Part shown: positions 1 through 64,000 of the stretch, in pieces | How positions within the stretch are numbered: the first letter of the stretch is position 1 | Layout: every line of letters begins with the position of its first letter | Origin: Asterochloris sp. CNOR1 | Lineage: Eukaryota; Chlorophyta; Trebouxiophyceae; Trebouxiales; Trebouxiaceae | Length of the DNA stretch: 64,000 nt | Direction of reading: 5' to 3' | Assembly (NCBI GenBank): GCA_963969365.1 | Contig: OZ017752.1 | Coordinates: forward strand, 248,001-312,000 | Translations under genes and position numbers: made by a program | The notes under the pieces: model-generated | Databases searched by the model: none | Seen by the model: the letters and a program-made list of their open reading frames with translations, nothing else | What the model was told of the DNA's origin: nothing

Positions 1-574
1 ACTAAGAGAATCTGGCAGGGCTGAAAGCCTTGGAGCCCCTCCTGGCGCGGAGGTATTGCAAGATGTATTTGAACACCTGCATGCAGCATTGTGACAGTGG
101 TGTGTCAGCAGCATGACTTCAAAAAAGCACATGCATCTCCTTCAGGGCCAGCGCACCTCTCCATCCCTGTCCAGAAACACTGCCCCATCAGGTGTGTTGA
201 CCTGCTCCCAGTCGTTGCCAAACAGGGCTGGAAAGTAGCTCTCAGGTACCGCTGTCAAGGTGGCCAGGCTAATTGTGTACTCCACACCTCCGACGTTGAG
301 CCTGATCAAGGCCTGAGTGTCAAGGCCTGAGTGCTCTGTGCTGCTCTGCGGCGAAGTGCAGCCTCCTCTGTTGCTTTGGCCTCATCACGAGCCAGCTGTG
401 CCTGCCTGGCAGCTTGAAGCGCTGCAATCTGCCGCTGTAGCCCGCAGGGACACATCTTCCTCTTCCATGCTGAGCAGGCAGAAACCACTTAAAGATGAGT
501 TGCTGGATTTCATCTGCCCCTGCAGATAAGGGCACCAGCTGCACAGCCAGGTTCTTGAAATCCAGATAGGTCAT
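1..574 (-). pseudogene. BTB/POZ (KCTD, T1-type) domain protein, probably broken
   Basis: Read on the minus strand, 306-159 encodes a K+ channel tetramerisation (T1/KCTD) BTB domain: LIRLNVGGVEYTISL, then SYFPALFGNDW, then GAVFLDRDGE. A GT donor follows at 156, and after an acceptor the next exon starts at 76 with VFKYILQYLR, the expected next strand and helix of this fold. Upstream (about 440-334) lies an Ala/Gln/Arg-rich coiled coil (LQRQIAALQAARQAQLARDE). The coil frame and the BTB frame are joined only if one copy of a perfect 14-bp tandem repeat (306-319 and 320-333) is ignored; with both copies the frame shifts and stops. The last exon reaches a stop at 2-4 after only about 24 codons, before a full T1 domain. 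The 5' end is unclear; a possible ATG is at 574, beside the LINE. KCTD proteins usually act as oligomeric adaptors, often for Cullin-3 ligases. The family call is firm; broken status is likely. Confidence 0.65.
306..333. repeat. 14-bp perfect tandem duplication inside the KCTD coding region
   Basis: The 14-mer TCAAGGCCTGAGTG occurs twice back to back at 306-319 and 320-333. Fourteen is not a multiple of three. With one copy, the coiled-coil frame on the minus strand runs straight into LIRLNVGG of the BTB domain; with two copies it meets a stop. It may be a true mutation, a polymorphism or an assembly artefact. Confidence 0.9.
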
Positions 575-1823
575 GCGCAAAGTTAAAGGAAACCATGCAC
601 CCACGCTCATGTTTCATGATGTGCCGCTGCTGCTCTTCGCAGACGATTTGGTGCTCATGAGCACGAGCACAAGTGAAGAAGGACTGCAACGATTGCTGAA
701 TGCTTTACAGATATTCTGTGAAAACAGGCGGCTCAGGGTCAGTTTGGTCAAGACGGAAGTGGTGGTGTTTGAGACACAGCGCCAAGAATGCAGCACCTTC
801 ACATACAGTGGGCACCCCCTGACGCGCTCGGATTCATTCAAGTACCTGGGCCTGTGGTTTGAAGCCACCAAGGAGGGCTTTGCCAAATCCCTTGGCGAGC
901 ACCTGGAAGCTGCGCGTAAAACCATGAACAACATGCTCAGGCGCTGTGCACAGATCAGTTTGACGTGCCCGCGCCACATCTGCAAGTTGTTTGATGCCTT
1001 GGTGCTGCCCATATTGAGCTATGGCTGTGAGGTCTGGTTCTGGGACCACAGAGCAGGCACACAAGCCACAGCGCAGCTTGAGTCTCTGCATGCCCAATTT
1101 TTGCGCAGATTGCTTGGCATCCACTGCCACACACACAGTCTGATTGCACTTGCTGAGTTTGGCAGATATCCCCTGGCAGTGCATTGGCAGCGGCAAGTGG
1201 ACAGGTTCAGACAACGCATTTGGGACCTCAAGCCGAAGCTTCAGAAGGAGCCCCTGCTATGGGCTATGTATGACGGCGTCTGCTACCTGCCGCTGTACCG
1301 CGACCTCTCCTTGGCCCCCTTCTGTGCACTACAGGCACATGGCAGCGCAGAGACAGCCCCTGGCAAGGAACAGCATGAGCAGCGCTTCAGGGACTGCCAG
1401 GCCGCCACCGTGGCCACCTACATGCAGATGCGGGGTCCCAACACGGCCTATGCCATGCAGACATACCTGACCAGGATCAGAGGCTTCAGGCTACGCAGAG
1501 CCTATGCCAGCATCAGGTGCAGCAGCCACCAGCTGCGCGTACAGACTGGGCGATACCTATTGCCCCAGCTCAAGCGAGAGGACCGGACATGCCAAATCTG
1601 TGGGTCACCGAATGAGATTGAGGATGAAAGCCATATCCTGCTACACTGCCCAGGACTTGCAGACCTCCGGTCTGCTCACAGCCACCTGTTTGCGGAGCAG
1701 CAGCAGTCGTTGGCAACGCTGTTTGAACAACCACCAAGCCGAGTGGCCACATACATCAGGGCAGCACTGCTCCAGCACGCAAATATGCTGGGCATCACTG
1801 GGGGCACATCTGGGCCTAAATGA
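573..1823 (+). CDS. LINE ORF2 C-terminal half: reverse transcriptase palm/thumb and zinc knuckle
   Basis: This is an uninterrupted frame of about 416 codons. Near residues 20-30 is FADDLVLM, the third catalytic box of LINE reverse transcriptases, followed by the LRVSLVKTEVVVF and FKYLGLWF segments that usually follow it. The thumb/connection region has LPILSYGCEVWFWD and LGIHCHTHSLIALAEFGRYP. A CCHC-like zinc knuckle, CQICGS...HILLHC, sits near residues 340-360. The endonuclease, the N-terminal half of the reverse transcriptase and the true start are missing, so it cannot transpose alone. It has no introns, unlike the neighbouring genes. Clade (L1-like or another chlorophyte lineage) was not resolved. 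Confidence 0.85.
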   Translation: MRKVKGNHAPTLMFHDVPLLLFADDLVLMSTSTSEEGLQRLLNALQIFCENRRLRVSLVKTEVVVFETQRQECSTFTYSGHPLTRSDSFKYLGLWFEATKEGFAKSLGEHLEAARKTMNNMLRRCAQISLTCPRHICKLFDALVLPILSYGCEVWFWDHRAGTQATAQLESLHAQFLRRLLGIHCHTHSLIALAEFGRYPLAVHWQRQVDRFRQRIWDLKPKLQKEPLLWAMYDGVCYLPLYRDLSLAPFCALQAHGSAETAPGKEQHEQRFRDCQAATVATYMQMRGPNTAYAMQTYLTRIRGFRLRRAYASIRCSSHQLRVQTGRYLLPQLKREDRTCQICGSPNEIEDESHILLHCPGLADLRSAHSHLFAEQQQSLATLFEQPPSRVATYIRAALLQHANMLGITGGTSGPK

Positions 1824-2386
1824 GGAACAGACACCCTGGGTGACCCCTCTATGTGCCGTGATGTGTCCCCAGCTCACCAGCTGCTGATTAGAGCCCCAAT
1901 TTCATAGCAATGCGCTAGACTCATCACATGATTGTCTTCCCCTAAGGTCCCCATGCTGAGTTGTTGCTTGGGGTGTGCCGCCTTGGAGCCTGGTGCCCTG
2001 CGAGGGGAAGACTGCTGGTCACAGTCATACCCAAGCATAACTCTCTCATGACTGCGAAGTCTACGAGCTGAGAGGGCGTGGCAAGCCAGTCAGGGGGGCT
2101 GAGCCCCCCCCTGCGCCATACAGGATCCAGGGTGTTTGCATTTCGGGCAGCAACCTCAGCTAGCAGTCCAACGTGGTGATGAAGCCCAGCACAATGCCAA
2201 GGCCTGCTATGAGCGCCGGCTCCCTCTTTACCAGCCAAGTACAGTGACCTGCTTGATATGCCTGTACTGCTTCTTTTTGTACCCCTACACCTTCAGCAAA
2301 GTTCATTGGTAGGATGAAATGATCATAGTCCTATGCCCGTGCATTGAGGCTACGGACTTTAAATGTAAATCATCATCATCATCATC
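575..2386 (+). mobile_element. 5'-truncated non-LTR retrotransposon (LINE)
   Basis: An intronless reading frame holds the C-terminal part of a LINE ORF2, beginning just before the reverse transcriptase catalytic box (PLLLFADDLVLM). It is followed by about 550 bp of 3' untranslated sequence and ends in TGTAA (2364-2368) and a CAT microsatellite (five units, 2371-2386), a typical LINE tail. The exact 5' boundary, between about 574 and 605, is inferred from where reverse transcriptase homology starts and the KCTD gene ends. I found no clear target site duplication. The element lies between the KCTD gene and TAF2, which are divergent. The open frame suggests a fairly recent insertion. Confidence 0.8.
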
Positions 2387-2729
2387 AGATGTCACCCTTT
2401 TCATGGTCTGCAAAAGAACGCAGCTGCCCGTCCGTGTCATCTTGGGCTGCTGTATTTATTTTCTTCGCACTCGAGTGCCTGTCAAGGCCAGTGATGGCCT
2501 GAATGGCACACACCCAGCTCGATCTGCACACTGCACTGCAATGGAGCTTCTGACGATCGTAGCATTCTCTGTTGAGCTTGCTGTCAAGACGTCAGCAGGC
2601 TGTTGCTGCATGGTATGCTGGTCCATCCTCAGGTGCAATGCACTCACCAAAGATTGAGTGGACAGATGCTCAGTGCCAGGGCAAAGCCAAAGGATTGGAA
2701 GATCTCCTGTGGCAGGCCCTCCCAGCTCA
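2387..2729. other. Intergenic stretch: probable TAF2 promoter/5' UTR
   Basis: About 340 bp between the LINE tail and the chosen TAF2 ATG. No convincing coding sequence or clear TATA box was seen. It is the remaining upstream region for TAF2 and may originally have been shared with the divergent KCTD gene before the LINE inserted. Confidence 0.4.
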
Positions 2730-5700
2730 ATGAACCCCACAATCCCACGCGTTCTGAACCAGGAGCTGGTGCTGACAGTCGACCCCAAGGGCAGAAGGCT
2801 CTATGGGTGAGCCAGGCTTGCCATGCAGAGCCCCCATGCATGCACAGCAAGGCTGGCATGCCTGAGGCCTCTGCTCTGCCTCCTGCAGGTTCACCAGGCT
2901 GAACATCCAGGTCCCTGTCAACACTCGCTCCATTGGTGAGCCAGATTGCGGCTGTCAACTGAACTCTCGGCTCAACAGGCCCCTCACAGCCTTGCCTGAG
3001 CCGCCAGCATACACAGATGTTTAGCAGAAGGGGAGCATGCAGGGTCTGGCAACCAACAAGGATGAGGGAAAGCAGACTCAGCGAGTCTGCCATGTGCTGG
3101 CTGGCTGAGAGTCGGCACTTGAACTGGCCCACTGGCAATGCAGCCTGCCTGATTCCGGTGACAAACCAGGAGGCTCATCTTCTAGCCCCCAGAGACATGC
3201 TTCTGACAGCACAGGCGCCCTGCAGGGTTGCACGCCTTTCAGCTGAGGATCCGCACTGACGGCATCAGAATTGATGGCGAGAAGGCTGCCTATCAGCTGC
3301 GGGAGTACCCTTCCGAACAGACTCCCGAGGACTTGCTGCAGCAGGCGCCTCCACGCACAGGAGGCAAGCAGAGTTTTGGTGCTACGGCCAATCGCCGATC
3401 TGAGAGAGATTGGCTGCAGTGCAACACACCTTCCTGTGTAGTGACACAGCTGCTGTGCCCTGCAGACTACGCCCCAGCGACTGCAATGGACTCCAGGCCG
3501 CCTGCAGCCCGCCTGGCTGAGCACACCTTCCTGCAGTACCAGCGCCTGCTGCAGCGCGAGGTCTCGGAGCCGGAGCTGGTCATCCAGCTGCCCAATGTGT
3601 TGGGGGATTATGGCACAATGCTGTCTGAGTCTGCTGACGTGGCAGGGGTTGAGTTCATGGAGCTCAAAGTCATCATCGCGTTTGAGGCATTGCGGCCCCG
3701 ATGTGGGATGCACTTCTGCGGGGACTGGGCGCTCAGCGACAATGAGGTGGGTGGCACCAGCAATCAATGCAAGCTTAGACTGCCGCCTGCCATGGTGTGA
3801 GGTGCTCACATTCAGCGGCAATTGGCAGTAGCTAGGTGGGCCGCCGTGCTGAAGGCCTGCTCTGAATCTCCAGGGCCTGCAGTAAACAAAGGCCTGCATG
3901 TGTCGCTGGCATGTGTTCTTCGTCATGTGAGGTGATTGAATGATACAGCATAATTGCTGACTTGAGGCTTGGGGCCCGCATGCACTTCAGCAAGGACTGG
4001 GTCATGATCTGCGCTGTGCATATCACCTGCTCAGCGCCGACAAGGTGGCCTGTTGCTGGCATGCGCAAAGTGGCGCCCAGCCAGCAGGAGTGGTGCACAA
4101 GCGGTCTTGCACCAGGGCAAGGCTGTTTGTGAGCATTGATGACTGCGCGCCAAAGCAAGCTGCAAGCTACTGTAACTTGCATGATCAGCCAGGTGCAGAC
4201 ACCAGGAAGCATCCCACCCTACCTGCCCTGGCTGTCGCTGAGGCAGCCCCGGGCCCTCCCCCCTCTGGGCCTCTCCAAAGCACGTGCCGATGTGCTTGTT
4301 CCAGGTCGCTGTCAAGGCAAGAAGCTGCCTGCCCTGCTGCAGCTGAGGCGGGCCAGGGCCTGGTTCCCCTGCGTGGACACGCCCAACGGCGCCTGCACAT
4401 GGGACCTGCGCTTCACCGTCCCCATGGACTGCATGGCCGTCAGCTCAGGCCAGCTCCTCAGGCAGGTGAGAGCACAATGGGCTGACCAGGCAACCACGCA
4501 GGGTGAGCTGAAGCACAACCCTGAACCTGTTCTGTCACCAGACAGGCGCTTGATACTGCTGCAGCTGCATTCAGCTGCACATGCAGATGAGGGCAGCTTT
4601 CAGCAAATTGTCAAAGTCCTTCATGTGTCGTGCAGGCCGCCAGTCCATCACGTGCCTGCTGTGACCTGTTTGTGAGGCTCATTTAGCAGCTGCCTGCGCA
4701 TCATCGGGTGCCTACTCTTTCCTGCAGGTGGTAGCAGACAAGGGCAAGCAGAGGACGTTCATCTACAAGCAGACAGTGGCTGTGCTGGCCTGTCAAATTG
4801 GGCTTGTCGTTGGTGAGCCTGCTTACTGCCAAGCACGCCACGCTCAATGATGCTCTGAAGCAACTGCAAGTCTGTATGCAACACCCATGCTCAGTAGGAG
4901 CGCTGGTATCACACTTGTATCACACAGCTGTCTGTTGCATCATATAGTTGCTGATGGCACAGGCACTCATGCTTGCTGCAGTGGCACAAGAGATGCAGCC
5001 ATTACTTTGGGGCCACCAGCACATTTCCCTGCCATTACCCCTCAAGAGGCCCGCAGCGTACTTCACACTCCAAATCTGTGGCTGCAGCTGGCGTCCATCC
5101 CACAGCCTGCCCTCACATCTTCTGTTGTCAACCCTGCAGGTCCGCTGGCGGCCCAGAATACCGAAGCGGGCAAGACCAAGAAGGGGATAGCTGCAGCCGA
5201 AGGGGCAGGCGGGACCCCGGGGCGCGCAGCGCCAGGCAGCTCTACCCGCAGCCCTGCCTTCATGAGCCCCACAGGCTCATCAAGGCGGACACCACTACGA
5301 ACGCCTGCCAGGAAAGGTTCTTTTGTAACTCAATTGACATTGTTAAGGGCCTCTTGATATTCTAAGCCAGGTGGGGCAGTGGAGATTTGCGTTGGCAGCC
5401 AGCCGCTGGTGCACAAGGTGTTGCAAGGGCACTTCAGGAAAGGCAGCTGCTCAGGGGCTTGCCTGCAGCCCTGCCATGATGAGACCCAGAGGCTCAGCAT
5501 GGCACACTTTCCTGCAGGACCGCATCTGCTGGGACTTGCTGGTGGGACACCTCGCACTGACGGAGAAACAAGAATCAACTGCAGCTATGCCTGCAGGACC
5601 CCTTGGAGCACTCACGGCGGCGAGCCCTCCTTCAGCAGCTCCTCCCGTGTCACGCTGCTGGCGCCCGAGCAGGACCTGAGGGAAGCTGAGCTGACGGTGA

Positions 5701-8700
5701 AGCCCCTGATGGTGGCCTACAGCAACTTTGAGATGGAGCTGGGCTGCAAGTTCCCCTTCAGCAGCCTGCAGCTGGTGAGCTGGGTAGCCAATTTGGAATC
5801 GGGTGCTTGAATGCTCATCAGATTGGCAGCAGCTTGAGGGCTGCAGGTTCCTCTTCAGCAGCCTGCAGCTGTGGAGCTGATGTGCACCTTCAGGGAGGAG
5901 CAATATAATGATGTCATTCAGCAGTCCGCACTTGGTGAGCAGGCCCAAGTTGGAGATTGCACTCTCATGGCACGGTCTAAAGCTGGATGCGCTGGTTGAC
6001 TTGAGGTCGCTCCTGTCCTGACCTTTGTGCCAGCAAGTGCACAGCTCTTGTGCAAGCTTGAGTCTGCACTATTTGGCTACAGCAGCTGCTGCTTGATGGG
6101 CAAAAAGAATGTGAAGCTGCTGACTTACTGTGCTGTTTTTGTGAGCACAAGCTGCAGGTGTTGAAACCAGCAAGCGTCAGCTTTGTCATGCCCTGCAAAT
6201 GAACCTTCATGCAGCATGTCATAGACAGCAGGCATCTTCAGCGCCATGCAACATGCAGCACGCTGTGGGCAGCAGTCACTACCATGAGGCCATATGTCAT
6301 TTAGTCCCCAACCCCTGCAAGGCCTTGCCTGCAGGTCTTCGTCCCAGCCAAGGTGGCCAGGCACAAGGTGCAGGTCTTTGCCTGCCTCATCGTTGTCAGC
6401 ACAGACATGCTGGTGTCGGCAAGGAGTGTGGAGCAGGTACGGTCTTTCATTCGCCACAAAGCTGACCCATGCACAAACACTGCTGCTGCTCCCGAGAATG
6501 CTTTTTGCACTCCCAGATCAGCATGCAGGCCCACCTCTGTGTGGCAAGCGCGTGTATGGGTCCTCAGCACATTCCCAGCCTGGCCAACCCTGTCCCTGAG
6601 CGCCCCCTTGCCAGCTGCACTCCAGCCTTCATCTGCCTGCAGGCAGTGGCAGCATGCTTTGGCTGGCAGCCTTCTATGACTTATGTACAGCAAGAGGCCC
6701 ACCATGCCTGCAGGCAGTGGAGGTGCGCATCGCCTTGGCAGGCGCCCTGGCTCAGCAGTACTTCGGCATCCTGACCCGCCCCAAGACGCTGAGAGACAGC
6801 TGGCTGCTGCACGGGCTGGCAGGCTACCTGCGTGATGTGTGGGTGCGCAAGGCCCTGGGGAGGAATGAGGTCCGCTACAGGTCAGTGTGCAAGCCCTGGG
6901 TCCGACTGTGCACTGGCAGACAGCAGCATGGGGCACAGTGCCCATAAATGTTCAGCCCCCTCTCAAGAGGTCAGCAGGAGCAACAGCTGGGCCTCAAGGC
7001 TGTCTGGACACCAGGCTGGACTCCGGCCCACTATGCAGATCATTCCATCACAATCTGATGAAGCCCTTGAAGATCTGCTTGCTGGCTGTCCCCTCCGTGA
7101 GCAACCCATCGTGTCCCCTGACTACATGGGTACATGGGTACATGGATGGTGCTTGCGGGCTAGTACCTGCAGCACAGCTCAATGTCAGTGATGCTGCATA
7201 CTTGAAGCGTGCACTCAGCACCGTCAGTTGATAGCAGGGCTGGATCAGGCAGAACAACTTTCGCCATGATGTGATTGGGTGCATACCGCCACCCCACAAG
7301 ACGGAGATTGCCGGGGGCAGAAAGATTGTTCACATGCAATCTGACAACAGATGAGAACAAGATTGTTCCGGCTGCCTGCAGGTGCACCAAGCATCGCCAG
7401 CTCATAGCAGAGCTGGACCAGGGATCAGCCCCTCCCCTGAGCGACAGGGATGCGCCACCGGGCAAGCTGTGGGGGCCGCTGCATGGCACAGAACTGCTGG
7501 ACCCAGCAGACCTGCACCGCATCAAAGCCACAGAGGTGCGGTCTGTTGGTAGGGCTTCAGCGCGTCAAGTGCTCAGTGCTGGGGTTTGCAGCTGTTGGTG
7601 ATTTTTGTGCACATGGATCCGCTAAATCTTGCAGGCCTGGACTGTATCAGAGTCAACAACTAGTGCTATTGAGAGCTGCCACTTACAGCAGAGATTCTGA
7701 TGTGATGTGTTGTTCACCCCCGCCTCAAGCTGCTGCAGCCGCAATACATTGCCTGGGTTTGTTCCAGGATGCCAGACCACTGCGTTAGCAAATGAATGAC
7801 TCAGGCGCTTTCTGTAGTGCAATCCAGCCACCCCAGGCAGCGGCACGGGGGAACGGTTGCCACTGGAAAGGCTGCACGCATGGTCCAAGCAGTAGGCCAA
7901 AGCGCCCATGTTGACAGCAGCCACCCTCGTGTACCATGCTTTGTATTGGCTTGACATGCTTCACAACCAATGCCATTATCGGCAGTGCCAGCAGAGGGTG
8001 CCCGGTATCATGAGAGGCATGCCCAGTCCCCAAGCCGATACTAAACCCACTTCAGACTTAGCCTTTGCTGTGGCTGAAAGATTGCCTTCGTAGACGTATT
8101 TCACAGCCAACTGCCAATGCCAGCAGCACCACAACATGCCGGCCGACACCAGGAGGTGCATGAGAACTGCTCAGCGCACACCACTCCAGGTTCTAAGCCT
8201 GTCTTTGCTGTGGCTGTGCAGTTCATCCACATGCTGCAGCGGCGTGTGGGGGAAGATGCCATGAAGAAGGCCATGGAGAGGATCATCATTGGTGCCACAG
8301 CCAAGCTTGCGCAGGGTGAGCCCCCTGGCCCTAAACCTGCAGGACACAGTCCTGGCAACATTAGACATTGATGGGTGGCATGCGCCAAGTCCCTCATGAA
8401 GCTGCTGCTTCTCTATGCTGGTCAGGTTGCTGGCAAAAGGGGGAAGAGGAATCCCCCTTCTCCTTGTCCATTCTTCCTGCAGCTGCAATTCGGTGCAGAA
8501 CGGGGCATATTCGTCAGGCCACCTTGCTGCAGATTTTACCGACGAACCATAATCAAATTCAATGGCACCCCGTCATTTGTGCACCAAATGCAGCCTGTTG
8601 AGCCCCCCTGCTTTGCCCTGCTGGCAGAGCCTGCAGCATCATTAGGCCTGACTTCACAGACACTCCTGCCACTGGAAACTCTGGCAGACTGCTTATGTGA

Positions 8701-11700
8701 TCAACTTGTCACTGTCACCATCTCTGGCCAATCTTTGCAGGTCAGGACCCTGGCAACAGGGACGATGAGAAGGATGCCCGCCTCCTGGTGGCCCTGCGCT
8801 TCCTGCAGGACGTCTCCCAGCAGGCGGGGCTGAAGCCCAAGGAGCTGCGCGCTGTGCACGAGCGATGGGTGCACCAGCGGGCGGTCCCGCTGCTCACAGC
8901 AGCCTTCAGCTACAGCAGGTGTGGGGCCGGACCATTGCATACGGCAGCCTGTGAGCAAGTGCATGGGACATTTGTTGGGAGGCACTGTGACCCATTCCTC
9001 AAGCAGGGAACCCATGGAGCTGCAAGACGTGCATGAGTGATGGGTGCACCCGCGTGCAAGCCCGCTGCTCATGGCAGCCTTCACCCACAGCAGGCGCAGG
9101 GCAGGGGACAAGGTCTGCTTTGAGCAGGCACGTAGCTGTTGCAGAAGTATGTCACAGTTGTAACGAGCTTCACTGGGAAGCTGTTTGTGTGGTGCTGGCC
9201 GCTACCTGTGGCAAGCAGGACTCTAGAGCCCTGCAAGCCTTTCAAAGAGGTGCATGCATTTCATGAGCGTCGGTGGCAGCAGTAATCGGTCCCAGATTGC
9301 AAGCTGTGTGATACACTTTCTGCAGGAAGCGCAATGTGATGGAGCTGGCACTCAGGCAGTCTGGGTCTGCAGCGGCGCTGCGGGCAACAAAGAAGGCCAG
9401 CGCCCAAGGAGCCAAGGAGGGGTCCTACATTGGGGACGTGCAGGTGGGCCGCAGAGGTCTGCACGCTGCTCATGCATCCCTGCAGGCCCCCTGCCTCTAC
9501 TGAACTCTTGAGGTAACAGAATGTTGCTGGCAGGCTACATCCCAGCGTGCTGGCTCAGCCAAAAGATGCCCACAAGTTCCCTGTGTCACGAGACGCCACC
9601 ATGCTACTGCTTGCCCAGGAGGATTGCTTGCATCCGCAAGTGGCAATGAGTGAGCTGTGTCAGGCAGTTTCCGTGCTCTCTTTGCTCCGTGCTGTGCCAT
9701 TCATGGCTTACACAGCTCTCTGCTGCATCTCTAGGCAGTGGCGACTATGGTCATCTGTAGCCTTCTCTATGTGGCTCCTATGTGAGTTGCATTCTGCCTG
9801 ACTTATCAGTGCCCCATCACTTATGCAGGTCATGGTGAAGGAGCCAGATGACAAGGTCACCCACACCATCAAGCTGGGGTCGCACCCCATTGCATTTGAG
9901 GAGATCAAGGTCAGAACGTGATCGAATGCAATGGCGTCGTGAACAACTGTCAGGCAGTCCAAGCATGGAGTCTTGCGTTTGCATACAAACCCTTTGCCAT
10001 GCCTGGAACCTTGCTGCCTGCTGTCTTCCACAGCACAGCTTTGGCTCAAGAGCTTGACGCACCAGGCCGCCCAACAGGATGCCATTGTTGGCTGGATGCC
10101 ACCCGCACAACAGATTCAGGCTGCTCTTTTGCCTGCGTCGTCTGCAGCTGACGAAAGGCATCGGGCGCAAGCAGGCAGCCGCCCATCGCGCCAAGCAGAA
10201 GAAGGATGACCACCTGGACGAAGGGGAGGAGGATGCAGAGCCCATTGTGGAGCACCAGTTCGACCCCACAGGTGGGCTGGGAAAGCAGAGGCAGGGTAAG
10301 GGTGTATGGTTTAGGGCTTCAACACTCACACAGCCACATCTCTGATGGCACCTGTTCACTGATGCAGAGGCTGGTCGGCCACCAGTCCACTGGGTTCAGA
10401 TTGACCCCAACATGGAGTCCCTGGCAGAAACCCTGGTGCTACAGCCCGAGTATATGTGGATTGCACAGCTGGAGCAGAGCGCAGACGTGGCAGCTCAGGC
10501 AGCCGCCATTGCTGGCCTAACCACTTTCAGGTGGGTTATGGTGCCAAGCTTCTTGTCCAGGGATCTGCTGATCGCCTGCTTAACAATGCACCATGGGCGG
10601 ATCTTGAGGCAGCATGCGACTCCTCAACGCCATGGGCCTCAGGCATGAGCTTTGCTGCCTGTGTTTGCTGATCTCTCTTGCTGATAGTCTCTGGGCAGCT
10701 TTCAAAGTGAATGCCTGACATGCTATGCAGGCACTTCACATGCCGTTCTGTGACGATTTGCAACATGGTGCTGCAGGCCGGTGACTCATGCCATTGTAAG
10801 AGCATTTGAGAATGCAGTGAGGAACCCCCAGTGCTATCCCAGGTGGGCTCCACAGCGACCTGCCCATGCTTAGATAGGCTAAGCCTGCAATTGTTGCACT
10901 GTGAACCCTCCCCCCTATGAGGGGGCCATGCTTTGCCATAAACTTATACCCTGTAAGAGGGCGCTGCCAAAGCTTCTAACTCTGTCATGAGAAGCTGGCA
11001 CTGAGTTGCAGTGGTGGTCCACTGTACCAAACTGTCAGCCCTGTCCAGGATACGGAGAGAGGCTGCCATGGCAATGGGCCTGACAGCAGGCGCTGCCACA
11101 GACTACTCAGGGCTGCAGACGCTGGTCAGCACTTTCAGGTGGGTGCCTGCCTGCCTGCTGCACTCATCTCTGCATTCCAAAGTCAGTAGTCCGAACCTAC
11201 CCTTGGCCTCTGACTTTTCTGCTGTGTTTCAGCTGCATTGCAACACAAGCTCCAGGCAGCCCAAAACATGCCATACAAACGGCAGGCAGCCCCCACGCCT
11301 GGGCAGATTGCTCGTCAATATCATTCAGGCCATGCCTGCAGGGACCTCTTCTGTGAGCGCAGCACGGGGCTGCTGGCGCCTGCCCGCTTTGAGGACGTGG
11401 CTGACCTGTACGTGCAGCAGGCGCTGCTGCTGGCGGTGGCTGCCGCGCGGGACGACCACGGCGTCTCCCTGCCAGAGGCACAGGACTTGCTGGTGAGCTG
11501 CAGGGAGCACAGAGGTTTCCTGCTGACAATTGCTAGGGTGGTCTGCACATGCAGCAGAACCTGCTGCTGGCTGTGGGCACTGCGCTGGTGACTCCCAATC
11601 CACTGCGCAGTGAGTTGGAAGTCACCAGCGCAGAAACTCATACCAAACTGTAAGCAACAATGACTTCACCTGGCATTACCCACATGTGCGAAATGGCCAG

Positions 11701-14700
11701 CTCTGCCGCTACAGTCAAAGTGCTGCAGATCTGGTGTTCATGTATCACCCTATTCAGATTGTTGTCCCATGCACACTGAGGAGATCTGCCTCTCAAAATC
11801 CTGTCAGGCACAAGTCTGCGTTTGTCACCCTGCACTTTGTCTGTCAGGTCTGCAGCTACCTGTAATCATGCCTCCTCAAACAACACTTTCAGGAAGTGAC
11901 CTGTGTGCTGGCGGTTAGAGGTGCTGAATTTGATCTAATTTTGCAATCTTCTGCAAGGTGCTTTGCCCACTTCATTCAAAACCGAGCATCTTAAGTTGGA
12001 GGTGGTGCAGAATGTGACCTCTGTGCCTGCAGCTGGAGGTGCTGGAGTTCCATGACAACCGCAGCAGCCCCTTTGAGGACAGCACCCTCCTGGCTGCTCT
12101 GCTGGTGGCCCTGGGCTCCCTGCGCCCCGCTGATGGGGAGAGCCTGGCCCAGCTGCTCAGGGGTTTTGACCAGGTACACGGAAAACCAAACAGGGAACAT
12201 CCATGTATGACAGGGTTGCACCTCCAGACTGTCGAGGTGCTCCTTCGTGTGCTTGTCTGACTTGTTTCACTCATAAGCATGCTTGCAGAGCCTGGCCCAG
12301 CTGCTCAGGGGTTTTGACCAGGTACGCACACGTTTTGGCCTAGTGCTGAGGGGGCTGGGATTTGTCTGATGCCAGCTTGCAAGGATACCAATTGACTTCT
12401 TGGGATGCTTTGAGGGATGCTTTGAGGGATGCTTGTCGGAAACGCAAGCAGGCTCCTCTGAACCTGCTGCCTTGGCTGCTGTCCAAGCACTGGTCTACAT
12501 TCACACAGAACAGTGCTGCCCATGTAGCATCTGCGGCTTGGCACTGGACGCAGATTTCACGATCCAAGCCGCTGCTGGCCTGAAAGGTGTGATCATACCC
12601 TCGCAGGTTCTGGCTCGTGAGAAGGTGCTGCCCTCCAGAAACGGGGTGGTGGTGCAGGCTGCGCTCAGGGCTTCCGTGCAGCTGGCGCTGTCGCGGCAGG
12701 ACCCCACTCAGCTGATTCCCAGGCAAGTGTGCTGCCTGTCTGCCGTTCCTGGCAGTCAGTGCGTCGGGTAACAGGCTGCATCCAGGGCTTCCCTGCAGCT
12801 GGCGCTGTCGCGGCAGGACCCCACTCAGCTGATTCCCAGGCAATTGTGCTGCCTGTCTGCCGTTCGTGGCCGCTTGCGCGTCGGGTAACAAGCTGCATTC
12901 AGGGCTTCCGCACAGCTGGCACTGTCCCATAGGAACCCACCCAGCTGGGCCCTGGGCAAGCGTGCAGCCTGTGTGCTGTTCCTTGCCATCTTTGCATCGG
13001 GTCACAAGCTGCATTCAGGACCTCTGCACAGCTGCTTTTGTGCGCTGTGTGAGCCCGACATCAGTGCTGGCCTATGTGTCAATCTGCAGTGTCTGATGCC
13101 TGCTCCTGACTCAGTGCTGGCCTGACTGCAGGGTACGGGCGCTGTGCAAGGCCAACATCAGGGCTGACCTGCCCCTGGAGCTGCAGCGTGTGGCCCACAG
13201 CTGCCTGCTCCAAATAGCAGCCTCGGAGGGAGGTGCGAACGGGGCTGTGGAGGCTGCCCTGGCTGCCGTTGGGGGAACTGAGGTGATGCAGCTCAGGTGA
13301 GGTGCCCAGGCTCGTCACAATTGAGCAGGCTGCGCGGGCTGGGGACGGCTCTGATGGCTGCTGAGGAGCATGAGCGGGTCACCGAGGACCTTCAGCCTCG
13401 GCACAACTGAGCAGTCTGGGCGGAGGGAGGACTGCTCTGATGGGTGCTGAGGGATTTGAGCTGGTACTGATGACCTTCGCGCTCATCGCAACTGAGGAGG
13501 CTGTGCTGACAGGGGATGGCTCTGATGGGTCCTGAGGTCTTTGAGCTGGTACCGAGGACTTTTTGAGCTCTGCACAGATGAGCAGGCTGCGCAGACTGAG
13601 GACGGCTCTGATGGCTGCTGGGGGGATCGAGCTGGTACCAAGGATCTTCAAAGTGCATCTGGCAAGTGCCTAGCTCCTAACCGGCTCCGGGTCTGCACCA
13701 TGTGAACAGCCTCTGAGCCATCCCCTGGAGGAGATGCAGCCCAGCCCTTGTTTGCACGCCTCTGCGCTGATAATGCATTCATAGTGTGTAACAACTGTCC
13801 TTACTTGTTGAGCTTGAGCAACAGCACCACGCCGATGGCATCGTGCTGTTCTGACCCTTTGCCTTACCAAGGCTAGCCTGTTTGTTAACTCAATGCCATG
13901 TTGTATGGGCAGCATGCAACCTCCTGATTTGGCGAGAGGTACTTCCGGCATGCTTAGCCTGTGAGGTGGCCATGCAGCATGGCGCTAGCACCCGGCAGCT
14001 GGGCCAGACAGGCAGCACCGCACTGACATGGCCACAGAGCAGAAGCGGCAGAAGTGCTGCCTGCACAGAGCCTGAGCTCGTATGGCGGCACGAGCCTGGA
14101 TTTGACACTGTTTGCGGCCCATTGGGGCTCTGCATTGCAGGTGTTGCCTGCATGTTGCAGGCTTGTCCTGCAGCTGGCTGCACAGGCCCTATGCTGCACC
14201 ACCTACAAGGGCCACCCCAAGCACCCCGCATCCTGTCCAAGACTGCTCCTCAGAGTGAGCAATGCCACAGACGTCATTGTCTGCAGGTGTGGCATCTTGG
14301 AGGATCTTCTGGAGCTGCTGGGCGGTGCAGAGATAGAGCATCCGCATGTATACCGGGAGATTGCAGAGGGGCGCATCTTGCCAGGTCAGCATCTGAGAGG
14401 CCTCCAACCCAGGGGCAGCAGCCCTGCCGTGCCTTCATTGATGTAGGGAAGACTGTAAGCCTTGCCAAGATCTCCTGTGGTGCACAGATTGAGTGCACAT
14501 GCACCATAGAGGAAGATTGCAGAAGGGCATCTTGGCAGATCAATGTCAGTCTCGTCCTGTGAATGCCGCCATGGCAACATGCGGGTGAACGAGCTCTGCT
14601 TGTACCAGTGCTGTGCAACACCCCTGGTGCACCAGCTTGGCCCCTGCAGTATACAGTCCGCTGCAGGGCCCCTACGGCGCCTGCACGCTCTGTTCAACGA

Positions 14701-17700
14701 CCCAGCCGAGGTGCAGCAGCGCCACCTGGCCTTCATGCTGCTGTCCCTGCTGGGGGGCGAGCCAGGCACGCTGTACCGGGAGCCAGAAGATGAGGACCTG
14801 GAGGATGCTGAGGGAGCAGGTGCGCCCGCATGGTCTGTGTCTTACAGGCGTTGGGAGGCTCCAGACACAGGACATACTGAGGGAGGAGGTAGGCCTGCTG
14901 GTTGTGCGTCATAGAGGCGTTAAAAGGCTTCAAGGAGCTAGGCATAGCATGGACTGCCTTGCTCAGATGATACTGGCACTGGTTGATGCAGGGCACTGGT
15001 TGATGCAGGGCACTGGTTGATGCAGGGCACTGGTTGATGCAGGCAATGGGGCAGTGGCAGAGAGACGCTGTGACTGCACTGTAGGCGCGCTGAGCAGGCA
15101 GACTGGGGTGCTCAGCCAAAATGCTTTGCCAGGCCTCCATTGATGCAGGCGAAGGGCCAGTCGTGGCGACATGCACGCTGTGACTGCACTGCAGGTGCTC
15201 TAGCAGACCGACTGAGGCTCCCAGCCAAGAGGCATTGCCAGGGCGCTCGCAGGCATCTCCAGACCCAGCCAGAATGTTTGCTGCAGGCAAGGGGCCAGTG
15301 ACGACAACACACATGGCTGCAGGTGCTTTGAGTGGACAGACTGGGGCCCCCAGCCAGAAGGTGTTGCCAGGGCGCTCGCAGGGCCCTCCAGCGCCGGCCC
15401 CCAGCGGCAGCAAGGGTGGGCTGCGCATCAAGCTGCACGGCAAGGGGCAGGAAGAAAGCAACCTGCAGCCGCCAGGTACGCTGGCACATGCTGTTGTATC
15501 GTGCCGCAGAGGTGCTGAGCACTGCACGCTATTTGGAGAGAGGCACGAGAGGAGCCAGCTGCAGCTGCCAGGTGCGATTGGGGAGGATCAGGGCCGTTGA
15601 TAGGCATGTTGCAAGGTGGAGGACATCGCAGCCTTTAGCTTTGGTGGCGGGCCATGTACAGCTGAGGTAAGGTCACCCACGAGGTACCCTCTGGCAGAGT
15701 TGCATGCCTCACAGGTGAGGTGCGTTGCAGGCTGCCTGGAAAAGAACAAGAGAAGAGCATGCTGCAGCCGCTAGGTGTGCTGACAATGTAGCTGCACCGG
15801 TGACACACGTTTGGGGGCAAACATCACCATGACTGCATCGCCTCTAGGCGCACATGCCACCGCCACCAGGTACCCTGAGCGCAAACGCAAGACTGTCCAA
15901 GTGACAAGCATGAAGGTCTCCCAGCACCTGCAGAGTGTTCACAAGGGCTTGCTGGTGCAGTGCCTGCTTCACACCATGAACTCAGCGCCCTCTCCCAACT
16001 TCCTTGGTTGAGAGTAGCAGGCTTACTTTGCAGCTGACCCTCATGCACCCTCAAAGTTGACCCAGTCGTTTGTTTTTGTTTTTCATCTGCAGGCCAGTCA
16101 TTTCTTTTTGTTTTCCATTTGCAGGCTTAGCAGCAGCGGCGGGCATGAAGCGCAAGGCGCCTGAAGCAGACCATGTGATGTCTCAGCTGATGGCAGACCT
16201 TGAGAGGGGCCCTTCTGGCCCTGCTCAGGTGAGGTCACAACGCCTTCGAGCAGCGTCACAAAGTTGTGCAGTGGCAGCCACAGACAGCATCCTTTCCTGT
16301 GTTGGGTTTCGTAGCTCTTCGACCTGGATATGTCACAATAAACAAGTTGTGTACGCTTCCAGCAGCAACAGTTCCACATGTTGATTATGCTGTGCTACCC
16401 CTGTCCCTTGTGTGCACCACTGCATTTCCTCTGTCACTCTGGTGCCGCCAAGCTGCCACTCCTTGCACACTGCGCAACCATCCACTGCAACCTCACAGAC
16501 TGCCAAAGCAGCACAAGCTGTAGGCCTGAGTCTCCAAGCTTACGGGTGTTTCCCATCTTACTCATGAATCTAAAAGCTGAGCCCTACCATTCCGTGCAGG
16601 CTCCCCAGCCCTCCCCTGGGACCCAGCCAGCTGCAAAGCAGCAGAAGCTGCATGACGGCTCCGCAGCAGCGGGGGCCGCCCCTGGAGCACTCCGCGGCGG
16701 CGTCTCAGTCACCATCAAACAAGAGCAGCCACAGCAGCCGCAGCGCCAGCTGACGCCACCAGCTGCGGGCAACACCCCGCCGCCTCGCCAGGAGCACAGC
16801 TGGGGCCCCACCCCGCCTGCTGGCCCCGCCGCGGCTGCTGGTGCTGGGCACCCAGCACAGGCGCCCGCCGCGCACCCGTCGGCAGGGTTGCCCCAGCAGG
16901 CGCATGCGGTCAAGTTTGAGCAGCAGCAGAAGCAGCAGGGGCAGCAGCAGCAGCGCCGCCGGCAGCTCACTCCACCTGCCGGCACGGCTGGAGGTGAAGC
17001 TGGTGCTGGGCAGCCGGCACAGGCAACCAGTAGGCACCCCACACCTGTGCCACCTCCCAGCCGACCCTTCTCAGGCCAATATCCATCCTCTCAGCAGCCC
17101 CCCCACAGACCCTCTCCATCCCCTACCTCTGCAGCTGCTCCCTACACACCGCCGCTGCCAAACGCTGCTGCTGCAGCACCCGCCCCTGCTGAAACCATCA
17201 CAGCTGGCGCGCTGACGGCTGCCAACAGCATGCCGCCGCCTTCGGTGAGAAACTTTGGGCGTTGACAGTTTTGCTCCTTTGGATGGCACCCAGCTGAGTT
17301 GTGGGGATTACTGCTTGTTCAGGGAGAGTGTGCTGTTCTGCAATGTCATTGCAGCTGATTGATGTGAAGGGTGCGAAGCAACTGCTGTGGTCAGAGTGCG
17401 TTCAGCCCTTCAGCTTGACCTGGAAGCAACAGCTGCTGGCCAGCCCAGCAGCAGCCTCACTCCCGCCCTCGCCTCCAGCCGCTGCAGCAGCTTGATGTGG
17501 ATCTGGCCCTAAATGGTTCCTTGATAGCCTGTGCCTTTTACTGTGAAGGTGGGTGTAAAGCACGGTGGCAGGGCAAGCCCAGCAGCAGCCTGATACTCAC
17601 TCCTGCCTACAGGCCACTGCTGCCCCCCAGAAGCCATCAAACCTGACTGACCTGGAGTGGCTGAAAATGGAGCGCAAGCGCCTAAAAAAGGAGCAGAAGG

Positions 17701-18125
17701 CAGCCCTCAAGTGAGCTCGGGCCTGCAGCGGCGCATGCATGCCTGTTGAGCAGTGCATGGGTCCCAGGCTCAACATGGAGGCGGTTGAAGCTTTGCTATC
17801 TGCTCCAGACAGCAGGAGACTGCTCAGCAGAGGGCTGAGCAAGTGCAGCACTCGGCAGTTTGCCTCCTGCAGAGATTTGTGCAACAGCTGCCTGCTGTCG
17901 AGCAGCTTGCAGGTCAGCTGCTCTCCACCTGCTCAATGCCCTGTCGGCAGGCAGCAGGAGACCGCTGAGCAGAGGGCTGAGCGGCGACGTGTGAAGAAGG
18001 AAAGGAAGGAGGCTCGCAGAGCCCGCCGCGCAACTGGCGGGCAGTCCATGATGTCTCAAGGAAGTGGAGGCCGCACTGGGGCCACAGGGGTCACCATCGG
18101 CGACTCAGATGAGGAGAGTTCCTAG
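2730..18125 (+). CDS. TAF2: Transcription initiation factor TFIID subunit 2 (TAF2)
   Basis: TAF2 is the M1-aminopeptidase-like TFIID subunit that contacts initiator promoter DNA in the nucleus. The ATG at 2730 opens exon 1 (2730-2806, VLNQELVLTVDPKGRRLYG), which splices in phase to 2889-2935. Later exons match TAF2 in order: about 3230-3350, 3466-3747, 4305-4465 (ARAWFPCVDTPNGACTWDL), 4728-4812, 5640-5775, 6334-6435, 6715-6881 (LAQQYFGILTRP, NEVRY), 7380-7534, 8217-8316, 8741-8920, 9325-9441 (RKRNVMELALRQ), 9829-9909, 10149-10295, 10366-10530 (QPEYMWIAQLEQSADVAAQA), 11053-11141, 11329-11491, 12034-12173 (HDNRSSPFEDS), 12607-12723 and 13129-13297. The HExxH zinc site of true peptidases is absent, as in known TAF2. 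The C-terminal part (about 14286-18125) has a Pro/Gln/Ala-rich region and a basic tail (RRRVKKERKEARRARR) ending EESS. Several introns carry exon-derived repeats. Identity is firm; some exon edges are approximate. Confidence 0.9.
12139..12325 (+). repeat. 39-bp exact copy of a TAF2 exon end with its donor
   Basis: The 39 bases at 12139-12177, covering the last 35 bases of a TAF2 exon (SLAQLLRGFDQ) and the GTAC start of its donor, recur without mismatch at 12287-12325. The second copy is preceded by CTTGCAG and followed by GTACGC, so it has both splice signals and could act as a 34-nt cryptic exon that would shift the frame. Confidence 0.9.
12650..13045 (+). repeat. Four-unit tandem repeat (about 117 bp) of a TAF2 exon end
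   Basis: The block beginning near AGGGCTTCC (12667) recurs at about 12784, 12901 and 13017. The first unit is the 3' part of the coding exon ending 12723 plus the start of its intron. Unit 2 is nearly identical (CTGGCGCTGTCGCGGCAGGA is kept exactly), while units 3 and 4 are progressively decayed. All later units lie in the intron before the exon at 13129. Confidence 0.88.
13308..13665. repeat. Four-unit degenerate tandem repeat in a TAF2 intron
   Basis: Units of about 80-90 bp share the pattern GAGCAGGCTG...GACGGCTCTGATGG...CTGAG...GAGCTGGTACC. They follow immediately after the exon ending at 13297 and fill the first 360 bases of the intron. I could not tie the unit to the exon sequence as clearly as for the neighbouring repeats. 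Confidence 0.75.
14975..15044. repeat. 18-bp tandem minisatellite, about four copies
   Basis: The unit GGCACTGGTTGATGCAGG is repeated head to tail. Each copy contains TTGATGCAG|G, which resembles a 3' splice site, in line with the acceptor-like repeats that follow in the same TAF2 intron. Confidence 0.9.
15044..15410 (+). repeat. Three-unit repeat (about 105-140 bp) leading into a TAF2 exon
   Basis: The units share GACTGCACTG(C/T)AGG, then CAGACTGGGG or a variant, then CCCAGCCA..A...TTGCCAGG. The last unit ends in GGGCGCTCGCAGGGCCCTCCAGC, which runs into the coding exon containing GGLRIKLHGKGQE. Decayed copies of the exon's 3' end (GAAGAAAGCAACCTGCAGCC, 15451-15470) also appear downstream near 15735-15775. 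Confidence 0.75.
16062..16125 (+). repeat. Duplicated 3' splice site before a TAF2 exon
   Basis: A T-rich tract ending in CATCTGCAG (to 16092) is followed 32 bases later by a near copy ending in CATTTGCAG (to 16124). Both are good acceptors. Only the second places the exon MKRKAPEADHVMSQL directly after the AG; using the first would add 32 bases, not a multiple of three. Confidence 0.75.
17432..17995 (+). repeat. Copies of exon 5' ends inside the last TAF2 introns
   Basis: Two pairs are visible. First, CCCAGCAGCAGCCT...C(T/C)AG at about 17440-17475 and 17577-17612, the latter being the acceptor of the exon with SNLTDLEWLKMERKR. Second, GACAGCAGGAGACTGCTCAG at about 17810 resembles the start of the final exon (GGCAGCAGGAGACCGCTGAG, from about 17951). 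Both put an exon-edge copy in the intron just upstream of the real exon. Confidence 0.7.
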
Positions 18126-18296
18126 TGGGAGGTTCTCCGGACACTATGTCACCAGCGCTCAGCCCACCAGTTTTGCCCTGACCTTCACATTTGATGATTT
18201 TTTTGTGCTTCCACTCATGAGCCCCTTTGCATTTGCTGGCCTGCTTCTGTTGTCTTGACATTGGAAGAATTTCACTGACCACAGCCACTTCCTGAT

Positions 18297-18301
18297 TGTA
18301 A
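18297..18301 (+). terminator. TGTAA polyadenylation signal for TAF2
   Basis: TGTAA is the usual chlorophyte poly(A) signal. This one is 172 bases past the TAF2 stop. Similar motifs occur after the permease, F-box and GH8 genes. Confidence 0.5.
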
Positions 18302-19352
18302 CAGCGTAACAAGGCAGTCATTGGCATGGGCAGGATCTGACTAGGCCCAGGCTCAAGACTTTCGCGCTTTGTCATAGCAGCTTGCCATTGCCCCGCTGAT
18401 GCTCCTTCAAGGATCAAGAACCAGGCCAGGATCCGCCAAAACAATGCCTGGAGTGCTCTCACTAGTCCCACATCATGCGCATGACATTGCAGGGCCAGTG
18501 CATCACATAACACATACATGTGCCATGGCAGGAACACTACCAATTCACACACCCTCTCCACCTTGCTCCTTAGGGTCCTTACAGCTCTGCAAAGTTGCAG
18601 GTGTCAACCGGCTGATGCAGAAACCCCAGAGCAGTGTAGCATGGACGTATCAGTTCGGGCCTCACAGAGGGCAGTGATGACGCTCGTAGTGGCCATGCAG
18701 CTGACAGCAAGCGGTGCAGCTGTTTGGGAGTGACTTCAGAGCAGGCTGCACAGCAGGGCATATGCAGGCAGCAGCAATGTCAGCTGTCTGATTGAGACGT
18801 GGAACACCCTACAAAGCAAATGGCCAGCTTGCTAGGCGAGTCATGGCTTGACTGGCCATTGATAAAATTTGCTCAAAGGGGTTAACTGCTGGTTGGTGCC
18901 ACCTTCAGGGCCTGACGTTCAGGCTGTAACAAGCAGGTATGCATAGCATCAGTGTGTTGAGGGTCACTGCTGCCTGGGCAGCTGCCTGCATTCCGTGCTG
19001 CAGCTCCTGTCAGCAGCAAAGGTGTGTGGCGGCCTTGCTCTGCATGATTTCTGCCAACAAGCATTTCACCAGCTGTAGACCAGTCAATAACTCCGTCTGA
19101 CCTAGATGCTCGATCACCAGGCCTCTCCTCATCAAGCCCCCGTTGTTCAGGATTGCAGCCGACGTGCGTCGATATGAAGTGGGACGTGTTGTGTCATTCC
19201 ACGCAGCGGTCACAAACTGGCCTTTGACCGAGCACCGGCTGCTGATCTGACACAGAGCTCAGCCAATCTAGGGATCACGCATGGCAGTGAGCTGCCTGTG
19301 TATCGGTGTGGACGGTGCCATCCTCTGGTCCATTCTGGCCTGTCCCTTGCAG
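18302..19352. other. No gene recognised
   Basis: This stretch of about 1 kb holds only short frames on either strand. I see no conserved domain, repeat or structured RNA in it. Confidence 0.4.
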
Positions 19353-20569
19353 GCTGCAGCACTCTTATGACGACCCGACACTTCCCAAAGCCTGATCCGA
19401 AGCAACTTGTGAGGCCGTTGCTATTCCTGTGAGTCCCTCTGCTGCTTGCCCCTGACATGTGAGTGGTCCTTGCAGCTACTCAGAGAAAGAGGTCAGCCAA
19501 GACACCACCCTCAGGCAGAGCTCAGGATGATGTGGATGACGTCACTGGTCCCTAGGCCACACCCCAGTCTGCTGTGGCAAACATCACCCCCCAGATTGCT
19601 AGAGTGAGCATGATACCTCAGATTGCTCTGGAGGACATCATTGATCTTAAGCGCCAGCTCGACCTGTTCAACGTGTACATCATCAGCTCTGTAGACCCAT
19701 CCTACGGCCCCATCAGGACTTCCTCTCAGAAGCTGTGGACCTTTTCACAGGAGCTTCTCAAGCTGGCATCTGTCTCCCAGTCGCGACGCATCACTCTGGA
19801 CTGTCCAGTCGTCGTGATGGACATCCTGGACAGTGTGGGAATTGCCAGTAGCAGTACTCGTCGCCAACCTCACTGAGCAGGTAGGACACGTTTGACCTCT
19901 GTCAATGAGCTGGACTTCATGCAGTTGTTCATGCAACCTCATGCTGGGTTGCAGGAGATCATGCAGCTGTATGAGGCAGGCAGAAAGTTCAACATATCTC
20001 AGATCCTGCTGCCCATGCCAGACTACATTGCTGCACTACCTTGGGAAGGCAAGAATGCAAGGGCCCTTCTTGCTGAGCTGTACATCACAGAGGGGCCTGC
20101 CAACATTCAGAAGGCTGCTCTGACAAAGCTCTTGGATTCCTCTGGTGATCTTCATTCTGTGCCCAGGCAACCACAAAGTGTAGATGTTGCCTTCATACTA
20201 AAGCGAGCATTCCCAACCAGTTTGCCAGGGTCTATGCACTATCTGCGACATGCACAAGTGCCACAGCTTTGCTATCAGAGTGCATCAGATGTGCTTTCTC
20301 ACCTTTGTGTTCTAGTGGCAGCCGTTGATCGCCAGAGTAATGGAGACTTGGCTTACTCACTTGCCGAGTTAGCCAACAATTTAATGCACATCAAAATGGC
20401 CCCAGAAATCAAGTACCACCCAAATCAAGGTGCTGCAGGCCGTCACACGCCTTACTTTGCCACCTGCATCTGGAGTCTGATCATGCACAAGATGCAATGC
20501 CTAATGAACCCTCCTGGCATTGACTGGCCTCCCTGGTCTGGCCATTTCTCTTGTGATGATCTTGTATGA
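19353..20569 (+). other. Unrecognised, interrupted coding stretch
   Basis: A long, nearly intron-free coding-like stretch, unusual beside neighbours with many introns. The main part (19892-20569) reads about 226 codons, with segments such as ILLPMPDYIAALPWEGKNAR, VDVAFILKRAFPTSLPG and TPYFATCIWSLIMHKMQCL, and an upstream part (19574-19876) reads on in the same phase (LKRQLDLFNVYIISS). Further upstream a short basic segment (TQRKRSAKTPPSGR) may belong to it. At least two interruptions separate these parts. I do not recognise a family. It could be a decayed gene, a domesticated mobile-element protein, or a gene with very short introns. No function is proposed. Confidence 0.4.
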
Positions 20570-21615
20570 GAACGAATGCAGTGTTACATTTGTTGCTCAA
20601 GCGTTGAAGACTGTGCAATACACCTGAGGAGGCAACAGGGGTTTCACAAGCCTGCAGGCCAGACGTGCCGAGCTGGGTCCTCCCCCGCAGCAGGTCCCAC
20701 AGAAATGCTTTCGCAGCTGCTCTCAGGCCAGGGAACCTCCAGCAGCTAAGTTTGAGATGTGTTGCAGATGGCAGAGCCCAGCATCCCAGGCAGAATCCAG
20801 CTAAATGCACAGGCAGATAGCTGGGCTCAGTTGCCAGGGGCTGCACTGCGAAGAACATGGCAGGGGCAGGCCCACTCACCAGAGCCCTTGCGACATCTGA
20901 TTGATCACAGAGCAATTCCTGCATTCTGAACTGGTGCAGCATCTGGGTCACTCCAGGTGGCCTGAGCCTACTCAAATTGACTTGAAACGTTTCGACATTG
21001 ACCCTGATTCATTGTGAGTGAGCTCGCCTGCTTTTGAGCAGGCTGGAGTTGTGCCTTCACGAGTTGCTCGACCTAGAGCAAGAAGAGCAAACAGAAAGCT
21101 ATGTGACACAGCTAGCCACGGAATGCAACACCGACCCGCCCAGCTCCTGCTGGCAATCAATGGCCAGAGTGTGCTGCGAGCGTTTGCCTCAGATGTGCAC
21201 ATGGGGGTGCATGGCACAGGGCTAGCAGAGCTCATAGACCAAAGCCTGGTGAGCATCAGCAGATGAGCTCGAGCCACAAACTGAGCAGATTTAGCTCTTT
21301 TAACATCAATGCCATTGTGCAGGACAAAGAATATCGCAGGAAACCAGAAGGCGATGCGCAGCTGCGCACAACACGGAAGGAGGCACTTGACTTGTGAGGA
21401 TTTGCAGCAGCCATTCCACAGTAACAGCTCGTGCTGCATGTGCTCATGCCGCTCATGGGGCCTCCACACAGCCACAGCCGCTGCCAGCCAGCCCAAGTCC
21501 AGCAGTAAACGTTGGATGTGGGTGTTGTACATGACCAATAGAGCCTTGCATCACATGTCGACTGAAGTTTGCAGTGCACAGCCGCTTGTTAGCCTTGCCT
21601 CTGCTGCGCCTGCAG
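20570..21615. other. No gene recognised; probable 5' region of the LYR gene
   Basis: Some reading frames exist (for example AQLLLAINGQSVLRAFAS near 21140-21200, ending at a GT), which might be an upstream exon of the LYR-motif gene, but the link is not supported by homology. Confidence 0.3.
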
Positions 21616-22362
21616 GTACAGGAGCATCTGGCGCCACTCCAGGCTCTTTGTCTGGCAGGACGAGATCGGGCAGCCCTGGAGGGATGTGCTGCGCACCAGC
21701 GCCCGCAAGGAATTTGAGGCTGCACGAGATGAGAAGGCAAGCCCATCTGCGCAGTTGTTGTGGCGCAAGGGAAGTCACTGTGCAAACGGGGCTCATTTCT
21801 TGCTCATTCCTTGTCTCTGCCATTGGCCCTGGCAGGGTCTTGAGCTCAGTGTTGCCAAGGGGTGACATCAAGCAGGGTCTTCAACAGCTCCTGCTCTTGT
21901 TTTGTGCGGGCACCCTGCTGTGGCATGAATTTGGTATCTTGAAAGAAGGCCAGGCTCCATAACACGAAGCAGCAAGCTGCAGCTCTAAGCACCAGCCCGT
22001 GAGCTGGAATTAGAGAAGGCAAGCAGGGGCACTGGCATTTTCTGCTCAGTCTCAGGTTGCTCTGACATCATATGTCAGTGGAAATCAGGGACTTGCCATG
22101 AACGGTGATCTGGGCATGCAGTGCAGTTATTTTACCTATGACTACAGCAATTAGGCACTGCCAGGCATGCTGGCCTGGTCAGTTGCTTTTGGCACATATG
22201 CAACATGGATCCAACATCCTGCTGCAGGACCCAGAGATCATCAGCAGGCTGCTGGTGGCAGGCAACGACGCCGTCCAGCAGGCTGCAGAGAAGTTCATGG
22301 CCAAGAGGGATATGATTATACAGGAGGACAGCAGGCAGTCCCCTCCACCAGGCTGGGGCTGA
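21616..22362 (+). CDS. LYR-motif (Complex1_LYR) family protein, 5' exon(s) not found
   Basis: Exon 21616-21736 starts with YRSIWRHSRLFVWQ and continues WRDVLRTSARKEFEAARDEK. It joins in phase to 22228-22362 (DPEIISRLLVAGNDAVQQA, ending PPGWG and a stop). This is the pattern of the LYR superfamily: a Y-R near the start, a mid-helix R..F, then D/P-E..I..LL..G. LYR proteins are small mitochondrial factors that bind acyl carrier protein and help assemble Fe-S clusters or respiratory complexes. The intron between these exons has a GC donor (AAG|GCAAGC). The initiator Met, and the L before YR, must lie on an upstream exon I could not place. Subfamily is not assigned. It ends tail-to-tail with the permease gene. 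Confidence 0.65.
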
Positions 22363-22710
22363 GCAGCTGCTGGCTAGAAATGGGCTGAGTGGAGTCGGCT
22401 TCATCTGGAGCTTGGGCACCCAGACCCACTCATGTGGTGCAAACACTGGTCAAGTTCAGCTGGACATGTCAGCGTGAGTCTGAGACAGAGAGGCTGGGAG
22501 GTTTGTGGCTGGTGAAAGGGAATGGGAGCAGCAGGGCAGGACACCTCAGCACTTCAGCTTCTCTGAAGCAGGGTCTAGACACGATGACCCGATGGCGCTG
22601 CAGCTGTTCGGACTGCAAGGGGATGAAAGCACTGCTGAGTTGATTCTGAGCACTGACGAAAAGAGCTGAATTGAACTTTCTCAGACCAAGAGCTATGCGC
22701 TCGAAGCACC

Positions 22711-22715
22711 TTACA
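22711..22715 (-). terminator. TGTAA polyadenylation signal for the UPF0014 permease gene
   Basis: TTACA on the plus strand, read as TGTAA on the minus strand, 77 bases downstream of the permease stop codon. Confidence 0.5.
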
Positions 22716-22792
22716 ATATATGTGCATAGTATGTGACAAGCAATGGCGGTGGTAGGCCTTGCTGGAAGGGCAGGCATGCAGCTGTGGGGGTG

Positions 22793-25700
22793 TCATGAGC
22801 GCTCACTCAGCAGCGGCTGGTTGTCCTGCTGCTCCTCATCTGCTGGTGGTGGCCGGCGCCGTCTGAGGTCGTTCCCAATGGCCTGCTTGACGCTCTTGGC
22901 TCCCTGCACCATTTGCAACAGGTTTAGGTTGTTGTCCCCCCCAAAATGCCTTGCCTGCCTCCAGTCAGGAACGCACACAGCAACTGATGCTGGCAACGTA
23001 AAAGTCTATTCGATTCAGGCAGCTCATTTGGCATCGTGACAAGCAGAAAGCCAGTTGGTGTGCCACACAGACCTGGCAGCTTGCCGCCCACGATGTTATG
23101 AGCCAGCTGCCGTGCCCTCATGCTGCCAGCCAGAGCACAGGGTTCTTTGAACAACCACTGCCACCCTCAGGCTTACCTTGACCAGATTTGCAGGCCAGCC
23201 ACTGCATTGCCCCCTTGCCGACAGGTTCTCAGGTGAAACACAGGGCTCCCTGAACAAGGACTGCCACCCTGAGGCTCACCTTGACCTGCTTTGGGCCAAT
23301 CACTGCACTGGTCAATTGCCCCCATGGTGCCAGTCTAGACACAGGGCTCCTTCAACAAAGAGTGCCACCCATCAGGCTGACCTTGACGACATAGTGAGCC
23401 AGCTGCTGCACGGCCCCCTTGCCAACACGTTGCCAAGTAGGACACAGGGGCTCCACCAGGCTCACCTTGACGACATAGTGAGCCAGCTGCTGCACGGCCC
23501 CCTTGCCAACACGTTGCCAGATGGGACACAGGGCTCCATCAGGCTGCACTTTACAACATATTATAATGAGCCAGCTGCTGCAATGGCCCCCTTGCCAACA
23601 CATTGCCAGGTAGGACACAGGGGCTCCACCAGGCTCACCTTGATGACATAGTGAGCCAGCTGCTGCATGGCCACCTTGCCAACACGTTGCCAGATAGGAC
23701 ACAGGGCTCCACCAGGCTCACCTTGACCACATAGTGAGCCAGCTGCTGCACGGCCCCCTTGCCGCCCTCGCGCTTGTGCAGCCTGTCCGGGCGCAGGCGG
23801 TGCTCCCCGTCCACCAGCCACATGATGGCCAGGTGGACCGCCGTCACCGCACTGGTGGCCCCTGTGGCGCTGATCAGGAACATGATCAGCATCTGGTACC
23901 TGGCTGCCTGCAGGCACCAGTGATGAGTGTGAGGCTGTAACAGCACCAGCCATGCAGGCAGCTCAGTACAAGCCTAATTCCAGCCAGACCTGAGCCTTGG
24001 CCTGCGGCATGGACACATAGGCCAACATGCTCGTGCCACGCTTATGAGACTTCTTGCAGGATGATGCAAGCTGCCTATGCAAGACCTTCTGTCAGCCAAA
24101 TTTGGCATGCTTCTGTTTGACACAGGACATAGGCTCTGCCTGCAGATTGGTAGCTCCGGCCCCCAGGCTGCAGCTGACCAAGCAGCAGCTGCATGCCACA
24201 CGCCACAGCTGTTCAAAAAGTATACCTGTCAGGGTCAGACACCCCAAAAAATCACACCCAGGATCTTGCATCATCACACTGGGTGGTTATGGCCTGTTAA
24301 TGAGGCATGTTAGCTGTACACTACAGCTTAGCTGACGGAGCAGCAATGCTGGGATCTGCACCACCTGAATTTGCTGCAGTTCAGATCATGCATGATGAAG
24401 CAGCAGCACTGGTCTGCTTAAGTGTACTCACCACGCTGGGGTCTGAACCGCCCAGAATCTGGCCAGTCATCATGCCGGGAATGGACACGATCCCCACCAC
24501 ATTGAGCTGGTTCACAATGGGGGTCAAAGCTGTGCGCACACAACGCTGCATGAGGGCCTTGGTGGCTTCCCAGCGCGTGGCTCCCAGTGACAACAGGTAC
24601 TCTACGCGGTCCTTCCCTGCAGCAAAGGATAGAATTTGGGTGCTCAGTGGCTGCTGGGGAAGCGAGCGGCTCTGTGGATGGGGAGTGAGCGTGTTTGCAC
24701 GGGCAGACAATTGAAAATCAGGGCCGCGTTGCCTCATAGGGCCATTGTCATTGCCTGCAGCAGGTCGGGGACGGGCTGCTGTGTGCACAGGCAGGTTGTG
24801 ACGAGACATATTGAACCCAAGGTCAACTTGGTCCCAGGGCCGCAGCCTCATCCTGCAGCACGGCGGATGGTGTCCGCCTTCCTGCGGTAACGTGCTTGGC
24901 TGGTTCTCTCACCTGTCATCACATCCTTCACCACCTCCTTTGGCAGGAAAGACAGACCCACGCTAATTCCTAAGCGGGCAGTCTCAAGCATGCTACACGA
25001 CCCTCAGGACAAGCTGCGTCCCTGCAGCTGCAAAGCCTTTTGCCAGCAGTTTGCTGAAGCCCAAAGAAAGCCTTCCCACTGTCAACAAAGCTTTCTGGAG
25101 TTGGATAGCTCCTCTAGAAGAGAAAGACAGCCTGACACACATGACCCCCGGGATACGCTAAACCCCAGCAGCTGCGACAACACTGCCCAACCTGCTTCCC
25201 AGCAGCCTGTCCCCCTGTCAACAAAGTTTTGGAGTATGAAGAGCTCCTCTAGAACAGAAAGGCAGCCTGATGCGACCCCGCAAATGGCGCACATGTCACA
25301 AGACCCTCAGGATGCGCTAAACTTCAGCAGCACCACAGACTGGCCCCACCTGCTTGCCAACAGCAAGCTCTGCGACCCGGAAGGGCCTTCGCACTCTCTT
25401 GCAGTTTGCTTACCCGTGGAGAGCTCCTCCAGCAGGGAAGACAGCCCCACGCTGACGCCTGAGATGGCATTTCCCAGCAGCATGCCCAGGATGGGGATAA
25501 AGTACTGGGGCTTCCACCAGGGGTGCTGGTGCAGCACCAGGGTGAGGGCATAGGTCAGGAACACGGCCGAAGTGGTGCCCACAGAGGATAGGACGTGCAG
25601 CAGCATGCCCTGCGGGCAGACTGGCAGGGGATGACTCAGCCGCAACGAGGCAGTGGGGGCGGCTCACTGAGAAGAGCATGTGGAGCAGTATGCCGGCAAG

Positions 25701-26323
25701 GTGGTTGGAGCTGCATGAGGAATCTTTTGGGTGGTGGCAAAGGTCAGGAAGACAGCTAAGCTGCATGCTGGCACCGCTCTTGAGGCGAGGCTCACCTGGT
25801 ATGTGTAAGCTGGCCTGGAGCAGGCCTCGTAGCTCCCAATGAGCAGCATGAAGGCTGAGTAGAGCATCACAAGCCAGGACTTGCCTGTCTTGCATGCAAA
25901 GAGTGGGTGTCAAGCACTTCATCAGGCCTAGCCATAACACATGCTTAGTGCACTACAGGGATGCTTGTGAGCAGCGCAGCATGCAGCAGCCACTTGCCAG
26001 CTGTGAAGATGGGGACAAGGATGTAGCCCAGCGCTGTCAGCTGTAAGACACATCTGCAGGCAGTGAGCACAGGTAATGAGCATGAGCCAGCACAGCGTCT
26101 GTAGTTTGGGGCCCAGGACCGTTGCCTACCTGACCGCTCCAATGGCAAGCTGCCAGTGCAGATCCAGCTTGAGTGCGACGCTGACTGCCACATTGATCAG
26201 TATCAGGACTGCGCCGATTGCCACGCCCCAAAGTGAGATTGGATAAGGCCCGACATCCTCATCGCCAGGTGGGGCATCAGACATCACGGGATTCAGCATG
26301 ACAGGGTCCAGCAAGTGAGCCAT
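22793..26323 (-). CDS. UPF0014 family ABC transporter permease (FetB / ALS3-STAR2 type)
   Basis: A multi-span membrane protein of the family that includes bacterial FetB and plant ALS3/STAR2, which pair with a separate ATPase and are linked to iron export or aluminium tolerance. ATG at 26323. Exons on the minus strand: 26323-26130 (WGVAIGAVLILINVAVSVAL), about 26043-25955 (LGYILVPIFTAG), about 25887-25800 (LYSAFMLLIGSYEA), about 25610-25414 (YFIPILGMLLGNAISGVSVG, the family signature region), a short exon about 24940-24914 (EVVKDVMT), about 24618-24431 (EYLLSLGATRWEAT, VGIVSIPGMMTGQILGGSDP), about 23912-23719 (LIMFLISATGATSAVTA) and about 22904-22793 (basic tail, stop). The LGAT and PGMMTG motifs match the family closely. 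Subcellular membrane and substrate are unknown. Two introns are filled with exon-end repeats. Its start faces the F-box gene. Confidence 0.85.
23160..23765 (-). repeat. Tandem repeat of an exon end plus donor in the permease gene (about 85 bp, 5-7 units)
   Basis: The end of the coding exon (minus strand GAVQQLAHYVVK followed by GTGAGCCTGG) recurs in the downstream intron. The landmark GAGCCAGCTGCTGC lies at 23736, 23653, 23568, 23480 and 23396, a spacing of 83-88 bp, with two more decayed units near 23280 and 23180. Most units keep a GTGAGCC-like donor, giving a row of decoy 5' splice sites. Confidence 0.9.
24940..25445 (-). repeat. Tandem copies of an exon end in the permease gene (about 130-180 bp units)
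   Basis: The exon end at about 25415-25480 (plus strand GAGCTCCTCCAGCAGGGAAG) recurs at about 25239 (GAGCTCCTCTAGAACAGAAA), 25108 (TAGCTCCTCTAGAAGAGAAA) and, partly, 24942 (GGCAGGAAAGACAGACCCAC). Shared filler such as CCCTCAGGA...GCG and CAACAAAG is copied too. The last copy sits beside the next real exon (EVVKDVMT). Confidence 0.8.
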
Positions 26324-26665
26324 GGCTGGTCACTCCACTTAGCTTGGCATGAATAGGAAGCTACTGTTAGTTTCTCATGTTTTCAGCGCCTTGAAGGCCA
26401 TCAAGCAGTGAGCGAAAAGGAGGCCAGGTGAGCGTTTTTGATTGCATGTAACCTACCTGACTTCAAGCCGAGGCATCCCTCCAAATACGATTTGTGGCTC
26501 CGCAGCCTGAACAAAGTAGCCAAGGCGTGCAAGATCAGGTGTCCGCCATGTCCCAGAGTCGCAAGAGAGGCTTTGAAGGTCAGATTAATTGCTTGTGATA
26601 GTACATGGCACCGGCAGCACTGCTGGCAGAAAGCCACAACGTTGGTGGAACCACACTGTTATGAC
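26324..26665. promoter_or_regulatory. Divergent intergenic region between permease and F-box genes
   Basis: About 340 bp separates the ATG of the permease (minus) from the chosen ATG of the F-box gene (plus). It must hold both promoters. No TATA box or known operator stood out. An open frame upstream of the F-box ATG back to 26438 lacks an ATG and is not counted as coding. Confidence 0.4.
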
Positions 26666-28012
26666 ATGCACTTAGAGCTGACTGCTTCTTGTGCAGACTT
26701 GCCACCAGCACTTCTCCCCACCATTCTGGCCTTTGTTCCCGGGGTCAAAGCAAGACTCAGGCTGGCCACAGTGGCAAAGCAGTGGCTCGCTGCCCTGGCC
26801 AGCCCAGAGAGCTACTCCCATGATGCACTTGACTCATTGCCACCATGGTGGAGGCAAGTGGTGGAGGCCCAGCCGGATCCCCCGGTGTTGCAGCAGGATG
26901 TGCTGGCAGCACTGGCTACAAGTGGCATAGAGTTCTGCTTACTTGAGGGCTGCGAGTGAGTGTTTGCATTGCGCTCATGTTCCCATGGCCGCGGCAAAGC
27001 TTGACCTGCTAAGGCTTGCTTCACTAATGCTCAACCCCAGTCAAAGGCATTCATCTGCAAGTACAGCGCCTGCCGGGCAAACTGTTCACCTGGAAGCCCG
27101 AGTGCTTGGCCTGTCTGCTCTTTCCACCTGCTGAGCTCACACAGAGCACCTGTGGCTGCAAAAGTTCCTTCAGGAGATCATAACATTTGCAACTCCCTGT
27201 GCATTTATTGCACAGCAATTGCCTAAGCTTCCATTGTGTATCAAGGGCCGACTCCCAATGTGCAGCAGTTGGCTTGCGCCTCAACAACCTGTATCGCCAC
27301 CCTGCCTTGCAGGAGCGGGGACTGGCTGCCTCCCACTGTGAGGCGCCTGTACTTCGCAGGCTGCCTGCCGGAAGACTGTCCTACCCTGCCCTGTGTGGAG
27401 AACGTTTGTGTTACGTTCTTGGAGGACTGCACAGATCTGGATGTCACCAAGTTCCCCAGCGCAAGGGTCCTGGAGGCATCTTTTGAGCGAGTGCTCCTGG
27501 AGGAGCTCGAGGGAGCTCCCTGGCTGGGGCAGCTTGTGGCATTGCCACAGCTGACCACAGTTGTGCTTGATTGGGGTGGGATTAGCCCTGGCGAATTTTT
27601 GATCCAGCTGCCAACGGGTTGTGAGCTGGTCATAAGCACAAGTGGCACCACGCTGTCCGAGTCACTGCCACATTGTGCTGGCCTGGCACACCTGGTGAAC
27701 CTCAGCGTTTGGGGTTATGACACTAGGACTCCTGTTGAGTTCAGTTGTCTGGCTGGCTGTCCCAACCTGAGGGATGTCAGGCTGGTGATTACTGACATGG
27801 ACGAAGACCTTGATCTGACAAACCTGGATTGGGTCGATCTGTCCACCCTCAATCATGTGCCACCGCGCTGCTCGATTGTACTGGATTTCACAGATGCACA
27901 TAGATTCATTCCAGCCATGCACATAGGGGTTTTCCAGCCTCCTGCCGGCTGGAGCGTTGCGCTTCATGGCAAACTGAAAAGAGCACTGATTCTGTCCAGA
28001 AAAGGCAGCTAA
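26666..28012 (+). CDS. F-box-like protein with a leucine-rich C-terminal region
   Basis: Two exons, 26666-26955 and 27313-28012, join in phase across a GT-AG intron (GA|G, giving EGCESGDWLPP). Near the start is an F-box-like helix set: LPPALLPTILAFVPGVKARL followed by ATVAKQWLAALASPE. The rest has irregular leucine-rich segments (VRRLYFAGCLPEDCPTLP, LPQLTTVVLDWGG, LAHLVNLSVWGY, CPNLRDVRLVI) of about 25-30 residues, as in F-box/LRR proteins. Such proteins usually recruit substrates to SCF ubiquitin ligases. The total of about 330 residues is short for the class, and the LRRs are weak. A TGTAA at 28239-28243 could end the mRNA. F-box assignment is by motif reading only. Confidence 0.65.
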
Positions 28013-28238
28013 GACCGCACCTTTGGCATAAGTATCTGAATGTCCAAATCTGACAACGGCATGCAGCTGCTACTTGAGCAGTTTCATGAATCTGCAGTTC
28101 CCATGAGAGCGTACTACACTGAAAATTGTCCGACAGGACATGTGCATTTGTGGTTATGATCAGTACCTCAAAGTGTTCTATAGGCTGACACTGTCATCCT
28201 CATGCAAGATGCCTAAGCTGACGAGCACAGGGCTGTCA

Positions 28239-28243
28239 TGTAA
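28239..28243 (+). terminator. TGTAA polyadenylation signal for the F-box gene
   Basis: TGTAA lies 227 bases past the F-box stop codon. Confidence 0.4.
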
Positions 28244-29559
28244 GCCAGAACTTCATGAAGCATCCAGATACTATGCTATAGGGTCACTACAAAGCTGTTA
28301 GCACTGCCAGAGCTGTATCAATAGAGCATCACCTGCTGTTTTGCCAGCAGATTTGCCTCAGAACTGATTTGCCAGGTGCCATTCTCAGAACACAGAGTCT
28401 ATAGACCTGTTGGGCCTGCTGTGCAGGCCAACCTGAGGCTTTTGACAGTTGGTCTCCCACCATGGACGCTGCGCTGGACCTGTCCGAGAGCTGTGGCCGC
28501 TTCCCTGCCTGTCCATGGAGCAGTGCAGTCTGCGGCCCTGTAGAGCCCGCGCACGAGGGCGACATGTGCTGAAGGCGCCGGCAAGCACTGACATGGCCCT
28601 GGGCAAGGACTTCAGGCCTGTTCATTTGTCGCCCTTGTCTGTCGGGCTGCCAGATGTTGATGATGGAGATGCATGGAGGCTTCTGTAAGCTGCAGGAGCT
28701 GGGCCTGGGTGCCTCCTGGAGTCAGGCAGCTATCCACAACTGCATCCCACCCACAGACAGGCCCACCCAGGCAAGCCCAACGGTCTGCCTGCACTGGCTT
28801 GTTCCTGGCAGTCTTCAGCACTCCCAACATCAAATTGACAGAAGTGTTCTGATGGGTAGGCCTGCTGCTTGCTGCTGTGCTCACTCATCTGCAGGCGTAA
28901 CAATGCTGCCCTGTCCTTGCTACAGGGATGGTGAGCTGACTGTTTGGGGTGAGGCGCATGCGCTTAGCAGTCAAGCCGCCGAGAGACATAATGCCTTCAT
29001 GAAGGCTGACAGAGCTGGATCTTGCAACTTAGCATCTGCATGAATTAGTGTCAGAGAACTCACTCAGCTGAGGATGCTGAGGCTGCTAGCGCTGCTGCTG
29101 CCATGCGGGTCTGTGTAGGTGATGGCATAGTGACAGGAATCTTACAGCTGGCCTGGCCGAGCTGCAGAATGTGAGGCAATGCCCTGCCCATCTAGGACCT
29201 CTCTTGTTGGTCCCTGGCTGTGAGCTGGAGATGTAGGTCTGGTTGACAACAGAGCACGCTGTTTGGAGCTTGGCATCTCGTCTGACTCCTTGTCTCTTTC
29301 AGGTGACATCTGTGCTTGTCTACAGCCGCATGCAGCATGACTGTCCAGTCCAGCCCCTGTCAGCTTGCGATAAGCTGGAGCACCTCACAGTGCTGTACAC
29401 AGCTCAGGTGGTCGCAGCTTCTCCCTGCAGACCTGAATAGTGTTGCACTGTTTGCAAACATCAATAAACAGCTCTACATGGGTTGAGAGAGGCTCAGATC
29501 TGAGATTGCCCCTGGACGGGCCACCACTCAGCTCTTTGCTCTCTTGTGCTGGCCTGTTC
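28244..29559. other. No gene recognised; likely GH8 upstream region
   Basis: Short frames occur on both strands (for example MDAALDLSESCGRFPACP at about 28463), but none shows a domain or splices convincingly to a neighbour. Part may be 5' UTR or first exons of the GH8 gene. Confidence 0.35.
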
Positions 29560-32500
29560 AACCTCTGCACCTTCAGGAACCGGCAGCAAACCCCAATTTT
29601 TCAAATCTTGGCGTTCTGCATCCTGTTGCATTTTGGCGGGCACTCAAGTGCCATCCCATCTGATCATACGAGCATACAATCCTTGAGTGCCCCCGGCTCT
29701 CAGCCAGCACTGGTGCAGCATGGGGGCCTCAGTTACAAAGGTGAGCCCCATCCAAAAACACCACACAGAAGCTCCAAACGCATGCCTAGTCTGCAACATG
29801 GTATTACTTGCTTCATATGCAGTCCAAGCGGAAGGTTTCTGCATGCCCGTATGATGTTGGGCGCCACATGATCACCTACAAGCAGTGGCACAAGAAGTAC
29901 GTCAGGAATGATCCTGGCTCCGACCTGCTATACGTCAACTACAATGCTGGGGCCGAGTCACATCCCAAGGATGCAGTGACTGTGTCAGAGGCCATTGGGT
30001 AAGAGCTTACAGGATTGCGATACCAATACATGCATCTCGCATCCCTTTCTGCCTTTCGTGAGGCCTGCTGCAAAATCTGCAAGCCTGTGGCAAGCTCATA
30101 CTAGCTGCTGCGCCAGGGCTGTATGGCAGGATTGCCCTGATGATGTTCAGCTGCGTGCGTCAGGACCAGGACAGTGCTGCTGCCAGCTAACGTCCAAGAA
30201 CAAAGCCTGTGCTGTCCTCTGGGTTGAGCATGCTGTGGTGGCAAAGGCCTGCAACATGCCGCACCTGCACGCTCTCTGGTGCATGGTGCCTGTGCCCTCC
30301 TGCCTGCAGGTGCAACTTCCTTGATTGTGCTAGTCTGCCTGCAGGCGCAGCATGCTGCGTAGGCCAGGCTGAGCTGCACCTGCAGGTGCATGGTGCCTGC
30401 CTGCCTGCAGGCCCCACGTGCTGCCCAGGCCGAGCAGAAAGGCACCTGCAGCCCTCCTAAAAGGTGACAAGCCAACTCTTGCTGCCCTGCAGGTATGGCA
30501 TGCTGTGCAGCGCCATGACTGGCCACAGGCAGGACTTCGAGAAGTTCTTGGGCTTCTATGAGAAGCACCTCAACAAGAACGGGCTGATGTGCTGGCAGCA
30601 GGTGCAGGCATGCATGCACACCGCCATCCAGCAGCGAATGCTGTACGAAGCATTGGCGGTATTTATGCTACCAGCTGCTGGACACCACGCAGCCGCAGTG
30701 CCTGCAGCCTGCTGACATTGGTCATGGCGAGCCAACCCGCAGCCGAAGCCCTCACTGCATGCTGTGTCATAAAGTGCTGTGGGCCTTGAATAGCGACCAG
30801 CACGCTATCTGCTGTCACACATACATAGCTTGCTCTCCCAAAGCACCTGCTCCAGACTTTGCACAGGAGCGCCTTCCTGCAGGTTGCAGGTGCAGGCTTC
30901 AAGTGTGCCTGACTGCATGCGCCAGGTGCAGGCTTCATGCGTGAATGTCTGTGGGTGCCAGGAGCAGCCCTACGCTTCCTGTTCCAGGTGCTGAGGGAGG
31001 GCAGGGTATTCACAAACCCAGACGACGATGCCAATGGCACAGGCAATGCAACGGATGGAGACCTGGACGCGGCATACGCCCTGTTCCTCGCGGCAAGGGA
31101 GTGGAAGGAGGCAGCCTATAAGAGGAGAGGCACTGAGGTGTGCTCTTCTTGCCCCTCCCCAGTGACTGGTGCTTGTGCCTTGCTTTGGCTTCCTGGGCTG
31201 GGAAGCCAGCCTGCAGAAGACGGGGCACTCACCGCCTCGATTCTCGCCAGTCCTTTGAGGGCTCTGTTGGAACCCCAAAGCTGCGCAGCATGCAAATGCA
31301 GCTCTGTCAGATAGCGGGCGGTGTCTGTGCCTGCAGATATGCGCAGCCCTGTGGGAGTGGAATTTCAACCATGACACCTTCGTCACCCACCTGGGCGACT
31401 GGTGCAAGAAGGGGCTGAATGAGCGGGCGGATAAGTATTGGTGAGCTGTGGCAAGGGCACTGCTGCAGCTGGCGCCAAGCAGGCCCTGCTGCAGGCAGCC
31501 GCGCCACTACAACCTGCACCATCCTGGAGCATGCAGCTGCACGGGCGTGTGATAGGTTTGCTGTACCCCAAACGTTGTGACGGCCAGACCTGAGCCAGGG
31601 TGCTTGCCTACCTCACAGTGGGTGTGCAGCTGCAACGGTGTGCTGCCAGCTGCTTGTGCACTTGCCTGCCTGACAGACCAGACAGAATGCGGCTGCTTAG
31701 CTGTGAAGTATCCAAAAGAGTCTACCTGCCTCAGGTGTCACTTTGTTGTTGGGCTGCAACACTAATGCTTAGGCTGCAGAGCTTGAGAGAGAGATAATGC
31801 AACCAGCATGTGCAAGAGGTGCAACGCCTGGCTATGTGCACTGCAGCCGCACACAAGCTGACTCCGCGATACCTCTGTACTGCAGGTGGGTGAGCCGGCC
31901 CTCAGACTACATGCTGGCGCACTTTGCGCTGTTTGCTCAGGTGAGCGGGAGTGGTGTGGCTCAGTGGCAGGCATGCTCAGCTTTGCAAGAGACAGCCTGG
32001 GGCAGGCAGGTTGCGCAAGCAGCTTGCAGCACAATGTCAGCAGCAGATGGCAGCATGACAACACACTGGCTGTGCGTCAACTGCAGTAGATGCACGTGGC
32101 CAGCCCCTCATATGGGGCAGAGCGCCATTGCAGCGGGTCGACTTGTGGCAGGAAGTCAGCCCAGTCCTCAGGACAGTCAGCCAGACACGAGCTTGTCTGA
32201 CAGTCAGCCTGTCATCTGCCAGATTGCTGGATGCAGCTATGCAGCCCACCCTCTGGACGCATTTAGGCTGCGGCTCTCTCACCCCCCTTGCCTGCTACAG
32301 AGCAATGCGGGCAGCAGCAGAGGCAAGCCATGCCATTTGTGTGGAATGACATGGAAGCTTTTCATAACTCTCTGCCAATGCCAACACCTCGCAATCATCA
32401 CAGATGTGCTGTTGCAGGGGGATGCTGAGAAGCCACTAACCTGACTTTGGCTGCAGCTCATTGCACCACAACATTACACACACAATGTTGCATGTTGCAG

Positions 32501-34495
32501 AATGGTACAGGGAGGGCACACTTCCCTCAGCTTTGCTTTGAAACAGCAGCACACTGAGTGGCAGGACTGCAATTACATCCGGTCGTACTGGTTGATGTTG
32601 CCAAGTGCAGCTCATGCAAAGTGCTGCATGACACTTGCCTGAGAGTCCTGCTGGGGGACTCAGGGAGAGCAGCCCTAATGAAGGCAGCCCACTTGTGATC
32701 TATGCCTCCCAGGGGGCATTTATTCTGCGGGTAAACCTCAGGGGGGAGCAGCCATCTGAAGGCAGGCCATTTACAATCAGAAAGCTTCTCACGACCATAT
32801 CTGCACCTGCAGGAGGATACTGAGAGGGCAGCCACCTGGACCAGAGTGCTGGACACCAGCATCCAGACGCTTGTCCAGCTGCAGGAGCTGCACCCCGACA
32901 CAGGGCTGGTCCCGGACTTTGTGGTGTACAGTCAGGAGCGGCAGCGCTATGAGCCCTCGGTGGGGCGCATCCTTGAGAAGGAGCAGGATGGGTGCTACTT
33001 CTGGAATGCGTGCAGGTACAGGTGCTGGCTGCCAGGTTGCATTTCTGTCAGGGGCTCGAGGAGCATGACTGTGAGGGGCCATGGCGCATCTGTGAGGCGC
33101 TGGTGGAGCTTTCATGTAATGAGCTGGTGAGGCAGGCTGTGATGGGCTGATGGATGATGTTCAGGTGGCCCACCTGTAGTCTGGAACGGCACAGCTCTGC
33201 AAAGCCTGCACGCGAGACATGGCCCTGTTGCCGTCTGAGGCGTAACGTGCTTTAAAGACGAAGCAGCACGGACTGCTGCTTCTGGAAATGTCTGTAGGTG
33301 AGGGCCTGACTCCACTAGGCGCATGTGTGCAAGGGCCTAGTGGGAGACGCAGGGTCTTTGGGTTAAGTGGCAGGGTGTATCACCACAAGAGAAATGTCCA
33401 GTACAAACCAGTGGCCACCAGCATGAATTGTGTTGGTGCCGCACAGATTCCGATGGCGGCTAGTCATGCACTGCCACCACACCAAGGGTTGCCTGGTGCA
33501 TTCTGGCACCTGGCAGACCAGAGTCTGCCATGGCACCACTGCAGACCTCCGGGGAGCATGCAGTGTGTTGGTGTCTTTGCCCCAACACATCTGTGTCCTG
33601 CAGGTTGCCCTGGTTGCTGGCAATTCACTGCCACCCAGGCTGGTCTGGTGCCAGCCAGCTGCTTGAGCTGTCATACAGCCCTGCAGGGTCCCCCACAGTC
33701 GGAAGCTGGCTGCGTACTGCAGTGCAGGGAGGGAGGGCTGGTTGCCTGATGTGCGACTACACTGTGCAGGGTCCCTTGGAGGCTGGCCGTGTACTACCAC
33801 CACAGCAAGGATGTGCGCGTGGTCCCCCTGTTGCAGAAGCTGCAGACCTTTTTTGAGCAGCAGCCCATCATTCACGCTGGGTACGAGCTGGACGGCAAGC
33901 CCCTGGCAGACTACAGCCACATCGCCTTTATGGCGCCAGTGTGGTGCCTGTTCACAGTGAGCCTGACAGTAGTAGCCTGGCAGACTACAGCAACAGTGCT
34001 TGCATGGTGCTGGTGTGATGCCAGCGCATGGCAAGCCTTGAAAGCCTGAATGGCAGCTGTGCAAACGCTACTCGGCAGGCCATGCAGCCTCTTGAGAGGT
34101 GCTGAAGGGCCAGTACGGGCGCCCAGAGGCTCTACAGCGGCGCAGAAGCATGAGCTACAGATCTTGGCAGCAGCTGTGTTGCGTTCTGCTACTGTACATA
34201 GCAGGCAGATGGGCTGCAGTCCAGGATGCAGGTGAGATGAGCCTGATCTGGCTCAGTGTGATGCTCACGACAGTGCACAACAGCGGCAAGCCGCTCACAA
34301 CGTGCCTGCATGCTGCAGGTGATGGGCAGCAATCGTCGGCAGTGGCTGGAGCGCAAGATCAGGGAGAACAGGGCTGGAGGCCATGGCAACTACTATGGTG
34401 AAAGCATGGAGATCATCTGCGTGCTGGAGCTGCAGCAGCAGCCCTTGCTAGTGTCACCAGAGAATAGCACCGTTGCACTGACGCCAGTTTCATGA
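29560..34495 (+). CDS. Glycoside hydrolase family 8 (endo-beta-glucanase type)
   Basis: GH8 enzymes cut beta-1,4 or mixed-linkage glucans (cellulose, lichenan, xylan, chitosan) by inversion. Exons: 29823-29998, 30493-30601, 30988-31137, 31337-31440, 31885-31939, 32813-33014, 33770-33956, probably a short one near 34097, and 34319-34495. The junction of the first two gives VSEAIGYGM, the GH8 catalytic-acid motif (Glu in SExxGYGM), followed by GLMCW. The next exon has NATDGDLDAAYALFLAAREW, with the conserved Asp of (A/T)TDxDxD. Later come RVPWRLAVYYHH, typical of GH8, and NYYGESMEIICVL near the C-terminus. A hydrophobic stretch (FQILAFCILLHFGG, about 29610) could be a signal peptide, but its splice to 29823 is out of phase, so the 5' end is unsettled. 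GH8 is mainly bacterial; this copy is fully intronised. Confidence 0.82.
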
Positions 34496-34537
34496 TTCAT
34501 GTAAGTTCAGCCCTTGACTAGCAGATGCAAGCAGCAG

Positions 34538-34542
34538 TGTAA
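34538..34542 (+). terminator. TGTAA polyadenylation signal for the GH8 gene
   Basis: TGTAA 42 bases past the GH8 stop; another is at about 34655. Confidence 0.45.
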
Positions 34543-34822
34543 ACAAAGGCATGAGCTGCTTCAACAGCTGTTTTGCGAGAATGAAGAACAAAGAGCGGCA
34601 GGGAGCGTGACAGCAAAAGAAAGCTAGACAAGAGCAGTTCAGTGGCAGTGGTCGTGTAAGACTGAGTTATGGTCTACCCTTAGGGCCAAGCGCTTGGTGC
34701 TAGCGTCCACAGAGGGAACAGTGATGCTCATTGGCGGCAGAAATGAATAAAAATTGCTGAGGCTGCTGTAGGCACTGATGGTCATGAACAGAGGGCAGGG
34801 ACTGTTGGCATTCTGATGGGAC

Positions 34823-36599
34823 TCAGGAGGCGTTGACCACAGTTCCGATGGGCCGTGAACGGTTTGCGCGCCCCTGCAACACCTTGCCCAGGGTCGTGCT
34901 CAAAATAGAATTCGTTGAAGGTAGTTCATCTGCCATGTTTGACCCTGCAGGCAAGCATGCCCATGAAGTCCACCCGCCAAGGACACCCCAGCAGGCACAC
35001 ATGTCACAGCCGTTCCTCAACCACGGTCGCCCCAAAGGCAAAAACGCTGGCTTCGCTCTGCACTTTGCATGGGCTGACATCTAGATCAGCTCCAATGCCA
35101 TTGCTGTCTGGTGACCAGGCAGGGCAAGCACATTCTACAACCTCTGCACTTGGTGGTGTTGGGCTGCTGGTCTCATTGTCAAAGTGAGTTGGGACGGTGC
35201 AGCTAACGCCTTGGGCCTCTTTGCATCGGCACTGGGCCTCTGCCACACCTGAGGTAAGCATTTAGCACACCTGCTGTACGTGGAACCATGGCCGAGGGCC
35301 CTGGCAGCAGGCTGGTGATGGGGTGTGCCAGCGGGGTCTGCAGAGGTCTGGTGGCCACCAGCGGCAGCTGCTCAGGGAAGGACTGTGCAGCCGCACGAGG
35401 CACAGCCAGATGTGCGGCCAGGCCTGAACATGCCCTGGGCAGCAGCCCCAGGGCAGAGAGCTGTGGCAGCATCACAGCTCCCAGCTGGGGAAACATGGCT
35501 GAGGCTGCCTGCACTTGCTGCAGGGCAACAGGGGCAGATTCAGCAGGCACCAGGTGCACTGTCAGAAGGACATGTGCCCGAAGCTTGGCAGTGTGCAGCA
35601 TGCCTGTCCAGCTCAGTACAAGTCCATGAAGCTGTTCTGTGTTGCTTGTGAAAAGTTGCAGACGCTGGACTTGCAAGAGGTCTTACCTCGTATAGCTGCT
35701 GCAGCCAGCGCTGGCGCTCCAGGAGAGATGCTGGCAGGTGCAACCTCGACGCACGGTCGCCCAGCTGGGCCAAAACTGCATGCGCAGGCAATGGCTAGGT
35801 GACAAGCAGGGCTGCATGCCCTGTCTGGGGGCATTTGGCTGTGGAGTGTTGTGCTTTGCTGGATCTTGAAGGCTTGCCAGGATCACGCACAGGCTGTAGC
35901 AGCCTGGCTGCAAGCTTTGCTTGCAGCAACTCAAGCTCGAGCTGGTCTGCATGCATCTGTGCTGACTCACCCAACATGGGCACGCTGCCTGCAGACTAGC
36001 CGCTGTCATTCCAGCCAGAGATCACATGGGGATTCATTATGACAAGGCAATATCGCACAAAACCCAGACCTGAGACGTCCGGTACGCCCACAGCGGCTTG
36101 GGACTGCCCGGCGGCTGCTGCAGCCGCAGCACCTTCCTGGAGGTGCGCCTCCAAGTTGCCGGCCAGGCTGAGCTCACTGTGCTCCGCGAGGGGCGGCTGC
36201 ACTTCTGGACTGCGGCTGGCGGTGTGGCTGGCACCAGAACGCCCCTCGCTGGGGGTGTGGCTGGGTGCACGCCGCAGGAGGGCTGATGCGCCTGCATGCA
36301 CACATGGTCGGGTCCCGTGAGCTGCAGGAGCCGACGTCGGGCAGCTGGCATGCTCTGGCCGGACAGGTGGTGATAGTCATCGAAGCGCTGATCACACAGG
36401 TGCGGCGTGAGTGGTGCACACCGGATGCAGAGGTGACAGAGGCCTGACAAGGCACCGACCACTCGCGACGACAGCTTGGGCTGACGAGCAGTCTCTGGCA
36501 TCTGTGCAGCCGCGCATGCCCACCATGATGGCGCTTCACCCTCTTGCGGGGAGGGACGTCTCCATCAGAGCTGCTTCTCAGGGCACGTGATCGCTTCAA
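34823..36599 (-). CDS. Unrecognised protein with a basic N-terminus
   Basis: Minus-strand coding segments lie in plausible order. An ATG at 36599 opens a basic, NLS-like start (MKRSRALRSSSDGDVPP, RKRVKRHHGG). A Ser/Ala-rich exon at about 36297-36070 follows (EHSELSLAGNLEAHLQEG, QAAVGVPDVSG). Next are a helical exon at about 35990-35880 (MHADQLELELLQAKLAARLL), an exon at 35773-35689 with clear AG and GTAAGA borders (VLAQLGDRASRLHLPASLLE), and an exon from about 35520 (AASAMFPQLGAVMLPQLSAL). The C-terminal exons read VFAFGATVVEER and GSNMADELPSTNSIL, with a stop at 34823-34825. Some joins are uncertain. I recognise no family; a nuclear protein is suggested only by the basic start. Confidence 0.45.
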
Positions 36600-36900
36600 G
36601 TGGGAGTTCCTGCAGAGATACAGGTGCTACTGCAGACTCACATGGGGTTGATCTATGCAACCAGATGAGGGACAGAGGGCAGACTGCAGAACACAGCATC
36701 ATGCCGGCCCATGCACACTGATTGAGCAGCTCTCAGTCTGAGACAAGCGTAGCATGCCGCATTGTTGGGTAGCAGAGCTACTGAAGAGAAGATGCTGGGT
36801 TTGAACGGCATGTGCTGGCCCACCAGTGATTTTTGATGGCGTTGTCAGTACGACCTGGCAGGAACTTTGAAATGGCAGCCCACTTGTTGCCTAACGTTGC
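36600..36900. other. Intergenic, nothing recognised
   Basis: About 300 bp upstream of the minus-strand unknown gene and of weak plus-strand frames. No motif found. Confidence 0.35.
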
Positions 36901-37374
36901 ATGTTTGTCTACAATGATGCGCTCCTACAGGAGCAGGCTTGCAGAAATGAAATGATAAGGTCAACAATGGGGGTCGGAGCACCAGAAGGGTTGTCTGGCA
37001 TTGGTCAGCTTGCAGTGTTTGTTGTGAGCAGAAGGCAGAAAAGATTGAGGGCAGCGGGGCTGATACAGAGGAGGGCTGACCTCTTCAGCAGTGAAGGGCT
37101 CCTTCTTCAGAGAGGGATCAAGTTGGTTGAACCACCTGCAGCAGCAACAGCGCTCTGTGCCACCATCATCTGTCAGCCTTTACAAACAGGCCCTGCATGC
37201 TTCTCAACGTTCTTAGTGCCACTGCAAGTGCCAACAGACCCCCGTGAAAAGTTCGCATGTTATCCAGGTTGTAGGCCCTGTTCCATACCTCAAACTTTGC
37301 ACAGCTGCATGGTCAGCAGGCAGACAGCATGTAGACCGGCTGTGTACACGTCTGCCAGGGCGCAGTGGGGGTAG
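36901..37374 (+). other. Open frame of unknown status
   Basis: An ATG-started frame of 157 codons. Its first two thirds look coding (GLSGIGQLAVFVVSRRQKRL, then AAGLIQRRADLFSSEGLLLQ); the last part is Cys/Pro-rich and looks like intron read-through. A second coding-like patch lies at about 37610-37830 (GGHAEWLRWIRSLGVVPEQL) after a CTGCAG acceptor and could be a later exon of the same gene. No domain recognised. Confidence 0.3.
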
Positions 37375-39129
37375 TGAGGGACACTCAAAACAGCAATGCT
37401 CCACATGCCCTCACCTCAAACGACAGCTCTTGCCATTACGTGGAGGGATGGTACCAAGAGTCTGCAGGGGCCAGGAACATGTTTGCATGAGAATATGACA
37501 GCAAGGGTTTTGGGGCCAAACGAGCGTCTGGGAGCTCACTGCCGCAATCAGGCTCCAGTTGCATGGGCCGTATGTCAGAACCAGTTGTGCCAGCTTTGCA
37601 TCCTCCTGCAGGGCATTGGCGGCCATGCAGAGTGGCTAAGGTGGATCAGGTCACTTGGAGTAGTGCCGGAGCAGCTGCCACCGACTCGGCAAGCAGTACA
37701 CGCACAGGCTCAGGAGAAGTCCACTCAGATCATTCGAAGCTGCGAGGCATTGCACAACTGCAACTCAACAGAACTTGATCCAGACCTTGTTTGTCCAAGC
37801 AGCTCGCTTGCTGGAAGTAATTGCCTCATCTGAGACGCTGTGGGGTGGGCTTGTCCCTTGGCTCATCGCCCATGCAGGAATCGGCGCGGGACGTGGTTGA
37901 CCGCGACTTTGTCTTATTTCAACAGGTTGAACCACCAAGTTCTTGACAACATGCTCATCAATCGCTCACCAAAGACGTGCTAGCCAAACGCTGAAATGGA
38001 GGCATGGCTGCAACCCGACAGCTGGAATGCTTCGCCTGGTTGATGATGGATTGCGATGCTTTTGTGACAAGACTTCAATTTTGGCGCAATGCTGCAAGCC
38101 CTCAGTAGTGGCAGACGTGTGGCTGGTGGCCCAGAGACAAAGGTCCTGCGCATGGTCACTGGTCGACTGCTCAACAGGCCTCTGCTCCAGATGTTCATAC
38201 ACATAGCCTGCTTCATTACTGCGGCAACCTCAAGGCTTGGTGGTCTTTGAAGCTGAAGTGGCACACTCTCAGCGGGCAAGATAGCACATTTCCTCAAGCA
38301 CGACTGCCAGCCACTGACCCCAAGTGCAAAAGATTGGGGGCCTGTCAGCTGATAGACAACTCTGATGCTCTCACAAGCAAGACGGCTGCCTCCTTCTTGA
38401 AAGTTTTGATGGTAAAGATATGTACGGTCACGGCGACTAATGTGAGTACTTCCCTTCAATTGCTTGCAACATGCACTGTGCCCATCACATTCTGAATGAT
38501 AGCCAGTGCTGCCTGTCGGCGGCGCTGGTGTCCATCACTTGGAGCTGGCAAATGAGTCTTTACCTTTACCTTTATCTAGAGAGCCCTCTGCAAGTGTGAT
38601 TATGGCACACTTGGAGTTGTACAGCATCGATGCAAGCTGCCACAGCTGAGCCCACACCTGCTGTTGCACCAGAGTGCTGGATGGCAGCATTGGCATACAT
38701 CAAACACAGCCATGCAGGCCATTACCTTCGCAACTGGCGGTCAGAAACCGCTAAGCGGACTACGTGTCACCTTCGGTTGTTCAATCTTGGTCGCCTTCCC
38801 ACCATTTTAAGGGTTCCAGTACTGTTTCCGCAGCTGCGGGCGGCCCCACAATTGTGAGGCACTATCCGCATGGGGGGCCAGGGCTTGTAGCGTTGGCCGT
38901 GTAGAATCTCATCTATTGTCTGCATCACAAGATCAGGCAGGATGCTGGCACATTGCCAGCATGAAGCCTGGGCTCATCGGCAGCAATTTCTGTGCAGGCA
39001 GACCCAACCAAGTCCTGCAGCACAGCCTGTCATGAAACACAGAGCCCTAGCCTCAGCCCCCTGGTGAGGCATTGCTTGCTTGCCACCAGCAAAAGCGCTC
39101 TTCAGCAGGTTGCTGGCTGTGCCCCTGCA
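37375..39129. other. Poorly resolved stretch upstream of the UVR/NTF2-fold gene
   Basis: It contains the patch at 37610-37830 mentioned above and an ATG frame at 38630-38857 that might encode a transit peptide or a separate small protein. No homology or clear splice chain was found. A short CTTTAC repeat lies at about 38559-38575. Confidence 0.3.
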
Positions 39130-40844
39130 GGTGCACAAGGCAACACACCTGCAGCAGGAAGCGGAGACGGTGCTGCCAGGCAGCAGCGCAGGAGGAGCCT
39201 GCTGCTGCAGAGACCCCTCTCAGGCAGCTCAGTGAGCAGCTGGGCGCAGCTGTGGAGGCAGAGGACTACCTGACAGCTGCTAAGCTGAGAGATGAGCTCA
39301 GGTGAACCAATCAAGCTGAAGCAGGCCTTGGACACACGCTGTGGCTTGCTATAAACGCTTTCTTCAATGCCTGCTGGCTGCACACAGCTGCCAGGGCAGG
39401 GGACCGGCCTGTTTTTGGGGCTTTGCAGCAGGGATCAAACGATCTGCTGACATTGCACCAAGAGATTGCATGTGTTTTGCACAGGATTGCAGCTGCACTG
39501 AAGTTGCAGGACTCAAGTAGCCTGACGGTAGCCGTGAGACCTGTCATGACAGACATCTCAAGGACATTAATGCTGCAGCCGCCAGCAGCAGGACTCTGGG
39601 CTTGCATTTCCCTTGCACAAGGGCGCCAACCCCAACCTGAGACATGCTGCGGCCCTCTGATGCCATGCCCTGTCTGCAGCCGGCGGCGGCAGGACCAGAG
39701 GGTCGCAGTCGAGGAGGCAAACAACCTCTTCTACGCAGCATTCCAGGCCTGCAGCATCAAGGCAGGTGCTGCGTGAGGGCTGCAGTGTCTCCAGCGGCCG
39801 TCAATGCTGTGTGCATAGGCGGCACAGCTTGGCACGCGCACCATTCGCCTTTGGTCTAATCTGCACTGTGCCTGGCAGGGCATGAGATCTGCCGTCAAGC
39901 ATACACAGCGGGGACGACATGCTTGCACGGGTGCCCTGCAGGATCCTTGCTGACTCCAGATGGGTAATGTGCAGGGCATGGAGGAGGTCTGGGGAGAGGG
40001 TGAGCACATTCAGGTCATCCACCCGGCCACGGAGTGCATCTCTGGAAGGGAGCACGTGAGTTGCACAGGGAGCCCGCCTGCCGGCCTGTCCAAGCTCTTT
40101 CAGCTGCCTGGTCTGAGGTGTCCAGTACCATGATGCGCTGTCCAGCATTCTGCACCGCAGTGCCCTGCCTTCACGCGGTCAAAGAGCAGTCTGTCAATGC
40201 CATGCAAGTGGCCCATGGTCCCGCAGGGGACGTTTCATGCATGCTCTGCCTTTGCACAGCCACCAAGAGCTGCAGTGGTGCTCTCACCAAAGAAGGCCGC
40301 CAGCTACAGGTCCTGAGCAGCTGGCGCATGGTGCTCCGTGGAGAGTTCTCCATCCACCTGGAGGACCTACGCATCTACGCGACAGATAGGGACGCCTTTG
40401 TGACCTGCGTGGAGGTCATCAATGCTGAAGGGTCTGTAGGCAGGTCAGCAAGCCAGGTCAAACATCGAGCTGCTTGGCGGCGTCCCAGGAAAGCCAGGAC
40501 AGCTGGTGCAGTGAAGTAGGTGGCAGCACTGGGCAGCCAGGAAAACTGATTGAGCAAGCATGGAACACCTGCGTACAGTGACCATGCACCACCAGCTGGG
40601 CTCATGTGATGCAGACAGCTTGCTAAGTGCCTGGCCAACTGCAGCAGGTCTTGCCCTTCTGCAGAAGCTGGCATGCGCGGTGTCTTGTGGGCGCTTGAGT
40701 CACTCTGCTGTGCTGCTGCTGTGCAGGACGGCAGCCACCAACGTCTTCGAGAAGCAGGGTGATGTGTGGAAGATTGTGCACCATCATGGTGGCCCTGTGC
40801 CAACCAGAAGAGTTCTATCAAAGGAGATCCAGGACTCTCTCTGA
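39130..40844 (+). CDS. UVR-domain plus NTF2-fold (SnoaL-like/DUF4440) protein
   Basis: An exon ending at 39301 encodes a UVR motif: LSEQLGAAVEAEDYLTAAKL followed by RDELR, the helical hairpin known from UvrB/UvrC and from plastid Clp and EXECUTER-like proteins. The following exons 39680-39761, 39960-40055, 40310-40443 and 40727-40844 build an NTF2-fold domain: VEEANNLFYAAFQACSIK, then MEEVWGEGEHIQVIHPA, ECISGREHVLSSWRMVL, IYATDRDAFVTCVEVIN, and NVFEKQGDVWKIVHHHGGPV before the stop. The W-x..D..V.C.HP and SG(R)E..L.SW pattern is typical of the SnoaL/DUF4440 group. UVR plus NTF2-fold fusions occur in plants and algae, often with plastid targeting; I could not find the N-terminus to test that. 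The intron after 39761 uses a GC donor (AAG|GCAGGT). Biochemical role unknown. Confidence 0.72.
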
Positions 40845-41424
40845 TGTGTTTCTGAAGGGTCATGCTGCTTGTCAATTTTGTTTGTGTCAAGTCCAGACTA
40901 TGAAGTTCTCCTGTTCTGTTTAGGCATTACTTAGAGCCAGCCACATCTGCCAGTTGTCCTAGTTTGCCAAGTGCAGTGCTGGACCTTGTGAATTTGAGCT
41001 CCTCTGTTTGCCTGACATTGAAGTTGCTCTTGCCATCGTAGAATGGCTGTCACACAGTGAACATCACTCACCCTCACTTTAACTTGGAGGATGGTGAAGG
41101 ACTTCAAACTCAAAGCAACACATGTCCCGCAGGCTTGACCAAGGGTTCAGAGGCACTACGATCATGGAGACAAGCATCTCAAGGGGGCAATGGGAGAAGG
41201 CATTTCAATTTGGGTGCTCCAGACTTTGCTGTCCACTTGTTTGTAAAACTTGATATGTCGCCCTGCTTCCAGCACGCAATTCAACTTAGCTCATAAGCTT
41301 CTTACGTGCGCCTAAGCAAATCACTTGGTGGCAACAAAAGGGGCATGACTTTGCAGCTCGCCTCATCAAGCAAGCTCGGCTGGCTGGCTGGGCCACACCC
41401 CACCACACAACCTCTGTAGGTGGC
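40845..41424. other. Convergent 3' intergenic region
   Basis: About 580 bp between the stops of the UVR/NTF2-fold gene and FLVA. It should hold both 3' UTRs. No clear TGTAA on either strand and no coding potential. Confidence 0.4.
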
Positions 41425-44400
41425 CTAGTAGTGATTACCAGCCTTCCGATGGTGCACAGCTGTCTGGGCATCTGGCGCCAGCACCTTCCCACCATCCACA
41501 GTGGCATACACAATCCAGTGGTCCCCAGCCTCTATACGGTCCTTTATGCTGCAGGTCACGTAGGAGGCTGCCTCCTTCAGGATTACGCAGCCACTGTCCT
41601 CATCCACCTCTGTGGCAACTCCCTCAAAACGGTCCTGGGCTGGCTCAAAGGGCTTGCACAGCTGCTTGATGGCCGACTGCAGGACAAAAGAAACAGGTTT
41701 AGCTGTGCTGACGCACATTTCAGGCAGGGCAGCCACGAGCTGGCTCGAGAGGTTTGACCAGCTGCCTGATAGCCACATACAAAAAGAGATCTTCTTTGAA
41801 CCATGAGCCGGACGCTGCAGGTGAGCTGTTGGGGTTCTCCGGGGCAAGCGCGTAAGGGGAGCCTGAACAGGGGGTGACTGTGCGCACCACAAAAGGCGGG
41901 GCAAGGAAAGCCCAGGACAGACAGTGATGCATACTTAGCAATGCACAGCAACAGGGCGGGGCCCTGAGGGATTGCCCACAGCGTGGAGGCATGGCCTTGC
42001 CTTCTCCTTGCCCTGAGCCAGCACGTTCAAGATGAATTTGTTGCCCAAGACCATGAGGGGCTCCACAGCACGGTCTTTCTTGACAGCCACCGATACGCCA
42101 GGAGGGTCGAAGGACGCCTGCAGGGTCAGTATATCAGCTCAGGTACACATTGCGTCAAGCACACAAGCCAGAATAATTTTGTTGTGGGTTGACAAGCATC
42201 AGAGAGTGTCCAGGCATGTCCGGCGCAGTCAACGCCGGGCGCCAGATTGAGCCATCAGATGGGCAGTGGGCGCCATGAGCTGACGGAATAGCAGGCAGAT
42301 TAGTCGTGTCTTGAGGGACCATGTATGTTGTCAACGTTTGTGTGGGTCCTGAGGACTGGTGTGTTCTGTCTCACCTGGGCAACCCATGAGGCCAGCATGG
42401 CACTCTGTGCATCATCATCCCGGCCAGTTACCACACAGAGCGCGCCAACCAGGCGGCCTGTGGCTGCCTCCAGGCCCCCTCCTGCAGGCACAGGTATTTG
42501 TTATAATGAATCCATGATTATATGATCCATCCATGCCACACAGAGGAATGCAGATCTGCTTGCACGTGCACAGCTCCATGTGAGGCAGCACACCAGGCCG
42601 TGGGCATCACTGGCAGCAGTCCTTGCACGGGGGTGTGCCCTGCAGTTGTCCAATCACTTGAGACAAGCTCTGCTAGTGCCACCTGCGAGAGGTTCAGTCA
42701 CTCGTCACGTCATGCCGCAAACATCAGCCCTCGTGATGCATCCTGAGCCAGAAGTGCTGCATTTGAATCTACTCAGGCCCCCGCAATCCCCCATGCCACA
42801 CCAGGCATGCCTTTCCAAGACCACAGCAAACTGCTCCAAAGCCAGGGCATCATTGCAGGGTTCCCAGGCAAGGCGGCCTCACCAGACTTGCCACTCCCGG
42901 AACCAGCCTGGCGCTGCACCTTGCGAGCCTTCTTCCTCACAGCCTGCGCGAGGTCAGTTCCGCTCTCCTCACAGACCTGCACGTCCTTGGCTGAGGGCTT
43001 GAACTTCACTCGGATGGGCCGGAAGGCCTGCGGGAACCCAGCATCCTGCAGCATCCAATGGCAGGGATGAGGTACATGCTGGCAGTGTCCTGCAGCACCC
43101 AGGGGTCAAGCTGCATGCTGGCAGTGCCACGACTGCGTTTAGGGCCAGGGGTGAGATGCATGCTAGCAGTGTCGTATGTACTTCCAGGGCAAGGGGTAGC
43201 ATTTGTAAAGGGCGGAAGGTTTTGTGCTGGCGGTGCCCCGCCTGAATTGAGTCCTGCCTGCATCAAACCGCTCCTTCACTATCCTACTTCCAGAGCTGGG
43301 AGACTGGCTTCACACAAAGGCGCATGTTGCGCTGCTGGAAGAGAGGTGGCAGGCTGCTCCGTACAATTACGAGTTGGCTCAGTGGCTCAAGACATCAACA
43401 CCATTGGTGGCCTTGATCACCAACTGCAAATGTACAGATGGCTGTCCCTTCTGGTGAAAGCATGCTGCTTGGGCGCTGTTGCTTCTCGCGCCAAGCAACA
43501 GAGGCAGTATGAGGTGTGCTGTACTCAGTATGCTGTTTGAGCAGAGCATGCAAGCAGCACATAAAGCAGCAGGTGCTGTGCCACACCTTGAGCCTTGATT
43601 CAAGCTGGTCAACCGCCTCCCCCGACCAGCCAAAGCTGCCGAAGACGCCGCAGGGCATCTCTCTCGCCTTGGGCTCCCGCAGCAGGGCACCAAGAGTTGT
43701 CTGCACCTGCACCCGGTGGACAGACATGCAGTCTCAGAGCCCAGCCTCAGCCAGCTGCCCATGGACAAGGAGGGTAAAAAAGTACACTTCATGACAGTTG
43801 AAGGTCAGTATCTTGCAGGTGGACAGGGCCGCCTCTGCGACTTGGGTTAAAAGCTTGCAGTGCACATCAGGGGGTTGTTTTCGGCACAAGAAGCAGGGCA
43901 CCTTGCTCCAGGGCAAGCCTTCGCAATCCTGCTGCCTGCTGTGCTGCTGAGGCGTGAGGCAGCGCAGCTGCCCCAGAGGCTCTTCACCCTGCTGCCAGAC
44001 AACATACACTGTGCTGCACTGTTGTGCAGGGCAGCAGCTGTCCCCTGCATTCCCCCACTTGCTGCCTGGCATGGTGCACTGCAATGTAGTAACCCAGCGC
44101 TCTAGCTGCCCTGCACCTTTATTGCCAGACAATGTGCAGCATGCTGCAGATGTGCTCAGCTCAGCTGCCATACTGCAAAGGCGCTGCCGGTGCAGCGTAC
44201 ACTTGACCCACTTGAATTTGGCGTGTGGCCTTCCAGAGTCACTGATCAGCAATGCAATGGCCAGAGCCTGCCAGTGCAGATATTTTAGCGGCTGGGTTCT
44301 GCTTCAGCCCTCCCGGTGCAGCACAAGCTTCCCCACCTACATTGGCATGTGCACGCCAGGAGCCTGGCACAGCCATGATGGCACCGCAAGCGCAGCATAG

Positions 44401-47400
44401 GGAGCCTACCTGTGTGGGCATGTGCCCTCCCAGGGTCGGGCTGCCGATCACAAAGCCGCCCGAGCCAACCACAGCCTTCACGGCATCATCTGTGCTCTCA
44501 ACCTCCAGGTTGATGGTCTCCACACCCACCCCTGCCTTGGTTATGCCCCTACTGATAGCCTGCAGGACAGTTGGAGAAGCATTGGAACTTCATCCTCTAC
44601 AGCTGTTTCACAATTTGCAGATCTGCTCAGGCTGCACAGGGTGTGGGGGTGGGGGCCACCTTGTGCTTTGTAGCATCCTGGTCAGAAACAGCCTCCAGGA
44701 AGGGGACAGCCTGCAGTACCCCAATTGCTGCCGCGCACATGTGCCCTGCCCTGCGTATACGTCAGGCAAACAGAATAGCACAACGATGCACAGACAGGGG
44801 TAGCGAGCTCTGAGCAGCCAGGCTGACAGGTTTTCCAGTGGGTAGAGCATGCAGCAGGGACGCGAGTGCTGCCGCCAACCTGCGCCATTCCCGCTGTGTT
44901 GCCATAGGCGCTGGCGTACAGCACAGCGATGCGCAGCTCGTCTGAACGCTTGATCTGCTCCAGCGTCCAAGACCTGCATCACAATGTTGCTGAGTCATTC
45001 TGAAGGCGGTGCCTACTGCCACAGGCATGACTGGGCTAACAGCACCCTGCTATGCCACTTCCTGAGCTGACAGGTAGGCTTGACTAAGGCCTGCAGGCGC
45101 GCTGCAGGGCATCAGGCCACAGCTCACAACAACTGCACAAGCTCCCTGCCTGATACCTGCTGCGTCTCCTTGCAGCAGGCACAGATTTTCACTCAAGCTG
45201 GGATGAAGCCTCATGCAATTTGCGCAGCAACTCTTTGACTGGTGTCACTACCGCGGGCCATGCAGGCTCCATAGTTATGCAGCAGGCACTGGCATTCCAC
45301 GGCCGCTGGCCGGGCGCAGCTGCTGATTCTCGATCCAGCAGCTCCCGTACTGACAGCATCTCTACTCCTGCCCTGAACTGTGTCAGAGCTTGCTGGTAGT
45401 CTACGAGCAGCTGAGTGACTGACTGGCGCAGGCATGGGTGCAGGCGACTGGCACTGGCGCAGCTGCTGTGTCTGTCAACGCAAGCAATACCTTCAGACAG
45501 GATCTGGCTTGTGGCAGAGCTTACTGGTACTGGCGCAGCAGCTCTGTGACCGATGTCTGCACCACTGGGCCGTGCAGGGGACACAGCGCCGCCACTGCCA
45601 AAGGCTGCCCAGTCAGCGTGTAGCCAATAAGCTGCAGGCAGGAAGCTGCCAAGAGTGAAGGCTTCACAGCCAAATGCAGGCACAGGCAGCTGAGATGACA
45701 GAGGCTCAGGTCCAAGCTTGATGAAAAATTCCATAATTCTCCTCACAGAGCCTGATGACCCCTGGAAAGTGTCCTCACAGGGCTTGATGGACCCTGACGA
45801 TTGTCCTCACAGGGCTTGATGACCCCTGAGATACTCCGCAGTGAAGAGTGCACCAGAGCTGTGGGATTCGGGCCCTGCCAGAAAAATTGAAATGAGGCAG
45901 GTTGAAAGCTTTGAAACCCACAGACAGCACCCAGCACTCACGTCTTTGCCGAAGGTCGCTGCCTGGCTGGCCTCCAGCTTTGCCTGCACAGCCTTGACTG
46001 CGCGCTGCACACTGTTCAGGAGCCCATCCACCACAGGGGTGTCCTCAGCAGAGGGCGAGATGACCTCCCCCAATCGATCCAGAGCCCCTGCAGCAGATCA
46101 GTGGGCTTGAGGCAGTGGTCACTCACTGCTTCATACAAGGAGACTGCGGAGCTGGGGTGGCCTCAGTAGGATGCGAGATGAGGGTCAGGATGCTGGTCCA
46201 CCCAGCACAGGCCCCTTGCAAGATTGCTCTGCTCCTGCCAGCAGCATGCAGCAACAAGACGCCTGCGGTGCAGCTGGCCTGGCAGCATGACAGAGCTGGG
46301 CACATACTGTATCAAAGGTACTGTGTACAACAGTGCCACTCCTGTTAGGGACAGCCCCCCTGATTGAGCCACACAAACACACCTTCAGCCTGCCTGGACA
46401 CAGGACCAGCCAGCCTGCAGCCGAAAGAGTGCCCGTGTGCGGTTTGCCTGTTGCCTGCCCATCTAAAGCTCATAAGCCAGCCCAGAAGCACACTTGCAGC
46501 CTTCTTGGCCACTGCAAATGCATTGCATCCACTGACAGCATGCAGCTATGCGAATGGCAAAGAGCGGCTTGTCTGAGAGCAGATTGGCCCCCCCATACAG
46601 GCAGGGGGCCACCTGTGGCATGCTTGCATTTACCAAATAAACCTAGTGATTGGCCTTGTACAGCTTGCCAAGCAGCAGAGTGCCCATGCTGGCAGGAGCC
46701 CACCTGCTGCCTGCTTGGCCACCGGGGCCAGCATGCAGTCGAAGAAGTGCCGCCAGTCGCTGCCAAACACGTCCCACCCTCCCACGTCCACAGCCGCCTC
46801 CCCAGAGGTGCCCGCGAGGCTGGGGGCCACGTGGGCTGAGAACAGCTTGGAGCTGAAGAGCAGGTGGTCCTGGGGGCTGTACACGCACAGCAGGTCGGGC
46901 CACCGCGGGGTGGGCACCGGGAGGAGCTGCAGCACATGGTTCCTGCAGTGGTGCAGGAGCACTGCCAGGTGAAGGGCCAGCGTGAAGCTGAATGGGGCTA
47001 GCGTGCACCAACTTCCAAGTAGGCTGTCTGCAGGAGCTGCAGGCTGCGGGTCCACCTGGAGGCAATGGCTCGTGCTATTGTGTTCAGGCTGATGTGTCCA
47101 TCGTGCATGCACAAATGCGCAGTGTGTCATGGTGCAGAATCTGGATCTTGCAGGGAGGCAGGGGACCGCTGTTCAAACATTGTTGGTCACAGGCGTGTCA
47201 CACTGCGGGGTATGCAAACGCAAGAGCTGCAGGACCAGGCTCCTGCAGGCACATTGGGCTGTGTTGCAACCAGTCAGAACAAAATTGGTTCCCAATGTAT
47301 ACTGGCAGGGGCGGCACCATGTGGGTCCTGCAGTTGGGCACTACAGAACTGCATATGCACTAGTTTTGACCATAATGGCACTCTGTAGGCCTGCACATCT

Positions 47401-50288
47401 TGCAGTGAAGCAGGTCACTGGGAGGTGGGCGCCGGCAGGAGCTGCAGCATGCAACTGCTGCAGGCAGTCAGCAGAACATGTGAAGACAGGGGCTGCCCCG
47501 ATGCACTTGAGCGCCACAGAACAAAGCATGGCTGACTGCTGCCAAGATGTACATGCAAGCGGCCTTGCCGACACAAGCCACAACTAAACACCCCTTCCAA
47601 CAATGAGGTGTGCAGTGGCGCAAGGGTCCGACAGGCACTTGAAGTCTCTTGCTTTGTCCTGAAAATGCTAGGCAGGCATGCACTGTGGTGGCCCAAACTC
47701 TGTACAGCAGGCACCCCGCGGCAGGAAAGCACACTGATTGCACACTCAGGCAGCTGGGCACCAGATGCCAGGCAAAAACGCGCACTTGCTGCCAAGCCAA
47801 GCCTCACTCTGACAACTTTAGCGTGGAGCCCGACTTGGCCGCCACCAGGTTGATGCCGTCCAGCAAATGGGCGCTGTCCCCAAACTGGGGAGGCCTGCTG
47901 CCCTGCCCCTTCTGGGGATCTGCGTCCTGACCCTTGCCTGCTGCAGCGTCCACTTTCTCATTTTGGGAGCCTTCAGGGGCCTTGGATGGGGCTGCAATGC
48001 CTGCAAGCAGACAGCAGGGTCACGCAGATGCAGTCGACAGCAGCGCTTACAGGTGGTTGAGACCGTTGCAAAAGTGGGATGCAAAGCCCGCTCAAAAAGT
48101 GCAATGATAGACAGGTCCCAACCACCAGAGGCCTGCAGTGCAGATGACTGGCTGTGGTCCTGTGCACAGCAATACAGCCTCTGCACATGGCTGCAATGCC
48201 TGCACACGTACGGGCCATCAGCTTGAACCGAATGTATACCCAATGGTACACTGCTCGACGGAGGCTCCACACCAAGCATGTGTAGAGAATACGACAGAAG
48301 GGTGGTTTCTAGAGCACGCAGAGCAGACGGCCCTGCAAGCCTGCTGCAAACAACCTGCTGGTGCACATTCTGAGTGCTGCTTTGCACAGCAGAAATGCAA
48401 TAAAACATGCCCAGTGGCACTGCTGAACATGGGGTCCACCTCTGCATGCACAGTTCTGCAGGGGCGCACCAGAGTCTCCCTGCAGGAGCAGCACCACGGC
48501 TTGCTTGTCCCCACAAAGGACCTCTCGCAGCATGGCTTCCCAGGGGACCACGACATGTCTCTCGCAAGAGTCGCATGCTCAGCTTCCTGGGCACCCAGCA
48601 AAGTCATCCATCAATAGCAGCGTGCAAGGCACCCCTGGGACTCACCAAAGTTTTCTCGCAGGAGCTGCAGAGCGGGGTTCGACATGGTGAGGGTGAGCTG
48701 GGCGGCGCCCTGCTTACTGCTGCGACGCTCCAAGAAGGCTTTGAGGCAGGCCAGCCTATTGGGAGCGAGGTGGGTGATGATGACATGCTCAATCTCTTGC
48801 AGCGAGACAAAACGCTCCAGGCTGGACACTGCAGGGCAAAGACAAGTAAGCACCTGATGGGCAGCAGGGATTTTTCCATCACCAAAATGGTTCTTATGCT
48901 ATGCTGGCAAAGGGCCATGCTCTGAGGACATAACAAAGTGATAATCAAGGGATGCTCCACGGCCACCGGAGGGAGCAGCTGCTGCAACAGGGGACTGCCA
49001 CCAATGCCATGATGCAGACTGTGTGACACCATGAACAGACTGGCCTGCTGAGGGTAGGTGACACCAGCAGAAGGGCCCTTGCACTGTGTGCTCCTTCAGC
49101 AGGCAGACGGAGTCTAAATGAGCGGAAGCAACTCACCAAAGTCGTCCAGGAACGGTTCCTGGGGGATGTCTACCAGCACATAGCGGTGGCGCTCCTGCAG
49201 GTAAGAAGCTGTAAGTCAGTTTGAATGAAAGCCAGAAGCTGCCAGCAGGCATCTGCGATGTCAGATGCCAGGCCGTCGAACTATTGCAGAGCTGTGCACC
49301 TGTATCAAACTGCGATGATGCTGAGGGCCTGATCCAGGCAAATGCAGGCTAGGTGACACCTGCTTCACTAGAGCCATGCACCTGCATGAGGTAGGAGCTG
49401 TCATTGGTGCACAGGGGCATTTATTGATGGAATGCTGAGGGCTCAGTACAGGCAGATGCACCCACATGCCAGGGGTAGACAGTCCTGTGCCTTGGTCTGA
49501 GGTGATTGTAGGGGGGAGGGCACAGGGAGAGGGCAGGCATGATAGCAAGGCAGGCATAAGAGCAAGGGCACAGGGCAGGCAGACACATGGCAGCTGCCAT
49601 TCAGAGCATACTGCTGTGCGCCTCTGTGAGGTGGGGGTCACTGATGGTGCACACGAAGTTGCCATGGGCCCCAGCGCACTGGATGGCATGTCTCACGACG
49701 AGAAAGAGAGCACTGTGGGTGCACCTGGATGAGGTAAGAGTTGTCTGTGGTGCCCCGTTTGAGGCCATATTCCACTTCCATCTTCAGGCGCCGCTTGCAC
49801 ACGTGGCGCAGCATGGTCACCGTGCTTGAGACGGGCAGCGTGTCCACGCCATCTGTGGGTACCTGCTCCTTCTTGGGGGGGCCCTGAATTGGGCAGACGC
49901 TTCCCTCCAGTCTGATATTTGCAGATCAGTTTGATTCCGCACACTCACGGACAGATTGCACAGCGCAAGTGCTCAGCGCGGACCCAAGCTGGTGGCAGTG
50001 CAGGTTCTGCGCTTCTGCTTCTGCACTGTCATCTGAGAGGCATCAAACATTCTAGAAAGACGCTTCCAGTGTGGTCACCTGCTTCTGGGTTGTGTCGGTT
50101 GCAGCTGCAGCCTGGACTGACCTCCATTGCTTGCCATGGTGCCTCCTGTGATGAGTTGGAACCTGCAGGCTGGCACTCTGACCAAAACTGCCAAGGTGCA
50201 AACGCTGGCCAGCATCAGCTACATGAAGACATGCAAATCTCTGGTGATGACTTTGAAGCCTAGAATGTGCTTGCTGCATCAGAAGCAT
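41425..50288 (-). CDS. FLVA: Flavodiiron protein A, Flv1-type (chloroplast)
   Basis: Flavodiiron proteins use PSI electrons to reduce O2 to water; FLVA works with FLVB. ATG at 50288 starts a transit-peptide-like exon (50288-50079). The diiron region follows: about 49885-49728 (VEYGLKRGTTDNSYLI), 49198-49137, about 48828-48650 (IITHLAPNRLACLKAFLERR, SNPALQLL), about 47985-47818, about 46930-46706 (TPRWPDLLCVYSPQDHLLF, FSAHV), 46090-45945 and about 45630-45540 (HGPVVQTSVTELLRQY). The flavodoxin part is at about 44972-44883 (VLYASAYGNTAGMAQ), 44562-44412 (GFVIGSPTLGGHMPTQ), 43712-43590 (GVFGSFGWSGEAVDQLESRL) and 43045-42875. The flavin reductase part is at 42485-42378, about 42119-42000 and 41676-41425, ending HHRKAGNHY. 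HLAPNR replaces the HxExDH iron ligands, as in Flv1, hence FLVA rather than FLVB. Introns hold many exon-edge copies. Confidence 0.92.
43050..43205. repeat. Three-unit repeat (about 50 bp) in an FLVA intron
   Basis: CATGCTGGCAGTG or a close variant followed by ...CCAGGGG recurs three times beside the exon carrying FRPIRVKFKPSAKDVQ. This is another short tandem array hugging an exon edge. Confidence 0.7.
45215..45610 (-). repeat. Decayed copies of the GHGP-region exon of FLVA
   Basis: The real exon end reads GPVVQTSVTELLRQY (minus, about 45600-45540). Downstream in its intron, at about 45295-45220, a related segment reads AWPAVVTPVKELLRKL, and between them (about 45440-45380) is SVTQLLVDYQQALTQ. 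They look like successive duplicates of the exon end. Confidence 0.65.
46370..46705 (-). repeat. Copies of an FLVA exon end and donor
   Basis: The exon end near 46706-46735 (plus strand CACCTGCTGCCTGCTTGGCCAC) recurs in decayed form at about 46480-46510 (CACACTTGCAGCCTTCTTGGCCAC), about 46390-46410 (CACCTTCAGCCTGCCTGGACAC) and near 46608-46625. Confidence 0.65.
49300..49765 (-). repeat. Copies of the FLVA TTDNSYL exon end
   Basis: The exon end and donor at about 49722-49758 (plus strand CACCTGGATGAGGTAAGAGT) recurs at about 49379 (CACCTGCATGAGGTAGGAGC) and, more decayed, at about 49309 (CACCTGTATCAAACTGC). The copies lie downstream in the gene's direction, inside the intron. Confidence 0.75.
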
Positions 50289-50416
50289 CACGTGTGAAAT
50301 CTTGCGGACCAGGCTGCAGATAAAGGCCGCAGCTGCGGGACCGCTCTCAGATCGGTCTTCGAAGCCCTCATATATATTGTGCGGCCTTGCTTAAGGAGTC
50401 AAGCCTCATCTCAAGC
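50289..50416. promoter_or_regulatory. 128-bp bidirectional promoter of FLVA and FLVB
   Basis: The whole gap between the two ATGs is 128 bp. A CACGTG G-box at 50289-50294 directly abuts the FLVA start codon. TATATAT at 50371-50377 is 40 bases upstream of the FLVB ATG and could serve as its TATA box. Both mRNAs must have very short 5' UTRs or overlap each other. G-boxes bind bZIP or bHLH factors, including light-response regulators in plants; their use here is inference. Confidence 0.75.
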
Positions 50417-53400
50417 ATGACAATTACTGGCCATCTATCGTGTCCAGGCCTGGGGAAGCTGCAGCACAACAGGCAGGAGACAGCCTCCTTCAGTGGCAGG
50501 CCTTGCCTGCACACAGCTCCCAAGCTGCGCACACACATCCAGGCTGGCAGGGTCACATGCCAGGCAGCCAAGCCTCACGCTCATGCTGCAGCGGTGAGTT
50601 GCTGTTGCACACCTCTGTGACCCTGGCAGCGTTGACATGCAGCTCCAGGTAGTGCTACATTGCATCCCCTGAGCATGTGCAACCCCTGCAAGTCTGCCTG
50701 TGTTCAGGTCGAGGAGCGTACCGTCTCCACACAGCTGTCCGAGGTGGAGATGTGGGGCAACGACAAGCCTCTACAGATGCAGGTGGGCCTGTTTACCAGC
50801 TGCAGAGCTGGGATGGGCTTGCAGCCACCCACCAGCGCTTAAAGCTTCACCTCATACTCAGAAAGGTCGTCAGGGCACCTGCTTGGACTAGGCAATCTGC
50901 AGCAATCAGTTGATAGCATTGCAGAGCCTGACAGACAAAGGGTGTCTCAGTCGCTGGCCATGTGCTGTGCTACACTTGTCCACTGCCCTTATACTGTCTG
51001 CTGTGATAGCGGGTGTTTCTGGCTTCACCTTTTGACATAACAGCAGGCACAGCAGCAGGGGCCTATGCAGCCGCAGCACCACAGGATGTTGCATTGCTCT
51101 GCATTGTGACACAGTCAGACCAGCTGCAGGCACATTGCACTCCTCATGGACTAAAGAGGATGAGCTGGCGCAGCAGCGTGCCATTTGTGAGCTCTGTTGC
51201 TGGGAGCAGCAGCATGCTGCACATGTCTGGTCCTTATACAGCCATAAGTCAGCCACCCATCCTCCATCAGCCCCCAGTGCCTGCACTGCCTGCCGTGCAG
51301 GTGTTCGAGCTTGCAGATGACACCGTTGCGCTGCGCTCCCTGGACCATAAGAGGGATCGCTTCGACATCGAGTTTGCGCTCCAGGCAAGCAGCACTATGC
51401 AGGACAAAGCTGGCTTAGCCGCTGGCTGCCTAGGGTGCTTCTGCACACCATGGTGCAGGCAGCTGTAGGTTCCCTGTGCTGCCCTTCATGCACCACCTGA
51501 CAGCATCTTGAGCAGCAAGTGCTGCTCTGGCTGCTGCAATCCGCTGCTACAAATTGTGCATGTGCAGCACAATCTGCTTCTACATGCGAGTGCAGGCAGT
51601 TGTAGGCCCCAGTACTGCACCAGCAAGAGTAGCATGTAGTGCAGCACACCACCCATTGGCTTACAGAAGCACTCTGGTTTTTGCTGCTTCAATTTGGGCT
51701 TGCACCTGACGGTCAAAGGCTGCAGAGCCCTTAATCTGTAGACCTACGTGGAATCCCCATGCTGTGCACCTGACCTGCAGTAGTGCAATACACAGCAGTC
51801 ATCTGGTTTGAAGCCATTGCTCGGGCGCCCTCACCACTGTGTGGCGTCACTCTGTGTCTTTCACTACAGAAGGGCAGTGTAGCAGCCCATTTGCACCCGC
51901 TCCCCAGCACTCATGGAACCAATGTCTGTGTTGTCCCCTCCCAGCAAGCTCATGCTGCCGCTGGGGTTCCCCTGAACATGCTGCGCCACTGCCTTGTCTG
52001 CAGGAGGGTACCACCTACAACTCCTACCTTATTTTTGGTGACAAGACTGCCCTGGTGGACGCCTCCCACGAGAAATTTCGGGGTTTGTACCTCAAGGCTC
52101 TGAAGGAGCAGCTGGCAGCCAGGGGCCGCTCCCTGGACTACATTGTGGTGTCCCACACAGAGCCCGACCACAGTGGTGAGCACCACATGCATGGCATACT
52201 GCAACCTTGAGGCATCCTGTGCCGAGTTAGGCCACACAAATGAGTCGGTATGGGGAGGGGGGGGGCGGGGGCGGGGGCGGGGGGGGGGCCGGCATTTGCT
52301 GACCAGACCCTAGAGCTGCAGTGGTGTCCAACACAGAGTGTTGAGCCCTCAACAGCATTTCCTGCAATGTAGGGATCGCTGCCACATTGGGGTCTGGGTG
52401 TCTCACACAGAGGCAGGTGTGTGGGAGCTACCGCAAGGGACTGGGGCTGCTGCCCCTCTGGATTGTCTCACACAGTGCCTGGATCAATAGGAGCACTGTT
52501 GTTATATAAAAGCGATTCTCTTCTGTGCCCACACAGAGCCACATCGCAGTTGTGAGCCTGTGTCGCTGGTGGTGGTCCTGTGGCATGACACTTGTTTAAG
52601 CCCCTCCACACTTGCACGCTTACACGTGCAGGCCTGATCCCAGACATCGTGGATGCCTTCCCTGAGGTGGAGGTGGCAGGCTCCAAGGTGGCCATGATGT
52701 ACCTTCAAGGGCTGACCAACAGAGAGATGAAGACCAAGGTCATGAAGGGCGGCGATGTTCTGGACCTGGGACAAGGTGGGCGCCTTTGACCTGAGAGCAC
52801 ATCTGCCCTTTCAATGAGCAGCCAGCCCTCAAAGGGCACATCATTACTCAGAGAGCCCTGTATATGAAGGCAGGCACACTTGGGACAATGTGGGAAGCAC
52901 ATGTTGCGCTGTCACTGTCCCTCAGCTGTTCCAGGTGATTTATGCCCCAGCCTGGAGGTGCAGACCGCAAGCTGGCCAGCTGCCCGGGCTGAGTGCAACA
53001 TGGCTTCATGAAGTGTCCTGTGCACTGCTGTTCATTGGGCTGCAGGCAACCTTGACAGTGCTCTCTGTGGCCGCCTGACGGTGTTTGCAAGGCACATGCA
53101 CAGCTGCGCCAGCTTGGGGGACACAAGCTTGCTTTGCACTGCCAGCGTCACTGCCTGCCTGTTGCCCTGCAAGTGGCAGCCTGGAGCTTGACACGGCCCC
53201 TGGCGCGCAACCCCACTTTAGTGGCACTCACCATGCTGCTGCCCACCACTCTGCAGGCCACAGCCTGGAGTTTGTGATGGCCCCCAACCTGCACTGGCCC
53301 GACACCATGTTCACCTTTGACAAGAGCACCGGCGTGCTGTACACCTGCGATGCCTTTGGCGCCCACTTCTGCACTGAGGACCCCTTCGACTCCGACCTGG

Positions 53401-56400
53401 CCCCCTTCTCGCCCCACTTCCGATTCTACTACGACTGCCTCATGCGCCCCAACGCACGGTCGGTGCTCACGGCGCTCAAGAGGACCAAGGACATGGACTA
53501 CGACACCATTGCCACCGGGCATGGGCCCATCCTGCGCTATAACCTCTCAGAGCTGGTGGGCAGGTGAGAGCTGCGCCAGAGGTGCAGGAGGCTGATCTTC
53601 TCCCTATTGACGTATCGCTCCCTTTTATGCCTCCTCCAGGGGCTGAGGCCCTGCTGGCAGGAGGGAGACTGGTCTGCCACAGATTTGCGTGTTTGCAGCA
53701 CTAGCGCCCATGGGCTTGAGTGGGTCTTGCAGGCTAACTCTCTGAGCCGGCAAGGGGTGCAGATGGGGTGTCTTTCTGAAGGGCTCTGCATGACACGAGT
53801 GTTGGCTGGCCAATGTTTGCTTCCCTTCGGTCATATCTTGTGAGCGGGGGATGCCAGGCTGAAGGCTGTTAGCTGGTCTGGTCTGCTGCAGCTGTGGGAA
53901 TGCTTCTAGGCCAGCCCTGGCTGCTTTGCAGACATTGGTGGTGCAAGGCTGTAGGGAAGTGAGCTGCCAGCGCAGACCTGCAGCAGCTAGCAATCAGAAT
54001 GGCTTTGGCTGCCCTGCAGGTACTGGTAACCCATCCTGCAGTCTAAAGCAGTGTACCGCAGGGCATGCCTGCAGCAGCTGAGGTGGTCTGCCCTGCAGGT
54101 ACCAGTCCTGGAGCGAGGCTGTGGGCAAGTCAGCCGCCAGCGTGGCAGTCCTGTACAGCAGCGACTATGGGTACAGTGACCGCCTGAGCCAGACCCTTGC
54201 CCGTGGCATCACCAAGACGGACACTGCTGTGGAGATGGTGGACGTGCTGTCTGTGGACTCTCAGGTCAGTCTATGTGATACACTTGCACTCATGAGCATC
54301 TGCTTGGCCTGGGCTTGCGAACCTTGTCCTAACTTCTAGGTTTAGGAGGCCGGGCTCTGCAGAGCTTACCAGATGACGCCATGATGGTTGGCACTGCAGG
54401 GGCTTGTCTCCCAATGTGCATAGCAGGGCTGGCCCACAGCAAAGGCCAAGCAGTGACCTGAAAAGCAGAATGGCACGTTGCTTGAGAGGACCTGTGCTCA
54501 ATAGCTGGTTTCGCTGGCTGCAGGAGCTGGTTGAGATTGTGGGGCGCTCCACAGGCATCGTGCTGATGGCACCGCCCTCTGAGAACAAGGCCGCCCAGAC
54601 CACCATGAACACGCTCCTGTCAGCCTGCAACAGCAAGCAGAAGGTGAGGGCAGGGCACCCTCCTCATGCGTGTTGTCCTTGCTTGTGCGGGGCAACAGCA
54701 AGTACGTGATTTGTGGAGCTGTGCTGTAGCTTTACAGAGGCGGCACGGGGCACACAGGCTGTGCCTCCAGCAGCTCTGCATGTCTATGACACGTTGCAAA
54801 CTACCACGTGGGACCCTGAGCTGTTGCCCCTGCCATCACCTGATGACAGGACCTGATGACAGGACAAGGTGATAGTCAGCTGGGCCAGCATCTCAACAGC
54901 CTACAAGATGCCGGATTGTCCAGAAAAGGGGACCCTAGAAATTGGAAAGCCAAGCAACTCAAGGCCCCCTTTGGAAGGGCTTGGCCTGCAACTCAACCCG
55001 GCCGCCAACCCCTGACTGCCGCATCTCCGTCTGCAGGTGCTCATTGCTGAGAGCTATGGCGGTGCCGATGAGCCTGTCGACACGCTGCTCAACAACTTTG
55101 TGGGTGCGGGCGTGGAGCCCGCGCTGGACCCCCTTCGGGTCAAGTCTGAACCTAATGAGGCGACCTACCAGGTGGGTGGGCTGGAAAGCTGGACGCCGCT
55201 GCCAGCTCTTGCTGCACAGCCTTGCTGGGCACAGCAAGATGATGGGAGCATGAGGAGGGAAAGCAGGCTCTGGCCCTTCTGTACGCACACTGCTGGAAAA
55301 GGCTGCTTTGTCCTGGCAGCGCACATGCAGCACTCACGCTAGAGGGATGGGACTCGAACCCCAAATCAATCCAGCATGAGCTGCGTCAAGCCTGCTGCCC
55401 CAGCGTTACAGGGTGTGCAATGACACCACAAGTCAGTATGCTGCCTGCGCTTGCAGCTCAGGCGCCACTACTTCGCAAGCAGCTTGATTCGCCATGCAAG
55501 AGGGCAAGGGCCTCGCCCTGTGCTCACTGCTCTCACCTAAGGCCTGCTATTGCATCTGCATGCAAGATCTACCCATTCTCCTACATTGCCTCCTGAACTT
55601 GCCCACACTCGCAGTCTGGAAGGTCAGAGCTGGTCAATATAGCGTCAACAGTGACATCTGGGCTGCCAGGCCAGGGCACCACCAATGCGCACCTGCTCTG
55701 ACAGGCACTGCGCCCCGCTGCAGGGCTATGAGGAGGCAGGCACCCGCATGGCCCAGGTGCTGACCAAGAAGGAGAAGATGGCGCGCCAGAAGGCCGCCAT
55801 GCCAGCTGACACCGCCAAAGCCCTGGCCAGGGTCTCAGGGGGCCTGTACGTTGTCACAGCCCTCAACAACTCAGCCCGTGGCGCCATGCTGGCGTCCTGG
55901 GTGGCGCAAGCCAGCTTTGAGCCCATGGGGTTGACCATTGCCGTGGCCAAGGACAGGGCCATTGAGTCCCTGATGCAGGTGGGCTTTGGCTGCCAAGTGC
56001 CGGGCACAACTGCTGCACGTGCCGCCTCGGTTTCAACTGGCGCTTGGCCAGTGTGTGCGCTGCACTGCACCTGGTTTCGTGAAAGTTTGGGGGTGGACAA
56101 GGTCAGAGCTGAATGGCTAAACCCTAGGGGGCTTTACAGTCTGTGCTGGGCGAGAGGACAATGTTTGCTGGGGGGGCACAGCCTGGGAGATGGCGGCAGC
56201 ATGCAGCACCTGTGGCGGTGGATGCCGTTGCTGTGGACAAGGTTTGTGCTTGCAAATCCCTCATGCAAGTGAGTTCTTCGAAGTACCTGTCCTTGCAAGC
56301 TGCTGTCTGCGCCTGGGCTGTGGCTTGGGCTGTGGCCAGGTCTGTTGAGTCCAGCATGCATGTGGTCTGCTTTATGCTGGGTGAGGCCATTGACTGGAGG

Positions 56401-57092
56401 GTGCTGGCAGTGTGTTGCAGGTGAGGAGGTGGCTGCAGTGATAGAAATACTCATGGCCAAAGGCAGACCTGATTGAGGCACTCATTAGGCAGGCTGCATA
56501 GACCGCCTGTCAGCATGCTGCTGCGCACTTGCTGCAGCCAGGGAAGGTCTCATGCAGGGGTCAATTGTGTCCCTGGCTCACGTGGCAGCATGTGCAGGGT
56601 TGGGCGTGCCAGCTTAATGTGCTGTTGTGCTTTGCTGCAGATAACCTGGTCTGCTGCCCACCTGCTGCTCACCTCGTCTGCCTTGCATTGGGCGGCAGGC
56701 TGGCAAGGCTGTGCTCCACTTGTCCACCTCATGTCGCTGCAGGTCAGCACAACACTTGAGCAGCTTATCACCAGCTCTGCTCTGCACTGTAGGTGGGCGA
56801 CAACTTTGTGCTCAACTGCTTGGAGGAAGGCAACTACAGCAGGAACATGAAGCACTTCCTTAAGCGCTTTCCCCCTGGGGCCGACCGTCTGGACGGCATC
56901 GAGTGGACCCAGGCTGAGAATGGATCGCCTGTTCTGGAGGAGGGCATCTGTGCTTACCTGGAATGCAAGGTGCTATCTCGTATGGAGGCCGGGGACCACT
57001 GGCTGACCTATGCTCAGATCACTGGCGGTTCTGTCGTCCAGCCTGACAAGCGCACTGCTGAGCACCACCGCAAGGTGGCCAATTATTACTGA
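50417..57092 (+). CDS. FLVB: Flavodiiron protein B, Flv3-type (chloroplast)
   Basis: Partner of FLVA in O2 reduction on the acceptor side of photosystem I. Every exon joins in phase: 50417-50592 (Ser/His/Arg-rich transit peptide), 50708-50782, 51301-51384, 52004-52175, 52632-52775, 53257-53563, 54099-54264, 54524-54643, 55037-55171, 55724-55978 and 56793-57092. The metallo-beta-lactamase domain keeps the canonical iron ligands: SHTEPDHSG (HxExDH), NLHWPDTM, CDAFGAHF and ATGHGPILRY. The flavodoxin domain shows LYSSDYGYSDRLSQTLARGI. The flavin reductase domain shows LNNSARGAMLASWVAQASFE and ends HHRKVANYY. Complete canonical ligands identify the Flv3/FLVB branch. In phase joins throughout suggest an intact gene. 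The intron after 51384 has a GC donor. Intron 6 (after 53563) and intron 10 (after 55978) hold decayed exon copies, and intron 4 contains a long G tract. Confidence 0.95.
52251..52291 (+). repeat. G-rich tract, potential G-quadruplex
   Basis: About 40 bases consist almost only of G with single C interruptions (blocks of GGGGGC), on the transcribed gene's sense strand inside FLVB intron 4, 76 bases past the donor. It has many runs of at least three G, enough for DNA or RNA quadruplexes. Confidence 0.85.
53940..54120 (+). repeat. Exon 5'-end copies upstream of FLVB exon 7
   Basis: The exon starts at 54099 after CCCTGCAG (GTACCAGTCCTGGAGCGAGG). Upstream copies are CCCTGCAGGTACTGG at about 54014-54028 and, for the next stretch of the exon, GCAAGGCTGTAGGGAAGTGA at about 53943, resembling GCGAGGCTGTGGGCAAGTCA at 54113. 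The earlier acceptor is a credible decoy. Confidence 0.7.
55935..56375 (+). repeat. Copies of FLVB exon 10 end in intron 10
   Basis: The exon end GCCGTGGCCAAGGACAGGGC...CTGATGCAG|GTGGGC (to 55978) is echoed at about 56226-56275 (GCTGTGGACAAGG...CCCTCATGCAAGTGAGTTC), at about 56088-56110 (GGTGGACAAGGTCAGAGCTG) and at about 56330-56365 (GCTGTGGCCAGGTCTGTTGA). The second still has a GTGAGT donor. Confidence 0.75.
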
Positions 57093-57633
57093 TGGAGAGC
57101 ATCTGAATGCATGCTAGTATATGTACATCTGGCATATGAGTTGATCTGTCACATAGTGTGACATCCAAATTGGCTTCCCCCATTGCCTTCATCAAATCGT
57201 TTTGGCCTTCGTGAGTGATGTAGTTGAATCCGCTAGCTTTCTGTTCTCACTGCAACATCTAGGTACAGGCAGAGGTGATGCAAGGCTGTCCCAACGTCAG
57301 GATCCAAAAGACACTGCCGCGTAAGTTGCAGCGGTCCCAAAATTGTCAATGTGATGACACTGTACCCCTCAGAATGACGAGGTAGATTGTCCTGAGCGTT
57401 TCCCGCCCAGCAGCTTCGAAATTATCTCACTACAGGTGTGTACATCATGCCCGCAATCTCATGTGGACTGAATGTTCCCATGACCCAGGTGCCCCCAACC
57501 TGGTCCTGAATGAACTAATTCTGAATTGAGACCAACTGGGGGTGGTCTTGAACATCAGCGCACAAAGTAGATGTTAAGTCAGTGCTCAGGGCACCACACG
57601 TCAGAGCAGTGCCCCAAGCAGGCCCCTTCATGC
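57093..57633. other. Convergent 3' intergenic region between FLVB and THOC5
   Basis: About 540 bp, less GC-rich than its surroundings, with no coding potential. It should hold both 3' UTRs; I found no clear TGTAA. Confidence 0.4.
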
Positions 57634-60600
57634 TCAGTAGTGGCGGCTGTAGCCACTGTACGACAGGAAAGGGCCACGGTGCTGGTGGTGGTGCTGCTGG
57701 CGGCTGGACTCATGGTGGCTCTGGACGGGGCGCTGTGTCGAGGGCTGAGCCAGGGCCAGGCTTCGCTTGTTCTGCTGTATATCCTTGCAGATCAGGGCGA
57801 TGCACTGTGCCAACACATTGCCCGCGCTGCTCTGCTCCAGAACGGCGTTGACCTGTAAGCGGGTATGAGACGCTCAGCTCACGCTAGGTTGGCGGCCCAT
57901 AAGTGGGATTCAGCACCAGGCATCCAAGGCGCGGGCCAGGCAGCCCCCTCGCAGGCATATAGTACTGAAGCTTTTCTTGATGATTTGAGATTTTGCAGAG
58001 GACCAGCAGTGTTGACACCATCAGGACGCTTAGCATGCAGCAAAGGATGCTCTCAGGGGCAGCAGCTGGCCAGGCAGATCACCACAAGTAGATGTGCCAC
58101 TGCAGCTGGCAGAAGGTGTGCACCAACATGAGGCCGACATCATCATTGCAAGTGACCTGCGTGACAACGAAAGATGCATAACCAAGTGCTGCACTTAGGT
58201 AGCCATCAAGGCAAAGTTGCTGACACATGCAGGCAGCCATGGCAGCCACATCAGTCTGCAGACCACATGCAGCCCACGCTGCTGCAGCTAGCAGTTTGGT
58301 TCCTTTGTGGGGCAACCACGCCCCTGGGTTTCCCAGACTCTGGCAGCTGGCTGGCTGTCCAGGAATGTGCGTGAGCTGCAGCAGCCCACCCTTGAAGCAG
58401 GGCCACGAGGACCAGAGTGATGCTGCAGCTGCACAAAAAGCCACATGGCTGCCACCAAGAAGGTTGCCCGCATCTGGGGACTGCTGCAGGAAATGCAGTT
58501 GGGTGGGACCCTGCTGAGTCAAAGCCGATAGCATCAGTTGCAAGCTGCCCTGGACAGCCTACACAGCCCCATGCAAGGCCTCATGCCATGAGCACCGTCG
58601 ACCAGCGCCTTCACTGAGCAGCCAGAACAGGCAAGTACCTGCTTGCAAACGTTACTGGCCAGGCGTTCACTTTCATAAATCCCTCCTTTAGAAGGGGGAG
58701 GCGCTGGACCCGCACCGAGCTTCTGGCACAGGCAATCAGCAAGACGTCCACCTTCCTTGATGCTCAGTTTTGAGAAGAATCACTGGTGAGCACCTAGGCG
58801 AATGAATGAGCGTCTTGCACACACTCCAGCCAGGCACCCACCTTCTTCTCCAGAAGACCCATTGGGGTCTTGCCCACAGGCACAGCCTTCTCCCAGGCGT
58901 GGTCTGAGTCCGCCAGCAACTCCTGCCTGTTGGTGGTCTGGGACTGCCTGAGCTGCAGGCCTTTGAACACAGAGGGGACAGCAGACTGCTGCCAGCTGCC
59001 TGCCACGCCCACCTGTAGCATTTGAGGGGGATGATGGCGAGACGGGTCAGGGGGGGTCAAGCAGCGTGAAGAGGGGTTTTGGTGGGGTACAGACAGGCAA
59101 CAGACTGCAGCTATGCACAGCTGCAGGGCAAGTCAAGAGCAGTGCTCGGAGCCGCCAGCCATCAAGCGAGGCGCGGCTGATGCTGGGATGTGAAGGCAGA
59201 TGGGGCAGCGAGCTGAAACTGGCTGTCAGCCACGGTCATCTGCGGGTGCCAGCAGCATGACTCAGTGGACCTGCCGGGCTGCTGCAAATCACAACCTTAC
59301 CTTGCACAAGCCTGGCTGCCAGCACTGTCCTCAACCTCGAGCTCTTTAGAGCTCGCAGCAGCCCAGCAGCTGCTGTTGAAAAACATGAAACAGGCTCCTC
59401 GGCTTCACATGTCAAGTTCCGCATGACTAGCTGCCGCTGCAAACCTGAAAAGCTAGCAAGCTTAAAATTGAGCAGCTTATAAAACTCACCTGGACCTCAA
59501 ACAGGAATGCCTCCATGCGTGCCCGCAGCTTGAACCACAGCTTCGGGGCCTCTGCAGCGCCTGCCGCCACCTCGGAGGCCGCTGCCTTGCCGTGAGCAGC
59601 TGCAGTGTCGACTGGCAGCTCTCCCTCCTCGCCCTCCTCAGCCACTGCAGCGGCCACAGGCATGACCCATTGCTTTGAACTGATAGCTGCAGTGTGGACT
59701 GGCAGTGTGAGTGTCAATGGGAAGCTCCCGCTGCTCACCCTTTCCAGCCCGCTGGGGAACAGATGGTGTGCAACAGCAGGGATTGCAGGAATTCTGACAT
59801 TTAGGTACCTTACCTGGGCTGCTGCTGCATTGACTACCAGCTCTCCATGCTGCCCTTTGCAAGGGCAGGTAGTGTGCATTAGAGTGTTGAACACGCAAGG
59901 TGACCTGCTTTGAGCAACTGCTGAGGATGTCATTTGGCAGGTCCCCTCCCTCCCCTCCTCACCCAGTGCAGAAGCATGGGCAGACATGCTCACCCATGAC
60001 AGCCAAAGAAGCCAGTTGGGCATCTCTTTGCAGGCAGCATGTGCACACTGCAGGTGCTGACTGCGTCCTGGCAGGGCATCACTTCAAGAGGGACATGCAC
60101 ACTCCAGACCTGCCGCCGCCGCTATGCCAGGCGATGCTCAACAATTAACCCCGCAACAAATTTTCACACAGGAACCTTCACAGCCTCCTTTTCGAACAAG
60201 CCAGTACCATGCACGTATGCAGCCCATCTGTGTCAGCGGCGTCCATGCGCTGGTGCCCACTGACATGATCAGCGCCCCCGCAACTCCCATGTCTGTGCTA
60301 CTGCCCCCCGCCCTGTTGTCAGCAGGCGCCGTCAGCTGGATTGGTGCAGCAGCAGCCCACCTGTGCCGTTGGTGTCCATGGCCTGGCGGCCATTGGCCTC
60401 AGCAGCTGCAGCTCCAGTCTCGGCAGGTACTGCATCCACCTGCTCCCACTTGAGCACCTCGCCCACGCCTGCCAGGCCTGTGCCCGGCAGGGGCCTGGTC
60501 ACTGCGACAATGGACTGACTGCAAGGCAAGGGGAAAGGAATGGATGCGCTGCACTGTGTCAGAGGACACACGCAGCGGCTGCGGGTGGCACAACTGGAGC

Positions 60601-63600
60601 GTGCGCGACCACGAACAACTTCTTGAAGGGTTGCCTATGGCTCCACCACTGGACGCTGCAAGCTCCGCAATCAGTGGGGAAATATGCTGCTGGCAAATAG
60701 CTTACCATCTCGCACCTGCAAGCTGCCTGACTTTGCATGTGATTCACTGGACTGGACAACCCCCAAACACACAGAATGCATCTCACAAGAGGACATCATG
60801 CTGCTGATGAAGCAGCAGCCAAATGGCTGGCGTCCAAGCCACCGTCTGCGGCTCCACCAAAGAAAGGGGTAGACTGGTGACATTCGTTCCAGCAACAATG
60901 CTGCCAAACAAGAGAACCGCGACTGTGCTCAGCTCCACACCAATCAAAACAGGCCCAGCAATGTACCCTGACAATATCTGCCAGGCAGCAGCTGAAATCT
61001 GCAGTCATCAGCAGACAGCAGCTCAGCAGTGCCCAACTCCAGGCTGCCCACTTCTGCAGGTCTGCGGTCATCAGCAAAGAGCAGCTCAGCAATGCTCACC
61101 TCCAGGCTGCCCACTTCTGCAGGTCCGCCAGGAACTGGGCTGCCGGCTTCTCCTGAAGCAGCTTCTCGATGCGCTCCTTGACGGTGTCGCCTAGCTGGAG
61201 GCTGCTGAGCAGGAGGCCCCTGTGGGGAAGCGGAGTGGGAGGATCCATTCCTGCCAGCTGCTGAGCCCACCTGCAGCAGCAAAGCACTTGTGGGGAGCCT
61301 GCAGTGCTGCAGTGCAGGGGCCACAGGGTCTGCCTGCTGCTGACACTGTACACACAAGCTTGCAGTGTAAGCCAAGGCATTCTCAGCCGGGGGCAAATGC
61401 ATGGCCACTGGCAGTCTGCCTGCTATGCAGAAGTTGTACTGCCCCCCGTTCCTGCTGCAGTGCTGTTGTATCAGAGCCCTGGACTTGACTATCCTGCCAG
61501 TGCTCCGACCTGGAGCCCATTACACTCTCACATCAACCCTTGTGCACAGCCTGCTCCACTGAGATTGACTTACATAATTGCAGTTTAGCCGCTCTCCAAT
61601 GACCCCTGACCTGTAAGCCGCACCCTGCTGGTGTGCGCAGCGCTTCCTGCTGCTATGACATGGTCCCAGAGAGGTCAGCCATCCACCAAGCCATGTCTCA
61701 AGCGACAGCAATCACCTGTACGACACGCCCATTCCTGCGACAGCGGCTGACTGTACCCATCAGAGCTCACAGCTGCCATAGCAGGTCTGCAGGAATCAGC
61801 ATGCATTGCGGGGGCCCAGATGGAGTTTTGGACGGCAACCCCCAAGAATAGCTGCAGGCACAGATAATGCCTTGCCCTCACCTTTCCAGCATGCTGGTGT
61901 CTGAGGGCTGGCACCTGCTTGTGTCCCTCAGCACTGAAAACTGACCCCTCAATCTTCAGCAGTCCACTTCACCCCAGCACCTCACCTGTACGGTGTGCCC
62001 AGGCCTGCGGTCTGCAGCTGCTTGTACCCCTCAACGCTCACAGCCGCCACCCCCAGGTCCGCCGGCGCCAGCATGTCAAACAGCTCTTGCTGCAGGTTGT
62101 CCCGCTTGTCCGGGGCCACACACACCACCTGGTGGGCCAGGCTGTACTTGAAGGTAAACTTCATCTGCGGCTGATCCAGGGTCAGAATCACGCTCAGTGG
62201 GTGCACCTGCAGGGGCACATGAGGCACACAGTCGTGGTCCAGGACAGCTGCAGCTTCAGGGCTGGGGCTTGCACATCAATCAACAAACTCTGGGCTGGAT
62301 TCAGTGCCATGCTCAGGGAGGCACGTGGCCTGCAGAGGCACATTCATGCACTGTCATGGCTTTGAGCAGCTTCAGATACAGGGCTTGGGCCTGCACAAAG
62401 CACCAACATGCAACCTTTCTGTTGAGTTCAATGTCACAGCTTCACATCAGGGGTTGGGCCTGCACAAAGAGGCGACAGGCATATTTCTGTCTGGGTTGAG
62501 TGTCATGCTCAGGCAGCGGGCGCCTTCATGGCCCAGGATATACACAGTTGCGACCAGGGACTGCTTCAAATCCAGGGCTTGGGCCAGCATAATGAGGCAA
62601 AATGCATACTTAAGGCTGGGCCTAAAGTCACGGCCTCAACTTGAGGGCCTGGGCCTGCACACAGGAGCAATATGCGTGGAGAGCTTTGCTTTCAGAAATC
62701 AGGTCTGGATTGACATGCAGGTCAGCAGAATCTTGCAGCACGAGCAGTCTAACGGGGCGCTGCCGGAATACAACCCAACATGTGAAGGTCTACATAGCAT
62801 GGTTGCAGAAAAGCATGGCACCAGTCACCTCCACAGCATCAGCTCGCGCATCAGCTGCATCCTCAGCAGGGGTCGCAGCATCCTCAGCAGGAGCTGCTGG
62901 CCCAGTGGGCACCTTGCGCCGCTTGGCTGTCCTGCCCTCTGCTGCCTGCAGCACGAGCAGGAGGGGCATGTTTTTCCAGGCAGTTGGCTCAGCAGCGATG
63001 TATACTTGCCCCATGCAGCGCTGCTTGTGCATGCACACCCAAGGGCAGTCGTGCATGAGCGACGGGCCAGGCAGCATGCTGCGCCCTGTTATCAGCATCA
63101 GGTGCACACAACTGCGCAACACAGCAGGTAGCCCTTAAAAGTCCTCTTGGCTGCTATCGATGCCGCCACATGATGTAGTATTGCCTCGAGCAGCACCATG
63201 CGCTTCCCCACCACAAAGCAGTGTAGTCAGCATCATGTGGCCGCACAGCAATTCCATGAAGGCTGACAATGCAGCAGAACAATGATGGCTTTCTGGTTGC
63301 ATGATAGCACCGTGGAGAACAGGCAAGCACAGCCATACAGCAGCTCCCCACCTCCACAGCGTTCCCTGCCACTGCCATAGCGTCCTCATAGCTGCCCTCA
63401 ATGCTCACGCTGAATGCGCTGCATGCCAGTGTCTCGCTGCACACCATGCTGAGGTGGGTGTACAGAACATACAGGGGGATGGGCAGCAGCTTGACTGATG
63501 GAGCCTCTGCTTTTGCCTGCAGGACGGCACGCCCAGATCTGGAATTCTCAAGAGCAGATGGGCACAGAGGATACAGCACATAGAGCGGGGTGGGCGGGCG

Positions 63601-64000
63601 GCAGTTTAAGGAGAAGGGCCTCCGCCTCGGCCTGCAAGTCAGCAGAACAGGTTACTTTGAGGCAGGCGCACAGCACACACAGCGGCTGGACAGTCGGCGC
63701 CTCTGCGTCAGCCTTGGCGGGCAGACCAGCAGATCATGTCAGCCATGCTGCCACTTGCAGGCATGAGGGCAGCACAAGGGCTTGTGTGCTAACATCCATG
63801 AATGAAGAGCATTGTGAGCCTGCAACCCTGATTGATGCTTGGTCACCCAGCAGCACCTGCCGGATAACACTGTCCCAGCTGGTCACTCTCCAGTGAAAAC
63901 TTGACAAGCTGGTTGACACCAGTTCTTGCACATGTCAAACAGTGGGAGCACAAGGCACACCCAGCAGTGGCATTGACGTTGCCTGCACAATGCAGCCATT
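57634..64000 (-). CDS. THOC5: THO complex subunit 5 (THOC5/FMIP), N-terminus beyond window
   Basis: THOC5 is a subunit of the nuclear THO/TREX complex, which couples transcription to mRNA export. Minus-strand exons: 63524-63356 (KLLPIPLYVLYTHLSMVC, FSVSIEGSYEDAMAV), about 62944-62830 (TAKRRKV and an acidic Ala-rich linker), about 62207-61987 (VHPLSVILTLDQPQMKFTFK, ELFDMLAPADLGV), about 61215-61108 (VKERIEKLLQEKPAAQFLAD), about 60525-60360, about 59643-59491 (KLWFKLRARMEAFLFEV), 59012-58842, and 57857-57634 (VNAVLEQSSAGNVLAQCIAL, then a His/Gln-rich tail). PLYVLF...SVxIEGS..EA, (T)KRR and HPLSVxLDL are in the same order as in human THOC5, and the EVN-like segment near the end also agrees. The conserved N-terminal coiled coil is not present and must lie past 64000. 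Repeats of exon edges fill at least four introns. Confidence 0.82.
57858..58841. other. THOC5 intron, no other gene seen
   Basis: About 1 kb between the last two THOC5 exons I could place. Another exon may be hidden here, but no conserved segment was recognised. Confidence 0.35.
59590..59855 (-). repeat. Copies of a THOC5 exon 5' end
   Basis: AGCTGCAGTGTCGACTGGCAGCTC...CCTCAGCC at about 59598-59645 belongs to the real exon. It is echoed at about 59686-59745 (AGCTGCAGTGTGGACTGGCA) and about 59817-59855 (GCTGCTGCTGCATTGACTACC). The copies lie in the upstream intron in the gene's direction. Confidence 0.75.
60955..61160 (-). repeat. Copies of a THOC5 exon end and donor
   Basis: CTCCAGGCTGCCCACTTCTG occurs at 61031-61050 and 61101-61120, with the flanks AGCAGCTCAGCA(A/G)TG and CATCAGCA also repeated. 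Read on the minus strand this is the exon end (QKWAAW) followed by a GTGAGC donor in the real copy. The spacing is 70 bp. Confidence 0.9.
62185..62690 (-). repeat. About five tandem copies of a THOC5 exon 5' end
   Basis: GGGCTTGG(G)CCTGCACA or a variant recurs at about 62262, 62382, 62453, 62575 and 62647, with a shared CTGG...AGTG(C/T)CATGCTCAGG block resembling the exon start (CACGCTCAGTGGGTGCACCT at 62190). The array fills the intron before the VHPLSVILTL exon. Confidence 0.8.
63465..63725 (-). repeat. Three copies of the THOC5 PLYVLY exon start
   Basis: On the minus strand the real exon opens AKAEAPSVKLLPIPLYVLY (from 63524). Copies upstream in the intron read AEAEALLLKLPPA (from about 63633) and AKADAEAPTVQPLCVL (from about 63717). 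Each follows GCAG or a similar acceptor-like end. The further copies are more diverged. Confidence 0.8.

Follow-up and report, generated by a model that had tools for sequence, protein, structure and literature searches.

Worn copies of exon edges in the introns of a green alga, probably left by old, blind local tandem duplication

Why should introns be filled with copies of the ends of their own exons? The question is raised by the window, a 64,000-nucleotide stretch of the Asterochloris sp. CNOR1 genome, where an initial annotation reported such copies in gene after gene and postulated a continuing process aimed at splice junctions. The sample considered here totals 344 kb: the window and stretches such as those called C1 and C18, drawn from four contigs of the 56-Mb genome. 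Exon borders were predicted ab initio by our own gene finder and have no RNA support. Most counts leave out introns shorter than 150 or 200 nt, and genes shorter than 300 nt are also left out. Exon-exon pairs are omitted from the pair counts because codon structure by itself yields such matches.

The introns do carry worn copies of their own exon ends and splice sites. Across the four contigs, a direct copy of the exon edge is present in the adjoining intron for 49 of 928 edges, compared with 0/928 for inverted copies, 0/886 for other introns within the gene, and 1/928 for a different gene. In the first two regions, the corresponding values are 35/730 versus 0/730, 0/704, and 0/730; in the window alone, they are 17/169 versus 0/169, 0/157, and 1/169. 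Local direct repeats cover 16.0% of the 170,636 intron bases (introns of at least 150 nt), while inverted repeats cover 0.7%. In 29 of 30 donor pairs and 35 of 38 acceptor pairs, the alignment with the copy takes in the splice dinucleotide, though the probes themselves included the site. The middle half of the copy offsets spans about 95 to 245 bp. Copies occur on all four contigs but at uneven density, the window being rich and the C1 stretch poor (14/568 edges). Density is uneven within contigs too: 10 of 54 edges carry copies in TAF2, while four 20-kb bins of C1 each have 0 of 51 to 60. GC content is 55 to 60% per 20-kb bin. These four samples, with large variation inside contigs, give no clear support for an effect of chromosome size on copy density.

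Which genes of the window are affected? Pfam searches with proteins or fragments from our own gene models support TAF2, UPF0014, THOC5, and two flavodiiron-type proteins with ODP/lactamase, flavodoxin, and flavin reductase domains (the FLVA and FLVB of the initial annotation). Exon-intron pairs are found by self-alignment at score 22, some chance pairs included, in 27 of the 89 window introns of at least 150 nt: 13 in TAF2, 1 in UPF0014, 5 in the minus-strand flavodiiron gene, 5 in THOC5, and 3 in a GH8 gene. The richest carrier is TAF2 (2730 to 18125, plus strand; 35 exons in the first model; Pfam TAF2_3rd and TPR_TAF2_C). In the retrained gene model, TAF2 starts at 2319 and has 36 exons. The 39-bp copy described earlier at +148 is exact: positions 12139 to 12177, the end of exon 12033-12173 plus GTAC, recur at 12287 to 12325 with 39/39 identity. 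Its flanks are dissimilar, similarity ending abruptly at either side, so it is not tandem. It holds a 33-nt in-frame, exon-like piece (12289-12321) between CTTGCAG and GTAC. Likewise flanked by dissimilar sequence is a copy at 5838-5879 (+97, 90% identity over 42 bp) of 5741-5782, the end of exon 5518-5774 with its donor. Elsewhere in TAF2, the sequence 9008-9105 is a 79% copy of 8832-8930 (the end of exon 8741-8918), with a weaker second copy too, and a 117-bp by 3.1 array (12658-13019) begins inside exon 12607-12726 and includes that exon's donor end. An 86-bp by 4 array lies at 13307-13650, where a 72% self-match of 13243-13561 to 13328-13648 extends back into exon 13132-13296. On the acceptor side, 14984-15270 is a 69% copy of 15091-15399, including the start of exon 15323-15475; 16062-16126 is a 32-bp tandem duplication of an acceptor region, its units ending in GCAG (87 to 88%); and 17806-17840 is a 91% copy of 17948-17982, the start of exon 17951-18125.

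The other genes show the same features. On the minus strand, the UPF0014 permease has overlapping arrays of 103 bp (2.7 copies) and 84 bp (4.7 copies) at 23113-23763 that contain an exon end and donor. The GH8-like gene (plus strand) has a 69% copy at 33959-34044 of an exon end and donor at 33885-33969, with a unit of about 74 bp. In the minus-strand FLVA, 45207-45266 is a 72% copy of 45518-45578 (intron 44974-45524) and 49377-49410 a 29/34 copy of 49720-49753 (exon end plus GTGCA). THOC5, also on the minus strand, has a 73% copy of 59583-59666 at 59901-59985 (intron 59645-60360), additional pairs at 59633-59705, 59808-59856, and 60210-60308, a 63-bp by 2 tandem duplication (60998-61128, 90%) across the donor of exon 61100-61270, and an array at 62231-62620 in intron 62207-62828 that matches 62108-62495 (62%); TRF reports 69 bp by 2 at 62367-62505. 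The plus-strand FLVB has a weak 28/34 copy (52525-52557, score 21) of the end of exon 52004-52175 and none at score 22. Repeat units of 69, 84 to 86, 103, and 117 bp were also recovered, with TAF2 offsets of about 129 to 175 bp, in agreement with the initial annotation. The 32 multi-copy junctions of two regions have 2 to 4 copies each (second copies counted from score 14), and TRF arrays reach 4.7 units.

Could the copies be functional or accidental rather than the debris of duplication? Accident, whether chance matching, low complexity, or assembly error, has practically no probability. Composition does lift random matching: per-intron Markov shuffles at score 22 give a mean of 18 exon-intron and 19 intron-intron pairs versus 92 and 50 in the real sequence, while Markov sequence of overall composition gives 3 and 4. 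The inverted, distal, and other-gene controls are nevertheless close to zero (one inverted pair control is dominated by self-symmetric hairpins), and misassembly, in an assembly of 56.4 Mb in 21 contigs, would not create the 20 to 30% divergence typical of most copies. Duplicated or alternative exons under selection, mutually exclusive or cassette, are a very unlikely explanation. Some copies keep the reading frame and have plausible splice sites; our gene finder calls some of them exons, including 12289-12321 and 12799-12884 (one unit of the 117-bp array) in TAF2 and units in the permease; in-frame copies thereby mislead it into extra exons. Against this, 36 of 48 copies have a frameshifting gap or stop, and mismatches to the exon source are nearly as frequent at codon positions 1 and 2 (0.21 and 0.20) as at position 3 (0.27). 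For the bulk of the copies, which have lost the open frame, this reading is rejected; the exception is the few most similar ones, with just 2 of 8 disabled at 85% identity or more. Highly improbable, too, is derivation from an intron-creating tandem duplication of exon sequence or from spliced RNA. It is true that a stretch joining both exon edges as if spliced is present in 17 of 611 introns, good examples being C1 133407-133676 and C18 15012-15213, and that a looser rule gives 32 bridging hits. Mispaired controls, however, score 4, 9, and 11 of 591, too frequent for RNA copying to be upheld, and 73 of 913 probes show a copy of an unspliced junction. As for intron birth at AGGT, the expected geometry, in which the end of the upstream exon recurs at the intron end or the start of the downstream exon at the intron start, at an offset equal to intron length, occurs in 1 of 539 introns of two regions (introns under 50 nt skipped; 25 of 40 matches, ungapped). 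That one is a mis-called unit of the permease array, and intron creation by this route is not supported.

The copies decay like junk, and most are old. Among 104 junctions, 4 have a copy of at least 85% identity, versus roughly 28 to 33% expected under a steady process, and scanning 264 kb without labels at score 25 yields 9 such pairs, 6 from the window and 3 from C1. Young copies are too few for the continuing process first proposed, although activity has not wholly ended; the age skew, seen in one assembly, speaks against much current activity. Nor are nearer copies better preserved, as had been claimed: across 32 junctions of two regions, the nearest copy exceeds the farthest in identity in 19 and in score in 16. 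The decoy splice sites do exist, left by local duplication crossing junctions, with the donor GT retained in 16 of 29 aligned copies and the acceptor AG in 24 of 35.

Does the placement of the copies require a process aimed at junctions? Copies are found at 41 of 770 exon edges versus 27 of 1,224 intron interiors, a ratio of 2.41, and in a separate count edges are about 2.5 to 3.5 times commoner. The excess over intron interiors by which the idea was to be judged is present, but blind placement gives about the same ratio in simulation. Our neutral simulation places local tandem duplications blindly, most of them old in the burst models, and keeps the exon copy under selection (six runs per model, without the strong place-to-place density differences of the real sequence). 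A burst at age 0.2 to 0.4 gives an edge/interior ratio of 2.33, and one at 0.15 to 0.35 with more indels gives 2.66; the burst age was hand-picked and can be traded against junction bias. Slightly older bursts overshoot (6.4 and 8.5), and a younger one (0.1 to 0.3) undershoots, with a pair ratio of 0.82. The real ratio of exon-intron to intron-intron pairs is 138/74, or 1.86, with 9 of 212 pairs at 85% identity or more; bursts give 1.06 to 2.02 and 1.24 to 2.04, with 5 to 15% high-identity pairs, the chance background at score 22 being left in both the real counts and this comparison. Steady models give edge ratios of 0.82 to 0.92 and pair ratios of 0.74 to 1.23, with 22 to 32% high-identity pairs. 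Steady duplication is rejected accordingly, as it predicts far more young copies and lacks the edge excess. Targeting of junctions is rejected as a required cause: the edge preference can be apparent, because the conserved exon copy keeps edge pairs visible longer.

It is quite unlikely, then, that repair or slippage directed to junctions, tied to transcription or splicing, repeatedly copies edges and splice sites into the adjoining intron. In its favor are the edge excess itself, the failure of steady blind duplication to produce it, the 11 of 26 extended donor pairs that end within 16 nt of the splice site, and three younger copies that are short and non-tandem (the 39/39 copy at +148, 5741/5838, and 17806/17948), which fit templated insertion better than tandem duplication. 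On the other side, old blind duplication yields about the same excess, the exon part of the copies ranges from about 20 nt to more than 100 nt, and at least 26 nt of intron is included in 15 of the 26 donor pairs. A small flank test on the donor side gives 4/12, between the models (burst, 0.21; steady, 0.55). A past episode of junction-biased copying, by repair or template switching at transcribed exon-intron borders, shared with birds, that grew introns and still makes occasional short templated copies such as the TAF2 39-bp one, is also unlikely, if not negligibly so.

Old, blind local tandem duplication combined with a conserved exon copy is the best explanation, and a probable one. In its favor is also head-to-tail geometry over the junction, with the source ending near the copy start, as at C1 15058 (-110 to 41 and 36 to 193, offset 152), 60519 in the window (offset 63), and C1 126648 (offset 62). 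Short local tandem duplications, the likely founding events of the older copies, would have arisen in and around introns regardless of exon borders, with slippage or template switching as the plausible copying step. Those inside an intron, or across a junction with one intact splice site serving the exon, would be tolerated, presumably through splicing, and would add their own length to the intron. The intron-side copy would then decay as junk while selection holds the exon copy, and exon-edge copies would outlast purely intronic ones, so that introns seem packed with the edges of their own exons. Most of the duplications would be old (simulated ages of about 0.15 to 0.4 substitutions per site fit) and a few younger. 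As for the claim that duplication lengthens introns, the median is 445 nt with copies and 279 nt without, and removal of copy bases brings the former to 303 nt. The length excess thus vanishes, which is consistent with growth but not proof, long introns offering more room for copies.

With regard to introner elements, which are similar intron sequences spread across many genes, the observations are a match to another gene's intron for 1 of 928 exon edges and 62 hits between neighboring intron pairs versus 60 in Markov sequence. The closest known system is the sequence or exon stuttering on avian dot chromosomes (Hron et al. 2026, Genome Biol Evol, PMC12954441), of which the algal copies look like an older counterpart. 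As that paper describes for birds, the alga's introns contain imperfect local direct repeats, tens to hundreds of bp long. Some of these reproduce the lateral part of the neighboring exon together with its splice site, donor or acceptor, and lie in the proximal and not in a distal intron; others are purely intronic. The screen that its authors describe (blastn-short, at least 20 nt, 42.1 bits, proximal), applied without the repeat filter, source-range filter, and manual review, marks 12 of 662 algal introns, versus 2 distal hits and 0 in shuffled introns at the same settings; the paper gives 190 of 5,572 (3.4%) for chicken dot-chromosome introns. It also gives 1 to 44 copies per case (median, 4), reports extensive intron length variation between individuals, links the pattern to special small chromosomes rich in GC, and mentions gerbils from unshown data. 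Unlike those of birds, the algal copies are fewer (2 to 4 in multi-copy junctions), mostly old, and spread over all four contigs sampled at the GC content given above. An algal case was not recognized in the open-licence literature searched, which does not establish absence from print. Intron gain by tandem genomic duplication at AGGT, reviewed in PMC3443670, also involves duplication across splice-like AG/GT sequences, but in the alga existing introns appear lengthened and the birth geometry is not found. Duplication inside genes that leaves exon-like sequence, in work cited in the same review, is similar too, except that the algal copies are partial edges within introns and are mostly disabled.

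Overall, a pattern published for birds in 2026 is also present in a green alga and so is not tied to avian dot chromosomes. If the unlikely junction-biased episode were nonetheless true, exon stuttering would represent a convergent mode of intron growth, general among eukaryotes. Blind duplication with a conserved exon supplies a neutral null model that makes junction targeting testable and could be used to re-examine the avian data. Each decaying copy can be measured against a conserved exon that serves as its fixed reference, and these introns therefore offer a datable record of their own lengthening.

As the initial annotation had described for this window, introns of Asterochloris sp. CNOR1 contain direct copies of the adjoining exon edges, splice site included, and they do so above chance. 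When exon edges of at most 100 nt were compared with the adjoining intron of at least 150 nt (local score 22), a direct copy was found for 49 of 928 edges in four contigs, versus 0/928 inverted, 0/886 in another intron of the same gene, and 1/928 in an intron of another gene. At score 20 the corresponding counts were 58, 4, 1, and 0. By region, the rates were 17/169 in the window and 14/568, 6/85, and 12/106 in samples of three other contigs, C1, C12, and C18; the other-gene control of these separate runs gave one match in the window and one in C12. The window rate is biased, the window having been chosen after the pattern was noticed there, and the wider claim therefore rests on C1, C12, and C18. 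Density is clustered, with matches in 19 of 74 genes and at 10 of 54 edges in TAF2 alone.

What was sampled? The genome comprises 56.4 Mb in 21 contigs, of which 344 kb was used (the window, at C7:248001-312000, 200 kb of C1, and 40 kb each of C12 and C18). Exon borders were predicted by a self-training, two-strand gene finder written for the analysis, which converged on a clear donor, CAG/GTGAGC, and acceptor, CTGCAG/G. A first gene set (window and C1; 539 introns) served for intron-length classes, geometry, Markov controls, codon decay, multi-copy junctions, and the AGGT test. The second, retrained with C12 and C18 (78 genes of at least 300 nt; 662 introns, median 245 nt), served for the edge test, self-alignment repeat bases, edge/interior ratio, final simulations, and bridging test. 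Pfam backs the window genes TAF2, UPF0014, two flavodiiron-type proteins, and THOC5, as well as a GH8 enzyme, a Myb protein, and a reverse-transcriptase remnant. The last, a single-exon frame with an RVT_1 match (609-1823, +) just upstream of TAF2, is probably a retrotransposon remnant. The flavodiiron-type genes lie head to head (41425-50127, -, and 50417-57092, +), and two gene models put the distance between their predicted starts at 9 to 290 bases, which suggests a shared promoter region. Glycosyl hydrolase family 8 is mainly bacterial; the gene here (29720-34495, +) is intron-rich and carries its own exon-edge copies.

A looser measure, in which each intron plus both flanks was aligned to itself, detected an exon-intron pair in 95 of 479 introns in the four contigs. 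Exon-edge copies make up 8.6% of intron bases, and local direct repeats of any kind 16.0%, versus 0.7% for inverted repeats. Pairs in the window and C1 numbered 92 (exon-intron) and 50 (intron-intron) by this measure, some of them due to chance: Markov shuffles of each intron yielded 18 and 19, and Markov sequence generated with the overall composition yielded 3 and 4. Clear-cut pairs span the junction head-to-tail, as at C1 15058-15711 (source -110..+41, copy +36..+193, offset 152), window 60519-61099 (offset 63), and C1 126648-126890 (offset 62). The middle half of offsets is about 95-208 bp for donors and 99-246 bp for acceptors. Among 26 extended donor pairs (seed score at least 22), 15 reach at least 26 nt into the intron and 11 end within 16 nt. 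Not all younger copies are tandem: unrelated sequence flanks the 39/39 TAF2 copy at +148, and likewise the pairs 5741/5838 and 17806/17948. Within the 39/39 copy, a 33-nt in-frame, exon-like piece (12289-12321, +), identical to the preceding exon's end, has plausible splice sites and represents either a templated copy of very recent origin or a micro-exon that is in use.

Do the copies favor junctions as such? With 40-nt probes (score 18), a copy was found for 41 of 770 exon-edge probes versus 27 of 1,224 interior intron probes, a ratio of 2.41; an earlier probe scan of the window and C1 had the same edge peak, and its inverted and other-intron controls gave almost no matches. By itself, this bears out the expectation that exon-edge repeats are commoner than repeats elsewhere in introns. 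Selection preserves the exon member of an exon-intron pair, however, and such a pair therefore stays recognizable longer than one lying wholly within an intron. Simulations of blind tandem duplication let introns evolve neutrally, kept exons mostly fixed, and included indels and deletions (six runs per model); duplication took place either at a steady rate or as a burst confined to a past age range in substitutions per site. Steady duplication gave edge/interior ratios of 0.82-0.92, a burst at 0.2-0.4 gave 2.33, and one at 0.15-0.35 with more indels gave 2.66; older bursts overshot (6.4 at 0.25-0.4 with more indels, 8.5 at 0.3-0.5). The real pairs, 138 exon-intron to 74 intron-intron, have a ratio of 1.86, and 9 of 212 reach 85% identity. 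The two fitting bursts gave 1.06-2.04 with 5-15% at high identity, and the steady models 0.74-1.23 with 22-32%; in a separate set of simulations, ages of 0-0.1, 0.1-0.3, and 0.12-0.6 gave 0.92 (58%), 0.82 (19%), and 1.26 (10%). In these models, a single, suitably old age accounts for both the edge preference and the few young copies, so that the junction-directed process proposed in the initial annotation is not needed. A junction bias might still be traded against age, because the burst ages were picked by hand. Similarity just inside the intron, in a small sample, fits a burst on the acceptor side (1/11; burst 0.15, steady 0.58) and falls between the models on the donor side (4/12; burst 0.21, steady 0.55).

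Is the process continuing? In a steady process survival only falls with age, and old pairs per unit time therefore cannot outnumber young ones; the scarcity of young copies points to a higher rate in the past. Some young in-frame copies were called as exons by the finder (at 12289-12321 and 12799-12884 in TAF2, and in units of the permease array), and a label-free scan was therefore added as a check. Over 264 kb (score 25), it found nine pairs of at least 85% identity, six in the window and three in C1, so activity is not wholly gone. A process continuing at a steady rate is not supported, a copy of at least 85% identity being present at 4 of 104 junctions. Nor were nearer copies better preserved: among 32 multi-copy junctions, the nearest copy exceeded the farthest in similarity in 19. 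Among 48 exon-intron pairs with at least 24 aligned exon bases, 36 copies are disabled by a frameshifting gap or in-frame stop (2 of 8 at 85% identity or more); mismatch rates at codon positions 1, 2, and 3 are 0.212, 0.200, and 0.272. Copies retain donor GT in 16/29 cases and acceptor AG in 24/35. Per-base identity is 0.72 at GT versus about 0.78-0.79 in adjacent exon, and 0.84 at AG versus 0.77 in adjacent intron, which gives no clear sign of selection for or against decoys.

By length class, a copy is present in 1/70 introns of 60-100 nt, 0/80 at 100-150, 7/141 at 150-250, 9/147 at 250-400, and 16/87 at 400-1000 nt (window and C1), with no inverted matches in this count. Median length is 445 with copies versus 279 without; once copy bases are subtracted it is 303 versus 279, and the difference is gone (P = 0.57). 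This is consistent with intron growth by copies without proving it, because longer introns also offer more room. For intron birth by AGGT duplication, the expected geometry turned up once among the 539 introns (with those below 50 nt passed over), and that case is a mis-called permease-array unit. Intron gain by tandem duplication (PMC3443670) is a related process, but the geometry that defines it does not hold in these introns. As-if-spliced copies bridging both exons occur in 17/611 introns, and mispaired controls gave 4, 9, and 11 out of 591, so that the case for RNA copying or for intron birth is not convincing. Two bridging cases stand out. At C18 15012-15213 (L027:5012-5213), the upstream exon end is copied at 33/40 bases and continues into downstream-start-like sequence (17/22), possibly an intron made by duplication. 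At C1 133407-133676 (L015:3407-3676), an array with an offset of ~76 bp extends across the intron into the next exon and covers most of it; at 153 nt, that exon is about two units long, so that a single array is common to coding and intron sequence.

No algal report of exon-edge copies was recognized among the open-licence papers searched, and the passages covered of the Coccomyxa genome paper (PMC3446292) do not mention the pattern. In the parts covered of Hron et al. 2026 (PMC12954441), "stuttering" of similar anatomy is reported in birds, in 3.4% of dot-chromosome introns, with gerbils mentioned from unshown data and a mechanism on which the authors can only speculate; in contrast, the Asterochloris copies are spread over four contigs and mostly old. 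The BLASTn settings and threshold of that study, without its filters and manual review, gave 12 of 662 introns here (6/116 in the window), with two distal matches and none in shuffled introns. In all sampled introns, donor CAG/GTGAGC and acceptor CTGCAG/G(T) look alike, and 66% of exons after an intron start with G, 38% having T next. Such likeness would let a duplicated junction act as a potential two-way splice site.
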